NCBI GenBank assembly: GCA_963920705.1
Contig: OY987237.1
Span: 7,594,601-7,658,600 of the forward strand
DNA: 64,000 nt
Reading direction: 5' to 3'
Source: Odiellus spinosus
Taxonomy: Eukaryota; Arthropoda; Arachnida; Opiliones; Phalangiidae
Below the pieces are notes generated by a model that did not search any database, was not told the origin of the DNA, and worked only from the letters and a program-made list of their open reading frames with translations. Numbering within the stretch: the first letter of the stretch is position 1; the number at the start of each line of letters is the position of its first letter. Below are positions 1 through 64,000 of the stretch, piece by piece. Made by a program: the position numbers and the translations under genes.

Positions 1-12
1 TTTTTTATATAT

Positions 13-215
13 CCTTAAGTTTGGCCCGATTTTGACGTAATTTGTCTCATTTTAAAGCTCTTAAAGTGTAAGAAGATCTAAAGACGTATTTGAAATCTAA
101 AAAAAATCATAACGTCCTTAATTTTGTCTGATTTTGACGTATTTTGTCTAATTTTAAAACTCATAACGTTTTATGAATCTACATTAAATATTTATATTGA
201 ATTAGTGTTTACCAT
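13..215. repeat. 103-bp imperfect direct repeat upstream of gene A
   Basis: Segments starting at 13 (CCTTAAGTTTGG) and 116 (CCTTAATTTTGT) share the order GATTTTGACGTA, TTTGTCT and ATTTTAAA. About two copies are visible. No promoter element can be assigned with confidence in 1-439. Confidence 0.6.
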
Positions 216-439
216 AATCCCTGGCTCAGAATGGATTATAAATAACTTAGGAAATCCATTGATAACTAGGTTTTTCTCAAATATTTTAATCTCGGATAAA
301 TTGTTTTTTGTTTTATTCAATGAACAAAAGTTCTACGAATTTCTTACGAATCTTACTTTTTCTTTTATATAGCAATGTTTCCTGATCGGTCCTCGGATTG
401 AAATTTTCCTCGTAACGGTCGATTGATTCACGTTGTACG

Positions 440-761
440 ATGGAATCTCGATCTTTCGCGAACTCGAACAGTTCGGCTGGATCGGGCAAGGAGTCGTCGG
501 GAATGTCTCTGTTCCACGGCGGAGGAGGCGGAGGTCCAGGAGCGGCGGCCGCGGCTGCAGCTGCGGCGGCCGGAGCCGTGTATCTCCCTTTGCCCTTCAT
601 GTACGGACAAATGAACTCTTGCCCTTTGGTCCCCAATCACTTGTTACCCTTCCCGACCTCCATGTTATCTCAACACGGTTTTTCCCATCAAATGGCTTCC
701 ATGCTTCAGAACTCTTCGGCTGGAAATTTACTCTTGCAACCGAGACCCGATGGAAAAATTG
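440..761 (+). CDS. RNF220-like: Gene A coding exon 1 (residues 1-107)
   Basis: The frame from ATG 440 encodes a Ser-rich start, Gly6 and Ala10 runs, then a hydrophobic Pro/Met-rich block (YLPLPFMYGQ ... SMLSQHGFSHQ). The donor G|GTGCGA at 762 is weak but gives phase 1, matching the acceptor at 1184; the frame otherwise stays open only to 811. A 5' non-coding exon further upstream is possible. Confidence 0.75.
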
Positions 762-3700
762 GTGCGATATTATTTTGTTTTTTAAAATATATCTTAACCC
801 AATTTAGTTAAAGGGGGAGTGAAACTAAATGGGAAACTTAAAGCTAGAAATGGAGCAGCTATTGAATTTTTTTTTTCGGAATCACCGGCCATGCCAAATA
901 ACTTATTCGAGTATTTTCGAAAATAATTAAATTAGATACGTTTTTGGTGTTAAAACGTTTTTTAATTGGGCTTCAAATACCGGCCTATTCTCTGGTTTGA
1001 AGGCTGAAATAATATGATTGGCCCAGACCTCTCTAGACCTTTAACCTTCTAGAAGATTCTACAAAATGTTACGGACATTAATAGTATTTTATTCCACTCT
1101 CCCTTTAAAATTGAGTTTTGATCAGTTAAATAGAGAAGTTAGTATCATTTGAAACGAAATAGGCTAACATCGTTTTGTCGTTAGACGCAAAAGACCAGAA
1201 TGCCCTGTTAAGCAGTTACGGCGCCCTATTGCAAGAGAAAACTCGATTACTCGAAAAAGGACTGTTTCAAGAACAGCAACATCAGCACGGCAAAGGCGGA
1301 GGAATGTCTTACGATCAACACGGTCATCCGAATAACCAGGGTATCCAACATCATTACCAAGGATTACCTAATAACCTCACGCGACCCGGCGGATTGTTCT
1401 CGCCTTTCTCAACCCGTACCGACGAGATGTCCCCCTTCAGAGAAAGTTCCGCCGGAAGTATGGAAGATCTGAGACATTCTTCGGATATGACGACACCCGG
1501 AGGTGGCGGGGCCATGTCCAGAGCCACCACGCTTAGTTTGGGAAGTAGCGAACCAAGTTGTTCGCCTTCCTCAACCGATGATAAACATCAGGACAAGATG
1601 GATTCGTCATCCATGATTGATGATGACGTCACGAGTGAGTCATAATACATTTTTTTAAACGTTACCAATAGCGGGTTATTCTGACTACTGTCATTGGATA
1701 GGCTGACAATTGACGTATCTGTTACTGTCAATGCTTATGTAGGGTGAAATTTAAGTCTTGATCAAAGTTTATACGTAGTTGTAAAGATTTCCATTTTGTT
1801 TTTGCTCGTGTATTTGATCAGAACGGGAAACTCCGTGGAATGTCCGAGACCATTTTCCTTCTCGGTGTCCTATTTGCGGTGTTCACGTTTCTCCCGCTGA
1901 CTTGGCGCCACATTTTAGGATGGAAATTGAAAATTTAACCGAATTTCATAAAAACCGTGAATGGTTGAACTTAGTTGACCTTCATAGTCCAGATCTGGTA
2001 AGTTCATTTTATGCAAATTGGTTTAGATTAGGCTAGCAGCTCCATGGGATTATACAGGGTGTTTCGTAAATGGTGGTAGGACCGAGCTACAGTGGGTTCT
2101 ATGGGTCGTTTTAAGACGAAAATGTTCTATGACGTTTTGTCGTACTGGGTGCCGTTTAAGAGTTACGAAATGAATCATGTACGGATGACCCCTTAACGTA
2201 CATTAATAAACGTATACTCAATGCTAAAATACTCTTAATTATTTAGCTGGTTTTTTAAAAGCACGGGGAGGGGTCCTAGAAATCAATTTAAAACTTGCCC
2301 TCAAAGTAGGTTTAACTGGATTCAAGGAAATCCATAATTTCTTAACAATGAAGGGTTAGCGAGCAATCGAATGTTATTGGAAATCTCGCCTTAACGACGG
2401 GCTTTTGCTCATTGGTCGCTGACCCATCAATGCTAAGAAATTCAGTACCTCCAAGATTCCAGCTAAGCCTTTTATTCGGATAAGTTTATTTCTAGTTGAA
2501 TGTAGGTGGATACTTAAACTATTAGTAATCGATAAGCTAATTATAAATGAATCATTGTTTTTTCAATATTTTTGATGAATGTGTTTATATTTGTTATGTC
2601 GTAGTCTTCTCCGAAAGCCGCTTTCCAGGATGCTTTCCGATTATCGTCTAGAATGAGTGAACGTAAACCGCCTCTTTCAAGATGGGAAATGTTCCTAAGA
2701 GTACGACTTAACAGACAAAATAGGCTTAGTGGTGAGTTTCTCGATACAAACCAGTTATAGTGCTCCCAACTGCGGCCAGAGATTTGCGCAATATATGGTA
2801 CGCTGAACAGATTTGTTCTGTAATTTGTAAAGATAAAAGTTGGGAGTACTACCCAATTATACGCTAGATTTAAATAAGTACAAACTTTAAATGTTTAACC
2901 TTTATTAAACTTTGACCCTAAAGTTATTAAATTGCGTATCGTAGCTGCTAGGGGGCGAACGCGGAGGCGTTCGGGCGAAATGGAAGCCGGAGAAGTCTCT
3001 AGATGCTACGTAAGTAAGCTTTTACTGTTTATTTACCTTACCTTTAACTTAACCCTAAAATGATCTAAATTAAGCCTTTATTCATAAATTAAAGCCAAAA
3101 TTAATTATTATAATCAAGCTAATTATAACAGAAAACATTTCACAATCCCTCTTGATTTTAAACTAACTCTCGTTACGCATTTAGACTAATATCTAACTAA
3201 TCTGATACTAAATCAATTAGCTAATTTTGATCCGGATTAAGTTAAACCTAGTCTAATACTAAATAAATTAGCTAATCCTAATCCGGATTAAGTTAAACCT
3301 AATCTAATACTAAATAAATTTGCTAATCCTAACCAAGTTAACAATAATCTAACACTAAATTACCTAATCCTAATCCAAGTTGATCCTAATCTACCTCTAA
3401 ATCAATTAACCAATCCTATTTCGATCCAATCGAAGTTGAGCCTAATCTAACTCTAAATCAGTTAGCTTACCGTACTCCTGGCCAAATTAAGTCTAATCTC
3501 ACACTAAATCAATTAGCTATTCCTAATCCAGACAAAGTTCATCCTAATCTAATATTAAAATCAATAAGCTAATACTAATGCGGACACAAAAGTTACCAAA
3601 TCAATAATCCGTTGAACTTAGTTGAGCTTAAACTAACACGGAATTAATGATGTCAGTAGAGCTTAATCCAAAATTGATATTTTGTTCAGACTAATCTAAT

Positions 3701-6700
3701 TCGAAATTAATATAAATTGTTTATTAATCACTTAAGCCTAGTAATCATCCTAAATTGAATTTAATTATTTTAAGTCTAATATATGTTAGTAGTCTAACAG
3801 CATCCTACATTAGTATTAAATTAGCCTAAAACATCATCCTACATTAGTATTAAATTAGCCTAAAACATCATCCTTAATTCGTATTAATTAAGCCTAAAAC
3901 GTCATTCTAAATTAATTAAGCCTATTTGTTAATTTTTTAACCACTTCAATATCTGTTAAGTCTAAATCGATTGTAACGTACAATTGCAGCTACCCCAAGA
4001 TCAAGAAAAATTGCATCAAATGGAAGCTTTGGCAAAACACAGGGCTGAACAATTACTCTCTCACGATGGTCATTCTGGTAAGTACATACCTTGCTCGTCT
4101 CAATACGAATTTCATATAAAAAATAATATTAAATTCTGGCCATAATAGGCCTTACATATCGGCGGCATGTATCAGTTTATAAGAGTGCAGGCGGTTTTAT
4201 TTTTTCTCCCTTCGATGATGTATGTAGTCTGCGGAAAGTGGGTATAGATGCAATTTAGGGATACTGCCAATTTATTATCAAGAGATGAGATATAGAGAGA
4301 GATATAGAGCATCCAAAGAGCTCCACGTTATACGTCGAGATATTTATTTTGAAAGAATCCCCCTGTCCAATACTCTGTCCCGCATGAACTGTCTTTATAG
4401 AAAACTGTATAACCTAAGAGAATCATGGCATTAATATCGATGGGCCTTACGACTCACCCGAGGACTCGAGGCCTCGAACGAGCTACGCTTGATCTATCTT
4501 ATTACCAAATATCTTGTTTAGATCTTTTGTCATTTATAACTATGATCATGAGTGAACGTAACGTAATAAGTACGATATTGTCTTTTAAAATAACCGAAGA
4601 ACCAAAGGATATTTAGTGGCAAAGTTAATTTGTTCAGGAAAATTATCTCAGTGAACTTGAAATTGTGGGAAAAAACCCAACGCTTCAAATAGTGGGAAAA
4701 AACCTAAAAATTGAAGTTGTAGAAGCACAATTCAATTGTGGGAGAAACAGTGAAATTTTAATTGTGGAAGCTACTACCGCGCTTGAAATTGGGCGAGAAA
4801 CCCAGCACTTGATATTGTGGGAGAAACCCAGCACTTGGTATTGTGGGGAAAAACCCAGCACTTGGTATTGTGGGGAAAAACCCAGCACTTGATATTGTGG
4901 GAAAAAACCCAGCACTTGATATTGTGGGAAAAAACCAAGCACTTGATATTGTGGGAAAAAACCCAGCACTTGATATTGTGGGAAAAAACCAAGCACTTGA
5001 TATTGTGGGAAAAAAACCAAGCACTTGGTATTGTGGGAAAAAACCAAGCACTTGATATTGTGGGAAAAAACCCAGCACTTGATATTGTGGGAAAAAACCA
5101 AGCACTTGATATTGTGGGGAAAAAAACCAAGCACTTGAAATTGTGGGAAAAAACCAAGCACTTGGTATTGTGGGAAAAAACCTAGCACTTGGTATTGTGG
5201 GAAAAAACCTAGCACTTGGTATTGTGGGAAAAAACCTAGCACTTGGTATTGTGGGGAAAAAAACCTAGCACTTGAAATTGTGGGAAATTTCTATTGTGGG
5301 AGAAAACCAAGCACTTGAAATTGTGGGAGAAAACCCATCACTTGAAATTGTGGGAGAAAGCCCATTAATTAAAATTGTGGGAAAAAGCCAAGCACTTGAA
5401 ATTAAGGGAAAATAATCCAAGGGAATAGGGAGGTAAAAAATACAGAACATTCCTACAAGAAAGCGGGTTTTTCTATGGGGATATTAGGGTTCATTTCAAT
5501 GTTGTAACCGACTGAGTGTCCGAGTCAAATAAGTCTTAGAACATAGTCTTTTGTGTTAGATTATGATTCCTAATAATTTTGGTTCCATTTTTTCTTGGGG
5601 TTGCTGAGGAAAATCGAGTTGTTGTTGGGGGTTATCCCATTTATTTATAGGGTTTTTCGTGCTCGCTCTGAGTGGTGGTGGATTCGAACGAAGCCAGCCT
5701 CTATTTATCAAAAATAAAAGTGGGGGTCACGGTTGACCACGGGGTCGTCTTTATACGTTTCACTCCACCGCGCTCTAGCCACCCCCGCACGGCGACCTAT
5801 ACCCTAGATCAAGTTGCGTTGTCCAGTTTCGCTTGACCAGATACTTCTACAATATATAGCCCCCATTCATCCAACGTCCACCCAAACATTTTTTAGTTAT
5901 ATATAATTTTGTTTCAAAATATAACCGATCCATTATCTAAAAAGGAAAACAAACTTTTGTCCCCAAGTTTCGGTTATTATTTTTCAAGAACTACTTTCAT
6001 TCAATGAGATTTAACATCGCGTAACATTTCGCCTAAACTTAAGCTGAGGTGCAAGCTATTCCACGAATATAGGACATATGTATTACATTATAAAACAAAT
6101 TTTAAATACAAATTTAGTTTATGAAGTCAATTTTCCAAAGAAAAAAATTAAATTAAATTCAGTATATTTCTAAGTGATCGGTCCAGTATTCCCAAAAAAG
6201 CGTACGGGATTTCGTGATTACACAATTTCGCCAAAGATTTCCGGATTTCTTCTTTGATTTTGCGATTTCACCAAAGATTTACGGATTTCTTCTTTGATTT
6301 CGCGATTTCGCCAAAGATTTCCGGATTTCTACTTTGATTTCGCGATTTCGCCAAAGATTTCCGAATTTCTTCTTTGATTTTTGCGATTTCGCCAAAGATT
6401 TCCGGATTTCTTCTTCTTTGATTTTGCGATTTCGACCGAGATTTCGCGATTTCGACCGAGATTTCGCGATTTCGACCGAGATTTCGCGATTTCGACCGAG
6501 ATTTCGCGATTTCGACCGAGATTTCGCGATTTCGACCGAGATTTCGCGATTTCGACCGAGATTTCGCGATTTCGACCGAGATTTCGCGATTTCGACCGAG
6601 ATTTCGCGCTTAAAGTTATCGGGATTTCTTTCTAGATTTCGGGAATTCGTTTCAAAGATATCAGAGATAAAACTTGAAGCTTGATTAAAACGGATAACGC

Positions 6701-9700
6701 GTGTGAAAGAGTCTTTACTAAGAATTGAAAGCTGGCGTTTTTCTTTTTTAATTTAGCCACAACCTCAAAGAGAGTAAAACCCATCAGATGAAAAAAAAAA
6801 AAATCCCTACCACGAAACTGCATTCTGTAATTTCCAATAAGCAACTTCTGTCTCAAAGTTATCAAAAAACGGCGTGTCCAACAAACGACACCTCTCTACC
6901 ATGAAAAAATAGATATATATAAAAAATGCCAGTTAGAATTGGGAACCTGGCGGTAAATTGAAGTACAACACCCCCTAAAACAGTTCCCCATTCTTATATA
7001 TAAGAGTTCCTAAAGAGAGATTGAATGCTTTGAGTTAATTTTATTTTACATTTTTAATTCAAGATATTTTTTAATTTCAAACTTTGCTAATCTCTAGGGC
7101 TATTAACAAAGGACACCTTTATCTTAAAGGGAGCCTGATGTTAAAATCTAAAGCCATATTTTGTTGATAAAATAGTAATACAGTAATTAAAAAAGCCCAT
7201 TCCTCCTGCAAACAAATATTTTTTAATACGTCTCTTAGTTACGACAAAATTCAGGTTAAAAGTCAGCGTTTTACCCACCATCGTCCACCATTTTGTTCCA
7301 CGTATAAAAGGGGATACCAGCCAACCAGAATTTTACTTTGGGGAAATCATGTTACATGGCGCCACAGTCTCCGAATAACTTTTGCTTCAATTAATATCTA
7401 TTTTATGGGAAATGTGGCGCCACCTTTTGGGGGGTTGGAGCTTGTATATATAATATTGGAAGAGAAAGACGAGATTTGATTGGCTTGAATCCTTAGCTTT
7501 CATCGAGCAGGATTCATAATGGTGCTCGAAATTTAAAAGTTCTTGATGGGTATTTTTTTTCAAACGGATAATATCCCATTGACATTCACGATGGTCTTAT
7601 TTAATTAACAAAAGTTACAAGTATTCCGAGCTCTAAAGAAACGGATGTTTAAAAATTAAAGAAAAAAAAAGCATTATACCATCCCTTTAACCAAAAAGTA
7701 AAAAAAAAATTCTAGAACAGTTTCAATAAGTTTTTCGATACATAACTTCATCTGAAGCCAGCCGAGGGATGAGTATAATCTCAACATGGACTTTCGAAAT
7801 GTGGGGGCTGGTTCCCCTTTCCCCTCTGGCAAACTCTAGAGAAATTGAGAGGTGGTGGGGGGATTTGAGGAGGGTGATTGCCTCAAAACTGAGTTCCGAA
7901 CGAAAGCTCGGTTAGATCATGTATATATATCCAATATTCTAGACGTTATTGAGTTGAAAGGCAGGGACCATAAAATACACGAAATATTTCTTCCATTAGA
8001 CTTAGCCGTATTACCCCCGCTTTTACTTCATTGTCTGTATGAAAACGGAACAAACTTACGATCATTCGCGTGAAAAATGTATGTTAACTACTTTTTTCTA
8101 TCTAATTTAACATTAATGTATTAATCCGCGAGGTTAGAGAATATTATACCTTATTTCTCGCGAGCATAGTCCATCCCAATTCGAATTTTCATCAAGTATC
8201 AAGCCTATTATACCCGTTTTCTCTTATTATTATGTTACATTGGATCGAGAAGTAACGAGGGCTCTTGGATATTGTTACCTCAATGGTGAATTTTTAAAGT
8301 TATAACAAGCTAGGAGAGGAAAAAGAACTGAAGGAGCAAGCTGTCAAAAAGAAACGCAATAAGAATTTGCCCTTGCAGAAAAAATCTTTTTTTTTTCTCC
8401 TTTTCAGGATATGGGTTGGATAGGGGAACAGAGCTACGGAAGAGAATTTTTCTCAAAAGAGAATGAAATTGAGCAAAAAATAATCGGAAAATTGATTGTA
8501 TAAAAAAATCTAGAGAAAATTATCTATAGTAAAATTTTTAAAATTTAAATTAATGAAGAAGAGTAACGTTTTAATTATTTTTAATCGGGACTATGAGCTC
8601 GGAATAGGATAATGAATAGCTTAGGATATCCATTAATATAGGTTGTTTCAGATATTTTTATCTCGGATAAATTGTTTGTTTAAATATGAAACCACAAATT
8701 ATATAAACAGGCGATTATCAAATGGTTTCGAATTATCCAGAGATAAAATTTTAAGCTCGATTAATAAACAAAATTACGCGTTTATTCGAACGGATAACGC
8801 CAAGATAAAAATACGACGTTTTTCGAAATCCGTGTAGAATGAAATATAATAATTATATTTTAATCTAAATTGAAAGATACAGACTAAATGACTACATTTC
8901 TAGCTTCGAAATCTCAATTTGGGTTAAAATCCGCGAAGAAACTCGAGTTTCAAATTGTGTTTCGTTAATTTCAGTTCGCTAAGCCTAACAACATTTTAAT
9001 GCTGATGAAAATGACAGATAATATTAAATTACAGCTAATCCAACTACGGCTTAAAACTGGCCCTCGTGTTAGTAATTATCTGCTTAAAACTATCGAAATT
9101 CTGTCATTTTCTAAGCTGCACCTGTAAAAGTGTTCTAATCGGTGTTTTCGAGGCAAAGTTTACATTTTTTTATATTTTTGATATTTTAGGTTTATCCGAT
9201 GAACAAACCGCTTCAAGGTCAATCATGTCCATGAGCACGATAGCATCACCAACGTATCCTTTTCGTAATTATAATTACACGGTAATTAAACTTAATTGAT
9301 GTTAAGTTTCCCTTAATTACAATTAACAAAGATCCGAAACTTCACCGTCTCATTGGGGATCATCGGAAACCCCGAGGTAAGAAACAACAATGAATTTTGT
9401 ATAATTAAGTTAGGCTTAGCGTAAATCTTCTATTAGGCTTAGCAAAATCTGCAGTTTGTTTTAACAAAAAACTGCTCAAATTAGGCTTAACCACTAGTGA
9501 TAAGAAGTGCATATTGATAATTGTCACGACACGTGTGACCGGCTCGAATTCTGTTGGAGAAGCGAAACTTAATCCTAAAGGCCAAATTTTACTTAACACT
9601 TAAAATTTAATCGTTTAAATTGACCTCTGACATATGGGGGATGTCAAATCCAATACTTTAAAATGAAATTCAGCGTGTCGAATAGTTTTTTATTTCAACC

Positions 9701-12700
9701 CCGGGCCGAAGTAACAAGCGGACGTTTTGCGCGGGGCTTGAAATTCTATCTTTTAAAGTGTAAAAAAAGATTTTAAGAATTGCCCCTAACCGTCACGTGA
9801 TGGGGATACGCTCTTTGAACACGGTTAGATTGTTCACTGTTGAAGATTGTACGTAACGAAAGACTGTATTTCTAATACACGCCGTGCCTTCTATCTCATT
9901 ATCCTCCTAATATTACTATACTCGTTCTATTTCCGTGAACAATCGAGATACTCCCTTGATGTACCAAATTTTAGAAGATTAAAATTCGGCAAAGTGCTTA
10001 TTTCATTCGCTTTACTCGTCACAATATAGAATTGCTTAGTGTATTTTATCAGCGGCACGAAGCAATATGTTGGACTCTAATTCGTCTAAAAGGCTTCAAA
10101 TTCAATTAGGTTAGGCCCGAAACTCTCGTAGCTATATAGAATACTAGCTTCAATTGTTAAAAAACTGATTTTTTTCTTCTTTCAATGAAGATATAGGATA
10201 GTCATGTTTTCCTGAAACAGACATTTGAAATTTAATTTATTGCTCTCCCTTCCTAAAACTTGACTTGCAGAGATAAATGGGACCTAGTCATATTTTGAGG
10301 TACAATGTGGATAAGTCTAATTTGAGCCTTTGTTTAAAACTAAGAGAAATTACTATTTGTTAAGCCTAATTTTTTTTAAGAGAGATGAGACTATTTTCAG
10401 ACCTATTGATATTTTTTTAAAAGAGTAACCCTAATTGATATTCGTTAAGCATAATTTGAAACTAATAGCTATTCGATGAGCCTATTGGTTATATTAGCTA
10501 AGCCTATGTAGTTTGTATTAGCTAAGCCTGTATAATTTGTACTATCTAACCCTGAATAGTTCGTTTTAGCTAAGCCTATTTGAAAACTCGACCATGTCAC
10601 TTTACTCTCGCTAACCGTAATGCGAACTCAACCCTTTTAGAAGATGCTTAAATGAAACCTTTGGAATTTCATTGGCGCGGCTAGGTGGGTGGGTGGGGGT
10701 GTTTATAGGGATCGTTCTAAAACTATAGGCACACAGAAACCCTCGACTCTAATACGGCTAGAAAATATTTAAAGTAAGGTAAAGTTATTGAGGGGTTTTG
10801 AAATTGGATAACGGCTATAACGGAGCCGCTCTTTTCAACCCCAAAGTGTGCTATACAACCACCTATTCCCCTCACATGCCCCCACCCCCATGTTATGTAC
10901 GGGGCCAGGGGGACAGGGGAGCTAGTTATATAAGCTAGGAGAATCGTTTTCGAAATTCCCCGTTTTCTAGGCGTTCCTCTAAATAAACCGAATATGGAGA
11001 AATACGTTAGGACTATGAAAGGTTAAAGGGCAAGTCTTAAGGCTACGTTATTATCTCTGGCTGGATTGCGGAACAAAGGTCAACATTATTTTCTTGTCAC
11101 TATCTTGATAAGAACCGTGTTGACCTTTGACTGATAACCGGGCTAGAAACCTACGAGATAAAGTAGTTAGCTGTTAGATTCGGGCTTGAAATGTAGTCAC
11201 CTTGGAAAGCTCAGTAAATAGTCATAATATACGTACTTGCTCAATTATTTCACGTAACGAACAATGAGCAACCCCTTCCAGGCCGATTTTAAATTGATAA
11301 ATCATTTGTTGGCTGCTGCAATTGTATTATCTCTTTACGATAAATTTTCAAAAATGTAGCTTTAATATTTGACCTTTGAATCTGAGATTTAGCCCTGTCA
11401 ATAAAAATATATTTCTTATAAAATAATCTTTCTCGGAGAATATCTCGAGTCTCAAGGCTCACGGCTTAATCTATAGAGAGAGCGATGAAAAACTATCTCT
11501 CTTCTCTCCGCATCCCTAGACACGATTATTTAGTACTACTTGTTCTGGATTCTACTTTGATTTTCTTTCGCGGTAAATAGAAACAAGGGTTCAGGGTTCG
11601 CGCACGACCTGCAAATTTCCCCAAATGTCAGGGAAATGTCAGGGAATTTGAAAATGAGCTCAAATGGTCAGAGAAATTAAATATTTTGGTACGTGTCAAT
11701 GAACTGTTGACCTATTAATTGTAACATAATTATTATAAACTGATATTTGTCTACAGATTTAAATTTTTTCTCATATTCTGAGTAAACTATCGACCCCTGT
11801 TTGATAAACTAAGTGAAATAAAAAGTGGGAATTACCAAGAGTAGGGCGTAAGAATATATTCATGAAAAAAAAATTATTTACCATTCAAAGAGACATCTTT
11901 CCTCCTCTGTTCTAGACCTTTCGTTCTATTATTTTTTCGGTAATACTACGAGACCTTTTAGACTAGCCCTTAATTTAAATACATATCAAGTTAGTAAGCC
12001 CCCTACACCCCTTTTTGTAGCTTCTACTTCATACGACTTTGTTTCTTGAACGTGTTACGTATTATAAAGCTTTTCTAGTTGGCAGGGTGATGATATAACC
12101 CCTTAGTGGTCGGGAAAATGCGGCAAATGGTTCACCCGTCGAGCTTTTTGTCGCCTTCACACACCCCTTGTCGACGATTAAGGCAGACTTTTGTCTTATA
12201 CATTATACGCCGCTTGGTGGGGGGAGGTGATAACCCCTTAAACGAGTTAAGTAACATTCATGTTTTCAAATTTATTTCTATTACATAGCAGGGGAGACGC
12301 TTGCCCCGAAGGTGATTCCAATTACGCCAATTCAGGCGGAGCTAGTGGTGAGATATTTTCAAATTTAAAACCTTTTTCATTTTAAAATTCTTATATCATT
12401 ATTATAATGATTATTAGATTGTGAGGATTTAAAGAATACTCATTATTGGGTCGTATTTCAATTTTTATTAGTAATAACTTTCAACTCGAAATGTTTCTCA
12501 GATAATCAGATGTTATATTTTTCTATGCTTGATTGATTTAAATATTATATTTTTCTATGCTCTATATAATCAAATATTACATTTTCTATGCTCTATATAA
12601 TTAAATATTACATTTCTATGCTCTATAGAACTAAATATTACATTTTCTATGCGTTATAAAATAAAATATATTTTATATGCTTTATAAAATTTAATATTAT

Positions 12701-15700
12701 ATTTTCTACACTATAAAATTAAATATTATATTTTCTACACTATAAAATTAAATATTATATTTTCTACACTATAAAATTAAATATTATATTTTCTACCCTC
12801 TAAGAATTAAATATTATATTTTCTACCCTCTAAGAATTAAATATATTTTCTACGCTCTATAGAATTAAATATATTTTCTACGCTCTATAGAATTAAATAT
12901 ATTTTCTACGCTCTATAAAATTAAATATTATATTTTCTACACTCTATAAAATTAAATATTGTATATTCTACGCTCTAGAATTAAATATTATATTTTCTAC
13001 GCTCTAGAATTAAATATTATATTTTCTACGCTTTAGAATTAAGTATTATATATTCTACGCTCTATAGAATTAATAATTTTCTATGCTTTATCATTTTTTT
13101 AAACCATTCTTGATTTGCCAGAGATTTTCTTATATATTTTTTATCCGTTATAAAATTTAATTAGGCTTAGCGCTTTATTAACTCTAACATAAACAAATAT
13201 TTTCTGAGGTTTAATGGAATACTTTACGCAAATTTTAACTCCTCAAAAGTGTCTTATGTTTTAGGAAATTATTTAGTGACAAATTAAATATTTATATAAT
13301 TTTTTTTTTTTTTTGTTTGTTTGTTTCTTTTATCGTAGAAGTAACGACGACTTCGGCGGATGACTTGACAATCGAAACGAAGCCAATTCCCGAAGATGAC
13401 GACAAAATTGGGTGAGTTTCCCATATTTTTCATATTCAATTATGTTCCCAGTAACTCGATATTTATTCAGGAAATGGAAAATACGACCCCGAAATTTCCA
13501 ATAATTGGTTGAGGGCCTGTTATTTGTATTTTTCTACATGACTGAGATTATTCCTAGAAATACCGAATTAAATGCCGCGAATTTGATACTGTTTTTTTTA
13601 TCATAAAAATAATTATTTATTTTAAATCGAATTACAGCTGCATGACATTTGGTTGCGCATTTATAACCGAAAGTGTATTTGGCCTAACAGCACAATTATA
13701 TGACTCTTTTTAAGTGATTTTAATATCTGAATTATCTGTCCAAACTGATTCCATTTACGGGTTAACCGATACTGAAACAGATAACTGTCAATTTAATTCT
13801 AATTCTATTATTCATTTTGCGAAATAACGCGCGATTACTTGATAACAGTTATTATTCTTTAAGCGATTATTCATTTGAAAAGCGTTTCACAGTAGGCTGG
13901 CAGATAGAAGGCGCGGTTAAAAGACAGATACGCGCTTAACGGGTATCGCTTTCTTGTAGTTGGATTAAAAAATCCGTTTATCCGATTTAGATCCAGGTTA
14001 GCTAAATTATAAAAGCTCTTTTAAACGTTTTACACTAACCTTATGAGCTAGGAATAGCGTTTTTTTTTTTTTTTTCTTTTTTTCAATTATATCTTTCGAG
14101 GCGAACTCTCGCGTACTTTCGAGTAAGCTTCTTATATACTTATGTCCATTCAATTTAAGGTATATACAGTAAATATAATACTGGGCTAAAAACCTTAATC
14201 CTAAAATCAAATAAAATACTAAATCCGACCACGTTTCTCTCTCTTCCTCTCTGTAGTCACGGTGGCGAAGCGGAAACGTCTTCGGGGGCGGAAGTAGGTG
14301 ATCCGGAAGTGGTCGGAGACTCGACGGAGGGCGAAGAACGTCACCTTCAAAATCCCGAACAGCTGATAGAGTTCTTACGGAAGAGGTTGCGATCTCTGGA
14401 AGCTGCTGGCAAACATTCGTTGCAATGTCCATCGTGTCGGGTAAGTCTTCGTTTTCAACTTTATACTATCCTTGTTTGTTCGTGTTGGAACGCGTGTCTA
14501 AGTGTATTATACCGTATTATAGACTTAGGCCTAGGCTACAGCTGATTCAATATTTGATTTCATTCGAGTGTTAGGCTTATATAGTTAGGTAATAGGATAT
14601 AAATAGTATAATACCGCTGCTGTGTTTAATCCTTATGTTGGCAATTTCGTTTCATTTAGACCGGCTATAAGAAGCCAGTCGTTTCGATCGGCTGTTGGCA
14701 CGTCTTTTGCGAGAAATGCTGGTTAGATGTATTGGTGAGTAAATATTTATTTTATATTACATTAATTCATCCAGAGATATATTTTGAATTTGTCCAGAGA
14801 TATATTTTGAATTTGTCCAGAGATATATTTTGAATTTGTCCAGAGATATATTTTGAATTTGTCCAGAGATATATTTTGAATTTGTCCAGAGATATATTTT
14901 GAATTTGTCCAGAGATATATTTTGAATTTCTCCAGAGATATATTTTGAATTTCTCCAGAGATATATTTTGAATTTCTCCAGAGATATATTTTGAATTTAC
15001 CCAGAGATAAATTTTGAATTTACCCAAAGATATATTTTGAATTTGCACAGAGATATATTTTGAATTTGCCCAGAGATAGACTGATCATAGATATATCTTG
15101 AAGCTGCTCATAGATATATCTTGAAGCTGCTCATAGATATATCTTGAAGCTGCTCATAGATATGTCTTGAAGCTGCTCATAGATATGTCTTGAAGCTGCT
15201 CATAGATATGTCTTGAAGCTGCTCATAGATATGTCTTGAAGCTGCTCATAGATATGTCTTGAAGCTGCTCATAGATATGTCTTGAAGCTGCTCATAGATA
15301 TGTCTTGAAGCTGCTCATAGATATGTCTTGAAGCTGCTCATAGAAATGTCTTGAAGCTGCTCCGTTATAAATATTTCTTAATAAGTGCTTCAGATATTTA
15401 TATTTTTTTTATGTTTAGCTGAGATATATATTATGAAGATAATCAGACAAAAATATGTAGGTTCTAGAGATATTATATACTAGATACTAACCATTACTAC
15501 TAGGTACTAATATAGAAACTACGAATATACCTTGAATCTCAGCAATTCACTAGCTTTTAAGTGAAATCAACCCTGCAGTCTAAATTGATCATCCCTCCAT
15601 TTTTGAGACAAAAAAACGTAAAAAATGCCATGCCATTTTTCGTACAAAATCCAATATACATACTCAGTTCCAGCCCTAGAAAGGATATATAAATTGCCAT

Positions 15701-15960
15701 AGAAACGGGTTTACAAATGTGGAATATCCTCTTTTCAAGACTGTTAGCGAAGTAAATACGGGGCATTCTTTCCGTCATTCCAAGGAGAAATAATTCTAAT
15801 AATACAAAGGACTATAGCTTGATACAATGTATAGGTAGTCAATGTTCTAAGGCATTTCTCTTTTTCTATTTTATTTTTGGATGCGCAGGCTACGAAAAGA
15901 CTATGTCCCCGATGCGGGGTCATAACCTCACCCTCTGACCTACGGAGGATTCATCTATGA
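440..15960 (+). CDS. RNF220-like: RNF220-like RING E3 ubiquitin ligase, divergent paralogue (gene A), 12 coding exons
   Basis: Joined coding exons: 440-761, 1185-1634, 1822-1997, 2605-2731, 2945-3009, 3990-4077, 9190-9253, 12292-12347, 13339-13411, 14257-14440, 14660-14734, 15889-15960. They total 1752 nt, encode 583 aa, and all phases agree. Seen in the protein: Gly6/Ala10 run at residues 27-44; His/Gln/Gly/Ser-rich stretch to about 255; zinc finger with C273, C276 and H288; W343-E-M-F-L-R-V-R-L-N-R-Q-N-R-L357 block; acidic Ser/Thr-rich linker 380-500; short helical, probably coiled-coil segment 506-524; C3HC4 RING with C531, C534, C547, H549, C552, C555, C566 and C569; C-terminal L-R-R-I-H-L. 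RNF220 proteins (human about 566 aa) transfer ubiquitin from an E2 to nuclear and signalling substrates such as Sin3B. Substrates here are unknown. The second zinc finger and the R-I-R-A-T block of gene B are not found. Weakest points are the exon 1 donor (GTGCGA) and exon 7 donor (GTATCC), chosen by phase. The ATG at 440 opens the frame matching the family N-terminus. Confidence 0.85.
808..1108. mobile_element. TTAA-flanked MITE-like element in gene A intron 1
   Basis: The left end is TTAA-AGGGGGAGTG at 808. The right end is the inverse, CACTCTCCCT-TTAA, ending at 1108. Short inverted termini abutting TTAA suggest a piggyBac-type non-autonomous element. The interior has no reading frame. Other copies with the AGGGAGAnTG terminus are at 17803-18186 and 40205-40387. 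Confidence 0.6.
1185..1634 (+). CDS. RNF220-like: Gene A coding exon 2
   Basis: The acceptor GTCGTTAG and donor A|GTGAGT are both good. It encodes a Gln/His/Gly-rich then Ser/Thr-rich disordered segment (from AKDQNALLSSYGALLQEKTR to SSMIDDDVT). Phase is 1 on both sides. Confidence 0.85.
1822..1997 (+). CDS. RNF220-like: Gene A coding exon 3, first zinc finger
   Basis: Acceptor TGATCAG and donor CTG|GTAAG. It encodes SRCPICGVHVSPADLAPHF, which aligns with the RNF220 C-P-I-C ... R-P-S-E-L ... H finger. C273, C276 and H288 are present; the fourth ligand position is Glu, where gene B has Cys294. Confidence 0.92.
2283..2502. repeat. Fold-back dispersed repeat, copy 1 (gene A intron 3)
   Basis: Arms read AATTTAAAACTTGCCCTCAA and, inverted, GGATAAGTTTATTTCTAGTT. 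Between them lies a second palindrome made of ATTGGTCGCTGACCCATCAA and its inverse near 2350. It is homologous to 17878-18095 and 30938-31144. Confidence 0.55.
2605..2731 (+). CDS. RNF220-like: Gene A coding exon 4, W-E-x-F-L-R-V-R block
   Basis: Acceptor GTCGTAG and donor G|GTGAGT. It encodes LSRWEMFLRVRLNRQNRLS, a hallmark RNF220 segment, corresponding to FRWEAYERIKNNRNSRLT in gene B. Confidence 0.92.
2945..3009 (+). CDS. RNF220-like: Gene A coding exon 5, basic segment
   Basis: Acceptor ATCGTAG at 2944 and donor TAC|GTAAGT. It encodes an Arg-rich run (AARGRTRRRSGEMEAGEVS) directly after the N-R-L-S block, where RNF220 has its own basic stretch. A nearer AG at 2951 also stays open but loses the family-like A-x-x-x-R start. 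Confidence 0.75.
3186..3600. repeat. Degenerate ~51-bp tandem repeat (gene A intron 5)
   Basis: Repeated ATCTAATACTAAATAAATTA, CTAATCCTAATCCGGATTA and AGTTAAACCTA blocks, about 7-8 decayed copies with indels. The clearest pair runs from 3250 to 3350. Confidence 0.7.
3800..3925. repeat. 34-bp tandem repeat, about 3.5 copies
   Basis: The unit contains ATCATCCTACATTAGTATTA followed by AATTAGCCTAAAAC. Two copies are nearly identical; the later ones are degenerate. Confidence 0.75.
3990..4077 (+). CDS. RNF220-like: Gene A coding exon 6
   Basis: Acceptor CAATTGCAG and donor G|GTAAGT. It encodes DQEKLHQMEALAKHRAEQLL, helical and without cysteine. It lies where gene B carries its second zinc finger; E-K-L-H-Q-M-E-A-L-A lines up loosely with E-E-L-N-N-H-V-E-L-C, with the His and Cys ligands changed. 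Confidence 0.75.
4656..5416. repeat. 27-bp minisatellite, ~27 copies
   Basis: Unit: ATTGTGGGAAAAAACCCAGC then ACTTGAT, with CCAAG/CCTAG/CCCAG and GATATTG/GGTATTG/GAAATTG variants. Edges are degenerate and the centre (4800-5280) is homogeneous. Poly-A length varies by 1-2 bases, so all reading frames through it are incidental. Confidence 0.95.
6225..6430. repeat. 40-bp tandem repeat, ~5 copies
   Basis: Unit: GCGATTTCGCCAAAGATTTC then CGGATTTCTTCTTTGATTTC. It joins directly to the 20-bp array at 6426. Confidence 0.9.
6426..6608. repeat. 20-bp tandem repeat, ~9 copies
   Basis: Perfect copies of GCGATTTCGACCGAGATTTC. The unit is half the length of the adjacent 40-bp repeat and shares GCGATTTCG and GATTTC, so it probably arose from it by contraction and re-expansion. 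Confidence 0.95.
8530..8969. repeat. Dispersed repeat also present at 140-305 and inverted at 41969-42130
   Basis: ATCTCGGATAAATTGTTT at about 8660 matches the stretch near 290. The 8793-8969 part (AAGATAAAAATACGACGT, TATAATAATTATATTTTAAT, AATGACTACATTTCTAGCTT) appears in reverse complement at 41969-42130 with few differences. No coding capacity or clear ends were found. Confidence 0.75.
9190..9253 (+). CDS. RNF220-like: Gene A coding exon 7
   Basis: The acceptor TATTTTAG follows a T-rich tract. Phase 1 in, joining Gly to LSDEQTASRSIMSMSTIASP. The next acceptor needs phase 2, so donor AC|GTATCC at 9254 is preferred over TTTTC|GTAATT at 9264. That donor is weak, so the 3' edge is uncertain and a missed small exon before 12292 is possible. 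Confidence 0.55.
9254..12291 (+). other. Gene A intron 7 (3.0 kb), non-coding
   Basis: Contains three TTAGGCTTA motifs near 9410-9489, a short ~29-bp repeat with TTAGCTAAGCCT at 10480-10581, and an inverted repeat of CAAAGGTCAACA at 11074-11085 and 11118-11129. No convincing exon was found. Confidence 0.6.
12292..12347 (+). CDS. RNF220-like: Gene A coding exon 8
   Basis: Acceptor ATAGCAG and donor G|GTGAGA. In the frame demanded by exon 9 it encodes GDACPEGDSNYANSGGAS, a small acidic and polar linker. The other frames break the following exon or hit a stop. Confidence 0.6.
12510..13090. repeat. AT-rich ~25-30-bp minisatellite, ~21 copies (gene A intron 8)
   Basis: Degenerate units built from AATTAAATATTATATTTTCT and ACGCTCTATAG. 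Neighbouring copies form small identical groups (for example 12713-12790 and 12840-12910), showing local duplication. Confidence 0.9.
13339..13411 (+). CDS. RNF220-like: Gene A coding exon 9
   Basis: The acceptor TATCGTAG follows a long T tract; donor GG|GTGAGT is strong. It encodes VTTTSADDLTIETKPIPEDD, an acidic segment just before the RING half of the protein. Confidence 0.8.
13893..13935. repeat. Short dispersed repeat, copy 1 of 2
   Basis: GGCTGGCAGATAGAAGGC followed by GTTAAAAGACAG recurs at 20631-20672 as GGCTGACAGATAGATGGC followed by GTTAAAGGACGG. Its boundaries are not clear. Confidence 0.5.
14257..14440 (+). CDS. RNF220-like: Gene A coding exon 10, coiled-coil helix and first RING cysteines
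   Basis: Acceptor CTCTCTGTAG and donor CGG|GTAAGT. It encodes an acidic Gly-rich stretch, then NPEQLIEFLRKRLRSLEA and C-P-S-C, the first RING zinc pair. The intron falls one residue after the pair, exactly as in gene B (after C-L-I-C-M). Confidence 0.93.
14660..14734 (+). CDS. RNF220-like: Gene A coding exon 11, RING core
   Basis: Acceptor TTCATTTAG and donor TTG|GTGAGT. The 75-nt phase-0 exon encodes KPVVSIGCWHVFCEKCWL with the C-x-H-x2-C-x2-C core. Gene B has a 75-nt exon of the same phase at the same place. Confidence 0.96.
14771..15077. repeat. 23-bp minisatellite, ~13 copies (gene A last intron)
   Basis: Unit: CCAGAGATATATTTTGAATT then TGT, with TCT, TAC and TGC third-position variants towards the 3' side. 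It is followed within 10 bp by a second 23-bp array. Confidence 0.95.
15086..15362. repeat. Second 23-bp minisatellite, ~12 copies
   Basis: Unit: CATAGATATGTCTTGAAGCT then GCT. Its length and layout (AGATAT-TTGAA) match the array just upstream, so both look like diverged descendants of one 23-bp repeat. Confidence 0.95.
15889..15960 (+). CDS. RNF220-like: Gene A coding exon 12, last RING cysteines and C-terminus
   Basis: The acceptor ATGCGCAG follows a T-rich tract. It encodes KRLCPRCGVITSPSDLRRIH plus L and a TGA stop. The 72-nt length matches the last exon of gene B and the ending matches the RNF220 family L-R-R-I-x-L. Confidence 0.96.
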   Translation, partial: ATKRLCPRCGVITSPSDLRRIHL

Positions 15961-18580
15961 CCGGCGATATAAAGTTTTCGCTTCGGATAATATGACAAAT
16001 ATATATAGATCTCCCGTATATGATATAGCCCGGGTCTGCTCGAGCCTGCACGAGAGTGACGCAACCAGATCAAGCATCAGCGCCCCCTTTTTTTTGTTAT
16101 AGCTGCCCATTTTCCATCAGGCACACTATATGTTCTAGTCTGATATGTTATACGTAACCATGGAGCTAAATTGAATGGAGTCTAATAGGGCTAAGGAGCA
16201 TCCCTCAAAAAAAGACATCTTCAGACTTTTTTCTTATGTAACGTGATTTTAGCAACTTCCCATTATAGGTGGTGTTGATTAGTTAAGCACGTTCTTCACC
16301 TAATACGGTGAATTTCAACTTGAATTTTGAAAGTGACAGTGTTAACTAACTTCGTTAAGCCTAATTTCATACCACGGTAGTTAATTGAATTGTGATATAA
16401 GTAACGTAGAAAAAAGTTAATTCTCCACCTCGAGTTTACAGCAGGATCAAAGCTAGGCTAACTGTATTTCTAAGTTAATAATTATAGAGATAATGGGGTA
16501 GCCTAACTTTGCTTTCGCCCACAAATAAAATTGGAAATTGTTTTAACAGCCAGTTTATACCTGTTTTAAAAAGCCAGTTTAGACCTGATTTAAGCAGCCG
16601 GTTTTAACCAGCCAATTTAAACCGGTTTTAACCAGAGATTTAAAATAATTTAATGAAGGGAAATATGATTCCAATTTTTAATACTAATTATATTTAATCA
16701 CCAGCCTCTAACGTCTGTATTTGCTTTCTGGTTCATAGATTTGTTAATGTTCACAAAGTACTCTCAATCTTGTTGAACATTGTTAAAGAACTAGTGTGGA
16801 AAACATTTCTTCTGAATAAGAATGGCTGCTTATTATTGGTGATTGAAATATCGTCTGCTAAAATTAAGGTGTACCTATGGAAAATAATCTTGTACGATGA
16901 CACTTTAGCAGACGATGTTTCAGTCGCTGATCAAGTTTTTCACTGGTGGTTTTTCAACCCTGACTTGAACTATGAACCCTTAATCGGTTTTTTTTATTAT
17001 CAAAAAGTAGTTAAGCCTTGGCTATTTTCTAAGACCTGGCTGGTAGACGCTATTAAAGGTGGCTACCCGTAAACGTTAGCGTTCTTTGGTAATGATTTTA
17101 AACTGTTAAAATCAATGTAGAACTTAAGCAAACTTAGAGAATCAGAATAAATTTTTTGGGGGTAAAGTCAAACAAAATGTATTCATCTCTTTAATTTTTT
17201 TTTTTTTTTTCTTCTTCTTTTTTCCTGGCAAGCGCGGGGGCTCAAGTTATTATTAGTTCTTTTATGGGGATGTTACTATCATCCTTTTGGATGATATTAC
17301 GTTCCAAGAGAGCTCGGCCTATATCGTACATATAGGGGGGGGAAAAATCTAATATTAACAAATAACTCACAGAAAAAAAAAACTGATATTTTTTTCCGCG
17401 GTGGACATTATTTAGTCTGCACCTATAAAAGCCAGTATTCAGTGAATTTTCAAAATTTGACTCCCCAACCCAATCTATCCTATCCCCAATTTGAACCCCC
17501 TCCCCCTGCTTTACTTTATATCCACATCACAAAAGCAAGTTCCGTTATAAAAATACATTTTTAAAAGAACATTGAAAAATGGGAGTTTCAGAAATATATT
17601 TCTCTAGTCTAAATAAAAGTCTATATGGCTTTAAAATATAAAAAAATTAGACTATAATTTTAAAGGGAAGGTAAAAATTAAGATGAAGTTAATTTTTAAT
17701 CGCGTTTTAATTGATATTTAAATTTAATTGGGGGTTCAGATGTCCGTCTGGCACATCTTTTGTATTTTTTCTCCTTTAATAAACCACCTGATATTAGGAC
17801 TATTAAAGGGAGAATGAAACCCATCGATTCTTTATCGTTTAAATAGGCCTAATCCACCAGTAAAGAAAATTACAGACAAATATTAAACTCGAAATAAATT
17901 TAAAACTTACTAGGAAATTAGGTTTAAGCTGAACTCATGGCATTTCTTCGCATTGATGGGTGATCGACCAATAAAAGGCTTGGCCTTAAGGCGAGATCTC
18001 CGTGAGATTTGATTGGTCGCTGACTCTTCAATGCGAATAAATAAATTTAGCTAAGCCTATTTTCCGGGTAAGTATCTTAATATTCATTGATTATTACGTA
18101 AAAATAAATTCTTGTGGATTCATATAATCATGTTATTTTATCTACTTTAAAAACTAACTTTATTATCACGTTTACTCTCTCTTTAAACTATTAGCCAATC
18201 ATGAAACTCCCCCATAAATTTCGAAATTTAATGTAAAACTTTTGTAATATAAATATATAAAATAGTTAAAGAAATATACGTTTCCCGACTAACCAAATAA
18301 TTAACAAAAAAAATTTTCCTTTTTTTAATTAATTCAAAATTTAAAGCCAAAAAATTATGTAAATAGTATTGTTGATTATCATAGAGCCGATAAAAACTAA
18401 AAAAAAAATAATATTATTAATAAATATGTAACGTTCAGTTCTGTGATATATTTTTCTGCCTGTTTATTGTTTAGGGTACATATTAACTTAAAAATAGGCT
18501 TATCTATATTTTTTTATTTTTAGGTTAGAATGGGCGAGATTTTCAGTGACAACGTCATAAATTTAAATTTAACAATTACA
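15961..18580. other. Gene A downstream region, non-coding
   Basis: No AATAAA lies close to the gene A stop. The first candidate is at 16524-16529, about 560 bp downstream. A ~26-bp repeat (GCCAGTTTA-type) is at 16553-16640. A hairpin has 22-nt arms at 16841-16862 and 16904-16925 containing ATCGTCTGCTAAA. The 100-codon frame at 16770-17072 spans that hairpin and shows no domain. Confidence 0.5.
17803..18186. mobile_element. TTAA-flanked MITE-like element with nested fold-back core
   Basis: Left end TTAA-AGGGAGAATGAAAC and right end inverse GTTTACTCTCTCT-TTAA. Inside (17878-18095) is the fold-back core: AAATATTAAACTCG arm, AATTAGGTTTAAGCTG, palindrome CGACCAATAAA...GATTGGTCGCTGAC, and inverse arm AGCTAAGCCTATTTTCCGGG. 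The core recurs at 2283-2502 and 30938-31144. Confidence 0.6.
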
Positions 18581-18589
18581 GCACTGGGT

Positions 18590-18960
18590 TAAAGTCCGGT
18601 TGAAAATTTCCGCGTTGTAGCTTGGCAGCGCCGTCTACCTCTTCTAGAGTTGTTGTTCCCAGACCGCCCACTCGTGTTGGCAACGCATTTTTCGTCGACG
18701 CGTTGGCGCTCTTTATCGAAGCAAGGGGCAGAGGGGCCGCGTTCGGCGAGAGGATTGGAAGGACACCCTCGGCCTTGGAAGTTAGAACGCGTTTTGACCT
18801 AGATTTTTGGGTCGTTTTTATAAATTTCTTTGGAAACAAGTTACCGCGTGAATTAAAAATGCTGTTCGGTCCTTGGAAAGTCATCTTCCCATATGTTCTA
18901 CCGGTTATGATGCGAACGCCTCGAAGAATCGAAGTCAGGCAGTGCTAATACATTGAACTG
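18590..18960. other. GC-rich segment open on both strands; possible retrogene or element fragment
   Basis: About 370 bp is markedly GC- and CpG-richer than its surroundings. A + frame of 108 codons (18622-18948) and a - frame of 102 codons (18576-18884) both run through it. I recognise neither product. The sharp composition change and absence of splice-linked neighbours suggest an inserted fragment rather than an exon. Confidence 0.3.
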
Positions 18961-21900
18961 TACAAGAAAGCCGTACCCTATAAGCACTAGAGCCAAATGG
19001 AAAGAGAAACTCCATTCAAGTCACTCGCTTTAACGGTAAGGAGTTGGTTTGACCAATTTTTGACTTCGTGAAATCTGTAGGAGGTCGATTTTGAAAGATT
19101 CACTTTCTGGGTTGGTAATATTTTAATGATGTGTTATACATTTTACTGTGTTATTTATGGGTCTTTATCGTCCCCATCTGTGAATTGTCATAGTTAGTTG
19201 GATTCACTTCAAATTGAAATATTAACGTCATGTTATGGACTAGCTGTACGTGTTCTTGATTGATAACGGGGTTAAGGTCGAAGGTCACGCTTGTGTACTA
19301 GTTACGGATAAGCAGGTTACACGCCCTAATATACATTTGAAAACTGTTAAAAATTAGCTTTGTTTAAATAAGAAAGTCATTTAAAATTAATGATTTGAAA
19401 GCGTAAAAAAATGTGATTAGGCTAAATTACGTTAGATTATTTTGGATTAAGTTAAGAAGTATGACGTCTCGTATCTTAATATTTGTTAAAAATTAATTAA
19501 AAAATTTCGAAATATCTAGAAAATCCTAAAGAAATTCTAGCCCTTTTTAAGACTCCATTCGATGGATTTTTTAGATTTTTTAGGTTTTTACAATATCGCG
19601 TTTTATTAGTAGGCTAAATTATCTAGGCATAATAATAATATCTACTTTCCGACGGTTACCAGCCATTTTTAACAATCTCTTCAGTTCTACCTGTAATTGG
19701 ATGGTAATAAAAACAGGATTAGCTAATGTGAGGGGGCTTGGGGACTTCATTGTATTTGCTCAGCTGCTAAAATTCAGCATATACGTAAAAACAGGAAATG
19801 CAAATTTCAAAATTACGCTAAATTTAAATATCTGCGTGTTTGTAAATTTCCATGTATTGGATTTAGTAAGAGATTATGGAAAATGACGTAAATTGACGTC
19901 ATCGTTACTTAGCCCAGGCCTTATAGAGGCAAAAACCGGATTTTTAATAACCTTGGGCGAGCGTCTCACTCCATAGCCTTACAAATCGATTTGATAGTCT
20001 TTTAGTTCCGATACAGCGAGTACTGAAATCTATGTTTATGGGAATTGCTTTTCACTAGAGCCTGGAGAAGGGAGCTGCCAGAAGGGAGGGGGAGATAGTA
20101 TAACGGCCAAATAATGGACGATGGTCAATCCATCAATAGGCGATGAACGCTCCAGCTTTCGGGGTACTCCCCCCGCTCTAACCAAACCGTATAAGAGAGC
20201 TCTATATCCTATATTAGGCCTTGTAGCCCTCACTGCGCACCTGCGTCCGGCGTTATCACCCATTGGGCAGCGCCGTGACGTGACTCACTTAAGATAGCTA
20301 GTAGTAACACTGAAGTTATACCAAAGAATGAGTAGGAACCGATTGATAAAATTCCATTAACAACTATTTGCGCGTAATGCAACTATATGGTAACCTAGTT
20401 TAAAAGATAACGAGTAGTTTTTAATTCCTGCGCTTTTGGCCGGGCACTCTTTGGGCCGTAAGAGAACGCTTATGAATACCATGGTTTTGTTAATATCTTT
20501 ATATATTGTGGTAACATCCCAGGCTCTAGATAGTAGGGCTCATAGCCTTTATCTTTATCGAACAAACTGTTATCTGTCCGCGTATCAGATATTGCGCAAA
20601 TAATTTAGCGGATAAAAACTGGTTAGCAGTTGGCTGACAGATAGATGGCTCAGTTAAAGGACGGGTAAAAACAATATGTAAATAACTTTATCTGTTGACC
20701 GAACACTTGACCCGCCGTTTCGAGCACTAATAAATAAGTTTAAATTAAATCCTAAAATAAGAGTACAAGCCCTAAAAGGAACAGGAATTAAATAAAAATG
20801 AGTTTGTTTTGCACTCAAATCCAATTGAAACCATGCAGTGAGGAACACTACTAGATAGTGATGTCCTCGTTTCAGGTGGTTGCATCTTTCCCATTCTCCA
20901 ACCCTAAAAAATTTTTAAAAACAAAAGTGTCAATTTAATAAGACGACGCGTGACTTGACTCGCTCGTTGGTCGTAGGTTTGACGTTGAAGAAGGACTTTT
21001 TACACCTCGTTATTTCGAGATCTTAATCACGGACGATCACTTTTTTAACCAATTTCCATGTAAATCGGACGTGACCGAGTCTTAACGCTAGCTTTTTTTC
21101 AGTTGACCGCTGATATACAGTTTTAGTGACCGAACGTTCCCGGGCCAATCCATCTTATCCCCGAGGGCGTTAATTTCGATTTCCCCGTTTTCAACGCGTC
21201 ACTCTCTGATATACCATCGACGATGACCTTTAGGCGACTTTTAAATTCAGCTTGTAACAGACCTTCGGTCCCTGTATTGACCATCTAAGTTTCAAAGAAC
21301 TAAGACGAAAACGTAGATTCTTTACTTGTTGAAACTTCACCGTGATTCCCCATGATCTAGGGAGAGCTAACGGTGCAAAAAAAACCTCTGCTTTGACCAG
21401 AAGAGGGGTGTTTTTGGACGCCAATTAATAAAACTCACTTCCCCATGCCCGAGCGGTGCACTCTCTCTCACTCGTTCTGTCGAATGGGCAGTAAAAAGCT
21501 AAACTGACCACAATTTCAGACCAACTCTATAAATCACCAGTTGGGGGTGTCTTACCCCACCACCAATCCTCATGGGCCTTTTTTCAATCCAATGCACCCG
21601 AAAGCTCGTGTCCTTGCTGAAATCCTACATACCTCTCTCTTTTAGCATATGGTCAAAAGTTGAAATATAGACGAAGTTTGCGCTAGCTTTATTCTCATTA
21701 AAGATTGCGTACAGATAATTACTAACTTGGTTAGTTTGATGAAGGGTTAAAACTACTAATTACACTAAACTGCTGATGGTACTATAGTTTGACTAAATTA
21801 GTCTTAAGTTAATTAAAGGGAGACTGGAGCGTAAGACTGCTGATTTTTCTATCTTATAATCTATTCCTATTATGTTTAGCTAGAAATCATTTTTTAACTT

Positions 21901-24900
21901 ACAAGAAAAGTAGGCTTAACAAGTAATCTCGGTACCTAATATATTAACTGAAAATTTAAAAGAAGTCTTAGATGAGTTTCTAATAAAGACTTCATTAAAA
22001 TTAATGTTGTTCGTTTTAAGTATCGATTTAACCGTGTGTTGTTTAACAATGTGAGAATAGCAGGAATTCAAAAGTCAACCAATTTTTGCTTCAATATATT
22101 ATCCAATATAATTTTAGTGTGTTAAAATCTAAACTTAAGCACCTTATGATACTTTTGTAAGATGTCTATGTGAAATTTATAGTATTTGTACAAATGTAGG
22201 CTCATTTTGTAGTATTTGTACAAATGTAGATACATTTTGTTGTATTTGTACAAATATAAAATCAAATGTAAAAGTATTTAGATCATTTATCTCAATAGCG
22301 CTACTCAAAAATAGTTTGCGTAATGTTTTAATCTAAATTTAGAGTGATACGCAATGTTAATGTTTGTATATTAACTGCCCTTGAAACCAGAGTGCGTATG
22401 ATATATTTCCTTCTACTCTCAGTTATTGATTTGTAAATATAAATCCTCTACGTACACCATTCCCGGCTGAATACTTGGGATCTAAATAGGTGATATAAAG
22501 TAACCTCATTTCTAGTGTAGTAACCGTTTGGTTGGGTCGGATCGGTTTGGGTCTGTAAATGTGGCTTTTGGGCACTCCATAGTCGCTCCATTTGACGCTT
22601 TTCGTAGCTTCCCACGGCCGGCACTTTACCAGAGTTTAGCCCCGTCGGTAACTTTTATGCCCTTTTTGTCGCGGTAGAGTAAAAGGGGGACCCGTGTGTA
22701 GTAAAATCAAAGGCGGTTAGACTCCAACGAGAAACAGCTGTTCCAAACGAGATTGTCTATATCTCGCGCCAAAATTTAGCTCGCGCGAACTCCCGCGCTT
22801 TCACCTCCTTCCCCCTTCTCTCCCCCTCTCTTCCGAAGCATGGAATGCGCCTGGGCGCGCGCTCCCGCTAAACGGAAGGCAAAGGCCTAGAAGAGAAGGG
22901 AGAATGACTTGTATATTTGAAGAGTTAGGCTTAGCGATATAGGCTTAAGGATATCGCGAACCATTGACGCTGTCGCGTGTTTTCTACGTCATTTAACGCC
23001 GGGTATACGCTTGAGGAAAACTTGGAGTGTGCGGTCTCTAGCGTATTTTTTTGTTTGACTCGTTTTCGAAGGAACTCTCGGACCCGAAACTCCCCCGCGA
23101 AAGTTCTTGTTATAGTTATAGTTAATTTGGTGGTAACTAAGGGATCGTTTAACTCCTTGTATCTAAGTGGGTGCTTTTTGAGGCTGAACTTGATACATAA
23201 AGCGGTTTTTATGTTGCAATTTGATAATTAGCAAATATTTTAAGCCAGGCACATTGTGTAATTTTTTTTCAATATAAAAAGCGTTTCTATATTATAATGA
23301 TCAAGAAAAATCGACTCCATTAATATCTACGAAAGCCCGAGCTTCCTTTCGGATGTATCTGGAGGGATATATAAAGAATACTAGCATTCATAACAAAATT
23401 AAGTTATTATCGGATATCCGGACTGCGTTGTCAGATGAATCCATCAGATTTAAAAGGTTTTATCATCGTGCAGAGTCTGTTCCCTTCAGTATACAGATAT
23501 AAAAAGAAATCGAATTTCTCATAGAAAATCGCTTATTTCAATAGAAATTTACAACCCTTTTACGTAACGATCTTTATATAACGTTTGGGCTTACTTAGAA
23601 AGTTACAAAATCAATTTTTCCAGAATATAAACTGATGGTATGAAATACTATTTTCTCAAAGACCATATAACATTAAGTATCCGTTTCAGCTAGGTTCAAT
23701 TCTTATTGTAAACTCCCATTGAGATTAAGGCATCAGATGACCATTCGAACTTTGGCCTCGCTGATTGTATATACATTCTCAATTCTACATTCGTGTCATG
23801 GGGTGACCACTATCATATAGAAGGGGTGAAGGGTCACTCGTAAAGCCTCTTCCACTCCAAACCCCTATCTCTGCCTCACTTGGTCCGATTATATATTTTC
23901 GGCTGGTCATCTTTCATCCTCCTAGAAGATGCTTCCCTTTCTCTCTTGTATGACCCCTCCTACTCGTCTCGCAATCAGACGACCCCCCCCCCCCCCTTTA
24001 TACATTCTAACCCTTTCGGGGTCAACTGGCCGCCGCGCGCGAAAGCCTTTTCACCCTTCACCCTGTAGTAGTTTTCTCTCTGTTTTCATCTTCTATCTTC
24101 TTCAAAGCTCCAAAGGACACGCACTCTTACAAATCCTTTCGACTTTAGGGGGTGGTTCGTAAAGAACTTATTCGAAAGCAATCGTAATCTAAGAACCGGT
24201 GAGTTTTCCGTATGGTACAGTTTATTTTTCCTCGCACACTTTCACACGGTAATTAAGTGTTAAAAAGCTAGTTTGAAATAATAAGGCTTCTTGAACCTAT
24301 ATAATTAAACCTTCAAATAGAGCATACATGATATTTTTTTCTAGAACATAATAAACGATAATTTAAATACGAAAGGTAGTTGACTTGATCTGGATTAAGT
24401 ACTTTCATGAAAAAGACCGCGCAAAAGCACCCATATCGCTAGTGCCAGAACGCGCTAGAATCAACTGTAGACTCGACAATATCCAAGCAACTTTTAACGA
24501 TCTTTCCGAAATCCTTGACAACCTCACTTTAATATAAACTGAAAATAAAACTTGGAGTAAGGTCCCTGACTTTATACGGATTGAATTTGGGACCACCCAC
24601 TTTGTTGTCGAGTCGTGTGGGTCGAAAGTGACCAAGAGAGAGAGGACCTCTAGAAAAGGATATATAAAGATTCTCTACATAGCGGAAACGAGAAAGTCTA
24701 GTCCTAATTCGATTTGCGCAACCCTTGCCCGTCCTTGTCCGAAGCAGTGCCCGAAAAAAAAGGGGCTTCCTATAGCTTCTATTAGACTTTCCGTCCTGTG
24801 TACAAAATCAGATTGAGTTTACACCGCACTGAAATCTAAGTCTCCTTGTAAACCACAGTTATTTGGTATAGCTTTACGGGAAGGCTCGGTCACACGCTTG

Positions 24901-25372
24901 TTGAAACTTCAAAAATTATCTCGTTTTTAACTGGTTTGCAGAAACTACTTGTATTAGTGCGAGGTTTATTGTTACGTGTTAATACGCCATTTTAAAAATT
25001 GCGTTGCAAATTTTGCCATACCTTAATAGCGAATAGAAGTATATGTACGTATAGTTGATGGGAACCTCTGTATGGATATTGAAGAGCTAGCTTTCGAGCG
25101 TACGGGGGTGATCTTGTTTTTGCGGTCATGTTTGAATTCATGAAGCCCCTTTACGGCCAGCGGTTCAACCCTTTCTAGTCAAAGCTTAATAAAATAGGGA
25201 TCTCTTTTTTATATTCCGTTATTCAATCCTTAAAGGAAAGAACTCGTAAACCTTCTTAATATCATAGGCTTAAAGTACTTAGCTGACTCGATTGTCAAAT
25301 TGATTTCACTCCAAGCTCGCCAATTTAATCACGAGAACTTTAAAAATTACCCAGGCTGTTTACGCATTCCGC
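18961..25372. other. Intergenic, no gene recognised
   Basis: Contains a three-copy 30-bp repeat with palindromic TATTTGTACAAATG at 22180-22260, a CpG-rich patch at 22590-22880 (several GCGCGC-type sites) and a 14-C run at 23983-23996. Frames of 60-85 codons here lack domains, codon bias and splice support. Confidence 0.5.
22590..22880. promoter_or_regulatory. CpG-rich patch, possible unannotated promoter
   Basis: Local rise in GC and CpG (CACGGCCGGC, CTCGCGCGAACTCCCGCGC, GGGCGCGCGCTCCCGC) within AT-rich DNA. No gene start can be tied to it. A distal alternative first exon of gene B is one possibility. Confidence 0.25.
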
Positions 25373-25823
25373 GTGACGTCGGTTTCACGTCACGCCAATG
25401 AGTAAAAATCTAATTTGGTCAATATTGCTCAAAATTGGAAATTCCAACAGAATTCGATGAAATAACTGGACCAAATAAAATAACCCGAATTCAACAATAG
25501 AGGATCAAAATTTAAAACGCATTTGGTCCACTTATATAGAATTCAGGAAAAATCTAATTTGGTTAAAATGGTACAAATTTGAAAAATCAACAGAGTTCGA
25601 CCAAATGAACTAACCTTATGGAGTGGACCAAAAAATTAAATGCCTTAAGTTCACTTTTTTGTTGAATTCGTTTTATTTCATTTGGTTAATTTGGTCGAAT
25701 TAGCTCGGAATTTTCCCAATTTGGACTATTTTGACCAAAATTAGATTTTTCCTCATTATGTAAGACGATTTCTTTGGTTATTATATGGAAGCTCATTGAA
25801 ATGAAAAGTAAAACCGACGTCAC
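25373..25823. mobile_element. Nested inverted-repeat (fold-back) element
   Basis: Outer arms: GTGACGTCGGTTT at 25373 and AAACCGACGTCAC ending 25823. Inner arms: ATGAGTAAAAATCTAATTTG at 25398 and the inverse of ATGAGGAAAAATCTAATTTT ending 25756. A further direct copy of the inner arm lies at about 25546-25590. It is non-coding and MITE-like; superfamily not identified. Confidence 0.6.
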
Positions 25824-28800
25824 ACTATAGATAAAAACCGCTTCGGGATTTTTTTCAATTTCTTGTGAATTAATAGTTTATATCATAAAAGAACTTGTGG
25901 GTGCGACACTTTGTTCGAATGTTACTAATTGCGTCACGAAATCACGTGGTGTTAAGGAATACAGGGCAGTTATTTCCGTTTTCATAAATCGCTAGGGGTC
26001 ATAGGGCTCAGAAGTCACTCGGGAGAGACCCGACATTGAGAGCTGACACGGATATAGAAATGCTCATTGCTCACGAGCGCTACGAGCTATGATGTAGCTG
26101 ATGACGTTGACGGTAACATTCCCTAAGTAAGCTCCTCCTCTTTTATGATAGCAACTATTCGCTGCCCGAATTAGTTTAATTTCCAGAAAGTCAACTAACT
26201 TTCATTCGAAACTTAAGTTCGAAAAAAAAAAATGTTGACTTAATTGTGAAGCTCTAATGAGACTTCCTCTTTAACTCCTCAGCGATAGCTTGGTAGTGTC
26301 CACCAAGACCAGTCAGTCTATTTCTAGGCGGTGGTCATCTTTCGTCGTCTCACGTTATTGACCCGTCGTCGAGGCTTAAAGGGACTCGGAAAACCTGGGA
26401 AAAGTCAGGGAAATCTATTTTTTGGATGAAAGTCGCTGGGAAAACGGTGGTTTGTAACCATACACCACTTTGCTCTTCCACTGTGCGCATGCCCACGCTC
26501 GAAACGCTTAATAGTGGCGGGAAAAAAACGTTCACTTGGGGAGGTGCGCGTAGTATCAGGCGTATTACCCCATGCAGGTTTTTTCCCTGACATTTTCACC
26601 AAGTGAAAGTTCGCCCTATGGCGCCCAAAGTAATGGCTAAATGGTGTATTACTAAGTGAGTAAAATTTTAAGCAAGTTTTTTTGATACAGAATTCGAAAA
26701 TTGTTTATTATAAACGTTTTACCTCGATTTATAGTTTACAAAATGAGAAATATCAGGGAAATTCATTTCGAAAATTTTTAACAAACCCCGTAAAAGTCGA
26801 CTAATATTCTGGATTTTATTTATTCGTCCGTCTAACTAAATATAGTTTGAATTGTATACGAGTTCTTTCGGGCCTAAATACTGTTGGTCTATTTTTAAGC
26901 TTCTTGATGCGTTTTTGTTTTCTCTTCTCCACGGAGAATATTTTTCTTTCGAAAACGAAGAAATTTTCGCATTTTCTTTTCCGAGACTCCATAAATCCAT
27001 CGAACCTTGTCTGAAGAGTGCCGGGCCAATTTTTTGTATAGAGAAAATGGAACGTATAGAATGGATTCGTAAATTCAAACAGAGAAACAAGAATGTAAAG
27101 GGCACGACCTCCATTTTGGGTTTTTTTTTTCTTCTGGCTTTTGACGAGCTAGGACAAAAAGTGTCAATGAAATTTAATAAAATACAAATCAAGTTGACAA
27201 ATAATTTTGGTAATTTAGGGAAATTTGCTAGACCAACACAACACAGTTATGTAAAAACTAAACGCAACACAATTTGAAAGACGATCCAAAGTAATTATGT
27301 GTTAAAACCTGTAGCTTTGACTGTACAAAAGTGATTCTATTAGTAACTAAGCATTACCAAAGGCTACTGTAATTAGTTACGTAATCTAGTAATCGATGAA
27401 CAGATTTACGGAAACATCTTGGTTAACGATAAAAATTAGGTCTAAGGAACCATTAGACCTATTTTTTAATACACTTACCCTTTTTGTGTGTGCAAAAACC
27501 TAACGTTCAGTATTTTTGCTATTTTTTTCTTTTGTCCATTTTGCAAAACCATTTGCTCCTTGCTTCAATCCTTAGTTTATTTTCTACCTTAAGTAAGCAA
27601 CGAGTACAAGGCTAATCTTTACAGTATCTCTCCACATATTCAAACCCGATATACATAGCTCTCTTAAAAATGTCCCTTCCTTATAAAAATTGTTTGAATA
27701 CGCTATTATACTATTGGAAATAGATATCTTTTGTCGAGAAGCCAACGTAACTACTTTCATTTTCTACGAAGATTAACAAAATGTATACATTCGCCAAAGT
27801 TTCCTGATCTATACTTAGAACGAAAATATGGAAAAAACCTTTTTTATTTTCAACCGGCTTGTAGTATTTCGAGATCTTCCAACCGAATGGTTTTTGAGTT
27901 GTTGAGAGTTATAGAGGCGTGGATCTAGTATTTCGACGACTCTCTTAGAGGCTAAGTAAAAATCTGGTAAAAACACTACGTATTCCAACCTTGTCGAACT
28001 TATAGACGAAGGTCGGTAGGGAGGGGGGTTCACGAGGACCCCTTTTACCCCTCTTGCCCTGATAGAAAGGGAACCAGCCAGGAGAAGTATGGAAAAAAAG
28101 GAACTTTGGTCCTAGAGTAGTTTTTCGGATCAGTGAATCGACTTTTCTATACTTTTTCCAAAAAACATATTCTAGTATATATAGTTTTTTTTCTCTCTCT
28201 CTCTTTTCCGAGTTTGCACGTAGAATCTCCTTCAGTCTTACATTTCAATGGCTTTGGACCTTTGGTATATGGCTACAGTGCATGGTATAGTATAGGCCTC
28301 TCTCTCTGACGGCACTACGCGGTCTTTGTAGTGTATAGTCAATTTTGGATCTCGCGAGGCTGAGATCGAGTTCAGATCGAGTTCAGTCACTCGAAATCTA
28401 GCTATTGCTATAGTTGCTTTGTGTAGTTTGTTACCAGTTGTTCCCTTATTTAGGTTGATCCCCGAACGATATTATAACTTTTAGGGATCGAATAAAATAT
28501 TACAGGGTTCGATACTAAAGATTATTAAATTCCTAAACCAATTTTTAACCCAATTACTTAAAATTTGAAATTTTTACTTTTCTTTAAAAATAATTTGTTC
28601 AGTTATTACTTTTTTTACCTTAATTTTATTTAATATATAATAGATATATATACATCTTTTGTAAGTTCTACATCTGTCGTATTGCTTAGAGGTTCCTTTC
28701 AGTTTTTGTTTTACGATATATGACGTAATTAACGGTAATTTTTATAGGAAAGGTAGCTGAGTTTCTGGAGAAAGACCGCCAGAACGCGCGAGTATCAACT

Positions 28801-30937
28801 GTAGACTATATACAATAGTGAAAAATCTGGGATATCCTCGCTTTAATAGTCCTAGAAAATACTAAACACGAAGACAATTTTGTTAAAAGCACTTTATAGC
28901 TAACCCCTTAAAGTTACAAGTCGGCTTTAGCTTGGCTACATAGTATAGTAAGTTCACTTTAGGCTTAGCGGCTATATTTTCTCTAGACGACTGAGTGTAG
29001 TACAGTGAACGAGAGTCTACGTATATGTGCGTCCGTCCTCCGTTCATTTCGCTTCCATCGGTAAACGCTCGGTTTGGCGATTAACTTTAGCAATAAAAGA
29101 GGGACACGTTGAATGAGAAAACGGCGGAACGGCGTCCAAAAGGTATCCGAAACGTAGGCTTTGAAAACATCACGATATCAGTTCGAGCCCCATAATGCCC
29201 ATTCACGGTATCACCCGTTTTTGACGGAACTCTTGTATCGCAATTTTCCGGCTCAACGAATCTAGTTTTTGTCCATCGCCGCTACCCATCTCCCGTTGTT
29301 GCCCGAAACTTAACAGCGCGGTTTTTGGGAATTAACTAAACACCAGGCGGACCGATATACCCTATTGTAAATCTGATTGAAATGAAAGTAGTACATCTTT
29401 GAAAAATCAAAAACCTGGTTTTTCATTATTTTTTAGTTCTAGCTTCGTAATGTGGCTAAAGTTGACGCGTATGGTTACCTAATGTTAAATTTCATCTATT
29501 CAAAGTAGTTTTATATATATTAATACTATATGGGTGCGGAGTCAATTCAAGAAGTGACAAGAAATCACGTACTCGTTCATTTTTTTTTTTTTTTTTTTTT
29601 TTTTTTTGGAATCACAAAATGGTCAAACAAATACGTTTTAGTTGCAGCACGAAATATATTGGCGGACAATTTATATTATTAAAACGAGGATTTTAACCCA
29701 AATTATCCGTTTGAATAGACCGAGGGGGGCAGAAACTGGCGAACTCTGGTGTACAAAATTTTTGAACTCTTTGCACTATCAAAGCTGGATTTTGAACTAA
29801 ATAAAATTTAATGTCTCTAACGTTAAACCTTTAATGTTATAGGCTATCTTTCATGAACAAAAAAAAAACTCATTCTAAATTTAGTTTTTTAACTTTACCA
29901 GCCTTCTCTCCATATATATCTTAAACCGAAAATGCATCTCAATTAGCGAGGCAAAGGGTAAAAAAAGCCTCTTTGTCTGGATAGAAAAAAAAATTAGATG
30001 GAAAAACAATTAAGGGGTCCTTGTTTAGTAATTAATAACATCACTGTCATGTCCCTACTGCCCGGTCTCATTATATCAACGACCTATCGTGGCAATCACC
30101 CCGGCCTGGCTGCGGGCTAAGCCTAAAAAAATACAAGAATAATTTACTCATTATCCGCGGTAGTATTAAGAACTTGATGTCGTACACGCCTGTCGCTAGC
30201 GGAAAACCTTTTTTTTTTAAATTTTTTTTGATGACTTTGTTATAAGGTAATGTTAGGGTAATTAATGTTAATGATAATTATGTTGGAGGTAATCTTTCTG
30301 AGGTATATCAATTTACATTCAGAGTTTGGGACTTATCTAAGTTACGATCACAATATTCGACGTTGCCTGCAATGTAGTTGCGAAACAAATATTATTATTA
30401 TTATTTAAAGTTCGATTTAGTACGTTGACACTGGGCCAAAGTGCAGCGTTTTTGGAGCCAATATGTTTCCCACTATTATAAATTCTATTTCAAGTGTATT
30501 TGTAAGTTTCATCCATCGCGTTAAACGTTAATTATGTAAACTAAATTGTACGTATATGTAGTGAAAGTTTACGATCGCGTGACAGCCGGTAATAATATAC
30601 AACAATTTACTTTAACAAGAGCTTTAGGAAGAACCCACAGTCTCACTAAACAGATAAATAGACCCTTTTTTAGAAAGAATAAGAACTTTTGCTAGTTTAT
30701 AGAACTCTTGACGTAAACATTGGGCAAAGAAGGGTTCCACCTGTCGACCCTGTCGACAACGAACACGACGATAGATACAAATCACTTTTAGTTTACTGTA
30801 CAAGTACAAGCTTAGCTTCTTTTTTTATCATTAAAGATACATTCGCACTAGACAAAATTTCAAACCAATTGAAATCGTTGTTAAAGGTACAACCTAACCT
30901 GATTTTTGTAAATAAAAAAAAAAAAAAAATGCAACCA
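25824..30937. other. Intergenic, no gene recognised
   Basis: Holds a 27-T tract at 29581-29607 and short dispersed matches (CCAGAACGCGCnAGnATCAA at about 24446 and 28781). The overlapping frames at 26852-27277 (+) and 26836-27192 (-) run through homopolymers and show no family features. Confidence 0.45.
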
Positions 30938-31144
30938 AATATTAAACTAGAAATATATTTAAAACTTACCCCGAAAATAGGCTTAGTTAGATTCATGAAG
31001 ATTCTAAGGGTCAGCGACCAATGAACAAAGGCCCGGTATTATGACGAGATCTCCTTGAGATATTCCTTCAATTCAGGATCTCCATATATCGAGCTAAGCC
31101 TATTTTCCGGGTAAGTTTTTAATTTATTTCTAGTTTAATATTTG
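30938..31144. repeat. Fold-back dispersed repeat, copy 3
   Basis: Arms AAATATTAAACTAGAAATAT and inverse ATTTCTAGTTTAATATTT, with inner arms ACTTACCCCGAAAATAGGCT and AGCCTATTTTCCGGGTAAGT. The centre carries GGTCAGCGACCAATGAAC and an AGATCTCC segment, as in the copies at 2283 and 17878. Confidence 0.65.
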
Positions 31145-31678
31145 TTTGTATTATTTTTTAATGGTGGATTAGGCCTAATTTTAACGATAAGTAGTCGACA
31201 CTTGTTATAGACGAACTCGATATTGAAGAGGAACTTGCAGGGGAGCGCGCCGTTGGGGTACACTTCTTATTTTAAAGCAAATAATTCCATTATTTCACAA
31301 ATCTTGAGTTTTTACAACTGATTTCTATTTTGACCAAAACTGTTTTAAAGTTTCCAGTGTGAATGTAGCTATTGCGATTCTATCCAGAAATATCCTTACT
31401 TCTTCGTACGCAGAATCTTTATAGTGATATCGTCTTCAGTTTTGAGGCAGATGCCGTGTTTATACCCAAAAACATATCGCCCCGGAAAGACAAAGTATCC
31501 AAATACTTCCTACTTTAATATATTTGAATTATTTCGTATAAATTAGGCCGTGAAAAAATTGGTTTATCAAATTTGTAGGGAAATTTTTATTTCGATTTTT
31601 AAACCCCTTATATATGGTCTTATTGAAATTTTAATATCAGAAAAACTCGAAACAATTTAAAAAGAAAAAAAATTTTAT

Positions 31679-32127
31679 TTAAAGTGAGGCTGGTACAGAT
31701 TCTCGCGCGGTCTTTTTCGTAAATGTACTTAGTTCAGAAAGTCAATTAGGCCTACCTTTCGTACGAAAATTATCGTTAGTAAATAAACTACGTCATATAT
31801 CGAAGTAAAAAGGACCCATATTTCTGTTTTTAGTCATTTCCATATAGGGAGTCAGCAAGGGAGACATTGATACGTCAGAGGTTTCTATCTCTAACCTCGG
31901 TGTCATCCCCTTAATGAGGGAGTTACAGTACTAGCCATTACAAACGCTCCCCCATGACGTCAGGCTTTCTTTCCCCTGGGCTCTTTGCTGTCTCCCTATT
32001 GAAGTTTCTTACTTCACGCTTCAACCAGCAGAAGTGTATAATTTTGAATATGGCGTTTTAATAATATGATAAAACTAAAAATGTAATCCGGATACATTCC
32101 AAAAAAATTGTGACAGCCTGACTTTAA
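31679..32127. mobile_element. TTAA-flanked MITE, family 2
   Basis: Left end TTAAAGTGAGGCTGG at 31679; right end inverse of TTAAAGTCAGGCTGT, ending 32127. Interior landmarks (TTCGCGCGGTCT, TTCGTACGAAAAT, AACTACGTCATATATCGA, TTTCTTACTTCACGCTTCAA) recur in gene B intron 3 at about 39524-39867. Confidence 0.65.
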
Positions 32128-32329
32128 TCTATCCGAGCTCTAGGATTAGCGACGAATAATTTTTAAAACAAGTTAGGTTTGATTTGATATTTTCTTAACT
32201 TTAGTATCACTTTAATGGCGTCGTTTTGATAGGGTATTTCTTAGGGGCACTTACCCCTGAATGTTTAACGTGATCCCCCTTCTTCGTCTTGAGCCCCTTT
32301 TTTCTAGCTTTTAAAGCTTAGGCGAATGA

Positions 32330-32650
32330 AATTAAATTCCATCACTTGTCGCGTCGACGCGGGGGCGCCACCGACTTAAATTTTAGGAAGGTTTTGGGGG
32401 GGTTGAACCTCCTTTCACTCTCTCGCTCCCTCTCTTTCTCGCCTCCCTAGCTAGCGCGTGCCAGCCACTTTGTCAGTTTTAATTAAAAGGCGAAAACTCT
32501 TAGCTAGAGCCGAGGCTTAACTGCCGGGCGAAAGGCACGAAGTTTTAACACCCCTTTCCTTTTCTCCTCTCTCAATTCCTGTAAAGTCTTCCTCGATCGA
32601 CGCCTCCTCTCTAAAAGGGGGATTTGGCCCTCCCCATCCCCCAAAGGATC
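32330..32650. other. GC-rich, pyrimidine-rich patch without a gene
   Basis: GTCGACGCGGGGGCGCCACC and CTAGCTAGCGCGTGCC sit among long CT-rich tracts. It could be an upstream regulatory island, but nothing in the sequence decides this. Confidence 0.25.
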
Positions 32651-33055
32651 CGAGAAAAGAGTTTTAAAAGCGCGAATCAATTGCTACGTTAGCAAAAATC
32701 TTCCGAGGCAAAAATAAAAACATTTTTAAAAGTCCCGTTCGGATTATGAAGATTGTTTTTAAATTTGAAATGAGGCTTAAATCAAATGGAAACCTATTGG
32801 GTACGCGACAAACAAGGTATTAGTCTTTTTATGGATAATCCCCAAGCTGAAGAATATTAGTTCTTTCAAATTTCTTCGTTAAACCTCAATCTTTTCTCAA
32901 AATAGGCTAAAGATTACATTTCAACTTTCTATCTGCTTCAAAAGGTTCATCTTTCTTCCATGTTAGGCTTAATTGAGCACAATCTTTCATCTTTTTCAAA
33001 TTATGCTTAACACTATCTTCTTTCAAATTAGGCTTAACGCTATTTTTCTTATTTC

Positions 33056-33212
33056 AAATTAGGCTTAATTGATCACAATCTTCCATTTTCTTTCAAATTA
33101 GGCTTAATTGATCACAATCTACCATTTTCTTTCAAATTAGGCTTAATTGATCACAATCTTCCATCTTATATCAAATTAGTCTTAATTTATCACTGTCTTC
33201 CATTTTTTTTTT
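33056..33212. repeat. 39-bp tandem repeat, ~4 copies, start of a compound satellite
   Basis: Unit: AATTAGGCTTAATTGATCAC then AATCTTCCATTTTCTTTCA. More decayed relatives reach back to about 32880. It passes directly into the 31-bp array. Confidence 0.85.
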
Positions 33213-33554
33213 AAATTAGGCTTATCGCAATTTATTTTCTTTCGAATTAGGCTTATCGCAATTTATTTTCTTTCGAATTAGGCTTAAGGCAATTTATTTT
33301 CTTTTGAATTAGGCTTAAGGCAATTTATTTTCTTTCGAATTAGGCTTAAGGCAATTTATTTTCTTTCGAATTAGGCTTATCGCAATTTATTTTCTTTCGA
33401 ATTAGGCTTATCGCAATTTATTTTCTTTCGAATTAGGCTTATCGCAATTTATTTTCTTTCGAATTAGGCTTATCGCAATTTATTTTCTTTCGAATTAGGC
33501 TTATCGCAATTTATTTTCTTTCGAATTAGGCTTAAGGCAATTTATTTTCTTTCG
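33213..33554. repeat. 31-bp tandem repeat, 11 copies
   Basis: Unit: AATTAGGCTTATCGCAATTT then ATTTTCTTTCG. TATCG and TAAGG variants form blocks. It shares the AATTAGGCTTA start with both flanking arrays. Confidence 0.93.
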
Positions 33555-34466
33555 AATTAGGCTTAAGGCAATCTACTTTCAAATTAGGTATCGCAATCTA
33601 CTTTCAAATTAGGCTTAACGCAATCTACTTTCAAATTAGGCTTAACGCAATCTACTTTCAAATTAGGCTTAACGCAATCTACTTTCAAATTAGGCTTAAC
33701 GCAATCTACTTTCAAATTAGGCTTAACGCAATCTACTTTCAAATTAGGCTTAACGCAATCTACTTTCAAATTAGGCTTAACGCAATCTACTTTCAAATTA
33801 GGCTTAACGCAATCTACTTTCAAATTAGGCTTAACGCAATCTACTTTCAAATTAGGCTTAACGCAATCTACTTTCAAATTAGGCTTAACGCAATCTACTT
33901 TCAAATTAGGCTTAACGCAATCTACTTTCAAATTAGGCTTAACGCAATCTACTTTCAAATTAGGCTTAACGCAATCTACTTTCAAATTAGGCTTAACGCA
34001 ATCTACTTTCAAATTAGGCTTAACGCAATCTACTTTCAAATTAGGCTTAACGCAATCTACTTTCAAATTAGGCTTAACGCAATCTACTTTCAAATTAGGC
34101 TTAACGCAATCTACTTTCAAATTAGGCTTAACGCAATCTACTTTCAAATTAGGCTTAACGCAATCTACTTTCAAATTAGGCTTAACGCAATCTACTTTCA
34201 AATTAGGCTTAACGCAATCTACTTTCAAATTAGGCTTAACGCAATCTACTTTCAAATTAGGCTTAACGCAATCTACTTTCAAATTAGGCTTAACGCAATC
34301 TACTTTCAAATTAGGCTTAACGCAATCTACTTTCAAATTAGGCTTAACGCAATCTACTTTCAAATTAGGCTTAACGCAATCTACTTTCAAATTAGGCTTA
34401 ACGCAATCTACTTTCAAATTAGGCTTAACGCAATCTACTTTCAAATTAGGCTTAACGCAATCTATC
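33555..34466. repeat. 27-bp tandem repeat, ~33 nearly identical copies
   Basis: Unit: AATTAGGCTTAACGCAATCT then ACTTTCA. Because 27 is divisible by 3, the - strand stays open as a 9-residue repeat (KVDCVKPNL). It has no flanking gene structure and is not treated as coding. The core contains TTAGGC. Confidence 0.96.
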
Positions 34467-35439
34467 TTCTTTCAAATCTATCTACAATCAAATTGATTCG
34501 ACCATCAAATTAGGCTTAATTATATTTTTAATAATGTAACTTATAAAATCAAATTATTTTGACCAATCATTTAACTATGGCTTAATAAGGCTAATTTCGT
34601 AATTGTATAAGCGAACAAAACCCTTTGATTTGTTCATTTCGCAAAAAGAAAGTGGGAAAAAGCATTTTGAAGACTTTAAAGTGACATTTCTTACGTTTTG
34701 TCCTTTGCTGGCTTACAGGGCCAGCGTACTGGCGTCTCCATTGAGAGAAAGCCAAGGACTAACTTCAAGATAAATAGCTGCTGCGCTTCTCTCTTTCTCT
34801 CTCTCTAGCGCTCACGGAGTGTACCCCTCCTAACTTAAGCCCTCGCTTCCCTATCTCTGTTCTTGCCTAATTTAATTTTGGGAATTCCAAAGTTGGAACT
34901 ATGCCGGGAACCGCTTCGCAACTTAATCAATCTTGGGTCCAAGATTTTTCCACCCCATCACGACTCGAATCTTCCCTCTTTTCCATTTTGTTAATTTTCT
35001 AAATAACGCCTTCATTCTTTACTAACGAACTTTAAATGTCGACAAAGGCCTAATCTAATTGAACCGGAGTTTTAAAATGGAAATAGTTGATAGTTCAGTT
35101 AAAGAAAAGACAACCGACCAATCATCCGTTAGTTTAAACTTATATAGACCTTTGTTTCTTAGTCTTTCGATAAAATTCGATAATGAGTTAGGCTTAAGCT
35201 AATGCGCGTTAGTATTAGTTAAAAACACGCTAAGCCTAATATAAATTTAAGTATATTATATCATACAACACAAAATTAAAACGAAATTAAATCTATTCAT
35301 AATATATATTTAGAATTTATAACCCTTCCTAGACTACAAAAATCTCTAAAAAATCGTTAGTTATGTATAGAAACATTTTAATTTACCTAACCGCAAAAAA
35401 ATTTCATCTAAATCGGTTGAAAAACCCCCGATGCGAGGC
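34467..35439. other. Upstream intergenic region of gene B
   Basis: Unique AT-rich DNA with a CT-rich tract at 34790-34810. No gene is seen. Confidence 0.4.
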
Positions 35440-35708
35440 TCAAACCAATTCAACTATTCGAAAACGCGCGCCAAATGACGTCACGAGGTATAGGGGTCGC
35501 GGCGCGCGGAACACGTTTCCGGTTTTGAGAGGAAAAGGAGACTAGGAGAGCTCGCGTAGTCTGCCATTTTAGTTGTTTTGGCAAGTTAACCCTCGTCCCG
35601 ATTATCGGCTTCAATCAATAAGTTCGCCGGCCCGTATTAATTTGATATCGCGAATCTGAGTGCCTAATAAGTTCGGTAATTCGCCGGAAGTGTTCTTTGT
35701 TCGAATCG
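35440..35708 (+). promoter_or_regulatory. RNF220: Presumptive gene B promoter and 5' UTR
   Basis: A GC/CpG-rich stretch immediately before the first coding exon. It holds a perfect CRE palindrome TGACGTCA at 35476-35483, an ETS-like TTTCCGG at about 35517 and a YY1-like GCCATTTT at about 35563. There is no TATA box. The start site cannot be fixed from sequence; assignment rests on position and composition. Confidence 0.45.
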
Positions 35709-35813
35709 ATGCCGTGCGAAAGCGAAATCATGGATTCTAGCGAAACGTCAAATCCCGAGCTAGAGAACTCGGCCATTACACAGACTACTCAGCTAGCTTC
35801 CAAGTTGGATGAG
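35709..35813 (+). CDS. RNF220: Gene B coding exon 1 (residues 1-35)
   Basis: ATG 35709 opens a frame ending TTG GAT GAG|GTACCG, phase 0. Acidic and Ser/Thr-rich. The second in-frame ATG at 35730 could also serve. Confidence 0.75.
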
Positions 35814-38800
35814 GTACCGTTTTAGTTTTATTATTTACTGCTATGTATCTTTGGTATACAACATAATGGTTTTATTCCCGGGAATTCAAGGTGGTTTATT
35901 TACCGAATTATTTAGGCAATTAATATTGACGTAAATTAACCAAGAAATAATTAATTATATCTATAATTGGATTTTAAAATATATTTGAAACGCTTAAAGT
36001 TTTTTGTTTGATTGGTATGACTAATATTTAAATTTAAAACGAATTTTAATCAACAAATTCAATTTTAATTTCATTAACATTAAATAATGTTATTTAAAAT
36101 TTAATTTAATTCTATAATAAGTTCTTTTGGTACCAAAATTTTAATAAAACTATATTTTAAGTAATTATTACTTAACTATAATTAAATTTAATCTCGAAAT
36201 TGCCCAATATTTAACTTTTCTAAACGCTATAGCGCAGCCAATGAAATGCCTATTTCAATTATATCAACTAAATTTAAATGTCAGTTCTTTGGGGATATAT
36301 TTTCTACAACGTACCTAGTACAGAGTAGATATTTGAGAGGGGAGTGGAATTCCTCTAAATTATTGATCTGAACTAGGCGGTACCTAAGTGAATTACGTAA
36401 CGCGTTCCACCAATGATTCTAGCCTTAGTTTAAAAGGGTAAAAACCCATCCTGTTTCGTGATTGGTCGAAATTTGAGCCTTATTCTGTTTATAGGGGGGA
36501 TAGAGAGAGGCAAGGGTAGGGGAGATTCTACACTTCCGAGATGGTAACTTAGTTTAGCTCGGAGTTAGTAAGCTCGGCGACGGACCTAAGCTTCAAACGC
36601 GTGAATTTAGACCCATTTTGCTGCGATATTCATTTACTTTAGTCGTCTATAGACAAAAGATTCCCGAGTGGGGGTCACGCTTTTCTACCCCTTTCCCCTT
36701 TTTATATATTTATTAATATACCGTCTTGTACCCCCTTCTTTTAGACCCCCGTTTTGAAGATTTGGACTCCCACTACACCACCCCCGCTGGAGTTTTGGAC
36801 CCCCTCTTATTATCAGCCCCCTTTTTATTTAGAAATAGCGCGAGATTCTTTCGCGCTCAATTTGAAATCCCTCGCGCTCCCCACTACCTTTTTTATAATT
36901 GATTAGGGTTAAAACGAAGTTAAGCCTTGGCGCCTCGGGTCAAAGGTTATCGAATTTAATCATGAATGAATTAAATCGATTCGTTAATCAGTGTGACAGA
37001 TATAGATTCGAAAGGCAGGCGGCTTTCGCGGCTCGTGCTCATTTAAACTCGTTTAAATTCAATCCTTTTCAGGTAATATATTACTTCAATTAATATTGGT
37101 TTGTTTAAATGTTTTAAAATTGCCCGTAATTGGTTTATTTTTGTGGGATTTTGACTCGAATTATGGTAAAACCATATATGCCCAAACAATGGGGCAATTG
37201 GATTTTTTTTTTGTTTCAAAAATTAATTTTAATTTAACAAAATGGTCAATTTGTTTAGTTCAAAAATTAGATTACAAAAAATTATCAATTATTTATTATG
37301 CGGTTTTATTTAAATTTAATAAAAATATTTAATAATATTTAAAATTAAAAATACTAATTTAATTGAAGTATAATTTACAAATTTAAAGATAATATTTCGT
37401 GAAAAATATATACTCTACAATAGCGACCATAGCGCGATAACGTAGTATTTTGAGAAATTTTTATTTTCAAAATTTCGAAAATGGCGATTATAAAATAAGA
37501 ATTTTTACTATCGCGGTAATTTTGTTTTATTCTGCATATGTAAATATATGGTTTGAATCGTTTTTTAACGATCTTTCGGAAAATGGTACTCAATTTCCAT
37601 TTCGAATTCGTGAAATTTCACGACAACCTCACTTTAAATATAAAAGTCTGGAAAGTTTTAGAAGATCAGATCTAAAATTGATTTCAATGTTGTTAAAAAT
37701 GGGGTCATTTTTGAAAAGAGTTGAGAATTAGAAAATAAAGGTTTAAAACGATACGAAAGAGATCAGGGAAAAATAAAACTTGGTATAATTAAGGTTGTGA
37801 GAGTTTTTATTCAGGATATTCCAATTATCAAGGAAATTTTACAAAATTATCTTGAAAATTATATTTTTATAAATATATTTTAAAACCGAGTTTAAGAAAG
37901 AATTTTAACGATTATTTTAGAAGTAAAGGGAACAGAGAATTTTTTCACAATTGCTACACACTTTTTTGGTGTTTTTTAAAAGATGAATTTAAGTAACTAT
38001 AAAATCGGGCCAATCGTATTATTCCATCTTTCAATTTACAATGTCTTGACTCCCAGGGTCTTGGGCATCAAAAGCTGGTCTATTAATTTAATGTTAGGAC
38101 ATTACAAGCGCTGTTGAAGGCTACAATAATGTGATTGGCCCGATTTTTTTTTACATACTTTTATTTTATTTTATTTTTTTTTTATTTTTTTTTTTTTGCG
38201 TGTTGTTTTTGAAAATAAATTCAAAAGGTGTTAAATGTTTTAGCTCCAAGTTGAAACCCAATTTACCGTAATATTATATTTTTAAAATAAAAATTTGATT
38301 ATTTTATTCGTAGAATATTTGCTTAGACAGTAACGGTTCGCCTTACATCTCGGGGTCCGGAATTCATCCCTCTTTGATGTTACCGAATTTGCCTTCCACG
38401 GGATCGCCCTACGGCAATGTTCCAGCACGGGGAAACGCGTCGTACCCCGTGGCGGTAGAAGGTTACCCGTCTTCGGCGTCCTCGACGATAGCGTCTACGT
38501 CTCCAGCATCTTCCTCGTCTCATCTCGAGCCTCCGTCGGGATCATCATCGTCGGTTTCTTTCTCAGCCGTTTCTCATCATCCCTTCTCGGGGACGGGTGG
38601 CGCGTTTCGCTCCGTTTCAGCCCCCATAGCTAATCAACAAGTCGATCACGCCCGAACTAACGGATTTCACGGCTCGGCTTTTGTACCGGCAACATCTTCA
38701 TCGAGGTCATCTTTACAAAAGTAGGTAATTTATTAGTTAATTAGTCTCGTTAAAGTATATCTTAATCTTTTTTCATAATTGTGGGCGAAATTATCCATAG

Positions 38801-41800
38801 ATCATAATTTGTTTTATAGATTTATTTTAATTTTAAGGAAAATCAGAAAAAATTGGAAAATATTATAATTGCAGTATTTCGCCTATATTTTCCTAAAATT
38901 TAAGTAATTCTCTAATATTTTCCTAAAATTTAAGTAATTCTCCTATATTTTCCTTTATTTCTAAAAAAACCATATTGCTATAAATTCCTACAAATTGGGT
39001 AGGGATTTTCCTAAGTCAAAGGTACAGGGGCGTCATTTGATTAGTGGTAGGTTCTACTTTTAATTGAATTTTGACAAAATCAGAAGGTTTTCAGACTTTT
39101 TTGTACAATTCAGACCAGCTTACTTCCTGATCAATGTTTAACCACAATTAAATCATTATGATTTACCTGTGGTTTAACTAATACGCAAAAATGTCTTTGT
39201 TTTTGAAGCGCAATGAATTAAAAAAAAGTTTCCACTTCATTCTCCTTTAAAGGCATCGGCTTTATTGATACGCTAGAAAAATGACTTAAAATTTTTTTCA
39301 ATATCAATTAATATTTTCTAATGAAAATTACGTAAAATTTATTTTTCCAATAGAAATCTTTTGTAGGTTAAATGTTAGTTTCGAGGTTAAAAGGTCATAT
39401 AATTAATCATTCCCAAAACTTTTAAGTGTTATACATAATCAAACCAATTTTTGCTACGCCCTATACGCGTAATTATAAATTCATTCAATTTAAACTGAAG
39501 CTTTCTCATGAGCTCCAGATAAAAATTGAGTAGCATTTTCGCGCGGTCTATTTCGTAAAAGTACGAAATCCAGATCAAATCAACTACCTTACGTACGAAA
39601 ATGATCATGAATTAAGTTCTAGAAATAAACTACGTCATATATCGAGAAAAAAATTTAAAGTTTCTTACTTCACGCTTCAACCATGGATTAATCAACCTCA
39701 CAGGGATAATTCACTCTGGGTACGATTTGCTATACTAGTAGTTGAAGATGATTGTTTCAAACATGGCTGCCAGACATTTTATCCGGCCCCTCAATTTTAC
39801 CCCCATACCGATACAAATCCGGAAGTAATCCATGAGAGCATCCAAAAAAATTGACAGCCCCACTTAAATAAAATAGAAATTTCAATTTTCCTTAAAAAAT
39901 AAATTTATTTTCAGTCCAAAAATTGAACCTGGTTTGGTGGAAAGTCCCATTCATTCTACACTAACGCCTCAAGGAGGACCACCTACCTTGCTGCAACATA
40001 TTAAACACGAAGATATCCACCGTCTGGATGATTCGACCCCTGAACCTTGTAATTCCGACCGCGTTACGCCTGAAGAAAATGGCAGAACTCTTCGCAGTGA
40101 GTTTAATTTTTGAAACTTTCCTGGGCTCCAAATAATTTTAATTTTCTTAATTGGACTTAACACTTTTAGATATTAGTACTGCGCTGTAAAACATTTCATC
40201 ACCCTTAAAGGGAGACTGAAAGAAATCGTGTGTATTACGCGATAACTGAATTTTTAGATTTCTTAGACCATAAAATATATTATTTAGTACAAAGTCGGAT
40301 GGTAAAACGCTGACTTTTGACCTTCATTTTTTTCGTAATTAAGCGGAGTTAAAATTCACTTGTTATTAGGTTGCATTCTCCCTTTAAGCGCGGGCGCTCC
40401 TCAAATTTGTGTTATTTTTTTGGGGAAGTCGTAGAGGTGTTTATTGCCAAAATTCTAAAGAAGTTTTTTTTTTCTGGTGTTTATTGTAAGTGGGCTGCAG
40501 AAAGTAACTTAGCGTGTCCGCCCTGGCTTTGAATCATCTCATAAAGGACTCTCACACCTGAATTTTTATTATGGCAAGTTAGCACCTTAGCTAAAACCCC
40601 CTGGGTAAGGGGGGGGGGGGGGCAAATATATATACCAAATTCTTGGCCCGGTTTTCGGGCTGACAATATAAAGGTCTTATGATACAAAGGTGGCCGCCAA
40701 GTTTTTAGACCATTGAAGATTTCGCACGTGGCTATCGAAAGATGCATTCCATTTGACCTATAGCTTTTCAGGCTCTAAAATGTCATTCTTGCTAAGCCTA
40801 CTTTATTTAGATTATTTTTTTCAAATATAAAGGCTATTGGAAAGTTGGAGAAGCTTTTGCAGATTTGATTGCAAAAATGGGTTTACTGTTTCACCCTCAC
40901 TTTGTCTTAGGCAGACTATAAGTGCTATTGGAAAGTTCGCAAAGATTTTGCAGATTTGATTGCAAAAATAAGTTAATGGCAAAAACGTGGGAAAAATTTC
41001 GTACAGATGCAGAAATACCAAGATATCTAAAAAACAACCAATAAATTCTTAATCGCCCAAAATATCAGAAATAATTCAATGAGATTTGTCAAAATGACAA
41101 ATTACAGAATATCGAAAATAATAAAAACGTTTGCCGAAGAGTCGAGGAAAAAAAAAATGGTCAAATTAAGAATTAGTTAAATTTTAGTTACATTGAAATG
41201 AATTCAGTAAAAACCCAATCCAAAGCCACAGTGACAAAAAAAGATGAGATGACATTTTTTTATATTTTCTTTTAAAACTAAATTGGATTTATTTTTCCCC
41301 AAGACCATAATCCTATTTATTTTCTATACCTAATGTACGTGGTTAGATTTAGTTCTACATTCGGACTGTTAACCCTAATTGAAACAATTTCGTTATAAGT
41401 GGGGACGAGAAAACCAGGAGCTTGTTGGGCTTATAGTAATTCGAGCATTCGTAACTTTTCCAACGCTTCTTCAAATTTATAACGACTAAACGTAGTTTTC
41501 TCTTGGCCCCTGTTTGGTTAGTTTCCCTTTTAGTTATAAAACTACCGTTTGTGTCAATGTAAGACTGCAGCGCGTGTAAAATTTGATAACGCTTCTAAAC
41601 TTTTACGATCTGATAACGAAGATGTAGCTTTGTACGTCGCTAACAACTCTTAACTGATTATTGGGAAGATCCCCAACAGGGGCACCATGATTTAAGGCTT
41701 ATTTTGTCCATGGAGTGTGTTTGAATTTACTGGAAAGTACGACCACTTTCTTGTTGAGGTTTTAGTTACAACCTAGTTTAGCCATCATTAATCAAGGAAG

Positions 41801-44800
41801 GGTGAGAAAATTCAATTATGTTTATTGCTAATATAGAGCAGTGATTTTGTTAATTGAATGAATGCATCGTGAATGTCAATCGTGAAACCATACCCGAATG
41901 TAACGGCAAACGTTTTATTGGAACTCATTGTTTTAGGAAATTGATACGAGTTATTCATTAACCGATAAGAACAATTTGAAACTCGAGTGTCTTCGTGGAT
42001 TAGAACCCAAATTGAGATCTCGAAGCTAGAATGTAGTCATTTAGTCGCTGTTCCTTTCAATTTAGATTAAAATATAATTATTATATTTCTACACGGATTT
42101 CGAGAGACGTCGTATTTTTATCTTGGCGTAATTTACCAAAATTTTGAAACTATAGCCTACAGGGGCTTGACTGGAAAGTCGTTAAAAATGTACTCGATAG
42201 AACAATATCACGTATGAACTACAAATATTTTTTTTCTCCCTTTGACTCTCTTTATTCGGCTTAGTTTGGTGTACGGAATTTCTGGGGAGGTTTGTGGGGA
42301 TGTAGCCCCCCTCTACTGATGGGTATTGATGGTCTTTTGATGGCCCGAATATCCTAACGCATACTGATGTTCAAATTGGGGGAAGGGAAAATTCCCCTTT
42401 AATCATAATCTGGCCGGGGTTTTCTTTCTTTCATTCAAAGGGAGAATGCAATCTAACACCAAGTGATAGTTTTTTTTATCGATTCCTTATTGTTTAAATA
42501 AGGATTTTTCAGGCTAGAAATAGGGTGAAATATGAACCGAAATTTTTAAAATAGGGAGCAAATAGGAACCAATTTAAGAAGAAATTAGATCTTTAATTTT
42601 CACAAAATAATTTTAATTTTATCACATTTATTCCTGATAATTATATCATACTGACTTAGTCATTTTTTCTCTCTGTCAGTTTTTCGACTTATCATAAAAT
42701 TTGGGTTCAATATTATAGGACGCCGGTACTTTTATTCAAATTGACTAGAAATATGGTGATTTAGGGACCAAAATCACAATTTTATAGTGGTTTAGGGACC
42801 TCAAAAAAAAGTAGGGGTTTTAGGTATTTTAGGGACGTGGTGGGAGGGCTGATACCGGTAAATTACCGTGAAACGGTTAATTACGCGGTTATTTACTGGG
42901 CAATATACCAATTTCCAAAATTACGGTAATTGTAGAACTCTAGACCGAACTTTTTCTTGCATAGTGACACTAAACAGACGCGTAAAGATGAACCCGTCTC
43001 CTTCAAAGGGAGCCGAATCGGGCAGGCTTAACTGTTAGTTGTCTTTCATCACCCTTCGGTCCTTTTGAAACCCGGCACCCCGCGGCGTCTGCTTCTTAAT
43101 TTGTTGCATTCACGCGCTTTGGTGATGCCCGCCTTTCTTCACTCGTTACATTTTCCCGCCAATTCTCGCCTTTGACTCCTCCCCCTCGCGCGCGTTCCCC
43201 GCGATTCCAATAACGCGCAGTCTCGCGCGTTCTCATTCTCATTGGAAGAAGCCACACGATGCGGCTTCCGACAGACGTTATTAACGTCATAACGTATTAC
43301 AGGGTTTTTCCTGACACGATAAATCGAAATAAACCGAGAAATATGTAGAAACGTGTTGTAGATTCCCGGATGTTATTTTTTTTAACCAAAAGGAATTTTT
43401 AAAGAAAACTAGTTTCGCTTCGGCTTCTAAAAAAGTACATTTATACTGAAGGTTTGAGTAAAATTGTATTGAAAACAATTACTATATAATATTTAACTTA
43501 ACCGTGTGAAAAATGTCTTTTTTAGTGTTTTCTGGGGTATAATACGAGTATTGTATAGTATTCAAGATTCAATCAAAATAAAGCGGCTCTAAAAACATGT
43601 CGATAAATTGGGGTTACACCATCTATAAAACCACTTGGGCCCACTCACGCCAATAGTTAATTATTATTTTTTTTTTTAATTATTATTTTTATATCAAAAA
43701 ATTCACGAATGCGAAGATGGGTTTATAATATTTAGTGGCCCGTATGTACTTGAGTACGTAAAAGTGTTCTGCCTATAAGTGTATTCTATTATTTGTAGAA
43801 GTGAAGAAACGAGCATTTTCCGAAAATTTGGCCCCGTGTTGTCCAGTTTGTGGCGTCACCGTTCGACCATCAGAACTTCCATCTCATTTTCACCACGAAG
43901 TTTGTCGCTTAGAGAAAGTCGCCAAGTAAGGACCACTTAACCTTTACATATTTTTAAAGGGAGAATGTAGTTGTCCGACAAGCAGTCATTTTCTATCGTA
44001 GATAAAGAAATCAGCTACAAATCCCCCCAGATATAGTTCAAGGTATATAATCCCCCAGATATAGTTCAAGGTATATAATCCCCCCAGATATAGTTCAAGG
44101 TATATAATCCCCCCAGATATAGTTCAAGGTATATAATCCCCCCAGATATAGTTCAAGGTATATAATCCCCCCAGATATAGTTCAAGGTATATAATCCCCC
44201 CAGATATAGTTCAAGGTATATAATCCCCCCAGATATAGTTCAAGGTATATAATCCCCCCAGATATAGTTCAAGGTATATAATCCCCCCAGATATAGTTCA
44301 AGGTATATAATCCCCCCAGATATAGTTCAAGGTATATAATCCCCCCAGATATAGTTCAAGGTATATAATCCCCCCAGATATAGTTCAAGGTATATAATCC
44401 CCCCAGATATAGTTCAAGGTATATAATCCCCCCAGATATAGTTCAAGGTATATAATCCCCCCAGATATAGTTCAAGGTATATAATCCCCCCAGATATAGT
44501 TCAAGGTATATAATCCCCCCAGATATAGTTCAAGGTATATAATCCCCCCAGATATAGTTCAAGGTATATAATCCCCCCAGATATAGTTCAAGGTATATAA
44601 TCCCCCCAGATATAGTTCAAGGTATATAATCCCCCCAGATATAGTTCAAGGTATATAATCCCCCCAGATATAGTTCAAGGTATATAATCTACCCAGATAT
44701 AGTTCAAGGTATATAATCTACCCAGATATAGTTCAAGGTATATAATCTACCCAGATATAGTTCAAGGTATATAATCCCCCCAGATATAGTTCAAGGTATA

Positions 44801-47800
44801 TAATCCCCCCAGATATAGTTCAAGGTATATAATCCCCCCAGATATAGTTCAAGGTATATAATCCCCCCAGATATAGTTCAAGGTATATAATCCCCCCAGA
44901 TATAGTTCAAGGTATATAATCCCCCCAGATATAGTTCAAGGTATATAATCCCCCCAGATATAGTTCAAGGTATATAATCCCCCCAGATATAGTTCAAGGT
45001 ATATAATCCCCCCAGATATAGTTCAAGGTATATAATCCCCCCAGATATAGTTCAAGGTATATAATCCCCCCAGATATAGTTCAAGGTATATAATCCCCCC
45101 AGATATAGTTCAAGGTATATAATCCCCCCAGATATAGTTCAAGGTATATAATCCCCCCAGATATAGTTCAAGGTATATAATCCCCCCAGATATAGTTCAA
45201 GGTCTATAATCCCCCCATAAATACGAAACTTGAATATAGCTTGATATTTAGAACGGATTAATTATTTTTATTAATTATAGTACACAGATTAAGGATTACT
45301 CGTAATCGCTTTAGTACAGTCAAAGGTATAACCTGTACACCGATCACGCTGAGTGACTGTCATGAAGGGTCCGTCTTTTAATAATAAATAATGTTCTATT
45401 CACCATTGCGAATAAATTTTCAATTTATGAAGAACATTTTCGTTTTGGACATCTGTCCAGTAACTCCCTCTCAAAAATGAAAAGTTAGGGGCATTTGCAA
45501 AATCTATCGAACAATGTGTAGTGTCCAGAGCAGTGTTGGGTAAAATACTGCACTTTCGGTATTTAAAATAAAATACTAAATACTCCGACGATAAAGTATT
45601 TAAAATAAAATACTTAAATAAAGTATTTTAAAATACTAAATACTTAAAATACTGTAATGTTAAGGTCTAGCGAAAGGCATGGTCCCAGACCGACTCTTCA
45701 TCCTCGTAGCACTGGAATTCTTATTGCTACTTCAATGCCATTATGGTCAGTCCTCCTAAATCTGAACGTTTCTATTTCTGAACACTTTCATTTAAAAAAG
45801 TAGAACTTAAATTTGGTTGGGTCTGTTTAAAGATGGAAGAGCTCATTTTGTAGATTAAGAATGGGGCTATTCGCGGAACACAACTTCAACACTCTAGAAA
45901 AAGACCCGAAGAAGATACGACACTAATTAGCCAACCGCGATAATTAGCCTAATTAGACCGTTTTCAAGGGAATGTTTCCCTATACGGCCCAGAAATAAGG
46001 TTTTATGAATTTCGGAAAAATTCGTGGGCCAACAAGCTCGATTTGGTCGTAAATTTGAGTTTCTCGCTACAAAATAAACTTCTCAAATTTTAAAATATAT
46101 CCAAGAATTTCAAATTCAGAACTGTGCGAAATCAAACTTGGGAACACGCATTAATATATTTGAGAAACTGCAAAATTTGCTAAAGGAACCATATCGAAAC
46201 GAGAAATGAGTGTCACCAATGGATTTCTTGGCCGAATTTACCGAGGAAATGCGGAATTAGCGCGCTCGAGCCAGTATTTGCGAAGTTATCGACGATTTCC
46301 TTTGAAATAAGGATTCCTTTATGGTTTCTATGCACAAGCAATGCCTAATGTTTAAATCGCCGATAACTTCGCAAATACTGGCTCGAGTGCGCTAATTCCG
46401 CCTCTCCCTTGGTAAATTCAGCCAAGAAATCCATTGGTGACACTCGTTTCTCGATTCGAGGTGCGCAAGTGGTTCTTTTTGCAAATCTGGGATTTTTTAT
46501 ATAGCCTATAAGATAGTCAGATTTAGAAGCAGGGGGTGTTCAGAATTCGAATCGTTCGTTCAGAAGTAGAAGCCGCTATTGCCGTTTTAAAACCGCATCC
46601 GCGTCAAAAGTACTCTTCATGGAATGATGAAAACTAGCGCAATGGGTGCGCGACTATACAAACTTAATATTAGATTCTTAATTTCGTCGCTAACAATTCC
46701 AGAGCAATCGAGATCTCGGATTTCTTAAAAAGCGTTCAGAGATAGGCGACCCTACCCTACGGCGATAAGCGGGATTTTTCAAGCGTGTTTCTTCCGCTTG
46801 CATCTTGACGATGTTTTTTCCGGACAATTTAGTTGTACCGAGATTTTTTGATAGATAAAGTATTTCGCTAATAATATTCAGTATCTTGTTTAAAATACCA
46901 GAAAAAATGTATTTAAAATAATATACTAAATACTTTTATTTAAAAGTATTTAAAATAAAATACTAAATACTTAAAAAGTATTTAAAATAGTATTTAAAAT
47001 ACACGTATTTAAAATACTACCCAACACTGGTCCAGAGCGTCCTGCTCTTCTGTTCCTGGGACCCTGGCTGTATTTGTGAAGGCAAGACCTAAGAATTATA
47101 AAGAAATTGCGGATATAATTATTAGAATATAATTTAACCAGGTTTTACTGGAGTTGCTTAGCGTTATTTCAACGATAAAGAGTCGATAGAAATTATAAAA
47201 TCACTAGTTGTGGGGCAAATGCAGTTTTAATTCAAATACTTTACGAAAGTTATAAGACGTTTATAAAACTAATTCCATTGTTTATGTCCTTTGTTGTTGC
47301 GGCGTTATCAATAACTAGAAGCGTTCAGAGACCCAGCAGAGAAAATACCCCAACAGCTTGTCCTTCAGGAAGTAGAAGAAAAGATTTACCATTTAGCGAA
47401 CCACGTATTAACACGCCAGAGTTCAGATGGGAAGCTTATGAGAGAATCAAAAATAACCGAAATAGTCGATTAACCGGTGAGTTAAATATCAATAATATAC
47501 CCTTAAGGTTAAAAGAAAAAAAATATTATATTTGTTAATTACTGGCTTGTTTTAGCCAGAGCAAACCGTGGCAAAAAGAAAGAAGAAACGACTTGTCCCA
47601 TCTGTTCCGAGAAAGTTAGTGGAACCCCCGAAGAACTCAACAATCACGTCGAACTGTGTCTGAAGAAAGTAAGTTTTTAACTACTACAATTTTGATAAAA
47701 ACTGATCGTTTTCTTAATTATTTTGCAACTTATTTGTTAGCAGAAAGAATCTTCTTCCGACGAGGAACCGGTTGACGTAGAAGGCGATGAAAATTTCGAG

Positions 47801-50084
47801 GAATACGATTGGGGAGGCGAAACCAGGATACGAGCCACCAGTTTAGTTCAAGGGGGATTATCTACTTTAGGGTTTCAATCTATGAAGAAAAATTCAACGG
47901 AAGATGACGAAGATTTAGATTTGAATGTTGACGGTGACGATACGCTAACATTTGGACAAGTAAAATAAAAAAAACTAAAACTTAATGTAGAAAACTAAAT
48001 TACGATTAATTCTGAAATTTTAGGCTCAATATTCCGAAGTCGATGTTATTCCTTGTCGGACAGACGTTCCCTCTGAAGATAAAGCAAGGGAAGAATTGAG
48101 ACAAGCTGTTTTAAGGTAAACTTTTTTTAAAGTCGTGACATGTTTTGTTTCAATCCATGACGCTTTTTGTCTCAATGTGTGGCTTTAATTCAAAATGTCC
48201 CCAATGTTTACTTTTTGCTCAAAATGTCCCCAATGTTTTCTTTTTGCTCAAAATGTCCCCAATGTTTACCTTCATATTTTAATTTGAGCCCGAAGCGCCC
48301 TTCACATTTTAATTTGAGCCCGAAGCGCCCTTCACATTTTAATTTGAGCCCGAAGCGCCCTTCACATTTTAATTTGAGCCCGAAGCGCCCTTCACATTTT
48401 AATTTGAGCCCGAAGCGCCCTTCACATTTTAATTTGAGCCCGAAGCGCCCTTCACATTTTAATTTGAGCCCGAAGCGCCCTTCACATTTTAATTTGAGCC
48501 CGAAGCGCCCTTCACATTTTAATTTGAGCCCGAAGCGCCCTTCACATTTTAATTTGAGCCCGAAGCGCCCTTCACATTTTAATTTGAGCCCGAAGCGCCC
48601 TTCACATTTTAATTTGAGCCCGAAGCGCCCTTCACATTTTAATTTGAGCCCGAAGCGCCCTTCACATTTTAATTTGAGCCCGAAGCGCCCTTCACATTTT
48701 AATTTGAGCCCGAAGCGCCCTTCACATTTTAATTTGAGCCCGAAGCGCCCTTCACATTTTAATTTGAGCCCGAAGCGCCCTTCACATTTTAATTTGAGCC
48801 CGAAGCGCCCTTCACATTTTAATTTGAGCCCGAAGCGCCCTTCACATTTTAATTTGAGCCCGAAGCGCCCTTCACATTTTAATTTGAGCCCGAAGAACCC
48901 TTCACATTTTAATTTTAGCTCGAAAAATTTGAAAAATTCTAAACTAATCTAGAGTATTTGGTTTGTTAAACAGAAATAACGATTCTTCAACAACATGTAA
49001 CAACTCTGGTGTTAATAGCAAATGGATTTCAAATAAAGAAGAATCCAACGAAAATCTCGACGCTAAAGACGGGGTACATTCTGAGAAGTTAGTTTAAAAA
49101 AGATTATTTAATCATAATTTAAAATTTCATAGTTTGAAACTAATTTAAAAATATGATTGCCGGGTTAATTATGTATTTTTTCCCTCAAGAAACGGGGATT
49201 CTAATCAAATAATATCATCTTTAAAACAACGGATATCCGAATTAGAAGCTCCAAATACGGGAAAATTAAAATGTTTAATTTGTATGGTAAGTTAATATTT
49301 AATTCTTTAATTTCCTATTAAGTCTCGTTCACACTAGAAACTTTGAAACCATTTTTAACCATTTTACATAAGGTCAAAATGGAAAATTAGGTTCTAATAA
49401 TTTAAAGGGTCTATCTGCGATTTTTAAATCCCCTTTAAAGTACCCTAATTGTTTTCTAGCTTAGCAGACGATATTGACCATAACAAATTGTATAGTCAAA
49501 GCTAGGCTGTGACGTTGCGCGCGTAAGGGAAGAGCCTTTTAAAGGGGCAGATGGGGCCTTTAAGCGTGGATTAGAGTATTCCAAACTGTTTAAAAGTATA
49601 GCTCATATGACTTTTTTTATCATTACTAGGAGATTTATTCAAAACCAGTTGTATCCATTTCGTGCTGGCACGTTCATTGCGAAGAATGCTGGTTAAGAAC
49701 TCTGGTAAATAATATTTTATTGTTATTATTACCTTCCCAAACCCATAAGCTATTATTTCCCCTTTTCATTTACAAGTTAGTTAGATCAGATTAAATATTT
49801 AAATATATGTTAGTTCAAAGTATCAATATTTAACCCTCAAAATCGATAAAAATATATCTCAACAACAGTTCAGTGGCCAATCATTTAAAACTGAGTTGCC
49901 ATAAGTACTTAATTTTCGAACTTAAAAACAATCGAAATTCTCGAACCCAGGTTTATTGGTTCCTGTCTTTTTGACTAAACACTGATGATAAAGTTTGGTT
50001 GTTTGTTTGCAGGGTGTGAAAAAATTATGCCCTCAATGTAACACTATAACGTCACCAACGGATCTCAGGGTCGTCTTTTTATGA
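35709..50084 (+). CDS. RNF220: RNF220 RING E3 ubiquitin ligase (gene B), 13 coding exons
   Basis: Joined exons: 35709-35813, 36992-37072, 38314-38720, 39915-40096, 43799-43925, 47319-47476, 47556-47668, 47744-47959, 48024-48115, 48974-49087, 49190-49286, 49630-49704, 50013-50084. They total 1839 nt, encode 612 aa, and all phases agree. Protein: Ser-rich disordered N-terminus; zinc finger 1 with C273, C276, H288 and C294; W-E-A-Y block 331-353; zinc finger 2 with C367, C370, H384 and C388; F-E-E-Y-D-W...R-I-R-A-T core at 409-429; acidic D/E stretch 441-458; coiled-coil-like 545-555; C3HC4 RING with C560, C563, C576, H578, C581, C584, C595 and C598. Domain order and the D-V-D-G-D-D-T-L and D-V-I-P-C motifs match vertebrate RNF220, which ubiquitinates Sin3B and acts in Wnt and Hedgehog signalling with ZC4H2; those roles are family knowledge. 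An ATG at 35730 is an alternative start. A polyadenylation signal follows the stop. Confidence 0.93.
36992..37072 (+). CDS. RNF220: Gene B coding exon 2
   Basis: Acceptor TTAATCAG and donor CAG|GTAATA, phase 0 both sides. It encodes CDRYRFERQAAFAARAHLNS, basic and Ala-rich. The small exon is supported by phase and splice sites only. Confidence 0.65.
38003..38145. repeat. Fold-back element with 21-bp arms (gene B intron 2)
   Basis: AATCGGGCCAATCGTATTAT at 38003 is inverted as ATAATGTGATTGGCCCGATT ending at 38145. The right arm and the adjoining GAAGGCT also resemble 998-1030 inside the gene A intron 1 element. Confidence 0.65.
38314..38720 (+). CDS. RNF220: Gene B coding exon 3, Ser/Pro-rich
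   Basis: Acceptor TTATTCGTAG and donor AA|GTAGGT, phase 0 in and phase 2 out. It encodes a long low-complexity Ser/Ala/Pro segment. Codons are GC-rich against very AT-rich flanks, which supports coding. Confidence 0.88.
38883..38960. repeat. 30-bp tandem repeat, 2.7 copies (gene B intron 3)
   Basis: TATATTTTCCTAAAATTTAA followed by GTAATTCTCC. Confidence 0.8.
39524..39867. mobile_element. MITE family 2, second copy (gene B intron 3)
   Basis: The right end TTGACAGCCCCACTTAA is the inverse of TTAAGTGGGGCTGTCAA, matching the family terminus. Shared interior: TTCGCGCGGTCTATTTCG, CGTACGAAAATGATC, AACTACGTCATATATCGA. The left end is eroded and approximate. Confidence 0.5.
39915..40096 (+). CDS. 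RNF220: Gene B coding exon 4
   Basis: Acceptor TATTTTCAG and donor A|GTGAGT. It encodes PKIEPGLVESPIHSTLTPQG and LLQHIKHEDIHRLDD. I-K-H-E fits the SUMO consensus, as does a similar I-K-R-E in vertebrate RNF220; modification is inference. Confidence 0.88.
40205..40387. mobile_element. TTAA-flanked MITE family 1, 183-bp copy (gene B intron 4)
   Basis: TTAA-AGGGAGACTG at 40205 and inverse CATTCTCCCT-TTAA ending 40387. It sits about 110 bp after exon 4 and has no coding capacity. Confidence 0.65.
41969..42130. repeat. Inverted partner of the 8793-8969 dispersed repeat
   Basis: AAGCTAGAATGTAGTCATTT, ATTAAAATATAATTATTATA and ACGTCGTATTTTTATCTT are reverse complements of the copy in gene A intron 6. 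Confidence 0.75.
43070..43270. promoter_or_regulatory. CpG-rich patch in gene B intron 4, possible internal promoter
   Basis: Dense CGCGCGCG-type dinucleotides and an inverted CCAAT box (CATTGGAAG at about 43239) lie 530 bp before the zinc finger 1 exon. A transcript starting here would encode a shorter, zinc-finger-plus-RING protein; this is conjecture. Confidence 0.25.
43799..43925 (+). CDS. RNF220: Gene B coding exon 5, zinc finger 1
   Basis: Acceptor TATTTGTAG and donor AA|GTAAGG. It encodes CCPVCGVTVRPSELPSHFHH then E-V-C. The R-P-S-E-L core is identical to vertebrate RNF220. Confidence 0.95.
44023..45216. repeat. 29-bp minisatellite, ~41 copies (gene B intron 5)
   Basis: The unit begins CCCCCCAGATATAG and ends TTCAAGGTATATAAT. 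Nearly perfect, except a run of three CTACCC variants at 44688-44775. One strand is C-rich. Confidence 0.96.
45523..47037. mobile_element. Non-autonomous hAT DNA transposon with 8-bp target duplication
   Basis: The element spans 45531-47029 (1499 bp). Both ends carry the perfect 12-bp inverted terminus CAGTGTTGGGTA and are flanked by GTCCAGAG (45523-45530 and 47030-47037), an 8-bp duplication as hAT elements make. Both subterminal zones are crowded with AGTATTTAAAATA-type motifs, likely transposase binding repeats. A long internal palindrome occupies 46190-46465. No transposase frame is visible, so it would depend on a helper in trans. It lies in gene B intron 5. Confidence 0.93.
46190..46465. 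repeat. Long internal palindrome of the hAT element
   Basis: Arms of about 100 bp (46190-46291 and 46361-46465) share GAGTGTCACCAATGGATTTC and GCCAGTATTTGCGAAGTTAT in opposite orientation around a ~70-bp loop. The inverted halves are about 90% alike by eye. Confidence 0.85.
47319..47476 (+). CDS. RNF220: Gene B coding exon 6
   Basis: Acceptor TAACTAG and donor G|GTGAGT. It encodes a basic Ser-rich lead and EFRWEAYERIKNNRNSRLT, the RNF220 W/Y-x-x-F/Y-x-R-x-x-x-N-R block. Confidence 0.92.
47556..47668 (+). CDS. RNF220: Gene B coding exon 7, zinc finger 2
   Basis: Acceptor TTGTTTTAG and donor AAA|GTAAGT. It encodes a basic R-G-K-K-K run and CPICSEKVSGTPEELNNHVE then L-C, a C2HC finger of the UBZ-like kind found in RNF220. 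Confidence 0.95.
47744..47959 (+). CDS. RNF220: Gene B coding exon 8, RNF220 signature core
   Basis: The acceptor TTAGCAG allows one extra Gln if TTAG at 47740 is used. Donor CAA|GTAAAA. It encodes NFEEYDWGGETRIRATSLVQ then GG, and the acidic DLDLNVDGDDTL, the most diagnostic RNF220 motifs. Confidence 0.96.
48024..48115 (+). CDS. RNF220: Gene B coding exon 9
   Basis: Acceptor AATTTTAG and donor AG|GTAAAC. It encodes AQYSEVDVIPC and an EDKAREELRQAVL helix, both RNF220-like. Confidence 0.95.
48187..48265. repeat. 29-bp repeat, ~2.7 copies
   Basis: CTCAAAATGTCCCCAATGTT then TTCTTTTTG, just before the 30-bp array in gene B intron 9. Confidence 0.85.
48271..48930. repeat. 30-bp minisatellite, 22 copies, filling gene B intron 9
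   Basis: Unit: TTCACATTTTAATTTGAGCC then CGAAGCGCCC, virtually perfect; the last two units are degenerate. Length is divisible by 3, so a frame stays open, but exon 9 cannot read into it: an in-frame TAA follows its donor at once. Confidence 0.97.
48974..49087 (+). CDS. RNF220: Gene B coding exon 10
   Basis: Acceptor TTAAACAG and donor AA|GTTAGT. It encodes an Asn/Ser/Glu-rich linker (KWISNKEESNENLDAKDG). Confidence 0.85.
49190..49286 (+). CDS. RNF220: Gene B coding exon 11, helix and first RING cysteines
   Basis: Acceptor CCCTCAAG and donor ATG|GTAAGT. It encodes IISSLKQRISELEAPNTGKL then K-C-L-I-C-M. Confidence 0.94.
49630..49704 (+). CDS. RNF220: Gene B coding exon 12, RING core
   Basis: Acceptor TTACTAG and donor CTG|GTAAAT. 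It encodes KPVVSISCWHVHCEECWLRT, nearly the vertebrate RNF220 sequence. It is 75 nt, phase 0, as in gene A. Confidence 0.97.
50013..50084 (+). CDS. RNF220: Gene B coding exon 13, RING end and stop
   Basis: Acceptor GTTTGCAG. It encodes KKLCPQCNTITSPTDLRVVF then L and TGA. The 72-nt length equals the last exon of gene A. The usual final L-R-R-I-x-L is changed to L-R-V-V-F-L. Confidence 0.97.
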   Translation, partial: GVKKLCPQCNTITSPTDLRVVFL

Positions 50085-50640
50085 ATTTAATCAAATTAAT
50101 AAAGAGACTTTGTATAAATTTTCAAAAATAAAAAAATTATTGTAATATAAAAGTAATCAATGGTTTTATTTTCCAAAGATTCATTTGTTTTGAAAGACTC
50201 TCTAGAAGGAGGAGGTGTTTAGTCTTTAAGAAGCGACCCTCTAGTATTGTTGTTTTAATGTTTTTTTTTCTAAAATCGTTAACTCTGCTTTCAACTTTTA
50301 TTTGACCTTTCAGGGCAAAGCTTTGGGTCAATAATGCTTAACATAAATTCTATTTTATGTTAATTTTTATAAATAAATATCTTAAACTGTTAAACTGTTG
50401 CTGGATTACTTTAAAAGTACAACGCAAACTCACTCAATTCGGGCCCTGTTAAATTGATCTCGCGCCAATTTTAAGTTTTCGATAATTGGGAAAAAAAAAA
50501 CCCGAAGGTGGCGGTACGGGCTTAACTTCAGTTTTACGATTGAATTTATTCTCGCCATAGAAAATAACGCTAAAAAATCCGTTTTGATTCACGTTTCCTA
50601 TACGATTAGTTCTAGAGACACATGATCATCATCAGATGAT
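50085..50640. other. Gene B 3' UTR and unique downstream DNA
   Basis: Short unique stretch between the last exon and the satellite block. No further gene is seen. A 10-A run lies near 50490. Confidence 0.5.
50098..50103 (+). terminator. RNF220: Gene B polyadenylation signal
   Basis: AATAAA lies 14 bp after the stop, so the 3' UTR may be very short. Confidence 0.6.
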
Positions 50641-50679
50641 TTAACTTCCAATGAACAAGGGAACCCCTTTTAAAAAAAA

Positions 50680-50713
50680 TTTTTTTTACAAGGGGTACCC
50701 CTTGTAAAAAAAA
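50680..50713. repeat. Perfect 34-bp palindrome at the satellite edge
   Basis: Eight T, then ACAAGGGGTACCCCTTGT, then eight A; the centre lies between 50696 and 50697. The right half resembles a 31-bp satellite unit (CCCCTTGT + A-run), so it looks like two units joined head to head. Confidence 0.85.
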
Positions 50714-50940
50714 TAAATACACCCCCTGTAAAATAAAATAAATAATCAAAAATTTTACTTATTTTTTTACAGGGGGTGTATTTATTATTTTTTTACTGGT
50801 GGTGTATTTATTATTTATTTTTTTACAGGGGGTGTATTTATTATTTATTTTTTTTACAGGGGGTGTATTTATTATTTATTTTTTACAGGGGGTGTATTTA
50901 TTATTTATTTTTTACAGGGGGTGTATTTATTATTATTTTT
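50714..50940. repeat. 31-bp satellite, short block with an orientation switch
   Basis: One unit reads ACACCCCCTGT at about 50720. From about 50765 to 50940 six units read ACAGGGGGTGTATTTATTAT, the reverse orientation. The switch lies near 50750. Confidence 0.9.
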
Positions 50941-50971
50941 TTTTTAATAATAAATAATAATATCAATTATC

Positions 50972-53845
50972 AATTTTAATATCGATTTTAATGTCGATTT
51001 TAATGTCGATTTTAATGTCGATTTTAATGTCGATTTTAATGTCGATTTTAATGTCGATTTTAATGTCGATTTTAGTGTCGATTTTAGTGTCGATTTTAGT
51101 GTCGATTTTAGTGTCGATTTTAGTGTCGATTTTAGTGTCGATTTTAGTGTCGATTTTAGTGTCGATTTTAGTGTCGATTTTCGTGTCGATTTTCGTGTCG
51201 ATTTTCGTGTCGATTTTCGTGTCGATTTTCGTGTCGATTTTCGTGTCGATTTTCGTGTCGATTTTCGTGTCGATTTTCGTGTCGATTTTCGTGTCGATTT
51301 TCGTGTCGATTTTAGTGTCGATTTTAGTGTCGATTTTTGTGTCGATTTTTGTGTCGATTTTTGTGTCGATTTTTGTGTCGATTTTTGTGTCGATTTTTGT
51401 GTCGATTTTTGTGTCGATTTTTGTGTCGATTTTTGTGTCGATTTTTGTGTCGATTTTAGTGTCGATTTTAGTGTCGATTTTAGTGTCGATTTTAGTGTCG
51501 ATTTTAGTGTCGATTTTAGTGTCGATTTCAGTGTCCATTTCAGTGTCCATTTCAGTGTCCATTTCAGTGTCCATTTCAGTGTCCATTTCAGTGTCCATTT
51601 CAGTGTCCATTTCAGTGTCGAGTTTAGTGTCGAGTTTAGTGTCGAGTTTAGTGTCGAGTTTAGTGTCGATTTTAGTGTCGATTTTAGTGTCGATTTTAGT
51701 GTCGATTTTAGTGTCGATTTTAGTGTCGATTTTAGTGTCGATTTTAGTGTCGATTTTAGTGTCGATTTTTGTGTCGATTTTTGTGTCGATTTTTGTGTCG
51801 ATTTTTGTGTCGATTTTTGTGTCGATTTTTGTGTCGATTTTTGTGTCGATTTTTGTGTCGATTTTTGTGTCGATTTTTGTGTCGATTTTTGTGTCGATTT
51901 TTGTGTCGATTTTTGTGTCGATTTCAGTGTCGATTTCAGTGTCGATTTCAGTGTCGATTTCAGTGTCGATTTCAGTGTCGATTTCAGTGTCGATTTCAGT
52001 GTCGATTTCAGTGTCGATTTCAGTGTCGATTTCAGTGTCGATTTCAGTGTCGAGTTCAGTGTCGAGTTCAGTGTCGAGTTCAGTGTCGATTTCAGTGTCG
52101 AGTTCAGTGTCGAGTTCAGTGTCGATTTCAGTGTCGAGTTCAGTGTCGAGTTTAGTGTCGAGTTTAGTGTCGAGTTTAGTGTCGAGTTTAGTGTCGAGTT
52201 TAGTGTCGAGTTTAGTGTCGATTTTAGTGTCGATTTTAGTGTCGATTTTAGTGTCGATTTTAGTGTCGATTTTAGTGTCGATTTTAGTGTCGATTTTAGT
52301 GTCGATTTTAGTGTCGATTTTAGTGTCGATTTTCGTGTCGATTTTCGTGTCGATTTTAGTGTCGATTTCAGTGTCGATTTCAGTGTCGAGTTCAGTGTCG
52401 AGTTCAGTGTCGAGTTTAGTGTCGAGTTCAGTGTCGATTTTAGTGTCGATTTTAGTGTCGATTTTAGTGTCGATTTTAGTGTCGATTTTAGTGTCGATTT
52501 TAGTGTCGATTTTAGTGTCGATTTCAGTGTCGATTTCAGTGTCGATTTCAGTGTCGAGTTCAGTGTCGAGTTCAGTGTCGAGTTTAGTGTCGATTTTAGT
52601 GTCGATTTTTGTGTCGAGTTTAGTGTCGATTTTAGTGTCGATTTTTGTGTCGATTTTCGTGTCGATTTTCGTGTCGATTTTCGTGTCGATTTTCGTGTCG
52701 ATTTTCGTGTCGATTTTCGTGTCGATATTCGTGTCGATTTTCGTGTCGATTTTCGTGTCGATTTTCGTGTCGATTTTCGTGTCGATTTTCGTGTCGATTT
52801 TCGTGTCGATTTTCGTGTCGATTTTTGTGTCGATTTTTGTGTCGATTTTTGTGTCGATTTTTGTGTCGATTTTAGTGTCGATTTTAGTGTCGATTTTAGT
52901 GTCGATTTTAGTGTCGATTTTAGTGTCGATTTTAGTGTCGATTTTAGTGTCCATTTCAGTGTCCATTTCAGTGTCCATTTCAGTGTCCATTTCAGTGTCC
53001 ATTTCAGTGTCGATTTCAGTGTCGATTTCAGTGTCGATTTCAGTGTCGAGTTTAGTGTCGAGTTTAGTGTCGAGTTTAGTGTCGAGTTTAGTGTCGATTT
53101 TAGTGTCGATTTTAGTGTCGATTTTAGTGTCGATTTTAGTGTCGATTTTAGTGTCGATTTTAGTGTCGATTTTAGTGTCGATTTTTGTGTCGAGTTTAGT
53201 GTCGAGTTTAGTGTCGAGTTTAGTGTCGAGTTTAGTGTCGAGTTTAGTGTCGAGTTTAGTGTCGAGTTTAGTGTCGAGTTTAGTGTCGAGTTTAGTGTCG
53301 AGTTTAGTGTCGAGTTTAGTGTCGAGTTTAGTGTCGAGTTTAGTGTCGAGTTTAGTGTCGAGTTTAGTGTCGAGTTTAGTGTCGAGTTTAGTGTCGAGTT
53401 TAGTGTCGAGTTTAGTGTCGAGTTTAGTGTCGAGTTTAGTGTCGAGTTTAGTGTCGAGTTTAGTGTCGAGTTTAGTGTCGAGTTTAGTGTCGAGTTTAGT
53501 GTCGAGTTTAGTGTCGATTTTAGTGTCGATTTTAGTGTCGATTTTAGTGTCGATTTTAGTGTCGAGTTTAGTGTCGAGTTTAGTGTCGAGTTTAGTGTCG
53601 ATTTTAGTGTCGATTTTAGTGTCGATTTTAGTGTCGATTTTAGTGTCGAGTTTAGTGTCGAGTTTAGTGTCGATTTTAGTGTCGATTTTAGTGTCGATTT
53701 TAGTGTCGATTTTAGTGTCGATTTTTGTGTCGATTTTTGTGTCGATTTTTGTGTCGATTTTTGTGTCGAGTTTAGTGTCGAGTTTAGTGTCGAGTTTAGT
53801 GTCGAGTTTAGTGTCGAGTTTAGTGTCGAGTTTAGTGTCGATTTT
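50972..53845. repeat. 12-bp satellite, ~239 copies in variant blocks
   Basis: Base unit GTCGATTTTAGT. Variants GTCGATTTTAAT, GTCGATTTTCGT, GTCGATTTTTGT, GTCGATTTCAGT, GTCCATTTCAGT, GTCGAGTTTAGT and GTCGAGTTCAGT occur in runs of about 2-26 identical copies. Every copy keeps 12 bp, so frames stay open on both strands for about 950 codons. It lies between oppositely oriented blocks of the 31-bp satellite. Confidence 0.98.
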
Positions 53846-56800
53846 ACCCCCCCTGTACCCCCTGTAAAAAAATAATAAATACACCCCCTGTAAAAAAAAA
53901 TAAATAATAAATACACCCCCTGTAAAAAAAAATAAATAATAAATACACCCCCTGTAAAAAAAAATAAATAATAAATACACCCCCTGTAAAAAAAATAAAT
54001 AATAAATACACCCCCTGTAAAAAAAAATAAATAATAAATACACCCCCTGTAAAAAAAAATAAATAAATACACCCCCTGTAAAAAAAAAAAAAAATAATTA
54101 CACCCCCTGTAAAAAAAAATAAATAATAAATACACCCCCTGTAAAAAAAATAAATAATAAATACACCCCCTGTAAAAAAAAAAATAATTAATACACCCCC
54201 TGTAAAAAAAAATAAATAATAAATACACCCCCTGTAAAAAAAATAAATAATAAATACACCCCCTGTAAAAAAAATAAATAATAAATACACCCCCTGTAAA
54301 AAAAATAAATAATACACCCCCTGTAAAAAAAAATAAATAATAAATACACCCCCTGTAAAAAAAAAATAATAAATACACCCCCTGTAAAAAAAAAAATAAT
54401 AAATACACCCCCTGTAAAAAAATAAATAATAAATACACCCCCTGTAAAAAAATAAATAATAAATACACCCCCTGTAAAAAAAATAAATAATAAATTCACC
54501 CCCTGTAAAAAAAATTATAAATACACCCCCTGTAAAAAAAAAAATAATAAATACACCCCCTGTAAAAAAAATAAATAATAAATACACCCCCTGTAAAAAA
54601 AAAAATAAATAATAAATACACCCCCTGTAAAAAAAAAAATAAATAATAAATACACCCCCTGTAAAAAAAAATAAATAATAAATACACCCCCTGTAAAAAA
54701 AAATAAATAATAAATACACCCCCTGTAAAAAAAAATAAATAATAAATACACCCCCTGTAAAAAAAATAAATAATAAATACACCCCCTGTAAAAAAATAAA
54801 TAATAAATACACCCCCTGTAAAAAAAAATAAATAATAAATACACCCCCTGTAAAAAAAAAAAATAATAAATACACCCCCTGTAAAAAAAATAAATAATAA
54901 ATACACCCCCTGTAAAAAAAATAAATAATAAATACACCCCCTGTAAAAAAAATAAATAATAAATACACCCCCTGTAAAAAAAATAAATAATAAATACACC
55001 CCCTGTAAAAAAAATAAATAATAAATACACCCCCTGTAAAAAAAATAAATAATAAATACACCCCCTGTAAAAAAAATAAATAATAAATACACCCCCTGTA
55101 AAAAAAATAAATAATAAATACACCCCCTGTAAAAAAAATAAATAATAAATACACCCCCTGTAAAAAAAATAAATAATAAATACACCCGCTGTAAAAAAAA
55201 TAAATAATAAATACACCCCCTGTAAAAAAAAAAATAATAAATACACCCCCTGTAAAAAAAATAAATAATAAATACACCCCCTGTAAAAAAAATAAATAAT
55301 AAATACACCCCCTGTAAAAAAAATTAATAATAAATACACCCCCTGTAAAAAAAAAATTAATAATAAATACACCCCCTGTAAAAAAAAATTAATAATAAAT
55401 ACACCCCCTGTAAAAAAAATTAATAATAAATACACCCCCTGTAAAAAAAAATTAATAATAAATACACCCCCTGTAAAAAAATAAATAAATAAATACACCC
55501 CCTGTAAAAAAAAATAAATAAATACACCCCCTGTAAAAAAAAATAAATAATAAATACACCCCCTGTAAAAAAAATAAATAATAAATACACCCCCTGTAAA
55601 AAAAAAATAAATAATAAATACACCCCCTGTAAAAAAAAATAAATAATATATACACCCCCTGTAAAAAAAAATTAATAATAAATACACCCCCTGTAAAAAA
55701 AAAATAAATAAATACACCCCCTGTAAAAAAATAAATAATAAACACACCCCCTGTAAAAAAAATAAATAATAAACACACCCCCTGTAAAAAAAAATAAATA
55801 ATAAATACACCCCCTGTAAAAAAAATAAATAATAAATACACCCCCTGTAAAAAAAATAAATAATAAATACACCCCCTGTAAAAAAAATAAATAATAAATA
55901 CACCCCCTGTAAAAAAAAAATAATAATAAATACACCCCCTGTAAAAAAAAATAAATAATAAATACACCCCCTGTAAAAAAAAAAAAATAATAAATACACC
56001 CCCTGTAAAAAAAAATTAATAATAAATCCACCCCCTGTAAAAAAAAATTAATAATAAATACCCCCCTGTAAAAAAAAATAAATACACCCCCTGTAAAAAA
56101 AAAAAAATAATAAATACACCCCCTGAAAAAAAAAAAAATAATAAATACACCCCCTGTAAAAAAAATAAATAATAATATATACACCCCCTGTAAAAAAAAT
56201 AAATAATAAATACACCCCCTGTAAAAAAAAATAAATAATAAATACACCCCCTGTAAAAAAAAATAAATAATAAATACACCCCCTGTAAAAAAAAATAAAT
56301 AATAAATACACCCCCTGTAAAAAAAAATAAATAATAAATACACTCCCTGTAAAAAAAAATAAATAATAAATACACTCCCTGTAAAAAAAAATAAATAATA
56401 AATACACCCCCTGTAAAAAAAAATAAATAATAAATACACCCCCTGTAAAAAAAAATAAATAATAAATACACCCCCTGTAAAAAAAAATAAATAATAAATA
56501 CACCCCCTGTAAAAAAAATAAATAATAAATACACCCCCTGTAAAAAAAAATAAATAATAAATACACCCCCTGTAAAAAAAATAAATAATAAATACACCCC
56601 CTGTAAAAAAAAAATAAATAATAAATACACCCCCTGTAAAAAATAATAAATAATAAATACACCCCCTGTAAAAAATAATAAATAATAAATACACCCCCTG
56701 TAAAAAAAATAAAATAAATAATAAATACACCCCCTGTAAAAAAAAATAATAATAAATACACCCCCTGTAAAAAAAAAAAATAATAAATACACCCCCTGTA

Positions 56801-59800
56801 AAAAAAAATAAATAATAAATACACCCCCTGTAAAAAAAATAAATAATAAATACACCCCCTGTAAAAAAAAATAAATAATAAATACACCCCCTGTAAAAAA
56901 AAATAAATAATAAATACACCCCCTGTAAAAAAAAAAATAAATAATAAATACACCCCCTGTAAAAAAAAATAAATAATAAATACACCCCCTGTAAAAAAAA
57001 ATAAATAATAAATACACCCCCTGTAAAAAAAAATAAATAATAAATACACCCCCTTGTAAAAAAAAATAAATAATAAATACACCCCCTGTAAAAAAAAATA
57101 AATAATAAATACACCCCCTGTAAAAAAAAATAAATACACCCCCTGTAAAAAAAAATAAATACACCCCCTGTAAAAAAAATAAATACACCCCCTGTAAAAA
57201 ATAAATAAATAATAAATACACCCCCTGTAAAAAAAAATAAATAATAAATACACCCCCTGTAAAAAAAAATAAATAATAAATACACCCCCTGTAAAAAAAA
57301 ATAAATAATAAATACACCCCCTGTAAAAAAAAATAAATAATAAATACACCCCCTGTAAAAAAAAATAAATAATAAATACACCCCCTGTAAAAAAAAATAA
57401 ATAATAAATACACCCCCTGTAAAAAAAAATAAATAATAAATACACCCCCTGTAAAAAAAAATAAATAATAAATACACCCCCTGTAAAAAAAAATAAATAA
57501 TAAATACACCCCCTGTAAAAAAAAATAAATAATAAATACACCCCCTGTAAAAAAAAATAAATAATAAATACACCCCCTGTAAAAAAAAATAAATAATAAA
57601 TACACCCCTGTAAAAAAAAAAAAATAATAAATACACCCCCTGTAAAAAAAATAAATAATAAATACACCCCCTGTAAAAAAAATAAATAATAAATACACCC
57701 CCTGTAAAAAAAATTAATAATAAATACACCCCCTGTAAAAAAAAAATTAATAATAAATACACCCCCTGTAAAAAAAAATTAATAATAAATACACCCCCTG
57801 TAAAAAAAATTAATAATAAATACACCCCCTGTAAAAAAAAATTAATAATAAATACACCCCCTGTAAAAAAATAAATAAATAAATACACCCCCTGTAAAAA
57901 AAAATAAATAAATACACCCCCTGTAAAAAAAAATAAATAATAAATACACCCCCTGTAAAAAAAATAAATAATAAATACACCCCCTGTAAAAAAAAAATAA
58001 ATAATAAATACACCCCCTGTAAAAAAAAATAATATATACACCCCCTGTAAAAAAAAATTAATAATAAATACACCCCCTGTAAAAAAAAAATAAATAAATA
58101 CACCCCCTGTAAAAAAATAAATAATAAACACACCCCCTGTAAAAAAAATAAATAATAAACACACCCCCTGTAAAAAAAAATAAATAATAAATACACCCCC
58201 TGTAAAAAAATAAATAATAAATACACCCCCTGTAAAAAAAATAAATAATAAATACACCCCCTGTAAAAAAAATAAATAATAAATACACCCCCTGTAAAAA
58301 AAAAATAATAATAAATACACCCCCTGTAAAAAAAAATAAATAATAAATACACCCCCTGTAAAAAAAAAAAAATAATAAATACACCCCCTGTAAAAAAAAA
58401 TTAATAATAAATCCACCCCCTGTAAAAAAAAATTAATAATAAATACCCCCCTGTAAAAAAAAATAAATACACCCCCTGTAAAAAAAAAAAATAATAAATA
58501 CACCCCCTGAAAAAAAAAAAAATAATAAATACACCCCCTGTAAAAAAAATAAATAATAATATATACACCCCCTGTAAAAAAAAATAAATAATAAATACAC
58601 CCCCTGTAAAAAAAAATAAATAATAAATACACCCCCTGTAAAAAAAAATAAATAATAAATACACCCCCTGTAAAAAAAAATAAATAATAAATACACTCCC
58701 TGTAAAAAAAAATAAATAATAAATACACTCCCTGTAAAAAAAAATAAATAATAAATACACCCCCTGTAAAAAAAAATAAATAATAAATACACCCCCTGTA
58801 AAAAAAAATAAATAATAAATACACCCCCTGTAAAAAAAAATAAATAATAAATACACCCCCTGTAAAAAAAAATAAATAATAAATACACCCCCTGTAAAAA
58901 AAATAAATAATAAATACACCCCCTGTAAAAAAAAATAAATAATAAATACACCCCCTGTAAAAAAAATAAATAATAAATACACCCCCTGTAAAAAAAAATA
59001 AATAATAAATACACCCCCTGTAAAAAATAATAAATAATAAATACACCCCCTGTAAAAAATAATAAATAATAAATACACCCCCTGTAAAAAATAATAAATA
59101 ATAAATACACCCCCTGTAAAAAAAAATAATAATAAATACACCCCCTGTAAAAAAAAAAATAATAAATACACCCCCTGTAAAAAAAAAATAAATAATAAAT
59201 ACACCCCCTGTAAAAAAAATAAATAATAAATACACCCCCTGTAAAAAAAAATAAATAATAAATACACCCCCTGTAAAAAAAAATAAATAATAAATACACC
59301 CCCTGTAAAAAAAAAAATAAATAATAAATACACCCCCTGTAAAAAAAAATAAATAATAAATACACCCCCTGTAAAAAAAAATAAATAATAAATACACCCC
59401 CTGTAAAAAAAAATAAATAATAAATACACCCCCTTGTAAAAAAAAATAAATAATAAATACACCCCCTGTAAAAAAAAATAAATAATAAATACACCCCCTG
59501 TAAAAAAAAATAAATACACCCCCTGTAAAAAAAAATAAATACACCCCCTGTAAAAAAAAATAAATACACCCCCTGTAAAAAAAATAAATACACCCCCTGT
59601 AAAAAAAAAATAAATAATAAATACACCCCCTGTAAAAAAAAATAAATAATAAATACACCCCCTGTAAAAAAAAATAAATAATAAATACACCCCCTGTAAA
59701 AAAAAATAAATAATAAATACACCCCCTGTAAAAAAAAATAAATAATAAATACACCCCCTGTAAAAAAAAATAAATAATAAATACACCCCCTGTAAAAAAA

Positions 59801-60944
59801 AATAAATAATAAATACACCCCCTGTAAAAAAAAATAAATAATAAATACACCCCCTGTAAAAAAAAATAAATAATAAATACACCCCCTGTAAAAAAAAATA
59901 AATAATAAATACACCCCCTGTAAAAAAAAAATAAATAATAAATACACCCCCTGTAAAAAAAAAATAAATAATAAATACACCCCCTGTAAAAAAAAATAAA
60001 TAATAAATACACCCCCTGTAAAAAAAAATAAATAATAAATACACCCCCTGTAAAAAAAAATAAATAATAAATACACCCCCTGTAAAAAAAAATAAATAAT
60101 AAATACACCCCCTGTAAAAAAAAATAAATAATAAATACACCCCCTGTAAAAAAAAATAAATAATAAATACACCCCCTGTAAAAAAAAATAAATAATAAAT
60201 ACACCCCCTGTAAAAAAAAATAAATAATAAATACACCCCCTGTAAAAAAAAATAAATAATAAATACACCCCCTGTAAAAAAAAATAAATAATAAATACAC
60301 CCCCTGTAAAAAAAAATAAATAATAAATACACCCCCTGTAAAAAAAAATAAATAATAAATACACCCCCTGTAAAAAAAAATAAATAATAAATACACCCCC
60401 TGTAAAAAAAAATAAATAATAAATACACCCCCTGTAAAAAAAAATAAATAATAAATACACCCCCTGTAAAAAAAAATAAATAATAAATACACCCCCTGTA
60501 AAAAAAAATAAATAATAAATACACCCCCTGTAAAAAAAAATAAATAATAAATACACCCCCTGTAAAAAAAATAAATAATAAATACACCCCCTGTAAAAAA
60601 AATAAATAATAAATACACCCCCTGTTAAAAAAAATAAATAATAAATACACCCCCTGTTAAAAAAAATAATAAATAAATACACCCCCTGTAAAAAAAATAA
60701 TAAATAAATACACCCCCTGTAAAAAAAATAATAAATAAAAACACCCCCTGTAAAAAAAAATAAATAATAAATACACCCCCTGTAAAAAAAAATAAATAAT
60801 AAATACACCCCCTGTAAAAAAAAATAAATAATAAATACACCCCCTGTAAAAAAATAAATAATAAATACACCCCGTGTAAAAAAAAATTAAACAAATACAC
60901 CCCCTGTAAAAATAAATAATAATTACACCCCCTGTAAAAAAAAA
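53846..60944. repeat. 31-bp satellite, ~225 copies, with 2.38-kb higher-order duplication
   Basis: Unit AATACACCCCCTGT, an A-run of 6-12, then TAAATAATA. Most length variation lies in the A-run. Rare variants recur at fixed spacing: ATCCACCCCC at 56027 and 58412; CCCTGAAAA near 56124 and 58506; CACTCCCTG near 56341 and 58694; CCCCCTTGT near 57049 and 59429. This defines two ~2.38-kb copies from about 55310. Confidence 0.98.
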
Positions 60945-63900
60945 GTTGAGAGGCCGTTGAGATTCCGTTGAGAGGCCGTTGAGATTCCGTTGAGAGGCCG
61001 TTGAGATTCCGTTGAGAGGCCGTTGAGATTCCGTTGAGATTCCGTTGAGATTCCGTTGAGATTCCGTTGAGATTCCGTTGAGATTCCGTTGAGATTCCGT
61101 TGAGATTCCGTTGAGATTCCGTTGAGATTCCGTTGAGATTCCGTTGAGATTCCGTTGAGATTCCGTTGAGATTCCGTTGAGATTCCGTTGAGATTCCGTT
61201 GAGATTCCGTTGAGATTCCGTTGAGATTCCGTTGAGATTCCGTTGAGATTCCGTTGAGATTCCGTTGAGATTCCGTTGAGATTCCGTTGAGATTCCGTTG
61301 AGATTCCGTTGAGATTCCGTTGAGATTCCGTTGAGATTCCGTTGAGATTCCGTTGAGATTCCGTTGAGATTCCGTTGAGATTCCGTTGAGATTCCGTTGA
61401 GATTCCGTTGAGATTCCGTTGAGATTCCGTTGAGATTCCGTTGAGATTCCGTTGAGATTCCGTTGAGATTCCGTTGAGATTCCGTTGAGATTCCGTTGAG
61501 ATTCCGTTGAGATTCCGTTGAGATTCCGTTGAGATTCCGTTGAGATTCCGTTGAGATTCCGTTGAGATTCCGTTGAGATTCCGTTGAGATTCCGTTGAGA
61601 TTCCGTTGAGATTCCGTTGAGATTCCGTTGAGATTCCGTTGAGATTCCGTTGAGATTCCGTTGAGATTCCGTTGAGATTCCGTTGAGATTCCGTTGAGAT
61701 TCCGTTGAGATTCCGTTGAGATTCCGTTGAGATTCCGTTGAGATTCCGTTGAGATTCCGTTGAGATTCCGTTGAGATTCCGTTGAGATTCCGTTGAGATT
61801 CCGTTGAGATTCCGTTGAGATTCCGTTGAGATTCCGTTGAGATTCCGTTGAGATTCCGTTGAGATTCCGTTGAGATTCCGTTGAGATTCCGTTGAGATTC
61901 CGTTGAGATTCCGTTGAGATTCCGTTGAGATTCCGTTGAGATTCCGTTGAGATTCCGTTGAGATTCCGTTGAGATTCCGTTGAGATTCCGTTGAGATTCC
62001 GTTGAGATTCCGTTGAGATTCCGTTGAGATTCCGTTGAGATTCCGTTGAGATTCCGTTGAGATTCCGTTGAGATTCCGTTGAGATTCCGTTGAGATTCCG
62101 TTGAGATTCCGTTGAGATTCCGTTGAGATTCCGTTGAGATTCCGTTGAGATTCCGTTGAGATTCCGTTGAGATTCCGTTGAGATTCCGTTGAGATTCCGT
62201 TGAGATTCCGTTGAGATTCCGTTGAGATTCCGTTGAGATTCCGTTGAGATTCCGTTGAGATTCCGTTGAGATTCCGTTGAGATTCCGTTGAGATTCCGTT
62301 GAGATTCCGTTGAGATTCCGTTGAGATTCCGTTGAGATTCCGTTGAGATTCCGTTGAGATTCCGTTGAGATTCCGTTGAGATTCCGTTGAGATTCCGTTG
62401 AGATTCCGTTGAGATTCCGTTGAGATTCCGTTGAGATTCCGTTGAGATTCCGTTGAGATTCCGTTGAGATTCCGTTGAGATTCCGTTGAGATTCCGTTGA
62501 GATTCCGTTGAGATTCCGTTGAGATTCCGTTGAGATTCCGTTGAGATTCCGTTGAGATTCCGTTGAGATTCCGTTGAGATTCCGTTGAGATTCCGTTGAG
62601 ATTCCGTTGAGATTCCGTTGAGATTCCGTTGAGATTCCGTTGAGATTCCGTTGAGATTCCGTTGAGATTCCGTTGAGATTCCGTTGAGATTCCGTTGAGA
62701 TTCCGTTGAGATTCCGTTGAGATTCCGTTGAGATTCCGTTGAGATTCCGTTGAGATTCCGTTGAGATTCCGTTGAGATTCCGTTGAGATTCCGTTGAGAT
62801 TCCGTTGAGATTCCGTTGAGATTCCGTTGAGATTCCGTTGAGATTCCGTTGAGATTCCGTTGAGATTCCGTTGAGATTCCGTTGAGATTCCGTTGAGATT
62901 CCGTTGAGATTCCGTTGAGATTCCGTTGAGATTCCGTTGAGATTCCGTTGAGATTCCGTTGAGATTCCGTTGAGATTCCGTTGAGATTCCGTTGAGATTC
63001 CGTTGAGATTCCGTTGAGATTCCGTTGAGATTCCGTTGAGATTCCGTTGAGATTCCGTTGAGATTCCGTTGAGATTCCGTTGAGATTCCGTTGAGATTCC
63101 GTTGAGATTCCGTTGAGATTCCGTTGAGATTCCGTTGAGATTCCGTTGAGATTCCGTTGAGATTCCGTTGAGATTCCGTTGAGATTCCGTTGAGATTCCG
63201 TTGAGATTCCGTTGAGATTCCGTTGAGATTCCGTTGAGATTCCGTTGAGATTCCGTTGAGATTCCGTTGAGATTCCGTTGAGATTCCGTTGAGATTCCGT
63301 TGAGATTCCGTTGAGATTCCGTTGAGATTCCGTTGAGATTCCGTTGAGATTCCGTTGAGATTCCGTTGAGATTCCGTTGAGATTCCGTTGAGATTCCGTT
63401 GAGATTCCGTTGAGATTCCGTTGAGATTCCGTTGAGATTCCGTTGAGATTCCGTTGAGATTCCGTTGAGATTCCGTTGAGATTCCGTTGAGATTCCGTTG
63501 AGATTCCGTTGAGATTCCGTTGAGATTCCGTTGAGATTCCGTTGAGATTCCGTTGAGATTCCGTTGAGATTCCGTTGAGATTCCGTTGAGATTCCGTTGA
63601 GATTCCGTTGAGATTCCGTTGAGATTCCGTTGAGATTCCGTTGAGATTCCGTTGAGATTCCGTTGAGATTCCGTTGAGATTCCGTTGAGATTCCGTTGAG
63701 ATTCCGTTGAGATTCCGTTGAGATTCCGTTGAGATTCCGTTGAGATTCCGTTGAGATTCCGTTGAGATTCCGTTGAGATTCCGTTGAGATTCCGTTGAGA
63801 TTCCGTTGAGATTCCGTTGAGATTCCGTTGAGATTCCGTTGAGATTCCGTTGAGATTCCGTTGAGATTCCGTTGAGATTCCGTTGAGATTCCGTTGAGAT

Positions 63901-64000
63901 TCCGTTGAGATTCCGTTGAGATTCCGTTGAGATTCCGTTGAGATTCCGTTGAGATTCCGTTGAGATTCCGTTGAGATTCCGTTGAGATTCCGTTGAGATT
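60945..64000. repeat. 11-bp satellite, ~278 copies, continuing past the window
   Basis: Unit GTTGAGATTCC, without visible error from about 61020 to the end. The first 80 bp alternate GTTGAGAGGCC and GTTGAGATTCC, a 22-bp period. It begins abruptly after the A-run of the last 31-bp unit. Confidence 0.99.

Follow-up and report, generated by a model that had tools for sequence, protein, structure and literature searches.

The window analyzed here, a 64,000-nucleotide stretch of one contig (C15:7594601-7658600), contains two intact, intron-rich genes of the RNF220 family, gene A and gene B, which lie head-to-tail on the plus strand. Gene A spans positions 440-15960, and gene B runs from 38377, or from further upstream, to 50084 (gene and exon coordinates are window positions). 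Judged by their sequences the two genes are duplicates, and our best explanation, to which we assign a probability of about two in three, is that a single RNF220-family gene was duplicated in tandem long ago, with gene B being RNF220, gene A probably a Tey-type paralog, and the pair still linked. We infer both the date of the duplication and the identification of gene A with Tey, the latter from the published two-gene set rather than from an alignment to Tey. Two family members were already known in insects; the point of interest is only that the pair is still side by side.

Gene models were built by reading all six frames and chaining exons with a small script, and final exon choices were made partly by hand where the script score skipped an exon or took a minisatellite. 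Spliced, both models have a frame open from start to stop. Gene A starts with an ATG at 440 in exon 1 (440-761), which has a single match in its own genome. Exon chaining also placed exon 2 (1185-1634), exon 4 with the SRWEMFLRVRLNRQNRLS block (2605-2731), exon 6 (3990-4077) and an acidic exon (13339-13411), while exon 3 with zinc finger 1 (CPICGVHVSPADLAPHF; 1822-1997) comes from the model together with Pfam and exon 5 (2945-3009) from splice and coding scores. The pre-RING stretch and first RING Cys pair (CPSCR) follow at 14257-14440, the 75-nt RING core exon at 14660-14734, and the 72-nt last exon, whose stop ends at 15960, at 15889-15960. These 10 exons encode 543 aa. An alternative of 12 exons and 572 aa adds two weak, doubtful exons, 9190-9217 and 12289-12347; the first has a weak donor and is frame-neutral only when paired with the second. 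The middle of gene A is uncertain and is the least certain part of its model. Another segment there, 4806-4977, was taken as an exon by the script and dropped as a minisatellite.

From its in-frame ATG at 38377, gene B has 11 exons and encodes 530 aa. The N-terminal exon (38331-38720) is followed by exons at 39915-40096, 43799-43925 (zinc finger 1, model and Pfam), 47319-47476 (NNRNSRLT at its end; skipped by the script score and restored by hand), 47556-47668 (zinc finger 2), 47741-47959 (FEEYDWGGETRIRAT...VDGDDTL, model and Pfam), 48024-48115 (QYSEVDVIPC), 48974-49087, 49190-49286 (first RING Cys pair, CLICM), 49630-49704 (75-nt RING core) and 50013-50084 (72 nt, with the stop at 50082-50084). 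An upstream first exon is likely, and 34901-34989 on the plus strand is one candidate; its donor is weak and the exon is doubtful, as is the middle of gene A, and counting it would bring the protein to 575 aa. The initial annotation had proposed two homologous head-to-tail genes encoding complete RING proteins of 583 and 612 aa from 25 exons. The arrangement and homology are borne out, with both genes on the plus strand at the ends given above and an RNF220 domain and a RING in each, and the RINGs are indeed complete; the lengths and exon count were not reproduced exactly.

The intergenic gap is about 22.4 kb when measured to 38377 and 18.9 kb when measured to 34901. Pfam searches gave no matches for 17 additional ORFs from within and near the two genes, including a set of ten of which nine lie in this gap, and Rfam and tRNA searches of the window were equally without matches. 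AATAAA motifs lie 3' of the stop in both genes, which is weak evidence in AT-rich DNA. Long, near-uniform minisatellites occupy 33209-34464, 44020-45217, 48269-48924, 50973-53846, 53866-60944 and 60945-64000, with periods of 27, 29, 30, 12, 32 and 11 bp, respectively; some lie in gene B introns, and a 13 kb block follows gene B.

The two proteins differ in domain content. Gene B matches the full RNF220 domain (PF15926, 221.6 bits, positions 5-248 of 249), and the 572-aa model of gene A matches its first half only (46.9 bits, positions 5-135 of 249; Pfam cut-off 26 bits). Both end in a C-terminal C3HC4 RING with all eight ligands (PF13923, 38.9 bits in A and 50.0 bits in B; cut-off 27 bits). 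Gene B has two zinc fingers, an FEEYDW...DGDDTL block and the RING; gene A keeps zinc finger 1, an R-x-N-R-x-x-R-L block and the RING. When the gene B protein was searched by tblastn against positions 1-16500, the RING core (E = 2e-8), last exon (1e-4) and zinc finger 1 (3e-4) were recovered, the pre-RING stretch (0.02) and the R-x-N-R-x-x-R-L block (0.15) matched weakly, and zinc finger 2 and the FEEYDW...DGDDTL block were not convincingly matched. Nor did tblastn with gene B find the second half of the domain inside the 4-14 kb intron of gene A, although a strongly diverged second half scattered among short exons may have escaped the search. Because the second zinc finger and the FEEYDW...DGDDTL block had no convincing match there, gene A is classed as a diverged family member rather than as an RNF220 ortholog. 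NCBIfam gave only matches below the cut-offs, and no RNF220 structure appeared by name among the PDB matches listed (the best 60 of 64, the best 60 of 91 and all 50).

That the genes are duplicates is indicated by their proteins and introns together. BLASTP aligned A with B at E = 8e-26 and showed identity in 99 of 365 columns. Three introns fall at the same codon and phase in both genes: NRLS|/NSRLT| (phase 1), CPSCR|/CLICM| (phase 0) and WLDVL|/WLRTL| (phase 0). A further intron, before zinc finger 1, is in phase 1 in both genes and precedes the Cys by 14 codons in A and by 13 in B. The initial annotation had counted five coinciding introns, but its 75-nt exon and 72-nt last exon merely follow from introns that are in the count anyway, so that four are comparable, of which three coincide exactly and one is a codon apart in the same phase. 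The chance of at least three exact coincidences among four introns is roughly 1.6e-6, a figure to be read as an order of magnitude only, the blocks having been picked post hoc.

Three comparisons make the evidence lean toward an old split of A and B: the lack of common intron DNA, the RING identities and the different domain content. Blastn of the A region (1-16500) against the B region (34000-50700) returned only three short inverted matches, of 178, 43 and 36 bp, which are probably dispersed repeats, and detected no common DNA in equivalent introns. The RINGs of A and B are identical at 32 of 53 positions, whereas the human RNF220 RING, in the form that we take it to have, is identical to B at 41 of 53 and to A at 30 of 53. 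The shorter blocks are mixed and do not decide the age: against the presumed human sequence the R-x-N-R block matches better in A (11 of 18) than in B (6 of 18), and for zinc finger 1 the three pairs among A, B and human RNF220 are about equal (11-12 of 24). An inverted match of 89% identity between 8797-8969, in a gene A intron, and 41957-42129, in a gene B intron, is probably a dispersed repeat.

The RING tree was small and comprised seven rows and 54 columns, including the presumed human row and, as outgroup, four BRE1 rows; RNF4, RING2, BMI1, BRCA1 and more RINGs from the PDB search were left out of it. Gene B and human RNF220 were joined with a support of 97 in IQ-TREE and 0.93 in FastTree, gene A was placed outside them on a branch that was not long, and A, B and RNF220 were set apart from BRE1 with a support of 97. 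This topology fits a split older than the divergence of arthropods and vertebrates, or a more recent one after which A changed faster. It also agrees with the initial annotation in placing gene A with RNF220 rather than with BRE1.

Gene A is present once in the 443 Mb genome (286 contigs). At E values up to 10 there were 14 matches, of which 11 were in gene A itself, one was the RING of gene B, one was a BRE1 homolog on C1 (C1:120322) and one was a degenerate gene B fragment on C15. The last, an extra RING match considered as a further family gene, was rejected as a gene B fragment with a TGA. Gene B, by comparison, has left five degenerate, intron-bearing fragments elsewhere in the genome, and the six PF15926 matches in the genome comprised two in gene B and four in such fragments. 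A plus-strand part of gene B with exons and introns, 47036-48163, recurs at C280:357137-358224, C280:398388-399475, C9:493233-494317 and C8:8436394-8437066, the two C280 copies being on opposite strands. Identity is 85-86% in three of these copies, and the C8 copy consists of two pieces of 90 and 77%. The same codon is a TAG in all four, and their flanks are alike past the gene part, so a single fragment was probably multiplied inside a larger repeat. The fifth fragment, a copy of the RING exons and introns of gene B (49206-49901, plus strand), lies on the same contig some 204 kb before gene A, at C15:7389979-7390709; it is 87% identical and has a TGA in the RING.

Several repeats were observed around these segments and along the contig. 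Window positions 46800-47032 are a dispersed repeat found over many contigs (longer matches 84-98% identical, 40 of 264 candidates scored), which ends beside the left edge of the multiplied fragment. A second dispersed repeat, 49389-49563 in a gene B intron, has tens of copies, most of them with 79-85% identity (40 scored out of 3252 first-look candidates). ORFs at L002:2975-3187 (minus strand) and L003:345-563 (plus strand), near two of the fragment copies, had no Pfam match and resemble what we take to be a Copia-type RNase H tail. Among the five contig ends examined for repeat runs, one end of C15 has a TTAGG array of 596 copies in its last 3 kb; TTAGG is the telomere repeat usual in arthropods, and we take the genome to be arthropod-like. 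A 23-bp satellite occurs at the starts of C15 and C8, which may point to telocentric chromosomes, and other repeats occur at the end of C8 and the start of C1. The downstream neighbor of the pair is a Death-domain ORF (L049:2634-3242, minus strand, 27.1 bits), for which a PDB search gave no matches; fn3 and kinase matches in downstream plus-strand exons (L049:3807-4073 and 7554-7832) were below the cut-offs.

The premise in the initial annotation that RNF220 is usually single copy fails because two insect members have been published, and the lineage-specific expansion that it drew from this premise is not supported. In the passages of PMC10508689 drawn on here, Drosophila has Tey (CG8780) and CG4813/RNF220, of which Tey belongs to the RNF220 family as a diverged member whose RING is partial and CG4813 has a complete RING; both Tenebrio paralogs have a complete RING; and the central RNF220 domain is called shared and highly conserved, Tey included. 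Excerpts of the open-licence literature searched contained no statement on the linkage of Tey-type and RNF220 genes. A duplication within the animal's own group still has to be weighed, with gene A evolving fast and not being a Tey ortholog, and Tey arising in a separate event. We regard this as possible but rather unlikely. The genes are adjacent, about 19-22 kb apart, as is common for young duplicates, the pair was seen in a single genome, and gene A is without half of a domain with which Tey is described in those passages, as fast-evolving copies may be. This last point lowered our confidence in an old pair and raised that in a lineage-specific event. Against such an event stand the equivalent introns, in which no common DNA was detected, the RING of gene B, which is nearer to that of the presumed human RNF220 than to that of gene A, the branch of gene A, which is not long, and the two paralogs already present in Drosophila and Tenebrio according to the same passages (PMC10508689).

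The remaining explanations are far less probable. Genes A and B could be transcribed as a single unit whose 5' or 3' halves alternate, given their same strand and order and the lack of a further gene between them among the nine gap ORFs scanned. We consider this very improbable: a start, a stop, a zinc finger 1 and a full RING are present in both genes separately, each stop is followed by AATAAA motifs (a weak point in such AT-rich DNA), and a joined protein would hold two domain sets. Decay of gene A into a pseudogene is just as hard to credit. Half of its RNF220 domain was not found, its middle exons are weak, and pseudogene fragments derived from gene B lie elsewhere, but those fragments have stops and the gene A model has none, its 10 exons being open, mostly with good splice signals, and its eight zinc ligands intact. 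Least likely of all, and largely refuted, is an origin of gene A in another RING family, for instance a BRE1-like one, with only the RING in common with gene B. BRE1 rows are identical to A at 19-21 of 51-52 positions and to B at 15-18, and in the PDB search with gene A, RNF4, through its two RING copies of 28.0 and 27.5 bits, had the best total E-value, and the highest score for a single RING was that of BRE1B (33.3 bits). The PF15926 match of gene A, however, covers about 130 residues outside the RING, its R-x-N-R-x-x-R-L block has the same intron as in B, and the tree sets A, B and RNF220 apart from BRE1.

We therefore return to the old tandem duplication as the preferred reading. Gene B would have kept the full RNF220 domain and RING and would be the RNF220 (CG4813-type) ortholog; from gene A the second half of the domain would have been lost, or would have been absent from the start, and this gene would most likely be the Tey-type paralog described in insects. 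From the families to which they are assigned, both proteins are predicted to be RING E3 ligases. As gene B has the RNF220-defining domains and the genome has one ZC4H2-family match (262.5 bits, on C3), ubiquitination assisted by ZC4H2 is its likely mode of action; by analogy with vertebrate RNF220, gene B would probably work with this partner on nuclear substrates, ubiquitinating regulators. Gene A, which retains the RING and half the domain, would probably act on different targets or in different tissues, much as Tey acts in the muscle of flies. The linkage seen here would be a relic of the duplication that was later broken in Drosophila, where CG4813 presumably lies on a different chromosome arm from tey. 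A more far-reaching version, which we advance tentatively and with some doubt, is that the pair preserves, like a fossil, a tandem duplication that took place before the arthropod-vertebrate split, the A-type gene having been kept in arthropods and lost in vertebrates, with the linkage surviving here and broken in flies. If so, Tey and RNF220 would form an old cluster, perhaps sharing regulation. The pair suggests an origin of Tey by tandem duplication of RNF220, provides a family member with a full RING and without half of the RNF220 domain, and corrects the idea of RNF220 as always single copy. This species also allows gene A to be compared with gene B for division of labor, in ZC4H2 binding and in tissue of expression.

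The A/B pair is not a new kind of system and can be placed among known proteins. BRE1 (RNF20-RNF40) is like gene A in having its RING at the very C terminus and a similar ...D(L/F)xR(I/L)xL end; we know of no RNF220 domain in BRE1, and the RING identity between gene A and the BRE1 of this genome is 19 of 52. Searches of prokaryote genomes and viral contigs with pieces of gene B confirmed no relatives. Gene B resembles vertebrate RNF220 and Drosophila CG4813 in its full PF15926 domain, two zinc fingers, DGDDTL block and C-terminal RING, the human motifs being those we presume. Gene A was set beside Tey and its beetle ortholog by their published description, as a second family member. It differs from Tey, as portrayed in the passages drawn on, in matching half of an RNF220 domain with which Tey is described and in having an intact RING where that of the fly is degenerate; in the completeness of its RING, gene A is like both Tenebrio paralogs (PMC10508689).
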